Assembly (NCBI GenBank): GCA_009746045.1
Contig: RPFO01000102.1
Span: 2,716,534-2,780,533, forward strand
Origin: Mesostigma viride
Lineage: Eukaryota > Streptophyta > Mesostigmatophyceae > Mesostigmatales > Mesostigmataceae
Direction of reading: 5' to 3'
Length of the DNA stretch: 64,000 bases
Shown one piece after another: positions 1 to 64,000 of this stretch. The translations under genes and the position numbers were made by a program. The notes under the pieces are model-generated. The model was not told the origin of the DNA. It ran no database searches and worked only from the letters and a program-made list of their open reading frames with translations. Every line of letters starts with the position of its first letter. The stretch's first letter is position 1.

Positions 1-2462
1 GGGCCTTTCACCATTCCTGGCCTCTTCACCGCGGGCCATCTTATTGCTCACGACCTGCCCAATGCTGGCCCTGTCCAAATCCATGCGGGCCTTGGCTATG
101 CTTGCGGCCGGCTTAAGGCTGGCCTTTTTCATGGTCCTGGTCTCCTCAAGGTCGGCCTTTTTCCCATGCGTGGCTACAGGTTCGTGGGGCAACCCCCGGT
201 TCCGTTTCGCCAGGGCCGGCTCCAGGCAGTTCCGTTTCCCGAGGGGCTCCAGGCTGGCGCGGTCGTAGCGCGTGCGGCAGCGCGTGCAGACCATCTCGCG
301 CACGTTGCCGTGCATCTCGATTGTGGCGCCCTGGAGGCGCGCCCAACGGTCCCACAGGGAAGCCCCGGCGGCGGTCGCGAGCCCGTCGATGTTGAGCGTG
401 TAGTGCCGGCGCAGGCGGCCGCATGCCTCGAGCGCGCGCAGGGCTGGGGGGGGCGGGGGGAAGGGAAGGGAGTAGGAGAGGGCGACAGTAAGGAGGAAGA
501 AAGGGGGGAGGAAAGTGAGGGTACGAGGCGAGGGGTAAAGGAAGAAGGAAAAAGGGGGAGGGGAGAGAGGGGACGAGGCGAGGGATAAAGGAAGGAGGAA
601 GAAAGGGGGGAGGGGAGAGAGGGGACGAGGCGAGGGATAAAGGAAGGAGGAAGAAAGGGGGAGGAAAGTGAGGGTACGAGGCGAGGGATAAAGGAAGGAG
701 GAAGAAAGGGGGGAGGGGAGAGAGGGGACGAGGCGAGGGATAAAGGAAGGAGGAAGAAAGGGGGGAGGAAAGTGAGGGGACGAGGCGAGGGATAAAGGAA
801 GAAGGAAAAAGGGGGGAGGAAAGTGAGGGTACGAGGCGAGGGATAAAGGAAGAAGGAAAAAGGGGGGAGGGGAGAGAGGGGACGAGGCGAGGGATAAAGG
901 AAGGAGGAAGAAAGGGGGAGGGGAGAGAGGGGACGAGGCGAGGGATAAAGGAAGGAGGAAGAAAGGGGGGAGGGGAGGGAGAAAGAAAGAAGCAGGAAAG
1001 GGAGGAGGAGAGTGAAATAGACCGTGAGAAGGATATGAATAAAATATTACGTAAGACTATCGAATTGCTAAGATTACGATGACCGTGGGGTAAATGCTGG
1101 TACAAGTTTGCATTCTCCTTAGCTCATAGCAGTTGCCTCTTGGCACAAACGAAGGCAAGGCAAAGCTTGCCCTCATAATGGCCCTAGAACTCTCAGAGCT
1201 CACGTTTGCAAAGCAGTGGATCAATCAGAAGGGCGGGCATGTCATTGGTAATACCAACCAGTGTATTTATAGCCATCCTGAGCAAGTGTGTACATACTAC
1301 CAATTAGTATTGTCCAGAATCGCATTCCCATGTCCATGTAAAAACCGCCCGACACGCCATGGCGTCCATGTGCAAACATAGCAGATACAACGAATAATTC
1401 TCTAACATGGAATGGATTAATTTTAAAAGGATGGAATGAACGCACTCTGGCCATACAAACTAGAAGCTCAGATTTCACACCATCAGTTGCGATTGCGGAC
1501 CAAACAATGCAGAATCAAGTGCTGATCTCAGCCATATCTTGCTCGACGAGCCTTCCTCAAACTTGCCAAGTTGCCATCCATGCAAGGGTATTGCAGAACA
1601 AGTCTGTTTGAAATAATAGCGCAGATTATTGCCCTTGCAAAGTTTTTCAGATAAATGCCCTCGCAAAAGACGACAAGTCAACTCACCACGATGGGATGCT
1701 GTCGGCCTGGCCACGACTGCCTCGTCATATATCTCTCTCAAAAACCCCTCGGCAGCGTCGCGATTCTTCTGGTAGAAGCTGTGGTGGAAAAGGCGCATGC
1801 CATCCCCGACGCGGAAGCGCTTGCAGGCGCGCTCATAAAGGCCTGTGCATGTTTTTTTTGGTGGGGACAGCCCATTGAAGCATACAGACACCAGAGTCAG
1901 GATTAGATGGCCAGCCATGGAATGGGACAAGAATGCAGCGAGACAGCTAGAATCTACTTGATGGACGATGACGCATGCCAGGCTGGTTTTTTCTTGCACC
2001 AGCTATGTCTCGAATATACATGCTGCCATTTGCTATGAAAGTACGGTCACCAGCTAATTTCTAGAGGTTCCATTATGACACGAGTAATAATGATGACTGG
2101 AGTTACCAGCACCACATCAACGTGGCTGAATTTCGGACAACGACGTGATCCTCGATGCCAGACCAATTACGTGCTGCCATGTACTAGGACATTCCCGCCA
2201 AAATTAATTGCGAAATGTGGTACGTATTCCAGTCAGCCAGCTGTGTTGATCTTCTAGAATGCACAGCAGCTGATCACGGCGAGAAAATACCTCCGGGCTT
2301 CGTGAATGTGCTCATGCCTGCCGCGACAGACATTCCTGAGCCGGTGAAAAAAAGAAGCTTCCCCGTGGAATGCTTCTCGGCCAACGCTGCGACTGACGGC
2401 GCAGAAGCCGATTCCTTCCGCTTTCGGCAAGTTCTTCTGCCGTCGACTGACTGCTGCTCCAT
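1..2462 (-). CDS. Divergent Sir2-family (sirtuin) protein, 5' part only
   Basis: Three exons join in frame on the minus strand: 2462-2291, 1842-1687 and 443-1, the last running off the window. Exon 1 starts at the first ATG after an in-frame TGA and carries FTGSGMSVAAGMSTF, matching the GAGxS and GIPDF segment that opens the Sir2 NAD-binding fold. Exon 2 continues with GGLYERACKRF and LFHHSFYQ. Exon 3 carries TLNIDGL (canonical TQNIDGL), EMHG with the catalytic-type histidine, and CTRC, the first half of a zinc site. Splices are GT-AG and phases fit (1, 1). Known family role: NAD-dependent removal of acyl groups from lysine. Oddities: the Asp and Arg of the GIPDFR motif are Thr here and the Gln of TQNID is Leu, so chemistry or specificity may differ. 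After CTRC comes a basic Lys/Arg-rich stretch, and the second Cys pair is not seen before the window edge. The gene is divergent from the PPR gene. The family call is firm; function is inferred. Confidence 0.85.
466..1015. repeat. Purine-rich minisatellite in sirtuin intron 2
   Basis: About ten imperfect units of roughly 50-58 bp, each containing GACGAGGCGAGGGATAAAGG and a run of GGAAGAAAGGGGG. Read on the gene strand it is a long pyrimidine tract that ends about 20 bases before the 3' splice site at 445-444, so it extends the natural polypyrimidine tract of that intron. Open frames across it are repeat artefacts. Confidence 0.9.
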
Positions 2463-3735
2463 CCTAACCAGGACGCTTCAAGAAGCAAAAGCTTCGAAAT
2501 TCCCGTCAACAGCACTTCTCTCCTTACACGGCAACCTTAAAATGCATCCCGTCACAATCAACCAGGAGATTCCATTCTTATTATCGCCGAAAACGATTTG
2601 CACAATTTTCCTTGAACAGCAGGGAAAATTGCATGGTGCAGAAAAAATTTCGCTCGAAGGAACGAGTAATAAAGGATTCCTGACGCCTGCAATCCGTCTA
2701 CTGACTTGGCCTTGAATGCAACAACCGCAGGGAACCTGATAATCGAAATTGATGTGCTGCAACCTATCCGATCCGATATGATTCGTCAAAATATGCGTCG
2801 CACCTCAGCTTTGGTGCCTCTTCTATTCCAGAAGGTTAGTGGTCAGAAAATTAGGTACCTTACCACCTAATTTACCTTCCTTCCTAATTTGAACACGTCC
2901 ACCATGTGTGCTATATGTACATCAACATGCCGGCCGGACTACTGAGAAGGATCAACAAAGAACACTGGGAGACCTCGCGACCAAAAACTGTCACGGTAAG
3001 CTTAGCAGCTTCGAGCAGCATTGGAAAATTATCAAATGCGCGCCACGTGCTAGCCTATAGAAACATTGGGACATTGGCAGCAGAAGATATATACCTAGAA
3101 ATGCCTCAAGTTTCCGGCTCTACTTTCAAGTTTTGCAACCTGGTCCTCTTGTCATTGGGTTATGCTAAAGCTCGATACTGATCATCTTTAGTTCCTGGCG
3201 GACAAGTGATGTGCCAACTATCTGCGGTTGGTTGATACCCCAATAGATCATGTTTCCAGAAGCCAGCATGGCACACGGAAGGAGGTGCATCTGGAGCTGC
3301 CAAAGACGAGCTGCCAAAGACGAAGGCTGCATCAGTAGGAACGGGCGTCAGCAACTCAGCATGGCTAGAAACTTTTTGCTAGCTCAATTATTGCCGGAGA
3401 GAGACTGCCATTACTGCAGGAGAAACTGGACAGAGACTTACCATCGAAGTATTTCTATTTAAACTGGATAAAATATGCGCACGGCAGTCTGGTTTCTGGC
3501 CGGTTTGTAACTGGGCGTGATTGGTGAAAGGACTGCATTCACGCAAGTACGCAAGTACGCAATCTCATATCCGCGTCGTGCAGTTCAGTTCACCCGTGTG
3601 CATTTGTTGAAGGGGCAATCGAGGCATTTTGGCGGTAATGTATACGGGTGATCTCGATCAGGGAGCAAGCAGTACCTGTGACGAGTTTGGCAATTAACCA
3701 TACAAGCAGTGGGCAGTATTACTAGTAGGCAAGCC
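2463..3735. promoter_or_regulatory. Intergenic region between divergent sirtuin and PPR genes
   Basis: This roughly 1.27-kb segment separates the start codons of the minus-strand sirtuin gene and the plus-strand PPR gene, so it should hold both promoters and 5' UTRs. Composition is near neutral GC with no long repeats. I see no convincing TATA box and no coding exon. Near the PPR side there is a short direct repeat around 3541-3560 (ACGCAAGT repeated). The promoter role is inferred from position only. Confidence 0.45.
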
Positions 3736-6700
3736 ATGGAAAGTATGGCTTTGCCACATGGACTTGCCACGGTACCCGTCGCTCATGGTCATTTGAAAGG
3801 TTCCATTTCCACGTGCTGTAAACTCAGCCACCACGAGGGCATTTTTAGGAAGCATGCTCCGAAGAGATACGCTCTTCGCCTATTTACCAGGAAAGGCGAG
3901 GGCAACAGGGCATATGCGAGCATCCTGGGCACATCGTCACAATTAGAGGCGGCTAACAGGCCCGGCGGCAGCAATGCGTCGTCGTCATTGAACGATATCG
4001 GGCGAGATGCCAGCAATGTACTAGATGGCAGCACTGTGGAGACCGGCATGGGCGGCATGGGCGAGCGCAGAGTTGGACCCTCGCTATCCAAACAGCGCCG
4101 TGACTTCCACAAGTACTGCCGGGAAGGCGCTGGGTTTCGAGCCATTACCGCGTACAAGGACCTGCCGATTGTACGTCGTCAGTAGCTGCCGCATCTTCTG
4201 TCTCCCCGCCTTTGGTAGTCAGCAACAAGTCGGCATGAGGGCTATGCAGCACCATGTGTGGTTTGAGGCATATTTTGGGAAGCTAGCTACTGTAGTAAAA
4301 TAATTAGTGCAAGCACACTCGTATATTCGTATGGATCATTTCCTACTGCCCGTCACCAGAGGCCCCCATTTCGACAGGCGTTAGCAGCGAAAAAAAAATT
4401 CAAACCAGGGAGCAGAAGCATGCGTTCAAGCATGCACGCATGATGGTTGTCTGATTTAGTGTGAGCTGGGCATCCACACGCGTATCCCTATGCGTGCTTG
4501 TTTAGCAAAGCTTAAACCCTGCATGTGCGCCTGAAACCTTGTTAAGGAACAGCGGTAGCCTTTCCTGTTCAGGAAGAAAACTAACCTTCCTCTGTAGACA
4601 AAGACTACCCTCTCCCATTAGGAAGAGGGGGTTCCCTTTTTCTTAGTACAAATGGCACCCGCAGGGTACGTGTAGGTGTGGGTGCGTGTGTGGGTGGTGG
4701 GCGGGTGCTACCCCGACCACTCTCTGTAGGGTGCATGTGTGCTACCGTACATTATAAAATACTCACGCACTGGCTGCCCTAAATCCTCGCTCAGCCCTAC
4801 CCCTCACGCGTGGCCCTACCACCCTCGCATGCCCCGACCCTCACACTGGCTGCCCTCATGCCTCGCGCTTGCTGCCAGCATGCCTCGCACTTGCTGCCTG
4901 CATGCCTCGCACTTGCCGCCTGGATGCCTCACACTGGCTGCCCTCATGCCTTGCGCTTGCTGCCTACATTACTCCCGCGTGCTATCAAACCTACATGGTT
5001 GTACCAAACCTACGCGCTTGCTACCAAACCTACCTGCGTGCTACCAAACCTACATGCTTGCTACTAACCCTACGTGCTTGCTACCAAACCTACCTGCGTG
5101 CTATCAAACCTACATGGTTTTACTAAACCTACGTGCTTGCTATTATACCTATGTGTGTGCTACCAAACCTGCGTGCTTGCTACCAAACTACCTGCGTGCT
5201 ACCAAACCTACATGCTTGCTACTAAACCTACGTGCTTGCTACTTAACCTACATGCTTGCTATTAAACCTACATGCTTGCTACTAACCCTACGTGGTTGCC
5301 ACTAAACCTACGTGCTTGCTACTAAACCTGCGTGCTTGCTATCAATCCTACGTGCTTGTTTTTCAACCTGCGTGCTTACCCTTGACGTACGGCAGAAGCG
5401 CGAGGTCGAGCGCGCCACGCTACTGACCGTGTTGGAGAAGGCGGGTGAGATGGACGCCGCCGTGCAGCTGTTCGAGGAGTTGGCGCGCGAGTCGGGCGAC
5501 CCGCCCACGATGTTTGCGCAGATCAGGTGGGTCCCCCAACAACGACGTTCACGCAGCCCAGCCGCTGTATCGTATCTTCGCTTGATCTGGTGGGTTAGAC
5601 TCACCCACCTAAATTGTGCTGATCAGGTGGGTGACTTGCCCAGCATGCTTGCTCAGATCACGTGGGTAAGCCACCGACCACAATGCTTACATATATTAGG
5701 TGGGTTACTTACCCACCTCAATGTTTGTGCAGATCAGGTGGGGTACTCCCCGTCCATGACCCAATGGAGGCTATGTGTTTCTTTACAAACCATGCACACG
5801 CAGATGAGGCGATACACCCGCGCGGGAGGACAGGATCTGGGTCTGGGGCTGTGGTGTGTGGGTCTCCGCGCAGGTCAGGTGCCATCCAGCATCAGGTGCC
5901 ATCCAGCATGTCAGCTGCCGTCCAGAATGGTTTACTCGTACTCAAATTGTTATAGTGACCTAGTTTCCCTGGGATGCACCCGCTCGGCATGCCATCAGCC
6001 ATGCGTGCATGCGCCGGCTCCCTGGCCATCGCTCCTCACATCCACCAGCCTCTAGTCAATCTGTTACTGTTTATTTTTGGTGTGCCACATAATCAGCCCT
6101 ACCCCCCCCCCTGTGGGATGCATGCATGCTACCCCACAACAGCCGTCCCGCTGAACGCTAATTATACCATGTTCCTGCTATGATAATGATACTATGTCAC
6201 CGGCCTGGTCCCCCACGACAGCCTGCTGAATGCCTACTGTCGCGCGGGACGGATGCCAGAGGCTTGCGTGCTCATGAACAAGATGGACGGTGCCGGCGGG
6301 CGGGAGCTACTCCTTGACCAGCACACACTCGCCGCCATCATCAACGGGTTCGCTGCGGCGGGCAACCACACGTAAGTGCGCCCGCCTGAGTACAGTGTAT
6401 AGTACTAGCAAATGAGTACAGTGTATAGTACTACACTGCGTCACACATGTCAATGGGCTCGCCCCAGCGGGCAACCACACGTAAGTGCGCCCGCATGAGT
6501 ACAGTGTATAGTACTGGCGCATGAGTACAGTGTATAGTACTGGCGCATGAGTACAGTGTATAGTACTGGCGCATGAGTACAGTGTATAGTACTGGCGCAT
6601 GAGTACAGTGTATAGTACTAGCGCATGAGTACAGTGTATAGTACTAGCGCATGAGTACAATGTATAGTACTAGCGCATGAGTACAGTGTATAGTACTAAA

Positions 6701-9589
6701 CTGCGTCACACATGTCAATGGGCTCGCCCCAGCGGGGAACCACCCGTCGATGCGCTGGCGCATAAGGAAGTATTAGTAACTGTAACTGCATTCGTGTTAC
6801 TAGACAACTCACTGCCGTCATCGATGGGTTTGCCGCGGCGGGGAAACACACGTAGATGCGCTAGCATATTTGGTGCATTGTTCCTTGGCCGTGTTTGTCA
6901 TGCTCTGGCCCACCCTTGTGTACTCGTGCGCGCGCTTGCCCACCCTTGTTCCTTGGCCGTGTTTGTCATCCTCTGGTCCACCCTTGTGTACTCGTGCGCG
7001 CGCTTGCCCACCCTTGTTCCTTGGCCGTGTTTGTCATGCTCTGGTCCACCATGGTACACTGGTGTGTACTCTTGCATACTACATCGTTCCTTGGCCTTTG
7101 ACAGCATTTCTTATACTAAAAAGTCGGATTGCTTCACCTGAGGCAACCCCACGTACGTGCGCTAGCAGACAGTTAAGGTATTCTAGACTATCTTGCTACT
7201 ATCAATTACCTCATCATCGATTTACTATCAGTTATGCTTAACGAGTATCAAAGTGGTTTGGATGGCTGGGGAATCCCATGTACGTGCGCTAGCCATGCAC
7301 TTAAGAAAAGATCGATTTGAAACGCAAATGGTATAGATGCCTTTAATGTTTATGGTCGCGCAGGCTGTTACTAAAGCTTTGCAACGCACCTTGAATTCTA
7401 GGCTTTTGCGAGGGCAAATGGAAGGATTCCAGTTGCCTAGTTCTCTAGTGATAAGCCGTCTTCATGGTTGTTGTAACCTTGCCCCGGCTACTGCCCTGTC
7501 TGCCTCCTCCCTGTTTGTTCGCACGTCCTCCTCCCCCCCATGTTCATGCCTCCCCCCCCCCTCGTGCCCCTGCCTCCCCCCCCCTTCGTGCGCTTGCCTC
7601 CACCCCACTCTGCTCGTGCCTCCCCCCTCCTAGACCCCAATAAAGAGAAAGACCCCAATATAGAGATGGACCCCGATATAAACCGCTGTGGTGTATGCTC
7701 GCGCCACCTGAACTCGCCCCCCATGCTGCCCACGCCTCCTGCCCCTCTCTCGCGCCTGCCAGGGACGCCCTGTCCTGGTACGAGCACGCGCGCTCCCGCG
7801 GCATCGGCACCAACGTGGTCGTAACCAACACGCTGCTCAAGGCGCTATGGTGGGTGCATGTGCCGCGCAACAGGCCTGGTGCACTGTTCACCGTTTCGCT
7901 TGGACGAGGCATGCGACATGCTTCTCAGGGCGTGTTGGCGGGCGACAGGAAAGGCATGCTGTTGCGTTCAATGCTGCTCAAGGCGTGTTGGCGGGCGATA
8001 GGAAAGGCATGCTGTTGCGTTCAATGCTGCTCAAGGCGGTGTGGTGGGCGACAGGAAAGGCGTTTTGTTGCGTTCAATGCTGCTCAAGGCGTGTTGGCGG
8101 GCGATAGGAAAGGCATGCTGTTGCGTTCAATGCTGCTCGAGGCGGTGTGGTGGGCGACAGGAAAGGCATGCTGTTGCGTTCAATGCTGCTCAAGGCGTGT
8201 TGGTGGGCGACAGGAAAGGCATGCTGTTGCGTTCAATGCTGCTCAAGGCGGTGTGGTGGGCGACAGGAAAGGCATGCTGTTGCGTTCAATGCTGCTCAAG
8301 GCGGTGTGGTGGGCGACAGGAAAGGCATGCTGTTGCGTTCAATGCTGCTCAAGGCGGCGTGGTGGGTGACAGGAAAGGCGTGTTGTTGTGTGCCATGATG
8401 TGCAAGGCGCTGCGGTGGGTGCATATGCCGCACAACAGGCCTGCCACGTTGTTGACTAGTTAGCTCGGGCAAGGCATCCGGCACGCTGCGCGAGGCATTG
8501 TGGTCGGTGACAGGAACGACGGGCGATTGAGTGCGATGCTGCGCAAGGTGCTGCGGTGAGCAAGAGGTAAAGGCTTGTTTTGGTCAAGGCGCTCTAGTGA
8601 GTGCATGCAAAGGGCTGGTTGTGGCATGAGTGATGCTGTGACCTTTCGCGGTGGTGACGCGTGCCTTGGTGATCTTGCACTGGTGAGTGACGACAAAGGA
8701 ACGCAGGGTGGCCTGCTGGGGTGATGCATCATGACTTCTTAGCTTGGGTGAGGCATCCAACCACCTGGGCGCCCTTGTGAGTGCGACGCGGCTCTAGGCG
8801 TTCTGGTTGGTGCACTGCGTTTACATCTGTATTGCAAGCGAAGGGTTTGTGGTGGTGTGGATAGCAGATAGGGTGGATGGCAGTTAGGGTGGTAAGGGTA
8901 TGATTAGGGTACCTCAGGCGTGATGGTGCTCGCGACACTGCTCAAGGCGCACGGTGGTGGGTGTCGTATGCCAGCATGCAACTAACTACTGACGCGACAA
9001 GTGTCTGCCGTCGTCCCTGGAAGAGGTGCACCGTTGCTTGCTGGCATGTGCGTGGGCGTCACGTGCCAGCACGTAAGTTTTCGCTGACACGACACATGCT
9101 CTGCTGGCTCGTGTGCGTGGTGGATGACACGAAAATTTCCATGCATATGCTTGTGAGGGGTTGAAGGTTCCTTTACTCTATACTGGCACCCACGTGACGC
9201 AGTTACGTGTTAATTAATTAATTAACACATCAATTAATTAATTGATTAATTAATGCTTGTGGTCATACTACTCTGCACATATACCGTATGCTTGTGGTCA
9301 TGGGATATGTTTGTGGGTGACGTATGCCGTGACCTTGGGGGTGTATGTCAACATGCCAGCAAGGGCGGCCAGATGCAGCGCGCGATGGCGGTGCTCACGC
9401 GCCTGAAGGAGAGCGGGCTGGCCGACCTGCGCTCCTTCAACACGGTCATGTCCGGCTGGGCGCGGCTGGGCGAGCCCAAGGAGTGCGCGGCCGTCCTGGA
9501 AGAGTTGAAGGTGGGCTTAAGGTCATTAGGGTTTAGGTGCACGGCCGTCCTGGAAGAGTGGAAGGTGGTCTTAAGGTCATTAGGTTTTG

Positions 9590-9646
<57 letters not shown>

Positions 9647-12600
9647 GTGTGTGTGTTTTTAAAGGTGGGCGGCCGTCCTGGCAGAGTGGAAGGTGGGTCA
9701 AGGTCACGAGGAAAGTAGCCCGTGGGGCTGCAGTCTCCGTGCCGGTGAATAATGTGCGCATGATGTGGGCAACGGCCAAGATCGAGGCGATGAAGAAAGT
9801 ATGAAAGTAGCTTTAGGGAATGGGATGGTGGGGCAGTAGTAGCGTTACCTGCCGTGGGATGATGGGGGCAAGCCCAAGGAGTGTGTGGTGGTCATGGAAG
9901 AGGTCAATGTGGGGAAGAAATTGGTTGTCGTGGACGTGCTGAAAGGCGAGTATGGAAAAGTTGAAGATGAGTAGTACATGTTTGGTCACGGAAGCATTGA
10001 CAGTGACTAATACATGTTTGCTCACGAGAGAGCGGAAGGTGAGCGATGAATGTGTGGTGATGAAAGAGTGGAAGGTAAGTTATGCATGAAGAAAACTATG
10101 GTCACGGAAGCGCGGAAGGTGAGCCATGAATGTGTGGTGATGAAAGAGTGGAAGGTAAGTTAAGCATGAAGAAAACTATGGTCACGGAAGTGCGGAAGGT
10201 GAGTATGAAATGTATGGTCACGGATGAGGGGAAAGCGAGTCACAAAACAGTTATCATGGAAGGGTGGAACGTTAGTGACAAAGGTGTGGTCACGGAAGAG
10301 GGGAAGGTGAGTGGCAGCTATCTTGTCATAGAAGAGCTCCAAGGTGGGTGCAGACTGGGCGAGTGGGCCAGTGGTAGCTGCTGGGCAGGATTGGCGGCAC
10401 CCACCGTGCTCTCATGAATGATGTGTGTTCCTGCATGGGGTGCTTCCACACGTTCCGTTATCCATGGGTATTTCTCATCTGCGTGAGCTTGCGCGGTCTT
10501 GAAGCGGGCCACGCTCGCATCGTTTGGAGGGGTGATGGTGCAGCATGCAGGCATGGGAGACGCCTTGCAAGGACAACCCGTTCCCTCCGCCCCCCCCCCC
10601 CCCCCCCCCCCCCCTGTCTCCTCTTGGTCGTCTTTAACAGGGCTGTCTTGTTACAACTTGCTGATCCGCACATCAGCGGTGGGTCGTTTTCCACACCAGG
10701 TTGCATTACTATGTAGTAGTACTTATAATGCGATGTCATGAACCGCGCAAGTAATGTTCATTTCTGGACAAACCGTGGACACAGGAGAAAAAGACCCCAT
10801 GCTGGTAAGTGACAAATGACGAGAGAAGGGAACGTTTGCTTTGCAATGATAACTCTTTCATCTCCACTTTCCCATATCGTCTCCACCATGACTCATGTGG
10901 TGATCTTATGCTGCTTGCGTCCCAACTGCTGCCACCCCAGGCGGTGGGCCGGAAACCAGACGTCGGATCTTACGGCTGCCTCGTGTCTGCCTACTGTGTG
11001 GTGAGCATCCTGGGGCTGATGGCTGCTAGCTGCAGCCTATGCCGTTGTAACTTGCCTGCGCCATTATATTTTTTGCCTTTGTGGCCATGCGAGTATTAAG
11101 TTATACAGTGTTATTTTTGTGCAAGTCACTGCGTCAAGGATTGCTGAACCAAGGGTATGTTAGGAGTTTTGTTTGGCTCGATCTCTTTCCGTCAGCCATA
11201 AACGCTAATCGATGAATGCGCGCGTCCCGGGGTGTGTCTCGCTTCTCGTTTGGCATTTGCAACTTTATAGGTGTTAGCTTTATTGAGTGTCCAAAGTTAT
11301 TCTAATAATGTAATGTTATTTATCAAAGGGACCAAACGCAAGGTCCCAAGCCTACCTAGATGTTCATGGGCATTTGCGGATGCTGCGTGCAAGAATCCCA
11401 TCAGGTCCGATCTCATAGCCAAGAACTTTGAGCTCACGTCGTGGTCGGGAAGTCGTCGAAATGTGGCGGACTCGTGAGCAATTTGGGGCAAGCATGTTTA
11501 TTCATGTTGAGAAGGACGGGGATGTCTCTATCTCAACATGAATGTATGAACCTGTACCCTTCGCTCAGTGGATTACTTTTCAACATCTACCATTTGGCTA
11601 AGTAGGTAATCAATGATTGCCCACTTGCCACCCATATTGCCGTCGCCAAATGCTGCTGCTGCTGCTGCCTCTGCCTGCTGCCTAATGCTCCTTCTGCTGG
11701 TGCTGGTGCTGCCAACTGCTGCCAAGTGCTGCTGCTGCGGGTGCTGCTGGGATGCAATAATATCTCAAGGGATGCTTATACCGCAGCCGCGCCCGCCACC
11801 ACCACCACCATCACCACCATGCATCGCGTCTGCAGGCCAAGGACTTGGACGGAGCGCTCAAGGTGGTGGAGGGGATGAAGGCGGCAGGCGTGCGCTGCAA
11901 CGCCGCCATCTACTCCACCATCATGAATGGGCGGGTGGAGATGGGGGACATCGCGGGCGGGTTTGCGATGCTGGACCGGATGACCGAGGACCGGTGAGGA
12001 AACGGATAAGAATTCAGAACAGCGTAAAGAATAGGATAATAAGATATCTGGTACTGCGATGATGTTTATTTATTATTCTATGGTTGTTGTCATGATGATG
12101 GAGGACCGGTGAGGAATAGGCCCAAACGATTAGGGTGATAAGATTTCTTGTATCACAAGGCTTCTTATCATTCTATGCTTGTCGTCATGACGAAGACGGG
12201 TGAGGAAGAGGACCAGACAAGGGGTATCACGATCCCCCTAGGATAATGACTACGAAAGTTGTTTAGTGCGATGCATCTCAACCTCTCTGTGCGTAACCTT
12301 TCGACAAACGACCGATGAGGAACAGGCCGGCGCAAGAGCTTTTTGTTGGAACGTGTACAAATATGTCTGCTACTGCATGGGTATCCCTCCCTCTGTGAAT
12401 TGCGCGGTGGCGGAGGACCGGTGGGGGTCAGGACCAGGCAAGAGCTTTAGTGATACGGTGATAGGAGCGTGGTATGGTAGCCATACATCGCGGTGCTTCT
12501 GATCATTCTATGCTCGAATCCATCCCTCGGCTGCAGAATTGCTCTATAAGCATAAAGAGTCGTGTCATGCTATCTATTAGCATAAAGAGTAGTGTCATGC

Positions 12601-15600
12601 TGTCTATTAGCATAAAGAGTAGTGTCATGCTATCTATTAGCATAAAGAGTAGTGTCATGCTATCTATTAGCATAAATAGTAGTGTCATGCTGTCTATTAG
12701 CATAAAGAGCAGTGTCGTGCTATCTATTAGCATAAAGAGTAGTGTAATGCTATCTATTAGCATAAAGAGTCGTGTCATGCTGTCTATTAGCATAAAGAGT
12801 CGTGTCATGCTATCTATTAGCATAAAGAGTAGTGTCATGCTGTCTATTAGCATAAAGAGTAGTGTCATGATACTGTCCACTTTCAAGACAGGATGCAGGG
12901 AGCCCGATGGTTGCTTTCCTGGTGGCCCCAGTCCTCTCTACGCGGGTTGCTTTAGAAAGCACACAAACGTATGGTAGAATCAGAATCAGCACCCTGTGTG
13001 GAGAGCCTGATAAGCCTGGCCCCGTGTGGCTACCCTTTCGTTCTATCTGTTTCCTATGTTTCCTATGTTTCCTATGTTTCCTATGTTTCCTATGTTTCCT
13101 ATGTTTCCTATGTTTCCTATGTTTCCTATGTTTCCTATGTTCCCTATGTTTCCTATGTTTCCTATGTTTCCTATGTTTCCTATGTCTCCTATGTTTCCTA
13201 TGTTTCCTATGTTTCCTATGTTTCCTATGTTTCCTATGTTTCCTATGTTTCCTATGTTTCCCATGTTTCCTATGTTTCCTATGTTTCCTATGTTTCCTAT
13301 GTTTCCTATGTTTCCTATGTTTCCTATCTTTCCTATCTTTCTCATCTTTCCTACCTTCCCTATCTTCTTTATCTTCCCTATCTTCCCTATCTTCCCTATC
13401 CTCCCTATCTTCCCTATCTTCCCTATCTTCCCTATCTTCCCTATCTTCCCTATCTTCCCTATCTTCCCTATCTTCCCTATCTTCCCTATCTTCCCTATCT
13501 TCCCTATCTTCCCTATCTTCCCTATCTTCCCTATCTTCCCTATCTTCCCTATCTTCCCTATCTTCCCTATCTTCCCTATCTTCCCTATCTTCCCTATCTT
13601 CCCTTTCTTCCCGCGTTGGCACAACTCTGCGGAGCACAGTAGAATCCTAGTTAACAGCGTGCTGGGAGCCTGATGCAGTGTTTGATTAAAATCGATGAAT
13701 GTAATTTTTTCGTTCCTACTCCCCAGGATCGCGCCGGACGTGTACACGTACACGACGCTGGTGAAGGCCTGCTGCGAGAGCGGGGACCTGGACCGCGCGC
13801 TGGCGCTCGTCACCACCATGAAGGAGGGCGGCGTGCGGCCCAACGCGCGCACGTACGCCACGCTCATGAACGGCTGGGCGCGCCGCGGCAACTACCACAT
13901 GGCGCAGCAGACGGTTCGTCGTTGATAGCACTTGTAGCGTTGGTATAGTAATCTTACCAAGTGGCTGAATGCGCAGCTGCCACACGACGCAGCAGACGGT
14001 GCGTCTATATCATTGTCATATGATTCGTATTGTAATGCTAATAACAACATTACGTTATATTACGTTTTGTTACATCACGCTTTGTTATACGTTTTATTAT
14101 CAGGACTAATCGGTTTCGCGGCTTTGTCCCCCCTCCATCCATCCACGGGAATATGTGCTACATGATCTCCCAACGGAGTCATGTTATAATTTAATTTAAT
14201 TTAATTTAATTTAATTTAATTTAATTTAATCAGGACTTCGGAAGTGGTTCTTGGGTGAACGGGCAGCTACCGCACGGCGCAGCCGACGCTGTGTGGATAT
14301 TTTCACGATCCCATTACAGAAGTAGTGTTCCTGGTCGAGATGGATTATAACGATTAGGAGTAATACTAGTACTTTTCAGTGGTTGGAAGGACTTGTACCG
14401 CAGGAAGCCCACGACAGGCAAGAACGTTATCGTAAGCGAACCCGCTATAGAACCACTTCGGTTGCCATCATGCCATGCATGGTGCAGGTGGCCCAGGGTG
14501 GAATCTGACAGTTGGATTGCACAGTGGTTGCTGCGCGAGGCGATATCAGATAAGTGGGTGCCAGACAGCCGGTGGGAACCCCCGATGGATAGCTGGCGTT
14601 GGCTTACTAGTATAACTAGTAATAATACGCCTGTTATTACTCTAGTATACTTCAATTTTGTTTGTGGCGGAATTTTACGATTTTTTTTAAAAAAAGTAAC
14701 TTGTTTTTCTCCTGATTTTTTTTTCTTTAGGCGCGGGTCCAAACTGTCACAGATGGGGGTGCTGTCACCAGGACCTACGCTTGCTTCTGACTTCTGACCA
14801 CCCGGTTTCGTTGGGGCACATTCATATGCCAGCGTTGATGGAATCTACATGCCTTGCAGATGGAAGGAATGACCAAAGCTTGCCGTATCATGCTCCCTCT
14901 TCGAAGGCCAGGACTTATACGCTACCGTTGCATTTTAGTTAGGTCTCCGCTATATATGTGTGTGACAGAGGTATCATAGAGATATGTTCGTTTCAAAGTA
15001 TCAAATAGATAGATCACCAAGGTGTTCCGCATGTCAAACCGCGCGTTGACCGCTAATGCTAAATACTGTAGCTGCTATTTATCAACGTACGCGTGTGCGT
15101 GACAGATGGAAGAGATGACCAAGGCGTGCCGCATGACCAAGCCGCCACTGGTGGCGTTCAACTTGCTGCTGAAGGCGGCAGTGCGGGGGTCTGACCTAAA
15201 GCAGGTGAGCGCGCAAGGGGGCCAGTGCGGGGTTCTGACCGCAAGCAGGTGGGAGCACACCGTGCGTGCACGTCACGGCATGTTACAGTGACCAGCAAAT
15301 GTTACAGTATCACCACGCCCAAATAACACAACGCCCTGTCTGGTGTTTTGCATGGCGTTGAGGCTACACTTCGCATGTCCCTGACCTCGCGGATGACGTC
15401 ATCTTAGTTCTCATCATATCAATAATATTTTTTACAAAATTACTTAAAATCATGCACTCATCAGCTGTTGCCCATCTGCTCGCGACTCCCTCGCTTGAAC
15501 TTGCCCCGCTCCCTGCTCTCTGCACCCTGCATCCCGCAGGCGCTGCAGGTGCGCGCGAGCATGCGTGCCCAGGGCGTCAAGCCCGACAACTACAGCTACT

Positions 15601-18600
15601 CCACGCTCATCGAGGGAGCCGCGGGGGCGGGCAGCCTGAGCCTGGCGTTTGACCTGTTCAACGAGATGAAGGTATGTGGTATCATGCTGCTCTCAACCAC
15701 TCTCTGGGGTAGTGTGACCTGTTCCACGAGCTGAAGGTGTGTGGTATCATGCTGCTCTCAACCACTCTCTGGGGTAGTGTGACCTGTTCAAAGTAAAACC
15801 TTCAACTTGGAGTGGTTAGATTCAGGTTATTAGAGGGGGGAAGTATTAGTAGGGAAGCTTTTTTTTTGCCTTCCTCTGTTTGTACTTATTTATGTGCTTT
15901 GCGGTAGTTCTTTCAGCGCTTGCTACAGATGTTGTTTTTAGTAGCAACCCAGTCCATACTTTTTGCATCCTCGTCTTGACCTCCCTTCAACATTTGCATA
16001 GATATGTATATCTCATATGCTGTCACTGTGAGTCTCAATACAGTGCAATATGCTGTCACTGTGGGCTGTAATACAGCACAGGGAGAGGCGCATTGCACTT
16101 AACAATATAGGACCCACGCTGACAATATACTAGTGCTATTGGTAGTACATATGCCAGTACCAGTCTAAGACTAACAGAGCGCATCCACGGGTGTAGTTTG
16201 TGTATGGACTATTTGGTGCTGCTAATGCAAGGACTATACCACTCTGCAGGTATAACCGGTGCAAAGGCTGTAGGTCACTGCCACCATGTGCGCGCCGCCG
16301 ATTGCTGTGTGGGCACATAGGTGCTGCTTGTGTCCTTTAGTACTTCTATTTGATTATATTATCTTACGCACAGTTAGTTGCTATGCATGCACCGTGGTGG
16401 ATCATTTTGCATGAAGCATCCCATCACTTGTTGCATCTATGCTATCTACCATGTGCGCTATCTATCATTTGTGCTATCTGGCACATGCGCCATCTACCAT
16501 GTGTGCTATCTATCATGTAATTTTTATTCATGAAGCATCCTATCATTATTTGCATGAATGCTGCCTTTCGTATGTGCTATCTATCATGTGTGCCATTCAT
16601 ATTGCCATGCTATCTATAAAGCGTGCTATCTGACACGTGCACTATCAATCATGCGTGCTATCTATCATGCGTGCTTTTGACATCCGTGCTAACTATCATG
16701 CGTGCTATCTATCATGCGTGCTATCTGACACGCGTACTATCTATCACGTGCGCCATCCGCATTTCGATCCGGGGCGTGGATCTCAGGAGTCGGGCGTTCG
16801 CGCGGGCGTCATCGAGTACGGGGCCATCATCAAAGCGTGCTGGTGGGTGGGCATTTTCTTTTCTGCATCATCAAAGCGTGCTGGTGGGTGGGCATGTTCT
16901 TCGCTGCATCATCAAAGCATGCTGGTGGGTGGGCGTTTCCATGGTAGAAGCATTCGCTGACCATATGGGATAACAACCACACGCGATGACCTAGACATGC
17001 GTGCGAGTTGGGCATTTTCTTTGTTATAATTGCTTGCCAACAGTGTGGGAAAACAATGAGGCACGAATGACATAGGCGTGCGGGTGAGATGTGGCCCGAT
17101 GCCAAGAATGTGGTGGCAAGTCATCTGATCATTCTGGCGGCTGTCACCCAACCTCAATGTGCTGAGATTCTCCCAGGGTGTGTTGACGGGTGGGCATTGT
17201 CATTTGGATGACCAATCATTGGATGAACAAACTCCATGGCATGGCAGGAGGCACGTGCTTGTCAATGATGCTGACAGCATACTATTTTACATCGCCAAGC
17301 ACATACTAATCAACTCTACTGTCATGGAGGCATGCTGGCCAGCTATACGCGGTTAGCATGAGCATCAGCATCAGCATCAGCAGGTAGCATCAGCACCAGC
17401 ATCAGCAGTGAATAGGTATATAGCATCCGCATTGGTCCATGCATATGAAGCATCAAGGGAGGTATGTGCAAATTTCATGCTTGGGTGGGAAAAAAAATGA
17501 CCTGCTTGGCTTGCTTGCTTCCCTGCCTGCTGCTGACTTGTGGCCTTGCCTGTTAGAGGCAGAGGTTGCCTTTTGCTAAGGCTGGGTACCGCTACAATGG
17601 GTCACTAAGTGCGTCACAGTGGCCGCCCGGAATGTGTTATGTTCGCCGGTTGCATTTGACAGCAAGTGCTTGGAGGGCGAGGCTGTCGTGTGCAACGTCT
17701 CCTCATCATGCCCTGCTATACTGGTTACAATTGTCTTCTGTTTGGGTTGCGTGCCCCAGCAAGTGCTTGGAGATGGACACGGCGCTGCGGCTGGCCCGCG
17801 AGATGGTCGCTGCTGGCATCCCCCACAACTCGCGCACGTACACCATCCTGGTAGACGGTGCGTGGCCCCTTGGCCCACAAACACCTTTCTCATCGCCTCC
17901 TCTCTGCTCAGCATGCTGTTCCACACCTCCGTTCTCCTCGCCTCCGCTCTGCTCGCCTCCGTTCTCCTCGCCGTGTTGGCCTACAACAACCTTTCTATAC
18001 AATTTTTTTCATCAGCCGACCTTAAAATATGAATGCCCTCTTTAATCCTAGCATCCCACTTATGTGTACTCTCCACGCGTTGGTTCACCTCAAACCTTTC
18101 TCAACACCACTCGATGTGTTGTGCTCGATGTTGCTTTCCTCTCCACGCTGCCTTTCTCTACACCGCCCTGCTCCTCGCTACCCTGATTATCCTGCCTCCT
18201 TGCGTACGCCTAGTACTTTGTATGGTCGCGATGTTGGGAGGACCTTTCTTGCGTCAAGGCTTTTTTGCGTGTAGCACTTTTGTCGCTACATCTGACATGT
18301 CTGCCGCTTGGCCGTCTCCAATGTTCCTATTTTGACTCAGAGAATTATGTCTCATCTTTGTCTCACATGTCCCAAAATGCGCCTATTGTTAGTCCCTTAA
18401 CTCTCGTGCTACTGATCTGTAAGTGAGATGCGGGCTGTAGCTCAGTAAAGATCTGCCTGGCATCTGCCTGTCTGTCCCCGTTGCCCGTCTGTTAGATTGT
18501 TTTATCTTATTAGCAAAATGTTATATATGCCTGACATGGTTTGTTCTTCGCCTGTAATGAAATATAACACTTCTGCTGTCATGCTCCCCTTGTCCCCGCC

Positions 18601-21600
18601 CCCCCCCCCTCCCCCCATATCTCCGCATTTCAAATATGCTTTTGTATTTAAATCAGCGAGCTGCCTCCGTTCCTGCCTGCTAATCAACATGGTGTTCGCT
18701 CTCCTTTCAACTTTCTCTATTCTTCACGCCGTCTGCAGGCTATACGCGCATGGGGGATCTGCCCTCAGCCTACATGCTCGTGGAGAAAATGAAGGTGCGT
18801 GCCCACGGGCAATCAGCCCTCACGGTAGACCGTGGCTACGGTGTGTGGCTGGGTGATTGTTGGCATTACCGTCATCGTACTTGTCATCACCACGATCAGG
18901 GTCCCATGATTTATTGTTACCGTGCCATGTGTTGTGTTACCTGAACGGCTCGTTATTGCCACACGGCTGACACTTGTGGGCGTGCTATAGCTTCGCAAGG
19001 CAACCACCCAAGCGTCGTAGTGACCAGTGCAGTGACCAATGGGTCTAGTGCAGTATGCTACAGCTTCGCAAGGCAACCACCCAAGCGTCGTAGTGACCAG
19101 TACAGTGACCAATGGGTCTAGTACAGTATGCTACGGCTTCGCAAGGTAACCACCCAAGCGTCATAGTGACCAGTACAGTGACCAATGGGTCTAGTGCAGT
19201 ATGCTACAGCTTCGCGAGGCAACCACCCAAGCGTTGTAGTGACCAGTACAGTGACCAATGGGTCTAGTGCAGTATGCTACAGCTTCGCAAGGCAACCACC
19301 CAATCGTCGTAGTGACCAGTACAGTGACCAATGGGTCTAGTGCAGTATGCTACAGCTTCGCAAGGCAACCACCCAACAAATATAATAACCTGTGGGTCCA
19401 TGCTACAGCTTTCAAGGCAAACACCCAACAGTCAACAGCGACCAGTACAAAGATCATCGGGTTCCATGCTGGAAGCTTTTGCAAGGCAACCGCCTTCATA
19501 TTCAAATTATATCTGGATTTAAAGTGCCGTTCGTGCCTCCCTGTTGGGCCTTGCTGGCAGCTCTACTGATCATATCTGAGCGCATCTGCTCGTCTCCAAA
19601 AACTTATCTTGGGGTGCAGGCGGACGGCCTTCATCCCACGGCCAGCACCTACACTTGCCTCGTGAACGGCCACTGCAAGGTTTGTCAGCACTCCTAAAGC
19701 TACCAAGTCGGCATCAGACCAAGACCAGGACGATTTAGAGGCTATGCTACTCATCCAATTCGAGAACACGAAGCATGTCACTAGAGAATAGGCAGAGACT
19801 ATGGATGGAGAATAGGCAGAGACTACGGATGGAGAATAGGCAGAGACTACGGATGGAGAATAGGCAGAGACTACGGATGGAGAATAGGCAGAGACTATGG
19901 ATGCAGAATAGGCAGAGACTACGGATGGAGAATAGGCAGAGACTATGGATGGAGAATAGGCAGAGACTACGGATGGAGAATAGGCAGAGACTACGGATGG
20001 AGAATAGGCAGAGACTACGGATGGAGAATAGGCAGAGACTACGGATGGAGAATAGGCAGAGACTATGGATGGAGAATAGGCAGAGAGTACGGAGCATCGG
20101 GCATGGGGAAGCGGGGTAGAGAAAGTGGGGAGCCCGCCACAGGCAGGATGACCAGTCGTCTACCATATTTTTAGCATTCTTGCTCCTTGTGGGGTTTGCA
20201 CTGTCGTTGCTGTTGTTGTCGATGCTGGTCATCGTTGTTGTTGTCAGACCTGTTGTTAGGACTCAGTACAGCATTTGGCAGCTGGCATCATGAGCCTTCC
20301 CAGAAGCGCCCACCCGCACTTCCTGCCACGACTGGCAGCCCGTCACAGCACCACACCCAGAATGCTCGCAAAAGCATAAAAAAGGGGGGGGGGGGTTGTA
20401 GCTGAAGTCCTGTCATATGCAGAATGGAATCTTAAGTATATTATAATTTCATTTATCATGGGCACCGCTCATCCCTGGCCCCAATGCCCCTCTTGTGTCT
20501 CCGCCGCGCTGAACTGGCCAGCATGGTTACATTCCAGCACCTCTCTTCCCGTCGCCAGCTCCTTTAGAGGCGCCAGAGGCCCGGAGAGGCTCGTGAAGAA
20601 GGCGCTGAATGCGTGATTTCGACAGTCAATCATCTGGAGGGCACAGAGCATGACAGCTGGCACTCCATATCCACCTGTGTCGATTTTATTCCCTTGCTAA
20701 GTAGGTTACAGGATGCCATATGCCTCTGGGGGTCATACCGCCATCCCCTAAGAGCCTAAAAGCACATGCCCATCCAGCTGGGGTTAAACTCCAGCGGAGG
20801 TAAGGCCCCGCCAGGGAGGGTGCTGCGTAATCATATGTGCAGACATTCTAGTATAAGCTTGTGATAGCTCAGCTGAAAAGTCTCGTCAAGAGGATGTATG
20901 ATCGTGTGTACGACATCGTTTTCTTCGTCTGCAAGTCAGCAATCGGGAAGTTTCAGGAGCTAAAAATAGGTCGCGGCCCCCAGGAGGCACCTGGCTTGAC
21001 TTTCTCCCACATTTCATGGCATGGAAGGGATGTTCCGCCATGGATTAGTTGTTTTGAAAGCCCCAGGTCAAACAAAAGTTTTACTATTTTAAGGTTGTTA
21101 TGTTTGCATGTGGCTGTTTCCATGCAAAGTTTAGCCTCAAAGTTCATAACTTGAGCTATCCACCTCTAAAAAGCAAGCCGACTGAACAGGCTAGCTCGCC
21201 ATGGGTGTATCTAATCGGCCACAAAGACTCAGCTTCAGAAGCTTTGTTTGTGGTCATGGCTAGGTTTGGGGGTGCCCCCCCCCATTAGGCCTGAAGTCTG
21301 GGCCTTTTGGCTGGGCCGGGTGCACCTTTTGGCGGGGCGCCAGTTGGCTCCAAAGTCCTGGCGCCGGGACTGAAGGATACCTACGGTCCACCTTAAACGA
21401 ACGCCCTAAGAGCATGTGCCCATCCTCAAGCGGGTCTAAACAAATCCCTATTTCCCTCATGGTCCCCTTCCCCCTGGGCAAATGCCGCAGATGGGTGACA
21501 TCGCACTCATCAGCCAGTTCCAACTTCAGCAGGCTTCATGCATGCCTCCATGTCCTGTAGCTGGTACAGAAGCCTTTTGCCACTCAGCTCCAAGGTTCCG

Positions 21601-24600
21601 AACGACATTACCGGTGATAGGCCATCGCTGGCAACCTAAGTTTACTGCGCAGTAGACTTGGGTCGCCAGCGATTCTGTTGCTGGTAATATTGCACAGAGC
21701 CTAAAAGCCGAATGGCAAAAGCTTTCCGTACTATAGTAACCTAACTCCCGCGCATGCATCCCGTGCACGTGTCCCTGTAGCCCTCCCCTTGCTGAATGCC
21801 TTTCTTGCCCCTGGCTCCGCCTCCCTCGGATGAACATGGGAATGGTGCAGATGGGCGACATGGCGCGCGCCTCGGCGCTGGTCGAGAAAATGAAGTCCCT
21901 GGGGGTGGAGCCGCGCGCCACCACCTACCGCACACTGCTGCGAGGTAGGGGCGGTCACTGGGAACTGTACACCGCGGTCATTGAGGATCTTATAGCGCAA
22001 ATAGGAAACCGGGAATGCAAACCGCAAATGGCAGATTCTAAACTTGAAGGTGCAAACTGTATCTGTGTTCCCAGGTGGGCGGGCGGGCGGGTCGGCGGAT
22101 CTGTGTTGTGGATGAACCATCTGAGTGCAGGTCGTCCAGGATGTGCTTTTACCTTGCTTGGTTAACACCATTGTCGCCAGTGGCATCGTTGTCCACTTAG
22201 TCGTCCCTGCAATGGTCCTGTTGCATGTCTCCTTTTCGGGTCGCCATCATTTTTTCCCTTTCCCCTGTCCCCTTTCCCCTCCTGGATCATTCTGTTGGCT
22301 GCAGCGGGCTCGACTCAGGATCATTATCATAAATACTATTACAGCTTTAACCACTAGAATTATTATTAGGTTATGTGCCATTACTATTTACTGCCTCCAG
22401 TCATTTGGCCGCTGCATTCTTCCTCGCCTTGCTCCCATAGTCCCATTATCAACGCTCACGCTCCATGCACCCATGGGCTCCATGTCGCCGTGCACAAATG
22501 GGGCCTTCGTCGCCCGTTCTTGTACAAACGGAATCATCATCCGTCCGTTACCCACAGGGTGGCTCCAGGCGGGCAACTTGGACGAAGCGGTGCGGTCGCT
22601 AGCAGTCATGCGTGAAAACGGCTTCCCACCCAACGGCGCCACGTGAGTCCTCTAAGAAGTGGCGATGAGCGTTATTTCAGGCAAAGTCCAAGCACGAAGG
22701 GGTTGCCTTGCAGCACACAGTATGTAGCCGGAGAGCGCCTCTACCTCTGTCCTCCCTAACGCCTCATATTTTGGCTATTCCAAATACCTTAACCCTACCA
22801 ATAGCCCTGTAGTTACCCTTCATAAGGCTGCCCCCAATAGCCCTGTACTTACCCTTCATAAGGCTGCCCCCAATAGCCCTGTAGTTACCCTTCATAGGGC
22901 TGCCCCCCGTTTGTGCTTCCCCTGATCTGCCTGTTTGGTTTTTCAAAGAGCAGCTCACCACCGCTTAGAGCCACGATTCCATTCATGGCACTCGCTGCAT
23001 GTCTACTAAGAAACCCGCAGGCAGTGGGTGGCGCATTCTACGAGGAAACCCGCAGGCAGTGGGTGGCGTGCACACACACAAACACGAAGTATGTACACAC
23101 TCGCTGTGCTATTGGCTTGCTTCGGCTTCGGCGATCTGAGCCGAGCTGGAAAGGCGCAGCTGTGCAGCGTCACACGCACAGCACATGACACGCATGTATA
23201 CGCAGGGGCAGGGGCACAATCTCTCGTCCATCATTCCCTCGCCGTGGTCTACGGCTGCAAGCATTACAGTACGGAGTGTCTGTGCGCACGCGTGTCCGCT
23301 CTGTTCGCGGTTGCAAGCATCGTTATGCGGCGTGCATGCGCGCACACATGTCCATGTGGGTCCAACACGTGGCCCACCCCTAGGCTCGCTTGCGCCCTAG
23401 GGTTGCCTTGCGCCCTGAGCGCATTTTTCACTGCCCCCCGTGCTTTGCGTGGGCGCGAGTACTGGCCGCCGCCCACGGTTGCTGGCTCATGTATATGGCC
23501 GTTCATTGTCGATACCACACACCTCGTGATAATGTAGGCGTGCCTATGGTGTCCAAGTTGATTATATAATATAGATTGTATAATATGATGCAGCCGAGTA
23601 TATGGTATCGTGATATGTGTACTTGGTGTGCTGTGCTTGCACCACTCAATAGGTAAGTTTTCTTCTGATATGTTTTTCCACCCGGGGTGTTTGCTTCAGA
23701 TGTGTTCTTCCACCCGCCACCCCACCCTTCATCTCATGAAGGACTTTTGCTCTGTGACGCATTCATGTGCTCTAGTTTAGTTTAATTTATATTTAATTGC
23801 GTGCTTTCCTGGTGCGTGCGCAACGTGCAGCTATTCGCTGCTCGTATACTGGTTGCTGGACCGACTGGGTTCGGCCAGCGCTGACACAGGGGAGTCGCCC
23901 GCGCGCCACCAGGCCTCGCTCCTGGCGGCCGTGCACCGGCTGTTGGGGGAGATGAGGGATGCCGGAATAACGCTGGGGAAGGCAGCGATGACGCGGCTGA
24001 TGGACAAGGTGGGTGGATATTTATATTGATAATGATCAATTACGTACTATGTATAGTAGCATGTTATTAAATGTATTCAGCAATAATGACGAGTTAGGCA
24101 GATCATGAGGACCATGCAGCGGGTGGGTGTACACGGTGCGGTGGCTATATGCTTCCACGTGTGTTTTCATTCATAGCACTACTATATATGTGTGTTATTT
24201 GTATGTTTAATTTTCTTCTGTTGCATGCCATTCAAACCTCCATAATTTGTCATTCTCAATGAATATATGTGTACTAATACATAGTATGTACACATGGGTA
24301 GTTGTTCCTAGTTGATTCTTGGGTTGTTCCATGGGTAGTTGTTCCTAGTTGATTCTTGGGTTGTTCCATGGGTAGTTGTTCCTAGTTGATTCTTGGGTTG
24401 TTCCATGGGTAGTTGTTCCTAGTTGATTCTTGGGTTGTTCCATGGGTAGTTGTTCCTAGTTGATTCTTGGGTTGTTCCATGGGTAGTTGTTCCTAGTTGA
24501 TTCTTGGGTTGTTCCATGGGTAGTTGTTCCTAGTTGATTCTTGGGTTGTTCCATGGGTAGTTGTTCCTAGTTGATTCTTGGGTTGTTCCATGGGTAGTTG

Positions 24601-25897
24601 TTCCTAGTTGATTCTTGGGTTGTTCCATGGGTAGTTGTTCCTAGTTGATTCTTGGGTTGTTCCATGGGTAGTTGTTCCTAGTTGATTCTTGGGTTGTTCC
24701 ATGGGTAGTTGTTCCTAGTTGATTCTTGGGTTGTTCCATGGGTAGTTGTTCCTAGTTGATTCTTGGGTTGTTCCATGGGTAGTTGTTCCTAGTTGATTCT
24801 TGGGTTGTTCCATGGGTAGTTGTTCCTAGTTGATTCTTGGGTTGTTCCATGGGTAGTTGTTCCTAGTTGATTCTTGGGTTGTTCCATGGGTAGTTGTTCC
24901 TAGTTGATTCTTGGGTTGTTCCATGGGTAGTTGTTCCTAGTTGATTCTTGGGTTGTTCCTGCGTCACGCCTACATTCATGTTGCTGGTCTCATGGCCGTA
25001 GATTAAGGTACGGGGACGAGGCCGGGACAAGTCGTGGAATTTGCGTGGAATGATGTATGGTAGCATCCATTTATATCACCATTCCCAAACCGGTAACTGG
25101 TCATTTTTCATGAGTATATTAATTAGTTCATAAATTTACACGTAGACTGTGTCACGTGAGCATCAGTCCTCATTGGGATGGAGATGGGATGGGGTGGATG
25201 GATCTAGCTATCTAGCTTCTAATCACAGGGTTGCTGAGCATAAGTCCTCATTGGGATGGAGATGGGATTCATGAATATACTATGTATATTAGTACTTATC
25301 CATGGAGAATGATTTGGTTACGGAGGTGGGATCAGGGATATCAAACGCGTTAAGTGCGACTTCGGAGGGGCCCTAGCAAGGCAGGACAGCTAGCCAGCAC
25401 GCACATCAAACCACCACATACAGGCAGGGAACACGTCTGCCAGCCTGCCTGGGGGCCATGCATACTATCCTGGATTGGATTTCCACTAGACTGGAAGTGA
25501 TAGCAGCAACGCCAGCGAGCGCAACTAAGCAAGAATTATGAAAAAAAGCATGCTTTCAGGCCAGACCCTGGTTGCCCATTTAGTTATCTTAGCTATGGTA
25601 GTCATGTTTGCTATGTTGTCTTCGGTGAAGTAAGCAGCAGGACATTGTACTAACAAAGAAGTCAGCACCTTGCAGTCTCGATCTCCTACTTTCAGAAGCA
25701 TGCCAGTTATCAGTGCTTGGCATGCCCGGTATCTACTATGTGCAGTTTATTCATTGTTATTCTACTATTTGTGGTGCGTCACTTGATGTGCGCAGGCGAC
25801 ATCCAGCATAACGGGCGCCGTGAAGGACACGACTGTCATTGCTGAGTTAAAAGCGTTGGCGTCTACCGCTCCAGAGAGTGAAACGGAAGACCAGTAA
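3736..25897 (+). CDS. P-class pentatricopeptide repeat (PPR) protein, 18 exons, about 772 aa
   Basis: Exons: 3736-4170, 5396-5526, 6222-6371, 7763-7849, 9360-9510, 10941-11000, 11836-11993, 13727-13913, 15106-15204, 15540-15671, 16787-16842, 17760-17857, 18739-18794, 19620-19679, 21851-21944, 22558-22642, 23831-24008, 25796-25897 (TAA). All 17 introns are GT-AG, and joining them gives one 2,319-nt frame. Exon 1 encodes a basic, Ser/Ala/Arg-containing N-terminus with few acidic residues at first, compatible with an organelle transit peptide. From exon 2 there are 15-16 consecutive repeats of about 35 residues, for example DVYTYTTLVKACCESGDLDR and NARTYATLMNGWARRGNYHM. P-class PPR proteins bind organelle RNA and act in its processing, splicing, stability or translation. 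From memory only, repeats 12-16 plus the C-terminal LLDR..EMRDAGI segment resemble land-plant PPR4, but no RRM is visible. Start: the first in-frame ATG, with another at 3745. The 17 introns are unusual for a PPR gene. Confidence 0.9.
4840..5370 (+). repeat. Tandem repeat of about 20-22 bp in PPR intron 1
   Basis: About 25 diverged units related to ACCAAACCTACGTGCTTGCT, running up to about 25 bases from the 3' splice site at 5394-5395. The last units (CTGCGTGCTTACC) merge into the pyrimidine-rich acceptor region. Open frames through it (ACYQTYML-like) are repeat artefacts. Confidence 0.9.
5570..5910 (+). repeat. Degenerate copies of the exon 2 end plus 5' splice site (PPR intron 2)
   Basis: Exon 2 ends TTTGCGCAGATCAG and is followed by GTGGGT. 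Related strings recur in the intron at about 5585, 5622, 5655, 5698 and 5733. The best is at about 5724-5742, where TTTGTGCAGATCAGGTGGGG repeats both the exon end and the splice donor. The unit is irregular, about 35-75 bp. Confidence 0.75.
6380..6705 (+). repeat. Tandem repeat of about 26 bp in PPR intron 3
   Basis: Units of GAGTACAGTGTATAGTACT followed by a short GGCGCAT or AGCGCAT linker repeat about ten times. The block lies among copies of the exon 3 / intron 3 junction (6433-6495 and 6700-6765). Confidence 0.9.
6433..7292 (+). repeat. Five degraded copies of the exon 3 / intron 3 junction
   Basis: The real junction (exon end 6371) reads GCGGGCAACCACAC then GTAAGTGCGC. Copies lie at about 6433-6495 (nearly exact at the junction), 6700-6765, 6803-6868 (longest, also matching the preceding ATCAACGGGTTC segment), 7118-7165 and 7252-7292. 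The most distant copies keep little more than CCCACGTACGTGCGCTAGC. A separate 68-bp repeat (three units starting at 6883, 6951 and 7019) sits between them. Confidence 0.8.
7830..8470 (+). repeat. 53-bp tandem array derived from the exon 4 / intron 4 junction
   Basis: Exon 4 ends CTGCTCAAGGCGCTATG and continues with GTGGGTGCAT. The intron then holds eight to nine units of about 53 bp, each with ATGCTGCTCAAGGCG followed by GTGTTGGCGGGC or a GTGGGCGAC variant. A longer copy at about 8395-8450 also repeats the first intron bases (CATATGCCGCACAACAGGCC). Weaker versions continue to about 9040. Confidence 0.9.
9520..10345 (+). repeat. Repeated copies of the exon 5 / intron 5 junction, plus a (TTA)n tract
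   Basis: Exon 5 ends GCCGTCCTGGAAGAGTTGAAG then GTGGGC. The motif GTCCTGGAAGAGTGGAAGGT recurs at about 9545 and a variant with GGCAGAG at about 9676. More decayed forms follow (GTCATGGAAGAGGTCAATGT at about 9890, then a GGAAGCGCGGAAGGTGAGC type and a GATGAAAGAGTGGAAGGTAA type) up to about 10340. Nearly all keep AAGGT(G/A)AG or AAGGTGGG, a good splice-donor core. A (TTA)17 microsatellite lies at 9594-9646. Confidence 0.85.
10583..10613 (+). repeat. Poly-C tract in PPR intron 5
   Basis: A run of about 25-30 cytosines after CCGTTCCCTCCG. Length is unreliable in any assembly. It lies about 330 bases before the exon 6 acceptor. Confidence 0.85.
12090..12450 (+). repeat. Scattered copies of the exon 7 / intron 7 junction
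   Basis: Exon 7 ends ATGACCGAGGACCG followed by GTGAGGAA. Similar strings appear at about 12096 (ATGGAGGACCGGTGAGGAAT), 12187 (ATGACGAAGACGGGTGAGGA), 12308 (GACCGATGAGGAACAGG) and 12412 (GAGGACCGGTGGGGG), at intervals of about 90-110 bp. Confidence 0.8.
12544..12872 (+). repeat. 30-bp tandem repeat in PPR intron 7
   Basis: Eleven units of 30 bp containing AGCATAAAGAGTAGTGTCAT, with scattered single-base changes. It is read through in two frames because the period is a multiple of three. It is not coding. Confidence 0.95.
13040..13612 (+). repeat. Two-part 9-bp pyrimidine minisatellite before PPR exon 8
   Basis: First half: about 30 copies of TTTCCTATG. Second half (from about 13330): about 28 copies of TTCCCTATC, with a short transition zone of mixed units. 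It places some 570 bases of pyrimidine-rich sequence 110 bases before the exon 8 acceptor. Periodic open frames on both strands (FPMFPM, GNIGNI, EDREDR types) are artefacts. Confidence 0.95.
13975..14300 (+). repeat. Two copies of the exon 8 / intron 8 junction
   Basis: Exon 8 ends ATGGCGCAGCAGACG followed by GTTCGT. At 13981-14006 the intron has CGACGCAGCAGACGGTGCGT, and at about 14268-14296 a weaker copy CACGGCGCAGCCGACGCTGT. Between them sits a retroposon tail at 14103-14230. Confidence 0.75.
14103..14230 (+). mobile_element. Short retroposon 3' end with hairpin and (TTTAA)n tail
   Basis: The segment shares TCGGTTTCGCGGCTT, CCTCCATCCATCCA and ATATGTGCTACATGAT with minus-strand copies at 27690-27800 and 63040-63125. 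The hairpin at 14161-14183 has CATGA pairing TCATG, a bulged T, CTCC pairing GGAG and a CAAC loop. It is followed by TTATAATTTAATTTAA repeats, as expected for a reverse-transcribed tail. It lies inside PPR intron 8. Confidence 0.75.
14850..15045 (+). repeat. Two upstream copies of the intron 8 / exon 9 junction (3' splice site)
   Basis: Real exon 9 begins after GTGACAG with ATGGAAGAGATGACCAAGGC. At 14855-14892 the intron has CAG followed by ATGGAAGGAATGACCAAAGC and TTGCCGTATCATG. A weaker copy at about 15008-15040 reads GATCACCAAGGTGTTCCGCA. These duplicate the acceptor plus 35 or more exon bases, not a donor. Confidence 0.8.
15205..15800 (+). repeat. Donor-junction copies in PPR introns 9 and 10
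   Basis: Intron 9: the junction TCTGACCTAAAGCAG / GTGAGC (exon end 15204) is repeated at about 15223-15252 as TTCTGACCGCAAGCAGGTGG. Intron 10: the junction GACCTGTTCAACGAGATGAAG / GTATGTGG (exon end 15671) is repeated in a near-identical unit of about 75 bp starting at about 15717, and a third truncated copy starts at about 15780. The intron 10 copies include about 55 intron bases with almost no change, so that duplication looks young. Confidence 0.85.
16435..16760 (+). repeat. Irregular ATCTATCATG repeat in PPR intron 10
   Basis: About twenty diverged units of 14-17 bp related to GTGCTATCTATCATGC, ending about 30 bases before the exon 11 acceptor at 16785-16786. No coding sense is visible. 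Confidence 0.8.
16825..16945 (+). repeat. 41-bp triplication of the exon 11 / intron 11 junction
   Basis: Exon 11 ends GCCATCATCAAAGCGTGCTG followed by GTGGGTGGGC. Copies begin at 16825 (real), 16866 and 16907, each keeping CATCATCAAAGC(G/A)TGCTG plus GTGGGTGGGC. The last is followed by a decayed relative at about 17000-17030. At 17655-17685 the same intron also has a copy of the next acceptor (CAG then CAAGTGCTTGGAG, as in exon 12). Confidence 0.9.
18990..19380 (+). repeat. 73-bp tandem repeat in PPR intron 13
   Basis: Five to six units of 73 bp starting at GCTTCGCAAGGCAACCACCC, about 95% alike. A partial relative (GCAAGGCAACCGCC) lies at about 19483. I see no link to an exon junction here. 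Confidence 0.9.
19783..20095 (+). repeat. 24-bp tandem repeat in PPR intron 14
   Basis: Thirteen units containing GGAGAATAGGCAGAGACTAC (or ACTATG), period 24 bp, very little divergence. Open on both strands because 24 is a multiple of three. Not coding. Confidence 0.95.
21484..21508 (+). repeat. Copy of the exon 15 acceptor junction inside intron 14
   Basis: The string GCAGATGGGTGACATCGC at about 21486 matches the real acceptor and start of exon 15 (GTGCAG then ATGGGCGACATGGCG at 21851). It lies about 360 bases upstream, so it is a possible decoy 3' splice site. Confidence 0.6.
21564..21731. repeat. Foldback: 84-nt imperfect inverted repeat in PPR intron 14
   Basis: The left arm starts GTACAGAAGCCTTTTGCCA and the right arm ends with the reverse complement of GTACGGAAAGCTTTTGCCA. 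The arms meet in the palindrome ACTGCGCAGT (21644-21653) with essentially no loop. By eye about three quarters of positions match, and many differences are transitions that would leave G-U pairs in RNA. Shared blocks include TTTTGCCA, ATTACC, ATCGCTGGC and AAGT. Could be a small foldback transposon or a small-RNA hairpin precursor; I see no clear terminal duplication. Confidence 0.8.
22797..22905 (+). repeat. 36-bp triplicate repeat in PPR intron 16
   Basis: Three units with CCAATAGCCCTGTAGTTACC and CTTCATAAGGCTGCCCC, period 36 bp. A second small duplication, GGAAACCCGCAGGCAGTGGG, follows at about 23008-23070. Confidence 0.85.
24296..24959 (+). repeat. Near-perfect 37-bp minisatellite, about 18 copies, PPR intron 17
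   Basis: The unit begins GGGTAGTTGTTCCTAGTTGA and ends TTGTTCCAT. About 18 copies follow head to tail with no visible differences, so the array expanded or was homogenised recently. There are no spacers, which rules out a CRISPR-like array. Copy number may be an assembly estimate. Confidence 0.95.
25140..25330 (-). mobile_element. Short AATT-tailed repeat (CACGTGAC family), two partial copies in PPR intron 17
   Basis: On the minus strand each piece carries GATGAGGAC-type or AATGAGGACT sequence, then ATGCTCACGTGAC(A/G)CAGT and an AATTAAT tail. The copies here (about 25145-25215 and 25225-25275) match others at 57000-57130, 57360-57530 and 29695-29745. Read in that sense they end in an AT-rich tail, so they are probably retroposon 3' ends. 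Confidence 0.6.
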
Positions 25898-25976
25898 ACA
25901 GAAGCTCATGCACGGGTTATACCTGTCATCACATCACAGTCTAACGTTTATTTAACCACACGATTTCTGGCCTGCG

Positions 25977-26069
25977 CTGGTTGTCTCCTTGACACTAACA
26001 AATGCGCCCTGGCCCCGTCAGGGGCTTGGCATTTGGGTCGCATGTACTGGGTATCAAGGAGACAACCAG
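25977..26069. other. Strong hairpin in the 3' flank of the PPR gene
   Basis: A perfect 16-bp inverted repeat (CTGGTTGTCTCCTTGA at 25977-25992, its complement at 26054-26069) encloses two inner stems: CAAATGC with GCATTTG (25999-26005 / 26029-26035) and GCCCC with GGGGC around a GTCA loop. It begins 80 nt after the TAA stop, so it is probably in the 3' UTR. It could be an RNA-stability or processing element, a small-RNA precursor, or a small foldback element. Confidence 0.75.
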
Positions 26070-26473
26070 GGTATCGTTGCAATAAAATGAGGTAGTTTGA
26101 AGTACCTGGGTATTGTTGCAATAAAACGAGGTCAGCAGAAGTACATGCTTGCATGACAAGGATTGTGCACACAAGCTAGCGACGGGGGCTGTCCCTTTGC
26201 TGGGTGATTCTGGGCTTCTGACTTGCAGTCAACCACGCTCTATGCTCTGTTTGCGAACTTGTGACAAGACCACGGTTCAAGGCCAGCTAAATGTCCTGAG
26301 ATCCTCAGGCCTGCAATATTGCATGGCGCTGGCCTGCTAAGCTAGCCCTCAGTACGTCGATCACAATTCCTGGGAACACTGCACACTAAGAGCGCGGCAG
26401 GCATGCATGCTGGCGCCAGTGCGCCTGTGTTGTCACCGAGGCCCACCCCAGATCCCATACCTACTGAGGACTT

Positions 26474-26620
26474 ATGCTCATGAATTGAATTGAATTGAAT
26501 TGTAACATAACTCCGTTGGGAGTATATGTAGCACATAGCCCTTGAGAGGGGGCATATGGCCTATCATACATCCTAAGCTACTTCCTGCAAGGGTTTATGC
26601 TCATGGATGCAGCTCTACAC
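26474..26620 (-). mobile_element. Hairpin-tailed retroposon 3' end with (AATTC)n-type tail
   Basis: Read on the minus strand it runs ACCCTTGCAGGAAGTAGCTT, a GATAGGCCATATGCCCC block, GTGCTACATATAC, the hairpin (26506-26528: CATA/TATG, bulged T, ACTCC/GGAGT, CAAC loop) and a tail of AATTC repeats at about 26481-26504. The same order is found on the plus strand at 60850-60965, the 3' end of a longer element, so this is a 5'-truncated copy. Confidence 0.75.
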
Positions 26621-27482
26621 GTGTAAAATAGTTCATTTGAATGAAGTAATTTATAATCTTCGAGGCAAGCAACAAATGAAAGGGTTGGCGGTAGACCGGT
26701 TTACTAGCTATCGTAGACAGGGTCTCAAAAATCAATCCCGCGAACTTTATTTTGAGTAGCGCAATCGACAGCTCTCCGCCAGAGGATCCTGGATCATGCC
26801 TTAGACTAGATCGGTGACCCCGCTGGCTCCTCCCAGCGCAAATGTCAGTCGTAGCAGCGCCAACCAACTTGCGTGCAACCCGCGCTTTGCTATCCAAGTA
26901 AGAAACCAACCCGCGCGCAGTCCGTGTTTAAGTATTCTGCACCTGGATTCAATTAATGGGTGTACGTAGCTTGTGTACCCGCCCGCTATTGGCCCCTTAG
27001 TCCGATTCTCTTTTGGATCGATTGGTCGCGTACCAAGTGGGGAGCTCCCTATATAGTACGTCGGGGATGGGCCTCACACGGATATAAATTTTTAATAAAG
27101 TAGATATACCGGAAAGTCCATCTCCGGTTGGGTGTTAGTGTGGCTACAAGGGAGGTGAAAATGGCTGTATGCTGGCTCCTTAGCATAAAATGGGCGGAAC
27201 GGCCAAGTAGGACACTGGGGGGCCAATCTAAAGTGTCTATTAATTAATTTATTAATCTAAAGTAGCGCAAAATTTTGACATCCTTGACATGCCAGGAATG
27301 GTCAATATTTGGGCGGCAGGAGTCGCGAGGTCCAATACTCCCAACGCCAAAAATTGATTAATTCGCCAAAATGTGCTTTTTTAATTATGGTAGACCTGTC
27401 TATCGCCAACCCTTTCAAAATAGTAAACTAAACGCTGCTGAGTGACCGTGCCCGCGCAAAAAAATACGGATGTTCGAGTAGC

Positions 27483-27560
27483 TCCAACATGGATTCGAAC
27501 TGGGACCTGTTGCATGATTCCGCGGCTATCACCGTAGCGCCATTCATCTCCGTCCTCCGA
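27483..27560 (-). other. tRNA-like (SINE head or tRNA pseudogene) segment
   Basis: On the minus strand an A-box-like TGGCGCTACGGTGATAGC is followed about 25 nt later by GGTCCCAGTTCGAATCC, a close match to the pol III B box. The T-stem does not pair (CCCAG against CCATG), so it is not a functional tRNA. A tRNA-derived SINE head is the simplest reading, but no hairpin tail follows it nearby. Confidence 0.35.
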
Positions 27561-27689
27561 CAACTGCGCTCTATAATCCTCAGGCAACATTGGATCGACC
27601 GCCGTGTGTCTAGGAATAGTTGTCTCGCTTTATATTATTTAGGGTGTAGTCATGCAATGGGGTCGTCTGAACCATAGGCATCCCATTAA

Positions 27690-27800
27690 AAAATAATTCA
27701 ATTCAATTAAATTATAACACGACTCCGTTGGGAGATCATGTAGCACATATTCCCTTGCTGGATGGATGGAGGTGGGCGAAGCCGCGAAACCGTAGTAATC
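27690..27800 (-). mobile_element. Hairpin-tailed retroposon 3' end
   Basis: Read on the minus strand: ACGGTTTCGCGGCTTCGCC, CCTCCATCCATCCAGCAAGG, GTGCTACATGAT, then the hairpin at 27718-27740 (CATGA with TCGTG including one T-G pair, bulged T, CTCC/GGAG, CAAC loop) and a TTATAATTTAATTGAATT tail. Same family as 14103-14230 and 63040-63125. Confidence 0.75.
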
Positions 27801-27879
27801 TAATCTAATCTAGAAAACGTCCTATAGCTACTCTACTTCAGCAAAGCAAGGCATCCCATACTATAACCCAACTCGTTCT

Positions 27880-29115
27880 CCCCTAATCCAGGCTGGTGGA
27901 GCCGGGCAAGGTCGGCCTGAGCTCATCAAGAAGCTCGAAGCCATCACCGCCCACGCCGAGGCCTTGGCCGCGCAGGTCCTGGAGATCGCGCACACGGCGC
28001 AGACGGCCACCATCGCTGCCAAACCCTCCCGGCAGGCAGCTGGTGACCTCTCGTCGCACTCCTGCTGCGGTCGACCAGCGACTGTACCTCGGACGCCATC
28101 GCCATATGAAGCTGCAGGAGCTGGATCGAAGCCCAACTCCGGGCAGACGTACGTGCAGGCCATCGACTGCGCCTTCCGCTAATGCGCCGCGTGGTGCTAG
28201 CTCGGCCATTTCCCCCAGCAGCCGGGGGACCAGATGGAACCTTGATCTTGAGGACGAGCAGTAAGGATCGAGCAAGCTTTTTACCCACCTGGACCTATAG
28301 CAGGTATGGTAGAGCTGCATGGGCACCGCCTTCGATCCCCATTTACTGGACAAGGCTCAAGGCGACTGGGAGGTTGAAGGAGACTGGGGGTCTCTGCCCT
28401 TTCTCCTGTAGTGCACACACAGGGATTAAAAGCACTTCGGTGCTCCGTGACTCCCCAACGGGAGCACGAGTTTAATTAATTAATTAATTAAGGCTCAAGG
28501 CGGCACCCCCACCAGTCCTGCTCACCTTCAGCTCCGGCCATGGAGGATACTAAGCAGCTGCTTCTTTCTCGCCGCAAGAAGTTGCACGACCTCCCCTGGA
28601 CGCTGAATGACGACCTGACCCCCGCTCAGCAGCAGCAGCAACGCGACCTGTGGCCGGAAAATACATCCGTTACCAGCATGGAGGCCCCAGAAGCCCAAGG
28701 TTTTCTGGAGGGAAAGGGACAATTGATGATCAACAACCAGATGTGGAAGCCCCCAATGCACGTGCTAGATTCGCCGTACGAAGCCATTGTAGTGATAACC
28801 ACGTTTAGGTGATGCATACTTGCATGCACACTTGACACTACTCCAATGCATGTGCATGCGAATGTACAATGCTCAGGTATGGTGGACGTACGGAACACCC
28901 ATGCCTGTACCCTAGCCAGTAGCCCGGCCAGCGGAAAACCAGCCAGCCTAGTTATGTTTACCGCCTAGCAGTCTAGCACTGCTAATTTACGTTTGCTCAC
29001 GTCTTCATAGTACATGCAATGCTCACCTGAGTCTTATTGAACCCACAGTGGATGCCGGATCGTTTAGACGTGTTCGATGGCTGATGCATGGGGCATGCAT
29101 ATAAATTAACTAACT
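27880..29115 (+). mobile_element. Decayed non-LTR-type element with ORF1-like region and 3' UTR
   Basis: Frames suggest ELIKKLEAITAHAEALAAQV and TATIAAKP near 27920-28040 (a coiled coil) and later SRRKKLHDL, DDLTPAQQQQQRDLWPE and PPMHV at 28540-28800. These match in order the copies at 57730-58115 and 59064-60495. A basic DDLTPAQ..RR(E/D)LWP segment after a coiled coil resembles ORF1 RNA-binding proteins of non-LTR retrotransposons; that is inference. Frames are broken, so it is a pseudogene. The 3' part (28900-29110) shares GTCTTATTG..CCCACAGT and TGCCGGATCG with the other copies. No reverse transcriptase is seen. A short retroposon is inserted at 28365-28489. Confidence 0.65.
28365..28489 (+). 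mobile_element. 125-bp hairpin-tailed retroposon inserted in the ORF1-like element
   Basis: The insert runs from ACTGGGAGGTTGAAGGAGAC through GGGGGTCTCTGCCCTTTCTC and GATTAAAAGCACTTCGGTGC, then the hairpin at 28446-28468 (CGTG/CACG, bulged A, CTCCC/GGGAG, CAAC loop) and a TTAATTAATTAATTAATT tail. It is flanked by a 13-bp direct repeat AAGGCTCAAGGCG at 28352-28364 and 28490-28502. The related element at 57720 reads straight through the site (GGGACAAGGCGGCTCCCCC, about 57844) without the insert. Confidence 0.85.
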
Positions 29116-29334
29116 AAATAAATAATTATTAATAACCAACTGCGAAGAAACTCTTTACCGGAGAGAGGTGCCAGCGTAATTTGGCTGGATGCTGCAGGAG
29201 CCGCTAGGTAGCATCTTTTGGGTAGTGCTGGCTGGGCACACAACCTAGCTAGGCACGCAACATTCTTCACACAAATGTTACTGTTTTTTAACTTTATTAT
29301 GCCAACTTGTTATATGTTGGTTTAATTTCTAATT

Positions 29335-29810
29335 ACGATCACGTTAATTAATTAATTAGACTCGTGCTCCCGTTGGGGAGTCACGGAGCATTAACCCCGA
29401 TGGATGGATGGATGGATGGATGGATGGATGGATGGGTGCAAACAGTCCTACCGGTCTAATCTATCTACTACATCAGCTACCTACGACATCTATCTAACAG
29501 CATTCTAACTACAACATCTATCTAGACAGCCTCACGCTGACCAAGGGGAGCTGTCTGGCGTGCCTCCCGCGGGTTTGCACACGCGGGCGCTTCCCCACAG
29601 GGGGGGGCTCGTTGTCCTCTATATGACCTGGGCCCACTTGGCCTTGTCCACGATCACGTTGGCTAAGGCCACACAAAGCAAGAGAAAAGGCAACTTCCAA
29701 TGTATAAGGTGACTGTGTCACGTGAGCATAATCCTCATGATGAGGTATATACGAGTATGCAATATCCAAAACAGGGCCCACATAAATTACAGCAAACATG
29801 GCCATAGTTG
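29335..29810 (-). mobile_element. 3' end of a non-LTR-type element, minus strand
   Basis: Read on the minus strand an open segment ends GRHARQLPLVSVRLSR with a stop at about 29520. A 3' UTR with TAGATAGATG repeats and a CATC microsatellite (29397-29440) follows, then the CGTG/CACG hairpin (29363-29385) and an AATTAATTAATT tail. Its overlap with a CACGTGAC-type repeat at about 29695-29745 suggests nesting. The coding part is too short to name. Confidence 0.5.
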
Positions 29811-30511
29811 TCTAGCTTAAAAACTTAAGAGAGGATATATATACTAATTTGAACATATGCACTTCCCAACAAGTAACACTGGCTCCACCTTGTACTCTTC
29901 TGGGGAAATGGCCAATCAACTATTCACTGACAAGAATAGCCCATCAAAGACATCCTGCATGCAGGGCATACTATACAGAAAAATCTCAAAAAACTATCAA
30001 TGAGACAGCCAGCGCAGGCCAGAAACAAGGGAAATACAAACCTCGGCCTGGTGTTATAACTGTAACCAAAATCAAGTTCTCACAGGCACAATCATAAATG
30101 AAGGTATGGGCAATCCTGCCTACCTTGTCTCACACAAACCACACCCTATGGACCCTAGGCAGCCAGTCAACAGCAAACTCGCCGAATCCTCAGACGATTC
30201 TTGCTACTGGTCAACGCAACGGCAAGGCATGCAAGCCACTCGGGTCCATGGGCAAAACCTGCCCGCACATGCATCACTGGACACCGCGTTGACTTCAGTT
30301 GGCACGTCACCCGCACATCCCAAGTCGTAATGCCAGGCTCAAGCGCCCTCCCATGTCTTGAAAAAAAGTACTGCCAGGCTCAAGTGCCCTCCTCGGCTTC
30401 CCCCGCCCTGCGCTCAACGGTCCCAGCAGGTGAGCTCGGGACCTTGCGCCTCCCCTGCAGCCGGAGCGCTCTTCCCACACAGTAGGCACCCCCCAGCACC
30501 TTTTGCTTGCG
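29811..30511. other. Intergenic or 3' flank, nothing recognised
   Basis: This stretch lies between the minus-strand retroelement end and the stop codon of the minus-strand coiled-coil gene. It should include that gene's 3' UTR. I see no repeat array, hairpin tail or coding exon I can support. A small duplication of CCAGGCTCAAG(C/T)GCCCTCC occurs around 30332-30392. Confidence 0.5.
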
Positions 30512-37067
<6,556 letters not shown>

Positions 37068-38001
37068 CTTTTCCCTGTACTTTTGTCGCGCCAAGCAGCG
37101 AGGTGCGCGAGGTCGCTGCGGAGTGCAGAGACCTTCACTCCGAACTTGCACAGGGCGCAATCGAGTTGGAATAGCGTTCTATAGCTAGGAAACCGCCTGG
37201 AACAGCTAGGTCCGTACTGAACAACTGGGAGCCCTGGAATTAGCAACGAAACGTATTTCCAACTTTCAAGTTGCGCGAAAGATGCCGCGCAGGCTGTTGG
37301 CAGCAATCCGCAGGCGCGAGAAAAATGCCACGATCAGATATACAGGTCGTGTAGCGCGAGAATGCCACGAATGCTAATTGCAGCAAACGCTACTGTACAG
37401 TACTGCTGTACAGCCCCCGCTAATTCCGCTCAGAGTCCCAGCGCGAGTAAAAACGCCACGATCCGTTTTCTGAACCAAGCTGTTGTCCCACAGCTGTTGC
37501 CAACCTGTCCAGCGCCAGGACACTGGCGCCTCTCGGCCGTGGTCAGTGGCCAATACTAATTAAGTAATTATTACTGGCCATGCAGGTGATGCAGCCAACT
37601 GCATGGGCACAGAGATTTTGTGCTGGCGAACGCCACGTGCCGGTCACTGCCCCCTGTCACCTGGCAATTACAGGTGTGGAAAGTGGAAACAGGAAAATGA
37701 AAGGTGAGCGTTGCATTCAACCGGGCAAAATGATTTGAATTTTCGACGTGGAACATCAATACCCATCTTCATGCTCAGAAGATGCATAAGTACTTGGGTA
37801 TAATATGAGAGCAAGTGCATGCCTAATAATAAGAGATATACAAGCATCGGCAGCGGCCATGGCCGCCTTGCAAGCCGAGGAACGGGGTCATCCCTTTACC
37901 TGCGTCAGCCAAATCCGATGTTTGGTGTAAGTTGATTTCGACTGCGATGGCACGTCCGCATCGGCCTGCCTACCCGGCTAGCATGCCTTGATAGTAGAGC
38001 C
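37068..38001. promoter_or_regulatory. Divergent promoter region between the two coiled-coil genes
   Basis: This 934-bp gap separates the start codons of a minus-strand and a plus-strand gene that both encode coiled-coil proteins. It contains three copies of a GCGCGAGAAAAATGCCACGA-like motif (about 37315, 37353 and 37441), the strongest candidate for a shared regulatory element. An AT-rich block with TAATTAAGTAATTA lies at about 37557. No TATA box stands out. The role is inferred from layout. Confidence 0.5.
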
Positions 38002-41000
38002 ATGCGGAGCTCTATGCTAGCGAGGCTGCGTGCGGAGCAGAATGCCTGGGTGAATGATCTGGCAAGTCTTGCTGGGGGCACCTCGCAGTCTAGGACTACG
38101 ACGCACGAGCTGAAGTCTTCTGGACCCGACATCGCTCGTGCAGAAAACGCCGCAGCTGCGCCCCCCCCCGAGAGTTTAAGTGAGGCACGAAAAGGTTTCT
38201 CTGCACCGCGGGAAAACCAAGACTTAGAGGCCAATCGAAATTCTCGACCTGCGGGGCATTCGGGGCCTACCAGCAATGGCGAAGGAGGTTTCCAGTCAGA
38301 TGGGCCATGCAGTGGTGCTGAATCGGCCCCCGAGGAAGAAATGCGCAATACCAGGTCAAAAGAGGCTCGGATTGTCAAACTGGAAGAGAAGTGTGCGGCC
38401 AGCAGGAGGGCTTTGGCAGCACAAACGAGGCTTCTCTGCGCCTTGCAGGAAGCCTTGCGGCAACGAGACGCGGAAGCCGCCGTACTCCAGGTAATCCGTA
38501 CGAACCTGCGAAGACAACGTACAAGTAAATGCAAAGGCCTGCCTGGCACTAACTAACGCTCCAGCGTCTCGAATGCGGCCAAACTATAAACTAATAGGAA
38601 TTATTTTCACACCTTGAAGCATTTCGACAACGTTTACCATGACTTCCAAGGGGGCAGCTTCGTCAGTTGTCATGAGAACATCGTTTCGTTGGTCGCGTTA
38701 CTAACTACAAACATTGTAGTGGGCTGCGTACCTCATTGCATGGTTGGCATGGTCTTCCAGCCAACCAGGATGGTTCTGTCCACCTGTTATACTCGGCATG
38801 ATCCCCCGTTTGAGTGATGCGTCCTGAGTTGAAATCAGCCGCGCTTCTGTTATCGTCGTCTATCCTGAATAGCGTAGGCGGCTAGCATGAACGGAGTGCA
38901 GGGGTGCTGGGTGGGCAGAAAATAAGCATGCTTTGCTGGCTGGCCTGGCAAGGATGGTGGTGGGCAAGTTGCAGCACATTGTGGTGGTGGTGGGGGTACA
39001 ATACTTGGGGGGGTGTACCACATGGGAGAGGGGTTAGCACATGGGAGGAGGGTTAGCACACGGTGTGGGCTCTTCTAGCCGAAGGTGTGGGATCTTCTAG
39101 CACGCGGTGTGGGACCTAGCGCATTCACCCATGCGCCTGTCTCCATTGGGAGAGTCACGGGGTAACCAGGTAAACACTGGAGGTAACCAGGTAAACACTG
39201 GAGGTAACCAGGTAAACACTGGAGGTAACCAGGTAAGCACTGGATTTTTTAAATTTCATTTTCGAAGAACCGTTAGGGTGATGCCAACATTTCTTATGTC
39301 GCACACATGCGTGGGACATTGCCTGCGTGACCACCACCCACCCACCCACCCACCGCAGAGAGAGGCCGCTCTCGCGCACCAAGAGAGGAGCAAAGCGCTG
39401 ACTCAGCTGGCTGAGCTGGCGTCGACCTCCCACACTCGTGGTTGTGGCGCGTCCGCATCCCAGGGAGGTGTCGCCACATCATGTGGCCACTGCCAGCAAC
39501 CGCTTGCAGCCTCACTGCCCGACATAGCGGCCACATCGACCTCGTCACCAAACCCAGCTCTTATGGCAAGGACCTCGGTCGGTGGCAGCGCTGTAGCAGA
39601 AGCACACGCGGCACCCACCCAGCCTGGGGCCCCAGGACCGGCGGGCGGTGCCGATCCCTGCAAGGGTGCCGGCATGGCATCAGCGGCGACGGGGAGCGGC
39701 AGCGACCAGGGAGGAGGAGACCAGGCGGCGCTGTCGTGCCCATCGTGTGCGGAGATGAGGGTATGTTGTGCCCACAAGTATGTGCTGCCAACTGCGCTGC
39801 CCGCTGTGCTGCCCACTATCACTAGCATGCGCTGCCCGCTGTGCTGCCCACTGTTACTAGCATGAGCTACCCGCTGTGCTGCCCACTGTTACTAGCATGA
39901 GCTGGTCACTGTGCTGCCCACTGTTACTAGCATGCGCTGCTCACTGCGCTGCCCATAGTTACCAGCATGCGCTACCTCTGCCCCTGCTCTTCCAAACATA
40001 CAGGCGATCAGAATACAGGCGAGATGGTAGGCAGTGCCACTTGATGCAGCCTGTTGACGCACTGTAATCCATGCCTGTTGATGCTGCCTGCTGGCACACT
40101 AGAAATGCTGCCCGCACAATGCTTGCATAGTGCTCGCATACATGCCAGGTGTGTGCAATCTTCGATGTGTCGTATGCAAGTGTGTCGACGTGGCTCATGC
40201 AAGCTGCAACCTGACGTAAGCAGGTGTGTCGACGTGGCTCATGCAAGCTGCAACCTGACGTAAGCAAGTGTCTCGACGTGGGTCGTGCCATTCGCAACGT
40301 GACGTGGGCAATTGTCGACGTAAACTCCAGGACGTGGTCCAGACTGCGCTGGCGGAGGCGGGTGCGTTCCGTGACAGGTGCCAGCAGCGCATGCACCGCG
40401 AGCTGGAGACCCTGCAGGCCGAGTTTGCGAGCGCCTGGCAGGGCGCCACGGAGCAGATCGGGGCACTGCAAGCCAAGGAGAAAGAGCTGCAGGTATGCGG
40501 TAACAGATGGTTGACATCCAGGCATTCTACAATATGCTTTCTGTCTATAGTTGTAAAATAGTAGGTGGTACCTGGTGGCAAGCCAAGGAGAGGGAGCTGC
40601 TGGCTGCATGTATGCTCATGTATTACTCTAGTCCAAGCCAACCCTGGCCCAACTCACATGGCACTGCTAGGCTATCTTCCATGGACGTCCGGGCGGCGGC
40701 AGGAGTTTTCTTCATGTCCCCATCTTTTTTTGTGTGTGTGCGTTCATGGTAGCTGCCGTTCCTGTGACGTCCGGCCATTGGACTGTTCTTGCCTGCCTCG
40801 TGCCTGCTTGCTTGATCTTTCCCAGCGTAACTAAATCTAGCAGCACCTACCAATGTTGCACGGTTCTATGACAAGCTGGCAAATGTGGAAATGACAGCGC
40901 CAATATGAGCATGCACTGTTTCCCGTCTGTAGCCTGTTCAAGAAAACACTCTTGTATCGGATACAGGAGGGGCCCCTACATGCTTTTCTGACAAAGGAAA

Positions 41001-44000
41001 CTGGATCGTTTTCGCATCCTTGTCTGTTTCTCCTAATAAGGACCCTTATCTGTTTCTCCTGGAATACTTATTGGAAGAGCTGATAATCATTTAATTCTTT
41101 TAATGATAAGCACTCTACCTGGCTGTGTGCCAGGTGGCATTGGAGGACGCCACGTCCAAGCTGGAGAGGCAGAGGGAAGAAAACGCCCAATGGGAGACGA
41201 GGGTAAGGAGCTCATGAATGGATTTCTGATGAATGGATTTCTGATGGATGGATTTTCTGATGGATGGATTTTCTGATGGATTTCGTGTGTGGTTATGTAC
41301 TGGTGTTTAGCATTGCTTGATTTTTTTTGGGTGTGGTTTCTGGTGTGGGGCACCATGACAAGGGCAGAAGACAGAATGGACTGTCAATTGTTTAAGACTT
41401 TAAGATTTCCTGCTTAGAAGCTTTCTTCCTTTTCCTTGTAACTCCTAGAAACAAACAAGGACATGGCATTGAGGGCGAAAGGGAGGAAGAGGAGGTCGGG
41501 GGATGTAAGTATTTGTTTAAATGATGACGTCAATGGTGGCGTGTGGTCTTTCCGCGGCTTTTGTTTCTTAGTGCATTGACCAAACTCATGCATGTGACGG
41601 CCAGCAGCATGCTCCGCATGATGAAGCAGTTTTCTACCGTAGATCTGATTCGCTACAGGTGCTGATGTGTCATCTATCGGCATACCACACCCTAAACGTT
41701 GCACCGCAACGTCCCATACATGCGCCAAAGTGACCAAACTACTTCTGCCTGCGTGCATCCCATGCATGCACCAAACTGCTTCTGTTTGCATACGTCCCAT
41801 TCCTGCACCACGCTGCTTCTGTTAATGCTTCCTACGTCCCATGGATGCATCCCACGGAACATCCCATGTGTCGTCGCTCATCGAATCATGTCAGCTGTCC
41901 CAGCACCGCGCGGCCGAGGAGCAGGCCAAGGGGGAGGCGGGTGCGTGGCAGACGACAGCAACGAAGATGGAGGCACGGCTGCTGGCTGCACGGGCAGAGA
42001 TGGAGGGCCTTCGCCAGGCGCTGGCCGATGCCGAGCGCCGATGTGACGTGGCCGTGGCCGCCGAGAAGGTATCTCATTACAAGCACGGGCATGCACGCCA
42101 TCCCTATTTAAAAATTGCCCAAAGTGTCGCAGGTATTTCCTTGAGTTGTTATTCCGTCTCATTCTAGTCGTAATTAGGTGCTACAAGATGGTAGTTCAAG
42201 TTCACTTTCCTAATTGACGCAATTACGGAATGGATAGAATTTCAGTCTGTGTTATGTCAATGAGACCACCGGCAATGTTATATCAATTTGTTGCCTCAAG
42301 TTTTAAAGAGCCATAGAGGAGTCTTCCTGTACTACCCACCCACCACTGGCCTATCATCGCCACGATCTCGAGAAGTACTCATACAATTATCATGTACTAC
42401 TACCCATGTCTGGGCCCGTCGTGTTGCTGTCCCTGGCTGTCGTGGGAGGGAACAATGAAGACAATGCATGGATGTTGTACCGTACCCCGACAAACCCCAT
42501 GACTTGCACACATCTAGGAGTTCTATTGTTCTAATGAATTCTATTTTAACTATTGTAAGGTCCCATGATGCATTGTAAAGGCCGAATGCGCGTTTATTTA
42601 TTGATTCATTTGAACCAGTGCTGCCTCCATAAACCGGTGTCTAAGAAGCACAGCAGCAAGAAGTGCGGAAAAAGTTTGAAGGCACCTGCTTGTCGCCGCC
42701 CATGTCGTGATGCCTGCATGTGAAGAAAACTTAATCACATGGACAGAAATGTTTCAAAGTTTTCGTACTGGCCCATCACACGGCATCGCCCCCACGAGAA
42801 AAAATCGATTGCGCGATGACTCTCTCAGGAGAAAGTGGAGGCGGCCGCGCGCGTCAAGCTGGACGCCCTGCAACAGGTGGCGGACAAGGCACATGACGTC
42901 GTGCGGGAGATGCAGCGCCGGTTGGACACGGCGGCGGAAGACCAACTCGTGCTGCAGGCGCGGCTGAACGCGGCCAGGTGTGTATGCATGTGGGGGTGGC
43001 AGCGGCGGCGGCACCGGGGATGGGGTGGGGGTGGGATGACTGATCCTGGTGGTCTGGCGTGTATGTCTGGGTGGGGATGCGCGGTGGGAGGGGGTTGAGG
43101 GGGGATGGGAGCATTGGAAGGGGTAGAGGATGATGGGTTTCCGGTGAATCCCTCGTTCACCCTAGACTCGTTCTCATTCTGATTTTTTCATATTCAAAGC
43201 ATCCACTTCCTCAGGATCCTCCTATTCATACGTTGTATTCACAATGCCTTTGAGACTTAGTCTGCAGCAAAGCATGGAGACTAACTCCACTTCCTCAGGA
43301 TCCTCCTTGCTTCCCAACACTCATTCTACCATGTTCACGGGGGCAAGTGTCACCCACCCTAGGCCCGGGCCACCCCACCCGCCTGCAAGGCTACCCACCT
43401 GCCCACCTCACGTCCCCTCCGGCCCATCTGCTATGCCACCCTCTTCATTCACCCCTTGTAGTCACAAGCACACTCATTCGTGTATATTCATGTAGTTGTA
43501 TCACTGTACTCACAAAAGTATAGTAGCAGTGAGTACCGTACAGTATGATATAGAGATACTCCTGAAGTATACTCACGTGGGCTCATGTACGCGCACGCAT
43601 ACTCACGCATGCGCAAGTGCACTCACGTATGCGAGTTTGTACTCACACATTTATCAATCCTGTATACACTCTACTGGCCTCACATGCCTGTGTATACGTC
43701 ACTGGCTGCATATGCTTGCATTTACTTCACTGTTTCCACATGCATCCACCAGGGAGGAGGTGCGCACGATCCAGGAGTCGACTGCTTTACTGCTGGAGGC
43801 CCACACGCATGCCAGCACACAAAAGGCGCAGGAGGGGCCCAGCTCGCCGGTGTTGAGCTCAACTCCCGCGTTTGCCAGCATCGCCACTTCGCCATTGAGG
43901 CTGCCAGCCGGCCGTCCCGCAGAACTCGTTAGCGACAACTCTCTTCCTCACTCCCACGTGGACAGGGAGACACCTGTCACGCTGTCAAGAACGTGTGCCC

Positions 44001-44550
44001 ACTGCGGGACGGACAGTAGCGACACCTTTGGTACCGCGTTGGGCACCCGCCTGGACTTTACCAGCAGCAGCAGCAGCAGCAGCGTGGATGGGGGGCTGCG
44101 AGTGGGAAGTCCACCTGATAGCGTCACGGATGGGGCTAAACTGCGGGCCGAGAACCCATATCACGTGAAGGCTGACGCCAGGTGGCTGCCATCAGGGCCA
44201 GGTGGCTCCACGCAGCACCGTGCTGGTGAAAGTGGAGGTCGGAGTGACGTGGACTTGGCCAATGGAAACAAGGACGTGGCAGGGGACGTGATGGCAGGAA
44301 ATGGCACGGTGGATGCGGGAGGCAATTCATCGGAGGCGGTGGAGGCCTCGAGTCACGGCGGTGCTGGGACGGCCTTGCGTACGCGCCATGCCGCCGACGC
44401 CGAAGCTACAGACGGTGATGCTGCCGACGGGGCCAGCACAAGGATGTATGGAGACGCGGCAACAGGAGCTGTAGCAGTGAAAACGGCAGCCAAGGGAGCA
44501 GCAGGGGCGACAACGGCGACGGCGACAAAGGGAGCGGCAGCGGCGGTGAC

Positions 44551-44581
<31 letters not shown>

Positions 44582-47500
44582 AACAGTGCCGCAAGCGCAG
44601 AAGAGGTGGACGCGAGGGCCGCAGCGGCGGCGGCGACGGCGGAAGGGGAGGCGATAGCGGCGGCGGCTGCAGCACAAGCGGCGACTGCGGTGGCTGCAGC
44701 GTTGAGCGCTCGCTTCGCTAAGGAGGTGGGTGTATTAATTTTTCATTTTCAGGAACTGGGCACTCCAAACTTCTAAAGCGCCGCTTGGGGGTGTGTGGCT
44801 GGCGCTAAAGTTGGCAGCATGGAGTCTGCGTGGGCCCTCCCTTTGTTGAGGCCCCCAGCTGCCAGTTTTGCTGTGCCCAGTAGTTCCTGGATCTGAGTGG
44901 GCAAGTATCAAAGTACCCTTGGACTAGCCACATCCCAGCAACCTGATATCAACACCCCAGCTACAACAGCTTGGATTCATTATTCTATGTAGAATAATAT
45001 ATGTAATAATAATATATATTCCATATATATAATCCATCGGACTAAGGGGGAAGCGAGTTCCAATAGCCAACGGTTCTTGGCCAACGGGCTCAATAGCTCA
45101 CATGCCCGGTTCTTCTGTTTCCCGCCTCAATCTTATACCAAGGAGACAATGTTATACATTCACTTGCTTCTCTAATGAACGGTCATGGGCGTTTTGTCAT
45201 ACTACTGCCATTTGTCAAAATGCTGACGTTGGTCAAACTGCTGTCGTTTGTCAAACTGCTGCGGTTTGTCACACTGCTGTCGTTCGTCACATCCACACGA
45301 ACATGCCCAGATCTCCCTGCTCAAGGCCGTCGTGTGCGAGAAAGATGCCGAGATCCTGGACCTGTCGGCCGAGCTGGAGGTGCTGCAGGAGCGGGCGCGG
45401 GTGTTGCAGGAGCAGGCGCGAGTGTGCGAGCGGGAGCATAATGACGCCGCCGACGCCATAGCGGTACGTCCCCGCCCGCTCCGATTAGTTGGGCTCGCAG
45501 AACATCAAGCACACCGCATGGCGTAAGGTACACATGTGCGCACGGCTGATGCTGTATATATATACATTGAGAACGAGAGGCTACATATACATACATACAT
45601 ATACATGCAGCGGAATGTCACGCCAGAGCATTATGTGTCCAGGCACGCTACCGTTTGGTGGGCAGCATGCAGGGGGGGCATACTGCTGATGTGCATGCGG
45701 CTGATGCCCTGGTGGCACGTATACGAATACAGGAACTGCAGTCGTGACCGCAGTTGTGATGATATTGTGATCATGACTGCCTGCGGATGACAGTCATGAC
45801 TGCCTGCGGATGACAGTCATGCCCGCGCGCTAGCCATCCACAGGTGATCCTACCAGCAGCTCCCGTGGTCCGCATACCGGCATACCGTGCACGCTGCTGA
45901 TGCCGTGGCGGCGCGTCTGCGCACTGCACACGTCCTCTTGTGTCGCCCACTTGTCAGCCTGCACGCATACGTTTCCCATTCGTCACAAGGGACTGGTCAC
46001 AATCAGAATCCAAGGGCTTGCCTCTGCACAGCTAGGATGCCGAAATAACATACTTTTCCCTCCCCTTTTGCACCTGATCCCGCCACCCCTCCCACATCCC
46101 ATCCCACCCACCCTCACCCACCTGGCGTCCCACCGCACCCCGCCACGCATCGTCACCAGTCGAGCGTCCTCCTCCATCGCATCCTGGTGCAGCTGCACGG
46201 CCGGCTGCGCGCGCACGCTGACGCGGTCTCGGGGGGAGAACAACACCCCCTCAACGATGTGGCAGCGCATCCCCTGGGCAGGATGGGAGGCGGGGCGGCG
46301 GTAGCAGGCATGGCCAGGGCAGAAGTGGCCCACGACAGCAATTCAAGGCTCCACCATGACTTTTCGGGACAGTTTGACGACAACGCGGGGCCCCTTGCCC
46401 TGGACATGATGGCCACTGGGGCAGGACTTTATGGGAACAACACAGCAGCACAGGGGCAACACAGCTACCTGCACCGGTATAACCACCAGCAGCAGGAGCA
46501 GCAACAAGAAATACAAGATGGGCAGGAGCAGCAGGAGCAGCTACCTCCCCACCCCATCCTGGCGCACCGTGCGCTAGCATTACAAGCGGGCGTAGAGGAG
46601 ATGGCCGCATGCCTCTCCGCACGCGTCCAGGCGTTGCGGCGCCAGCTCATCATGGCTCACAGCGGAGGCGGCGGCAGCAGCAGCGGTGGTGGCGGCGCCA
46701 GTCTCTCGACCGCGTCCCCGCTGGCGACGTCCACCTACTTGCCATCACCATTACCCGTGGAAGTGACGTGGCCCTTGTCATCGGCATCATCCACGACGGC
46801 AGCTTCGATGCCCTCTGTGGTAGCTAGAGAGGGTCCTATGGACCCAAGCCACCACGTGTTGGGCACATCGAGGGAAAGCATGAGGGAGCGCATGAGGGAA
46901 GGCATGAGGGAAGGCGTGCTCGGGGTCGCAACAGCAAATTCACCGGGCGCGATTGGAGCTCTCGTTTCACAGAGGCACAGCCTCGAAACCAACAATTCCG
47001 CCGGTGGAGCTGCGACTGGGACAGCTGGCGTCTCTCTATCGGAGCCGCGACGCATGCATGGGGATGGGACCACGGCGACGCGTCCTCTGGTGACGGTGGC
47101 AGCGACGACGGCCCTCCCGTCAGCGCGGGCGGAGAATGTGGGCCGCAGTGAGGGTCCAGCCCTGACGACCACAGGACCATCATTGGTCCCTGACGCTGTG
47201 CAGGGCAACGATTGGGATTGCCGGGCCACCGGGGCCCCATCTGAGGAACCAGGCCTCGATGCATTGGCCACCCTGCGGTACGAGCTTGATGACCTCAGCG
47301 TGTGCCTGCACCAAGCGGTGCTCATGTGCGAGCTGGAGTTGAGCGAGGGGGGGGCTGATAATGGGCCGAGTACCCTCGCTGGGGGTGATGCTGCTGGTGA
47401 GGATGGCGTTGGGGGTGGTGTCCCTAGTGGTGGTGTCGTTAAGGGTGGTGTTACGGGGGACGGCATCGAGAGCGGAGATATCTCTACCCCTCGGTGGGCT

Positions 47501-50500
47501 CTTGATCGTGATGGAAACGGCAGTGCTGCCCGTGCCCTCGAGGAGGGTGCGGCGGTTGGGGGCAGAATCGGGCACGCTGATGGTGATGATGGTAGTGGGC
47601 GCTATCGTGGAGTGGGGCACCGGGCATATGCTAGCTCGCTCGCTCGCCCTGGCGGCGCTGGGGCGCATCTTCCAGCTTGCCCACGCCCTAACGCAGAAAC
47701 TGCATCTGGAGTGACCTCAGGGGGACTTGTGGGCACGGCAGCACCCACGGCAGGACCAATAGACACGAAAGCGAATTATAATGGGAAAGCGAATGATGAT
47801 GGGGAGAGGCGGCGGCAGCGGCGCGGTCTGGTAACCGACGCGCTGGACCGGCTCCACCGCCTGTGCCAGGTGTCGCGTTCGCTGCGTGTCCAGCTGGCGC
47901 GAAGGGGCAACGCGCTGACGGAGGCCGAGGCGCGGGCGGAGGAGTTAAAGCGACGGGCGCAAGAGTTAAAGGACTCGCACGCGGACGAGCTCCGGGGGCT
48001 CGAGGGGGTGATCGAGAGGCTCAAATTAGAACAAGAGGACGAGCTGGCGGGGCTCAGGAAGTGGCACGCGGAGGAGGTGGCGGACCTGAGGCGGCGGCTG
48101 GGGGACGCCGAGGCGGGCATGGCGGCCGGGGCGGAGCGGTGGCGTGCGGTAGAAGCGGAACTGGTGTCGATGCGGGTGGCATCGGTGCTGGCTGGGATAA
48201 CCGAACTTGCTGATGAAGGTGAACAGGAAGGGGAGGGTGAGGAGTGCGATTCAACGGGGATGGAAACCACCCAAGGTCCTGGAGATGACTCCTTATCGAC
48301 GGGGTTACGGTTAAGTTATGTGCCCTCGAGCATGATGGCGATCTGGGCCGTGGGGACCGGGGGCTTAGGTAACGGCGATGTGGTGGAGGTGGCGGCAGGC
48401 GACGAGCAACAACGTGGAATGCCAGGATTAAGGGATGCCAGCCTTGGCGTGCGAGAGCTACGCAGCAGTGCCAGCATCAGCCTCGACGCGCACGGGACGA
48501 GAGGCGGTGACGTACGCAAGTCCTTGCATGACTCGATGCGTGTCATCGGGTCGGCGCGGCGCTCGGTGGCAGTCATGACGGATCACGCGTGGGTTTCCCC
48601 GGCAACGCTGGATGCGGCGATTAAAGGTGAGTTAAGATGCGGCGATTTAAGGCAAGAGCATGAGCGAGAGAAAATGCAGTTGAGCCTAGCCGGATGACCC
48701 TGAACAGCTGTATCCGGGGGGGGGGGGGACTGGGAAGGGAGAAGGGAGGAGGAGATTGCTGCGGGGTGGGGTGGGGAAGGGAAGGGGGGGGGGGGGGGGC
48801 TTTTTGAAACTCAAGGATCTTGCATCCATTTGTCGTTATCTTGCTGCCATTTTTAATGTACTGCCCATTGTGGTCGCTGTAAATTTGGAACCAGGCGTGC
48901 CCATGCCTTGCGGAGCCATGGCAAAGATCGCGATCTTTAGTTGGCAGTCTAGTGTAGCAGCCCATGCAACCCACCATGATGACATGCTGGTGTGAGTAAC
49001 CAGTAGGCTGGTAGTAGGCTGGCGTGAGTAACCAGTCATGGGGACGGAATGCAGGCAGGATTCTGCATGAAACTGGGTGGTCTGGCCCATGAGGTGGACA
49101 AGTAGGAGCGTATTATTGGGGCTTGCAACGGGAGCTTACAAGGGGGGAGCTACTGAGGGAAGCGTGCAAATAATTTTCATGGCGAAGAGAGGTGAGGGGT
49201 ACAACCATCTGCTCTCTATCTTTCCATGCATTGATGAGTGCTCGCGTGCACACAGAGTGATACCAGGCATGTGCGGTTCTAGGGCCGACGGAGTAAACCT
49301 GCTTTTGGGTCATTAGGCTTGTTTTGCAAATGATCTGGACTGCTTTTGATAACAGAAACAGATAAAGAGCCATGGCCATTGCTGTAAAAAATGAATGTGA
49401 TAATGGCATGGTGGTGAATGAGCCGCCCCTTTCAGCACCCCGTTCTTCACCCACCTTTGTGGCTTCACGCACGTGGCGCCGTCTGCGTGTTTATTAAATG
49501 CTGCTTCACGCATCGGCAGCAACCTGCATCGCTGCACCCGGCACCCACGTCGCATCTTGCTTGCTATCCACTAACATGATCCGCTCCAACCTACCCACCA
49601 AGCGTCCTGCAAGTCCACCGCTGTGCCCCGCCGTGCCCCCCCCCCCCCCCCTTTTTGTGTGGCAGGTATGGGCCGCGTCCGCACCTTCTTTGCGCGCACC
49701 CGCGTGCATGGCACGAGCCTGCTGCAGCAGGTGCTGGCGCTGGACTTGTGCGTGCGGCAGTTGGAGCTGCTGGGGCAGGACGCCAGGTGGGTTATACGTG
49801 CCTGATGGTCAGGATGCCAGGTGGGTGGCTGGTGCCACGTGGGCAGGACGCCAGGTGGGTTCCGGGTTCCTGTCATTTGCAGTGGAGAGGATGAACAGGT
49901 ATAGATCTGCTACTGTTGCAAGATGTGGTAGGCATAATGTGTTCGTTCGGATTCAACAAGCAGTGCAGGCTGGGGGTGTCCAGACCATGCATGTGGGGTC
50001 GTCAGTCACTGCTAAGCAGCCCGTGTTGGGTTGCCGCGTTGTTCATGTCCGCATCGGGGCTGTTTAGCGGTGATTGAAGGGCGGCACGCTACAAGCAATA
50101 ATTGTCAAGTTTGTCCGTCTGATAGCGTTTCATGGGGGCACAAAGTGACATGCCTGGGGGGACAAAAGACCCCGCTGCTTGCACAGAGTCCGAGTGCGAC
50201 GCTTCTTGCGACGTTTGGCCTCACTTCTGCGACGTTTGGCTTGCCATTTGTTCTTGGACTTGCCTGATACATGCAGCCCACAAACCATAGCGCATACATG
50301 CGTGCGACCCACACACAACGGCACACACATACATGTGGCACTCAAACAATAACACAAAGGAGAGCTCTCAAATAATAGCACAAAGGAGAGCCTACGTTTG
50401 CAAGCGTGTGCCGGGCGGTGGTTGCTCTTTCGTGCACATTCCCCCGTTGGCTCAACATGTTTCTTGCGGGCACCCTTGCAGAATGCCGGCTACTCCACTA

Positions 50501-53500
50501 TGCCTGTCACCCAATGCCTGCTACAAAATGCCTGTTTGTCTTACCAATGCCTGCTTCCAAATGCCTGATACCTAACACCATTCATCCCTTGCTTTACATG
50601 CCTCTGTCGCGAGACCTGCCACCCATTGAACAGCATGCCTGTGCCAACCATGGAGGCTCGCTGGGCAGACCAGGATGCCAGCATGGCGGCCGCGCCCGAG
50701 GGAGGCTCCTACCCCACCAGGGAGTCATCCTCACGGGGAGGGACCATGGGCGCGAGCGACACCCCTAGGGGAGTTTCCACCTCTGGCCCATTCCGTGCAG
50801 TTCCTGACGAAGAAGAGTGCTGGTAATGCATTTCTCTTTTACTTCCATGTTTGCCCGAAATATCCTGGACAGGCCAATTTTACACCTGTTGAGCTTATTC
50901 ACCTGGAAAAATAGTTGTGTTGCACGCGTGTAGGTGCATTGTGGCATATTGCAACCGCAGCGATGGCTGTGCGTTGTGTGGATACACGGCGTTATAGGAT
51001 GCAAGGGTATCGGGGAGTGAGAGACATGAGAGAAAAACATGATCAGCCTGAGCACTGGCAACACGATGCCATTACTTAATTGGGAACATAACTCCGTTGG
51101 GAGTATATGTAGCACATCGCCCAGAGCACTGGCAACACGATGCCATTACTTAATTAGGAACATAACTCCGTTGGGAGTATATGTAGCACATAGCCCAGAG
51201 CACTGGCAACACGATGCCATTACTTAATTAGGAACATAACTCCGTTGGGAGTATATGTAGCACATCGCCCAGAGCACTGGCAACACGATGCCATTACTTA
51301 ATTAGGAACATAACTCCGTTGGGAGTATATGTAGCACATAGCCCAGAGCACTGGCAACACGATGCCATTACTTAATTAGGAACATAACTCCGTTGGGAGT
51401 ATATGTAGCACATAGCCCAGAGCACTGGCAACACGATGCCATTACTTAATTAGGAACATAACTCCGTTGGGAGTATATGTAGCACATAGCCCAGAGCACT
51501 GGCGACACAATGCCTTTACTGTGGTGATAAAGGACTCGCGGTGTAACTGCTGTTTGGCGTGGTGTTTGCACTGCTTTTTTTCATGAGAGGAGGTTGAGAA
51601 GAGCAGTCTTTTGATTCGTTTTCTTCCCCACTTGCTGTGTCTAGCGGCGTGTCATGTTTACAAGGGTATGCTGCAGTCTGGTGGCATATCATGTATCTAA
51701 TCGGTACCTCACTTCGCTGGCAACCATTTCCTCATCTCCTAGCGGTATCGTCAAGCCGTATCATCGCACATTGCCTTGGAATCATGCATTCTATTGTCCT
51801 CGTGGCACTTCCAAACGGGCCACCCTAACCTGACACCTCACCTCGCCAGGAGCATGCTGGAGAGGGCACAACGAGAGATTAGCGCCTTCAACGAAACGCG
51901 GGTGGGTGCTGTGTCTTATTTTGCCTGCCCGGTGCAACATGCTAGGGTTCCTGCCGGCCTCGTTTTGATAAATTTTGGGTGGTGTCCTTCATCTGCCTGT
52001 TTCCATGGAATATTTTGGGAGGGGTTGTTTGCCTGACTGCCTGCCTGCTCTAGTTAAAAACGCTTGGTGGGGTTGGATTGCACTTGGTGGGGCTTGGTGC
52101 CTGCCTGTACCTAGTTCCTATCCAGCACACCAATTCGCCCGCCCGCCCGCACGCACGCACGCACGTGGGCACGTGCGCACGCACTCACGGGAGGGTAGGC
52201 GTGGGCCGACACCCAGGTGGGCATGCAAGGAAATGGGCGGGATGGGGGATGCGCAGGCGAATGGGATGGGTGAATTTCTAGGCGGCCTTTGACCGTTTCC
52301 TTTTGGCCTTTTATTCTTCCTCGAGGTCGCCCCGGGTAATAGACGGTTTTCTAATGGTAATGGATGCTGGCCTCTTATGGTCCCTTTTGGTGCTTTTGCC
52401 TTGTGGCCAGTTATGGCCCCGTTTGGTGCTTTTGCCTCATGGCCTATGATGGCCCCTTCAGGTGCTTTTGCCTCATGGTCTATGATGGCCCGTTTTGTAG
52501 CGTTTGCCCCATGGCCTCCTATGGCCCCTTTTGGTGCTTATCAGCTTATGCCTCCCTGTGATGGCCCCTTTTGTCCTTGTGATGACCTCTAGTGGCGAGA
52601 GGCCTCTCCTTGCATCCAATTTCTCATCTGCATCGTATCTAGTCGGGGGGGACCGTCCCGGGGGCTCATATGTACACACACGCGCACACACTTCCTGTCA
52701 TATGCACGCATACTGGTGGTCATGGTAGTATAACCTCTAGTCTCATGCATGCCAGGTCTGCTCACACCTGTGCCATGCACGCCAGGTCTTGCACACACCT
52801 TTGCCATGCACACCATCTAGGTTGACCCCCACGCCCTCCACACGCCACCCTTACCCCGCGTTGCCCGGCCCTCTCGCTGACAGCTCGCCTGCCTGCGCCA
52901 CATCCGGGCGTCCAACGAATGGGTGGCCGGTGTGCTGGCGTCCGCAAGCACCTGGAAGGCCTCGTGCCTGGAAGCCATCGCGAAGCTGGCGTCCGGACTG
53001 CGCAAGAGCCTACGCCAACACGCGCTTGCAGAGGTGAGGGCGGTTTTGGCGATAAGCGACTAATGGTAGCTCCCTTAGTAAAGGACTTTTGGTACTCGCC
53101 GAGTTAGGGGTCGCCCCTTGTTTGGGCAAAGCACTAATGCTGTTACCCTTCATGCAGGCTTCTAGCACCGAGGCCTGCTGATCGAGGCCTGGGATTTAGT
53201 TAATCATGCGGTGATCAACAAAGACCGCCAGGCTGACCGAAATTCTGCACTGCAGCCTGTATAATGCAGCAGCCTTTGTGCTTGTTGAGAGGACAGACAT
53301 TCACACTTTGGAAACGTCGGGAGCATGTGCGCACTCGCAGTTCTAAGAAAGTAAGTGACGTCAAACATCGTCCGTGAGAACTTCGTGACGAACTCTTCTC
53401 TGTCCATGGGGTGACGCAAGGCGGCAGTGAGCTGAGCTGGAAAATTCTAGCCTCCTTCAGGGAGGCCATTAGGTTGGCGTCCAAGTTTCAACTACACGAG

Positions 53501-56365
53501 AGCGGAACTAGCAGCATCTAACATACGTGCATGTGGTTGAAAGTGCGTGAGCATGTTGCCGCACGATGACCTTCAAGCTTGCCAAAATATAGTTCGATAT
53601 CGAACTCACAACGATCAGGCTGGAGTGCTGTTGCCCCAGGGCAGCCTGCACATCAACAGAGGGTGGCGCTGCATGAGGGAAAAAACAATTGGGTGGCTTC
53701 ACCGTCTTCTACTTCATCAGCATCTACATCAACAACATAAGGGTGCCGAGAAGGGTGTATTTTGACAGCATAATTGCCAGCATGGGCGAGCTGTGGTAAT
53801 TATGTATTCGCAACTCAGGTCCAAAAGTGTTGAACGTGGCTGACCCCAGCACGCGTGGGACGTCTCTCCACTGCATATACCCCCCTAGTGTGGGTGGAAA
53901 ATTTCCCTCGTGTTTCCTCTAATAATAATTTCCTCTGCTTCTTGTTTTATCTTATATTTAGGTCCTCTATTCATTATTTCCTCTGCTTCTTGTTTTATCG
54001 TATACTTAGGTCCTCTATTCATTATTTCCTCTGCTTCTTGTTTTATCGTATACTTAGGTCCTCTATTCATTATTTCCTCTGCTTCCTGTTTTATCGTATA
54101 TTTAGGTCCTCTATTCATTATTTCCTCTGCTTCTTGTTTTATCACATTTTTAGGTCCTCTATTCATTATTTCCTGTGCTCCTTGTTTTATCGTATATTTA
54201 GGTCCTCTATGAATTATTTCCTCTGCTTCTTGCTTTCCGTGCTTGTGGCCTCCTCGGCCCCTCATCGCCTGCCGCAGGCCCACGTGCGCAACCTGTGCCG
54301 ATCCCTCGCGGGCGACGACGAACAGGGGAGCGGGAGAGCAGCCGAACAGGAGAGCAGCTGGTACATCCGCAACAACGCCGACATGTCCATCCATGCCGAC
54401 CATACCGCCGACACACGGGACCCGTCCCGCATGCCACGACTCGGCTCCGTGTCCACGCTGCTCGGTGGCGACTCCCTGTCCCTCTTCCCTGGCCTGGAGG
54501 GCAGCCTGACGATGGGGGCCGAGAATGCCTTGCAGGATGTACCGTCTGCCAGCATGAAGCTCGGCTCTCCCAGTATGGACATGACATCGCCCAGCATGAA
54601 CCTCACGTCGGACTCCATCGTGCTTAACCTGTCGGCCGAGTCGCTGCCCACGGCCCTGCTGGAGGTGTCCACGACGCCCGACGAACTGTCCACGAAGGAG
54701 GCCATCGTGTCCCGTCCCTCGGGCGGCGGCAGCCCATCCATGGCCACGGAGAGCCCATCCATGAGCGCTGAGACCCCCGTAACGGGCACCGCTACTCTAT
54801 TCGTGGGCGCAGACAGCCCGGTTGTGCGTGCTGATGGCCGATCCGTGAGCGCAGACAGCCCGGTTGTGCGTGCTGATGGCCGCTCCGTGAGTGCAGACAG
54901 CCCATCAGCGAGCCCCGCTGCCCCATCAAGGCTCAGCGTGGGTACGCCGCCAACGGGCGCAGGAAACTCATCCACGGGCATAGCGAGCGCCAGCTCCACT
55001 CGCGCAGCTTCCCCGTTTCTCAGGGCCCTTGGTTCCATGGGATCTCCATCTGGACGGGGGTATAGTTCCATGAGCTCAGGCACGACTGCATCAGACCGCG
55101 CGGATTTCCCATGCATGAGCGCGAATAGGCTACTAGCGTCTGCGGGTAGCGGTACCCCTGGATCGGGGCCCACCGACCCCTGTGGCCAAGAGGTGGCACG
55201 CGCGAAGCATACCCCCACAGCAACCGCACAAGGGGACGGCGCGGCGGAGGGCGGCGATGACCCGACCCAGAGGTTGTCATGGCCCAGCCTTGTGACAGCC
55301 GTGGAGGCGACCCCATCAAAGCAGGAGGACAGCGTCCCTAGGCCCGGAATGAGCATCAGCCCATCCCCGCTGGGCTCACAAGTGCCATCGCTGCTGGCCC
55401 TGAGCCCATCGATGATGCGCTCCAATGCCCCCATTCCGGGCTTGAACCCATCCATTCCGGGTTTGAGCCCATCCACTGGGGCACCTGCATCCACCCATAC
55501 GGACATGGGTGTCTCGAGGCCAAGTAGTCTCTCCCCCTCGCGCGTTCGCACCTCGAGCCCTAGCACAGACCGGCTTGGCTCCGCTTTTGTGGCTCATCCA
55601 AGTGCCAGGCTTGGCACTGCGGGCGTGCTGTACGCTAGGTCACGTGGGGGGGATTCCGCTAGCGAGGCGGAAGCCGTGGCGGTCCCGCCAAGTAACCATG
55701 TCAGCATGATGGGTGACCAGGTGAAGTCCATCGACCCGGCAGCGATTAGCCCCATGGTATCGTTGGACCAGCCAAGGATTCGAGAAGTAGCAGAGGGGGA
55801 ACTTGTGGAGAATAGAGAGGGGAGACGAGACGAGAGCACAGACACCCTGCAGGGACTGCGGGAAGCCCCTGAAGGCAGCGCGGCAGCCAGCACGCATGTG
55901 CGACTGCCCACTCTGGCTGCAGGCGTAGAGAACGATGCTGCGATCGCATATGGGCCACGGCCAGGTTGTTTCAGTGGTCACGTGTGTTCTCAGGGCTTGA
56001 TGCAGAGCCCGAGGATTGAAACAGACTTGCGAGGGAAGATGCAGGCGTCCGAGGGCCATGGTAGCACTCCCAAAGCGGGCATGCAGCCACGGTCCCACAT
56101 AAAGGCATCCCTGGAGCACATCGTGGGTGCAGGCCAGGGGGCAGCAGGACGCATGAAGGTGGGATTGGTAGTGGCGTCTGGAAGTAGAAGTGAGGAAAAC
56201 GTCGCATTTGTTGGGACCAGCCCCCAGATGACAGGGAAGGTGTTCCAGGATCCTGTGGGGGTGGCTCATGGAGGTGAAGAGCCCCGTAAGCTACTCAGGC
56301 GGCCTTTGGGTACCCTGCAAGCAACAGCAGGCCGCAATGCAGGTGGCACGCTGATCAACCGGTAA
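38002..56365 (+). CDS. Giant coiled-coil / low-complexity protein, unknown function, 14 exons, about 2,531 aa
   Basis: Exons: 38002-38490, 39359-39760, 40331-40492, 41134-41202, 41904-42068, 42829-42977, 43753-44725, 45311-45463, 46193-48626, 49666-49786, 50634-50822, 51850-51901, 52884-53033, 54278-56365 (TAA). All splices are GT-AG and the sum is 7,596 nt in one frame. Residues about 120-500 are nearly continuous coiled coil (VKLEEKCAASRRALAAQTRL; LQAEFASAWQGATEQIGALQ; VREMQRRLDTAAEDQLVLQA). Then come an Ala/Gly-rich stretch (exon 7), another coil (ILDLSAELEVLQERARVLQE), a huge exon 9 with Gln-rich and Gly/Ser-rich parts ending in a coil (ELKRRAQELKDSHADELRGL), and a Ser/Pro/Thr-rich C-terminus with short repeats (SADSPVVRADGRSV twice). 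CxxC pairs (CGHC, CPSC, CAHC) appear in exons 2 and 7. A cytoskeletal or centrosomal scaffold role is possible but unproven. Caution: the stop overlaps a good donor (CCG then GTAAGC), so a further exon cannot be excluded. Confidence 0.8.
39161..39242 (+). repeat. 21-bp repeat with donor-like core in intron 1 of the giant gene
   Basis: Four units of 21 bp starting GGTAACCAGGTAAACACTGG at 39161, 39182, 39203 and 39224. Each contains CCAGGTAA, the same core as the real exon 1 donor (CTCCAG then GTAATC). The relation to the junction is suggestive only. Confidence 0.85.
39785..39975 (+). repeat. Repeat of about 33-35 bp in intron 2 of the giant gene
   Basis: Five units related to GCTGTGCTGCCCACTGTTAC followed by TAGCATGAGCT or TAGCATGCGCT. 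They start about 25 bases after the donor at 39761. The first unit contains GTATGTGCTGCC, close to the donor GTATGTTGTGCC, so it may also derive from the junction. Confidence 0.8.
40145..40330 (+). repeat. Repeats before exon 3 resembling its start
   Basis: Three to four units (GTCGACGTGGCTCATGCAAG, about 50 bp apart at 40188, 40229 and 40272) resemble the start of exon 3 (CCAG then GACGTGGTCCAGACTGCGC). After exon 3, AAGCCAAGGAGAGGGAGCTG at 40581 repeats the exon end AAGCCAAGGAGAAAGAGCTG, showing duplication on both sides of this exon. Confidence 0.65.
45195..45292 (+). repeat. 18-bp repeat before exon 8 of the giant gene
   Basis: Five units of 18 bp related to GTCAAACTGCTGTCGTTT, ending about 20 bases from the acceptor at 45309-45310. 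The units are pyrimidine-containing but not pure tracts. Confidence 0.85.
48627..48660 (+). repeat. Copy of the exon 9 / intron 9 junction
   Basis: Exon 9 ends GATGCGGCGATTAAAG followed by GTGAGTTAA. Immediately after comes GATGCGGCGATTTAAGGCAA, a tandem copy shifted by 27 bases. Downstream are two poly-G runs (about 48716 and 48784). Confidence 0.85.
49787..49866 (+). repeat. Two copies of the exon 10 / intron 10 junction
   Basis: Exon 10 ends GGGCAGGACGCCAG followed by GTGGGTTA. At about 49808 the intron has GGTCAGGATGCCAGGTGGGT, and at about 49843 GGGCAGGACGCCAGGTGGGT, the latter identical over 20 bases including the donor. Confidence 0.9.
51050..51505 (-). repeat. 74-bp tandem array of a retroposon 3' end
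   Basis: Six units of 74 bp in intron 11 of the giant gene. Each contains GAGCACTGGCAACACGATGC, TTACTTAATTAGGAACAT and, on the minus strand, GTGCTACATATAC with the CATA/TATG, bulged-T, ACTCC/GGAGT, CAAC-loop hairpin (first at 51087-51109). Units differ at only a few bases. It is a tail fragment of the same family as 26474-26620 that became a satellite. Confidence 0.9.
52365..52575 (+). repeat. Repeat of about 36 bp in intron 12 of the giant gene
   Basis: Six diverged units with TTTTGCCTCATGGCCTATGA and TGGCCCCTTTTGGTGC-like halves. Open frames with MAPFGAFA-type peptides are repeat artefacts. A second small repeat with ATGCACGCCAGGTCT lies at about 52744-52810. Confidence 0.85.
53928..54235 (+). 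repeat. 48-bp repeat leading into the last acceptor of the giant gene
   Basis: Six units of 48 bp with TTTCCTCTGCTTCTTGTTTT and TTTAGGTCCTCTATTCATTA. The last unit runs directly into the polypyrimidine tract of the exon 14 acceptor (CTGCCGCAG at 54277). Each unit carries its own pyrimidine tract followed by TTAG, a possible decoy acceptor. The period is a multiple of three, so the array reads open upstream of the real exon. Confidence 0.9.
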
Positions 56366-56995
56366 GCTGAGCGGTAACACGAGCGTGGGATGCCGTGCAA
56401 CTATATTCTTCCTATTTATTGGCGTAAGACAAGATTTTCAATTAATCGCTTACACTCAACGTACACGGACTTCTCGATCCTTATACCAAATCTTCATAGA
56501 GTCAGACCTGTAAAATCTCGGTAGCAACTGATCAAGCTCGTCGATCGCGTGGATATTTGGTCTGAAAATGATGTCCACAGTTGTACGCAAAAGTTTGTTA
56601 GTACATGCAAGTTCGTGACAAAATGAATATGAATGATTACATGCAGATCGAGGCGCATTGTCGCGGAGTGTACTTAAAAAAAGACCGTCTGCATCATGCC
56701 CCACCCCTAAAGTTCTGTATGCGCACACTAGATGATGGGATACAGTCCTCCTCGAAATTTTTAATTATAATCGCATAGACTGCGTCACACGGACACGTAC
56801 CAATAAAGGAACCTTCAACCCCTACAGTATACACAAACTACCAAGAGTGAGAGTGCCCTGTAGCTTCTCTCACTGCCTCAAGTGCATGCCCGGGGCAGGT
56901 CACAGAGGAAGTCTCTCTGCATCATGGTAATAATGTGCAGGCGGCCAACGTACTGTGGGTGTAATATACAACACTGGAGGTCTAGCTAAGGCTTT
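56366..56995. other. 3' flank of the giant gene, nothing recognised
   Basis: Moderate-GC unique-looking sequence with no repeat array and no exon I can support. A 90-codon minus-strand open frame (56728-56456) has ordinary composition but no recognisable motif; I treat it as chance. Confidence 0.4.
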
Positions 56996-56999
56996 AATT

Positions 57000-57535
57000 A
57001 ATTAACTGCGTCACGTGAGCAGAAGTCCTCAGTGGGAGGGGAACATGGGCCGATGGAATGGATGGTGTAACCGTGTAAGCTATCTAGGTCCTAGTTACAG
57101 GGTTGTGGGCACCGTGGCCCGAATCGCTATGCATACGAATCGCTATGCATACGAATGCCATACGCGGTCACACGCGGAGCCCCCACAGGCTTGGGGGTGG
57201 TCTCCTTCATCACTACTTGCCATCTATCCTTGTGTACCATCTGCCTCCATAATACAGACAAACCAGGAGGCTGCCCGGGTGTGAGCCCGTCACGTCTAGC
57301 GGTAGCACATGTCCATGCCGAGTCTATCACGAAAAGTAGCTAAGGCATACAGAGGATTAATTAATTCATTAATAGACACGTGACTGCGTCACGTGAGCAT
57401 AAATCCTCAGGGGGAGGGGAACATGGGATATGGAATGGATTATGTAAGCTATATCTAGTTACAGGGTTGCGGGCACCACGGCCCGAAGCGCTATGAATGC
57501 CACACGCGGTCACACGAGGATGCTCAGGCATTTAA
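57000..57535 (-). mobile_element. Two copies of the CACGTGAC-family AATT-tailed repeat
   Basis: On the minus strand both copies share GCAACCCTGTAACTAG or ACAACCCTGTAACTAG, CATTCCAT, CCCATGTTCCCCTCCC, TGAGGA and GCTCACGTGACGCAGT, ending in TTAATTAATTAA or AATGAATTAATT tails (57000-57170 and about 57360-57530). The first continues upstream on that strand for at least 150 bp (57175-57340) with an open but unnamed segment. Confidence 0.65.
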
Positions 57536-57714
57536 TTTAGCAAATATGGTAGTCACTGCCTAGAATGACGCCGCCGTGCTACGTGTATCATGGCAGCCAT
57601 GCCTAGAATGTTTGCAATGCCTAGCGCCTTGCCACCATACCTAGTCACGTGCACCGCTAATTAACGCACGCGGTACACAACCAGCCATAGCCTTAGTTTA
57701 GCTTAGCACGCTAC

Positions 57715-58545
57715 GTCGCTTCCCCCAGCAGCCAGGTGAGACGTCAACCTCCCTTGCTGACGAGCTCAAGAACCAGCTTCTTACCCTCATGGGGCTGGTA
57801 GGTGAGGTAGAACTGCGTGGGTGCCACCGCCTTCCCCACTCACGGGACAAGGCGGCTCCCCCACCAGTCCTCAGTGCTCCGACCTTCCCCTCCCCTGAAG
57901 ATAAGCAGCGGTTCCTCTCTCGTCGCAAGAGGTTAAGCACGACCTCACCTGGACGCTGGATGACGACCTGACCCCCGCTCACGGCAACAGCAGCGACGCG
58001 ACCTGTGCCGCCGGAATACCTCCGCCATAAGCAGGACCCCCAGAAGCCCAAGGTGTACCGGAGGGGCGGGGACCTGATGATCAACCACAAGATGTGGACG
58101 CCCCCAGCGGGCTAGAATAGCATTAGCCCTTGCTTGTAACCATTGGAGCCCACTGCCGCTAAGGCAGCCATATGCTTAGACTGTTTGCCTAGCTGTGCCA
58201 ACATACCTAGTCACGTGCCGCAAACGCACGGTACACAACCAGCCATAGCCTTAGCCTAGTTCTAATACAGCCATGCTACGCCTGGCTATGTTCAGATCAC
58301 TTGCCCACGCTACTTGTTATGCCACGCTTACATGGGTCTTATTGTGCACACCCACAGTTTGCCGGATCGATCGTTAGCCTGTCCTTTAGCTAGCGCGCCC
58401 GAATGCAGCTGTGGCATGCCTTAGGCATGAAGGAGACCGGGGGTCTCTGCCCTTTCTCCTGACAGTAGTGTACGCACAGGGATTAAAAGCACTTCGGTGC
58501 TCCGTGACTCCCCAACGGGAGCACGTGTTTAATTAGTTAATTAAT
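57715..58545 (+). mobile_element. Decayed ORF1-like element with 3' UTR and hairpin tail
   Basis: Fragments in shifting frames give LMGLVGEVELRGCHRLP, PSPEDKQRFLSRRKRL, LDDDLTPA and DLMINHKMWTPP (57780-58115), parallel to the copies at 27880 and 59064. The 3' part has CCCACAGTTTGCCGGATCGA, GTGGCATGCCTTAGGCATGA, GGGGGTCTCTGCCCTTTCTC, then the CGTG/CACG hairpin (58503-58525) and a TTAATTAGTTAATTAATTAA tail. A second tail-only copy follows at 58546-58845. No reverse transcriptase is present. Confidence 0.65.
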
Positions 58546-58845
58546 TAATTAGCTTAGCATTAGTACAGCCAGCAATACTACGCCCTAGCGCTCCGCTTGC
58601 AGTTGCCCACGCTCCTTGCCATGATAATACTATACGCTCACGCGGGTCGTTGCACCCGCAGAATTTGCCGGATCGTCTATCGTGTCCGATTGCTCATGTG
58701 GCATGCCTCTGGCATGAAGGAGAAAGGGGGTCTCTGCCCTTTCTTCCTGTTGTGCATGTATACAGGGATTAAAAGCACTAATTCCGGTAGTTCTCCGTGA
58801 CTCCCCAACGGGATCACGTGTTTAATTAGTTAATTAATTAATAAT
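58546..58845 (+). mobile_element. Second, 5'-truncated tail copy
   Basis: Contains GCGGGTCGTTGCACCCGCAG, TTTGCCGGATCGTCTATCG, GTGGCATGCCTCTGGCATGA, GGGGGTCTCTGCCCTTTC and a hairpin at 58796-58818. There the pairing is re-registered (CGTGA/TCACG, bulged C, TCCC/GGGA, CAAC loop). A TTAATTAGTTAATTAATTAA tail follows. It abuts the previous tail, giving head-to-tail nested insertions. Confidence 0.7.
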
Positions 58846-60965
58846 AGCGAATGCCATATCTTGTCTCGCTAAAAATCATTGGCTTACGGCGACCGTATGG
58901 CTGATGAGCCGTAGGGCTGCGAGCCACGAGGTAGCCATGGCTGACGGCGGAGCTCATAACTTTCACATTTGAGCACCGAATTTAGCCGTGAATATCACAA
59001 TCGACGCGTCTTTTTACGACGCACATGCTGATATAATTTTCCGAAGCTATTACGCAATATACGATGAGCAAACGCCTCTCGACGCAACGCAGCCTGGCGG
59101 CTGCGCTCAGCAATGAAAATACGTCTGCAGCTCCGGCTGCAGCTTCGCCCACCGGCCCAGAAGGCAACGGCGCCACCAGCCAAGCTCTAGTGGTCGTCCA
59201 GCCCCCTGCTGCGCCCGCCTCGCCAGCAGCGTCGCCTGAACCCAAGCGCAGTCGCTCTGCCGAGCCGAGTTGGGTAGAGCTCGACTTTGTCGCCGAAGCC
59301 AGCCAGCCCGGCTTCCTTGACGCGCTTGACCACGGAACGCATCCTGGTCTGCGTGTTTTATGGAACGCACGCCTCGCTTCTTGCACTGTGCAAGCAGCTC
59401 TTCAACCAAGGTCGCCTCTTTGACCCTTGCTGGATTCGTATCCCCTCTTTCGACACCATTCCCAGCCTCCACCGCCCCTACTGTACCTCCAGCAATTCGC
59501 TCTCTTTTCCCTCCTTGGACGCTCCATCGGGGAGCTTTGGCCCCCCAAGCCCCTCACCACCACCTTAACCGAATCCTCCATCCGCTCACTCCTTAAGGAG
59601 GCCCTCGAGGAGCACGTGGACCCCATTGCTGCATGCAGATGTGGCGGCCATCGGCGGCACGCTGACTGCCGAGCTTCCCCTCCTCGATCTCCACCGCCAC
59701 CTCCACCATCTCCACCGCCACCTCCACCCTCCTCGCCTCCTCCACCGCCACCACCTCCACCTCCGACGCCATCACCGCCCAGCTCCGTGACATCGACCAG
59801 CGTCTTAAGGACAACGCCATCGCTATCGAGGTTCTGCAGAACACCGCCGGCCTCACCGCCCAGGCGGTGAAGGACATTGCAGCCAAGCCAGCCCCGGCTG
59901 GCCTGGCCGGCGATGCTCCTCCCATCACCACCTGGGCGGACATGCTTAAGCAACATACCACCTCCACCACCTCCGCCGTCGCAGCCCAGCTAGCTCCAAC
60001 GGCAGACGCTTGACCTCCCCGAGGAGGCCGAGCTCGCCAAGCGCAGCCTCAACGTACGTCATTGTCAAGAACTTCACCATGGAGGAAGGTGAGACTTCCG
60101 AGAAGCTTTTGCGTGCGTTTGAGAGAGAAATCCTGGGGTCGCATGGGCCTTAACGGTGAGATCGAGCTGGCCGCCCACCGCCTTCCTCGCGCGCGCGGGG
60201 TAAGGCAGGGCCGCCCCCGCTCCTCCTCACCTTTAAGACCCCGGCGGACAAGATTTCTTTTCTCAGACGCCGCAAGCGGCTCGAGAAGACTCTCTTCACC
60301 CTTGATGACGACTTGACCCTGGCGCAGCAACAACGGCGACGGGAGCTATGGCCGACCTACCTCCAGCTCCGGCACAACCAAGGCGGGGCAGCCGGTGTAC
60401 TGCGGAAGGGGGCGGCCATCTACGTCGGCCACAAGCCGGCCTGGCAGGCGACCCCCCCCCCCGCGGCCCCAGCGACTCCAGACGCCCCAGCTTAGGGGAA
60501 TACAGCAGTAGTAGTGCAGAATAGATAGACCGTGGCCATGTACATGTACGCCTCCTAGAGGCACTATGCCACTATCCCAGCTAAGCCCCGCGCTTTATTT
60601 AATCATGTACATGTGTGCCTATGATGTGCCGGCCATGCACTCCAGACGATGCCTAGCCTTATTTAGTAATGTTGTGCCCGCCCATGCAGGGAGTAACTCT
60701 CTGCTGAGATGCCATGCCCTAGCTTTTGTATAGCCATGCTGATCTTCCCCCCCATGACAGGCTCCCCCTTCGCTGGGCATAGCTTGAAGATCATGGGGAT
60801 GCAAGTGCCCTGGTGCACCTAGAGCAAGGGTCCTTTACATTCGGACGACCCACCCTTGCAGGAAGTAGCTTAGAATGTATGATAGGCCATATGCCCCTTC
60901 TCTGGGCTATGTGCTACATATACTCCCAACGGAGTTATTATGTTCCTAATTAATTAATTAATTAA
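58846..60965 (+). mobile_element. Longest ORF1-like element, apparently 5' end to tail, without reverse transcriptase
   Basis: A 5' leader (ATGGCTGACGGCGGAGCTCA at about 58937) precedes an ATG at 59064 opening MSKRLSTQRSLAAALSNENT. The coding region drifts through three frames: VELDFVAEASQPGFLDALDH, then ITAQLRDIDQRLKDNAIAIE with AVKDIAAKP (coiled coil), then LRRRKRLEKTLFTLDDDLTL and RRELWPTYLQLRHNQ, ending at about 60495. Proline-rich stretches (59690-59770) come from CCACCT repeats. The 3' UTR carries ACCCTTGCAGGAAGTAGCTT, GATAGGCCATATGCCCC, a CATA..TATG hairpin (about 60917-60942) and an AATTAATTAATTAATTAA tail. It may be a non-autonomous element mobilised by another element's enzyme, or a LINE with its second ORF deleted. 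Confidence 0.65.
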
Positions 60966-61060
60966 TGGCTGATGGCGGAGCCCAGAACTTTTGCATCTGA
61001 CTGCCCCAATTATTCAGTCAGATCTCTTGCATTCGATGCGTCTTATTAACCCCTAAATGG
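60966..61060 (+). mobile_element. 5' leader fragment of the same element
   Basis: ATGGCTGATGGCGGAGCCCA matches the 5' leader at about 58937 (one string with two or three changes), followed by loosely similar sequence with GATGCGTCTTATTAA against GACGCGTCTTTTTAC. It sits directly after the tail of the previous copy. Confidence 0.5.
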
Positions 61061-62845
61061 GCAGAAATACTGCCGATGCATCGGCTGTAACTTCACAATT
61101 TTGCAAACCAGATGCCATCCAACCCACCCATATCCAATGGCTGTCCTTGGGGGCCAAGCATGTCCATGAGTTGCCCTTCGGGTTGGTATATCACAACCTT
61201 ACATATATGCAGGTTAGGCCATGTATAACTGCCGTCAAAGTCAGGGGGGTCAAGACGAGCGTTTTCATTTTTGGTAGAATGTGCATTTTGAATTATGTTG
61301 TAAGAGCTAGGCACCTACCACTTCAGGGATGATAAAAAATTAGTTGCTGAACAGTTTGAGCCATTGGGGTCATCATTTGGGTGGGTATACCAGCAGTTAC
61401 ACCCAGTACAGCCCATAGGGGTACCGTTGGTAAAAAGCAACCAAGGGGGTAGGAGTGGGCATACTACCTACTAATACCAACTAATATGGCCCCCAACCAT
61501 GCCACACAATACATTTCCCTTCCACAATGATGGGGAAACATAACTGCATCATCACACTGCCCTTACATGGCACCTATGTGCAGGTGCCACCTTGTCCATG
61601 CACGTAGGTAACGTGGTACGGATACCCTACGCAAGGCATGCATTCTAGGAGGCAGCCACCAACAAACTAGTGATTTTAAGCCTATTTCAGCTTGCCCTAG
61701 CAAGGATAAACTAGGCCTAAGCTGCTATAGCTTGCCAGGTGATGGCCAGCACACCTGGTGGCACATGCTGACAATGGGAAGCTTCTACTCACCGGTTACA
61801 TGCTTGATGATGCCACAGAGACCAGCCAACTGCCTCACACTCATGCAATATGTGTGTGGGAAATGTATAACAAACATATATGGAGGTATTCAAACCCATA
61901 CAGCCTCTAAAACTTATCACCATCACCCTGTGGCAGGTCAACTGACTGATGGAAGCATCTAAGAAGGGTGTTTTAGAAAGGGGCCAGGCCAGGGTCAAGA
62001 AAGAGCATGAATAATGCAAAAAGAATGTGCTACACAAGCTAGAACGTATATATAAACGTCAAACATCGATAGGAAAACGATGCTTAAGCTTTACCAGGCA
62101 TGGATGGCGTTACCTTGGCCCAGGCGGTGGCCGCAAAATGGGGCATTTCGGCACACCAAAGTTGTGCAGCATGGTCGCTGGATTCGGCGATTTCTGGCCA
62201 CCCTTGCACGTTTACGACTACTATGTATCATAAAAAGTACAAAGAAACCAATATATCCTTTAAAATACGCCGGAAAGGTATTGCTGTCAACGTTTCTATC
62301 GTCCGGCCTGATCGCAGTTTTTTCCAGCAAGAACGCTGCCGAAACCTATCAAATGGCATTCCCGCGAACCAAAAATTGGCCTGTATCATCTTTAGGACGT
62401 ATAAAATCAATATCTTAAGTTTGGCCAGAAAATTCGAACGCAAACGTAAATGCCATGCGTGGGCGCAAGCCGCCATGGCCAGGTCGTCGTTTTCCGGAAT
62501 GCACGTTGTACGCGAAAAAGTACCCTGACCCCTTGTACTTTGACCGACCAGAACACCTCTATAACTTTGTCAGAAGTATGCAAACCCTAGTACCATGCTG
62601 TGACAAGAAAAAAGTGGGGGAGGGGGGGCTATCGCCCCCCCTCCCCGACTTGAGAGGACGTGACTCGCCGCTAGCGGCCCAGAGGCCGATAGTCGACCTT
62701 CTGGGCGCCAACCGCACCGGCCCGCGCGACGCGCCAAGACCCTTCCACGGAGGACGCGCGGGCGGACGATTCCGACCGGGACGAACCGCCGCCGTGCGCC
62801 ACGCGCAACGGACCCTTCCCCGTCAACACCGTGGAAGCTCTCCGA
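61061..62845. other. Region with no recognisable gene
   Basis: Unique-looking, moderate-GC sequence. A 142-codon plus-strand frame at 62100-62528 has no recognisable motif and I cannot support it as a gene. A small inverted repeat, GGGGGAGGGGGGGCTATCGC with CCCCCCTCCCC, lies at 62618-62646. Nothing else stands out. Confidence 0.4.
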
Positions 62846-63440
62846 GCGTGAGATACTTGGAAATTTCGTCACGTTCGTATCGAAAATGAAATTTCTGACA
62901 AATTTATCAGCTCGGACTTGACCACAATGAATTTCAGCATACCATTCGATACAACAATGATATTTCGGCGTCGGATACTTGGAAATTTCGTTACGTTCGT
63001 ATCGCCAGTGAAATTCTGACAAATTTTATCCTGAACTATTTCGCATCATAACATGACTCCGTTGGGAGATCATCATGTAGCACTGGCTAACATATTCCCT
63101 TGCTGGATGGATGGAGGTAGGTGAAGAATTAAACCTTTTTTGACCTTATTTGTCTAATTGTAATTGCCTAGCACAGTCTACCTAGAGGAGGGCCCTGATT
63201 GGACAATTGTGGCCATGTACGTAATTATGCTACATGTCGTACATGATCTCCCAACAAGTCATGTTATAATTTAATTTCATTTCAATGCTAGCATGTCTTG
63301 TTGCATGCCCTCAAAGCTAAAATTGTTTATCACGTGCAGAGAGAGCCCGCACAATGAATTTCAGCGTACCATTCATTAATTAATTATACCATGCGATATA
63401 CTTTACAGATATTTCGCTGTCAAATACTTCGAAATTCGGG
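62846..63440 (+). repeat. Triplicated 120-bp segment, third copy interrupted
   Basis: GATACTTGGAAATTTCGTCA with ACGTTCGTATCG and TCTGACAAATTT occurs at 62850-62908 and 62970-63027. The linking part ACAATGAATTTCAGC(A/G)TACC occurs at 62924 and 63351. The third copy (63351-63440) is broken by an ATTAATTAATTATACCAT insertion and then resumes with GATATTTCGCTGTCAAATAC. A hairpin-tailed retroposon end (63040-63125) lies between copies two and three. Confidence 0.75.
63040..63125 (-). mobile_element. Hairpin-tailed retroposon 3' end
   Basis: On the minus strand: CCTCCATCCATCCAGCAAGG, GAATATGTTAGCCAGTGCTA, then the CATGA-type stem with CTCC/GGAG and CAAC loop (63052-63077, with an extra GAT in the stem) ending in TCATGTTATGATG. 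A plus-strand relative with a damaged stem lies at 63242-63263, followed by TTATAATTTAATTTCATTT. Confidence 0.7.
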
Positions 63441-63619
63441 TACTGCTTTTTGCAAGCCAGCCATAAGGACCAAACACTCCCATGCAAACTCCCATTTTCA
63501 TCATTAATTAATATTCATTGAGTGGCAATCCTTTCATTCCTTTGTTCACACATGCACCATCCGTCATTCCCATTATTAAATTGAAAAAATTAAATCATAG
63601 CATGACTCCGTGGTGCCCA

Positions 63620-64000
63620 CTATGACTTCATGGGGGGGGCTGGCATGCTTGCGTGGGTGTGGGGGGCCTCGCATGCGTGCGTGGGTGTGGGGGGGGCTCG
63701 CATGCGTGCGTGGGTGTGGGGGGGAGTGGCATGCATGCGTGGGTGTGGTGGGGGGCTGCCATGCATGCGTGGGGTTAGGGGGGGGCTGGCACGCGTGTGT
63801 GGGTTCGTGGGGTGGCTGCCATGCGTGCGTGGGTGTGTGGGGTGGCTGGCATGCGTAAGTGGGTGTGGGGGGTGGCATGCGTGCATGGGTTTGTGATGGG
63901 CTGGCATGCATGCGTGGGTTTGGGGGGGAGCTGCCATGCACGCATGGGTGTGGGGGGGAGTGGCATGCATGCGTGGGTGTGGTGGGGAGCTGCCATGCGT
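63620..64000 (+). repeat. G-rich minisatellite of about 28-30 bp at the window end
   Basis: About thirteen diverged units with GCATGCGTGCGTGGGTGTGG followed by a G run, continuing past the window edge. The G-rich strand has many GGG runs and could form G-quadruplexes. Open frames in it are artefacts. Confidence 0.9.

Follow-up and report, generated by a model that had tools for sequence, protein, structure and literature searches.

Within the window (the whole 64-kb stretch of Mesostigma viride DNA that was analyzed) lies a gene for a PPR protein, whose exon limits were placed by hand, following the open frame.

3736..25897, + strand: PPR protein gene; 18 exons, 17 GT-AG introns, open spliced frame of 772 aa; Pfam families PPR_2, PPR_1 and PPR

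The preliminary description of this DNA had placed the start at 5396; the gene actually starts upstream, at 3736. Exons are short (56-187 nt for 17 of the 18), introns are about 1 kb long, and CAG stands at all 17 hand-set acceptors. An open reading frame on the minus strand at 2277-2477, which reads GSGMSVAAGMSTF, had no match in a Pfam search; it is loosely reminiscent of sirtuins. Four open reading frames of the window outside the PPR gene were searched against Pfam without a match, and an RNA family search of the 64 kb gave no match at gathering scores. The mean of the 17 PPR introns, 1167 bp, fits the published mean intron length of 1142 bp for M. viride NIES-296, as given in an excerpt of PMC6947507.

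Two repeats were observed along the way. Intron 17 contains, at 24293-24959, a 37-nt unit repeated 18 times in identical copies (100% matches), which either arose very recently or is an artefact of assembly. One stretch, recognized by eye, recurs at 14148-14187 (in inverse orientation), 26502-26541 and 51050-51520, where it is part of an array with a 74-nt unit; it is perhaps a small dispersed repeat.

Copies of splice junctions in the PPR introns

Each donor junction (last 40 exon bases plus first 10 intron bases) and each acceptor junction (the mirrored query) was compared with its own intron and with the 16 other introns of the gene, so that a win for the own intron is expected by chance in about 1/17 per side. 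The donor junction was best matched by its own intron in 9 of the 17 introns (2, 3, 4, 5, 7, 8, 9, 10 and 11) and the acceptor junction in 3 (8, 11 and 14). At least one copy of an own junction was thus present in 10 of 17 introns, which bears out the earlier claim of such copies in at least nine. The twelve junction copies are as follows.

5721..5742, + strand: copy of exon 2 end and donor in intron 2 (score 39 vs 21 for the best other intron; real donor at 5526/5527)
6450..6490, + strand: copy of exon 3 end and donor in intron 3 (score 57; tandem arithmetic u+v-L = 4; more copies follow)
7918..8419, + strand: 53-nt minisatellite in intron 4, the unit including a copy of exon 4 end and donor (best copy 8026-8048)
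9537..9574, + strand: copy of exon 5 end and donor in intron 5 (TRF array 9483-9588 begins 28 nt within the exon)
12094..12116, + strand: copy of exon 7 end and donor in intron 7 (score 36)
13973..14005, + strand: copy of exon 8 end and donor in intron 8 (score 41)
14857..14888, + strand: copy of acceptor and exon 9 start in intron 8 (CAG kept)
15215..15251, + strand: copy of exon 9 end and donor in intron 9 (tandem arithmetic exact)
15712..15746, + strand: copy of exon 10 end and donor in intron 10 (TRF array 15650-15791, 65-nt unit, begins within the exon)
16866..16893, + strand: copy of exon 11 end and donor in intron 11 (TRF array 16825-16938, 41-nt unit, begins within the exon)
17660..17675, + strand: copy of acceptor and exon 12 start in intron 11 (CAG kept)
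21481..21504, + strand: copy of acceptor and exon 15 start in intron 14 (score 28 vs 24 for the best other intron)

The copy in intron 14 is the weakest of the twelve and was not among the 3' copies found with exon-only queries.

The same copies in other genes

The genome comprises 440 Mb in 2243 pieces, and genes were modelled with a purpose-written protein-to-genome aligner with intron states, which recovered all seven introns of the first PPR stretch given to it. The first set comprised 115 introns: 17 from the PPR gene, 68 from seven CCT genes and 30 from twelve kinesin genes. The kinesin models, guided by one paralogue, are the least sure of the gene sets, and 30 of their 75 modelled introns were kept after filters (45 dropped). 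For the CCT introns of the first set the splice-site filter consisted of the aligner's own scores alone; CCT-gamma contributed 6 of its 8 modelled introns. A replication set was drawn from four more chaperonin genes (28 of 30 introns kept), among them CCT-theta, which is absent from the first set. The CCT-eta gene of the assembly is about 80% similar to moss and streptophyte-alga proteins.

With adjacent introns of the same gene excluded from the comparison (the PPR-only test had included them), the own intron won at the donor in 9 of 17 PPR, 20 of 68 CCT and 12 of 30 kinesin introns (41/115 pooled), and at the acceptor in 3 of 17, 7 of 68 and 8 of 30 (18/115 pooled). Copies were also found in the replication set, at 6 donors and 5 acceptors of 28 introns. 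Junction copies are therefore present in all four gene sets sampled, and among the sampled introns the matches of junction windows are specific to the own intron. Introner elements are recognized by near-identical sequence of introns in unrelated genes; the comparison here covered junction windows. In the pooled 115 introns, 32 had a win at the donor only and 9 at the acceptor only (discordant introns, p 4e-4); this overall excess of donors over acceptors was not repeated in the 28-intron replication set (6 vs 5).

Two side observations concern the sample itself. Across the 115 introns, 99% of acceptors read CAG and 99% of donors have G at +5, figures that partly reflect selection, since the aligner prefers both features and the 30 kinesin introns had to pass a filter for CAG/TAG and +5 G. 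The contig pairs C887/C1641 and C2/C622 gave matches with equal scores and model positions; they are likely to be uncollapsed haplotypes or duplicates, and could serve to date duplications.

Tandem duplication at exon edges

If a copy arose by tandem duplication, the exonic and intronic parts of its match should add up to the offset of the copy. Among 29 donor cases this arithmetic held within 20 nt in 12, and a 13th exceeded the offset by 31. The clear cases, that is, the 12 and the 13th as in repeated arrays, are tandem duplications. The remaining 16 fell 37-255 nt short, as would be expected of older or interrupted copies. The earlier claim that introns lengthen by local duplication across splice sites is supported, and it extends to other genes of the genome. 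The most striking array that begins inside an exon is in CCT-gamma intron 6, where nine copies of a 48-nt unit bear the exon end and GT. In the 115 introns, TRF arrays run across six donors and one acceptor.

The copied exon context is short (median 28 nt, maximum 62 nt in the 29 cases). An intron copy was found for 32 of 114 exon windows at -30..0 from the donor, for 13 of 113 at -45..-15, for 1 of 109 at -60..-30 and for none of 98 at -75..-45; windows at 60-90 nt (0/85) and 75-105 nt (0/71) had none either. From the acceptor, the corresponding counts were 0/99 at 45-75 nt, 1/88 at 60-90 nt and 1/71 at 75-105 nt. Duplication of whole exons with both splice sites does not fit these counts, exon windows 45-105 nt from the junctions being almost without intron copies.

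In intron 5 of one kinesin gene (C1), the acceptor junction has been copied eight times upstream of the acceptor in use, and seven of these copies have CAG intact; the nearest lies at 59 nt, and the nearest five are spaced by about 59-63 nt.

The preliminary description had also held that copies near the junction are less decayed than distant ones. We did not find this. In 102 copies from 42 introns, identity was not significantly related to distance (rho -0.16, p 0.11), and in 20 introns with at least two copies the nearest copy was better than the farthest in 9, worse in 8 and tied in 3, copies too near the intron end being excluded. PPR intron 5 and C1702 intron 3 do look graded with distance.

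Short-range copies at donors and acceptors

A copy within 85 nt was present at 14 of 143 donors and at 1 of 143 acceptors (Fisher p 7e-4), the cut-off having been chosen post hoc after the first 115 introns (11 vs 1). The 28 later introns had 3 donors and 0 acceptors with a copy in this range, which agrees in direction in numbers too few to stand alone. When the nearest copy lay at 85 nt or more, donors and acceptors were similar (25 vs 19, p 0.41). This short-range difference is a new point, absent from the preliminary description. The nearest donor copies begin at 33 nt; the nearest acceptor copy is at 59 nt and the next at 85 nt.

The acceptor gap is best read as the length of sequence that has to accompany a functional 3' splice site. 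In six introns with an acceptor copy matching the full unit, subtracting the exon part from the offset gives about 38-73 intron bases for the first copy, while clean donor duplications carry as few as 11 (PPR intron 9); pyrimidines climb toward the AG from about -70. A complete splice signal would accordingly need about 10 intron bases at the donor and about 40-70 at the acceptor. Short duplications would be removed at acceptors because the whole region of branch point, pyrimidine tract and AG is required there. In simulations with a 15-nt acceptor minimum, short acceptor copies arose in 46-93 of 800 introns vs 65-127 of 800 for donors (ratio 0.6-0.8), and with a 60-nt minimum in 0-3 of 800. 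The latter simulation gave distant acceptor copies at 0.23-0.52 of the number of donor copies, which is fewer than observed (19 vs 25). A higher-rate run of the acceptor-minimum simulation produced donor copies in 210 of 800 introns, compared with 39 of 143 observed.

It is also possible that the difference follows from the order of synthesis, in that splice sites would be used first come, first served: transcription reaches the real donor ahead of any inner copy of it, but reaches an inner acceptor copy ahead of the real acceptor. The smaller number of acceptor than donor copies in the 115 introns agrees with this idea. However, it predicts an acceptor deficit at all distances, and that beyond 85 nt is not significant; in intron 5 of the C1 kinesin gene eight acceptor copies persist upstream, AG being intact in seven; and the overall difference did not recur in the 28 introns of the replication set. 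We consider this explanation unlikely.

Junctions compared with the intron interior

An own-intron copy was found for 0.33 of 30-base windows at donors, 0.13 at acceptors and 0.28 in the interior (414/1460). The preliminary description had implied that junctions are richer in copies than the rest of the intron; junction windows proved roughly no richer than interior ones, and TRF arrays, which cross 6 of 115 donors, cross 96 of 919 nearby points and 478 of 2868 interior points (16.7%). With 40-mers in the PPR gene alone, 9 of 17 donors and 3 of 17 acceptors had a copy, compared with 341 of 864 interior windows, or 225 of 835 when the search went downstream only and low-complexity windows were excluded. 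The wording that introns are filled with copies was also too strong. The self-similar part of an intron has a median of 10% of windows (mean 18%) in the 115 introns, 37 of which have none.

The first 60 intron bases had a copy in 0.14-0.18 of windows, below the donor value of 0.33, and this local donor excess depends on the similarity class of the copies. Near-identical copies were no commoner at donors (0.04-0.06) than in the adjoining intron (0.03-0.05), with 0.15 in the array-rich interior. The excess over the adjoining intron appeared in the middle class (0.14 vs 0.03-0.05) and among the most diverged copies (0.16 vs 0.09-0.12). Exon copies remain recognizable longer because the exon stays unchanged, and in a neutral simulation with frozen exons the near-identical donor class (0.03-0.08) fitted the data, as did the adjoining intron. 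However, simulations whose interior was matched to the data gave donor values of 0.09-0.24 vs the observed 0.33; a higher-rate run reached the donor level (0.37) but raised the interior to 0.44, against 0.28 observed. Diverged donor copies, present at -15..+15 in 34 of 115 introns, were 1.8-2.8 times as frequent as in the interior-calibrated simulation, which predicts about a third to half of them. The earlier caution that the bias could partly reflect visibility therefore holds in kind, since the donor excess sits in diverged copies, although neutral simulations calibrated to the interior under-predict it 1.8- to 2.8-fold. We leave the unexplained excess as a model-dependent residue.

This residue might mean that conserved exon edges act as permanent templates, so that diverged copies of exon end and donor persist or are re-seeded beyond the neutral expectation, either by a ratchet in which the unaltered exon repeatedly restarts homology-driven duplication or through the retention of decoys that bind U1. 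We regard this as rather improbable; if it were true, donor-like decoys would stand in rows along the introns. A mutational hotspot for duplication at donor junctions, for example from co-transcriptional R-loops or breaks at exon ends, could likewise account for donor windows exceeding both the first 60 intron bases and the interior-matched simulations. Since a hotspot would be expected to leave its clearest mark on the youngest copies, it is disfavoured by near-identical copies, which have no donor excess over the nearby intron, and by TRF arrays, which cross donors less often than nearby or interior points. On these two grounds the hotspot was rejected as very unlikely. The junctions are mostly not special, and no special junction-duplicating mechanism is supported.

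State of the copied splice sites

Splice dinucleotides were scored in copies found by exon-only queries in the 115 introns. GT was kept in 45 of 64 donor copies and AG in 20 of 27 acceptor copies; the duplications do leave decoy splice sites, as the preliminary description had proposed, and they do so in other genes as well. In donor copies from 25 introns, identity to the master was 0.82 for GT, 0.86 for +5 G, 0.83-0.87 for the exon part and 0.42 for +7..+16, copies too near the intron end or whose match stopped short being excluded. The motif AGGTRNGY occurs 58 times on the sense strand of the 115 introns, compared with 27.3 +- 3.9 in 20 shuffles of that strand.

Such figures could suggest that exon ends with donors are retained for a function, for example as decoy U1 snRNP sites against premature polyadenylation or in setting the pace of splicing: GT and +5 G match as well as the exon part while +7..+16 drops, AGGTRNGY is in excess over shuffled sequence, and diverged donor copies exceed the neutral prediction. 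However, GT and +5 G are nearly invariant in the masters, so that neutral copies keep them too; a simulation without selection retained them at 0.77-0.84, like exon bases, and the intron-derived +7..+16 at 0.55-0.69 vs the observed 0.42. AGGTRNGY also occurs 46 times on the antisense strand, and GT is lost in 19 of the 64 copies. We give this possibility very little weight, and no case for a function of the decoys is made.

As protein homology suggests, the outer splice sites are likely to be those in use. The decoys are probably ignored through exon definition, in which the pair of sites around a short exon is chosen. Exon definition tolerates complete copies on both sides, and is in keeping with an architecture of short exons and introns of about 1 kb.

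Discussion

We propose, with a probability of roughly 0.7, that neutral local tandem duplication lengthens the introns of this alga and is allowed to extend over a junction as long as a complete splice signal stays with the exon. Duplications of roughly 30-120 nt would strike anywhere in the intron. A breakpoint in the last tens of exon bases would place just inside the intron a copy bearing the exon end and donor, and the mirror event at the 3' end a copy bearing the acceptor and exon start. With the outermost site staying in use, the exon would be unchanged and the event neutral. The copy would then decay as intron while the exon stays conserved, and would remain visible for longer. The donor would have to keep only about 10 intron bases, the acceptor its whole branch point, pyrimidine tract and AG region. 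The neutrality of the junction duplications is inferred, as are the use of the outer site and the role of exon definition.

Several results count against this proposal: the excess of diverged donor copies, the 16 of 29 donor cases whose match is shorter than the tandem offset, positions +7..+16 that are less alike than simulated, the overall donor excess that was not repeated, the shortage of distant acceptor copies in the 60-nt simulation, and the acceptor copy at 59 nt in intron 5 of the C1 kinesin gene.

The ingredients are known from other systems. Introns grow through tandem repeats in the case of intronic minisatellites, which share with the present copies head-to-tail local duplication, arrays with units of tens of bases, and decay; here, however, some arrays start in the exon, and each of their units includes a donor. 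Tandem exon duplication, which underlies mutually exclusive exons, likewise copies exon sequence into an intron, whereas in our introns the duplicated part is limited to the exon edge and a single splice site. Tandem splice sites (NAGNAG, GYNGYN) and decoy or pseudo splice sites are known classes in which several similar candidates lie next to the used site; unlike tandem splice sites, the copies described here lie tens to hundreds of bases off and bring exon context. Tandem splice sites are also named in excerpts of Lehmann et al. 2010 (PMC2891723).

The same excerpts describe how introns are gained when an exon segment with a proto-splice site is duplicated in tandem. As in that process, exon sequence with AG/GT is duplicated in tandem and one copy becomes intronic; unlike it, the event extends the edge of an intron already present and creates none, and the copy adjoins its own exon. 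That the copies mark the birth of the introns themselves, by duplication of an exon segment holding AG, the boundary and GT, is a reading with a known mechanism (PMC2891723) and one case in its favour: in CCT-zeta (C1407) intron 13, of 341 nt, an extra copy of the start of the downstream exon is found 319 nt ahead of the acceptor and about 22 nt past the donor. This case apart, the reading is rejected as highly improbable for the nearest copies. It expects the end of the upstream exon to be copied at the intron's 3' end, but the nearest such copies were 33-292 nt past the donor (39 introns), and the nearest copies of the downstream exon start were 59-446 nt ahead of the acceptor in 19 of 20 introns.

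A limited literature search gave no report of junction copies lengthening introns, and is too thin to claim absence from print; the ingredients are known, and for their combination this search found no report.

Neutral duplication across junctions would give introns a simple way of growing at their edges. With about a third of the sampled donors next to local copies of themselves, the genome offers a natural experiment in spliceosomal choice between near-identical sites. How far from the real site an acceptor copy must lie to be tolerated gives an outline of the sequence that a 3' splice signal needs, and the decoys make exon definition directly testable against order of synthesis with RNA reads.
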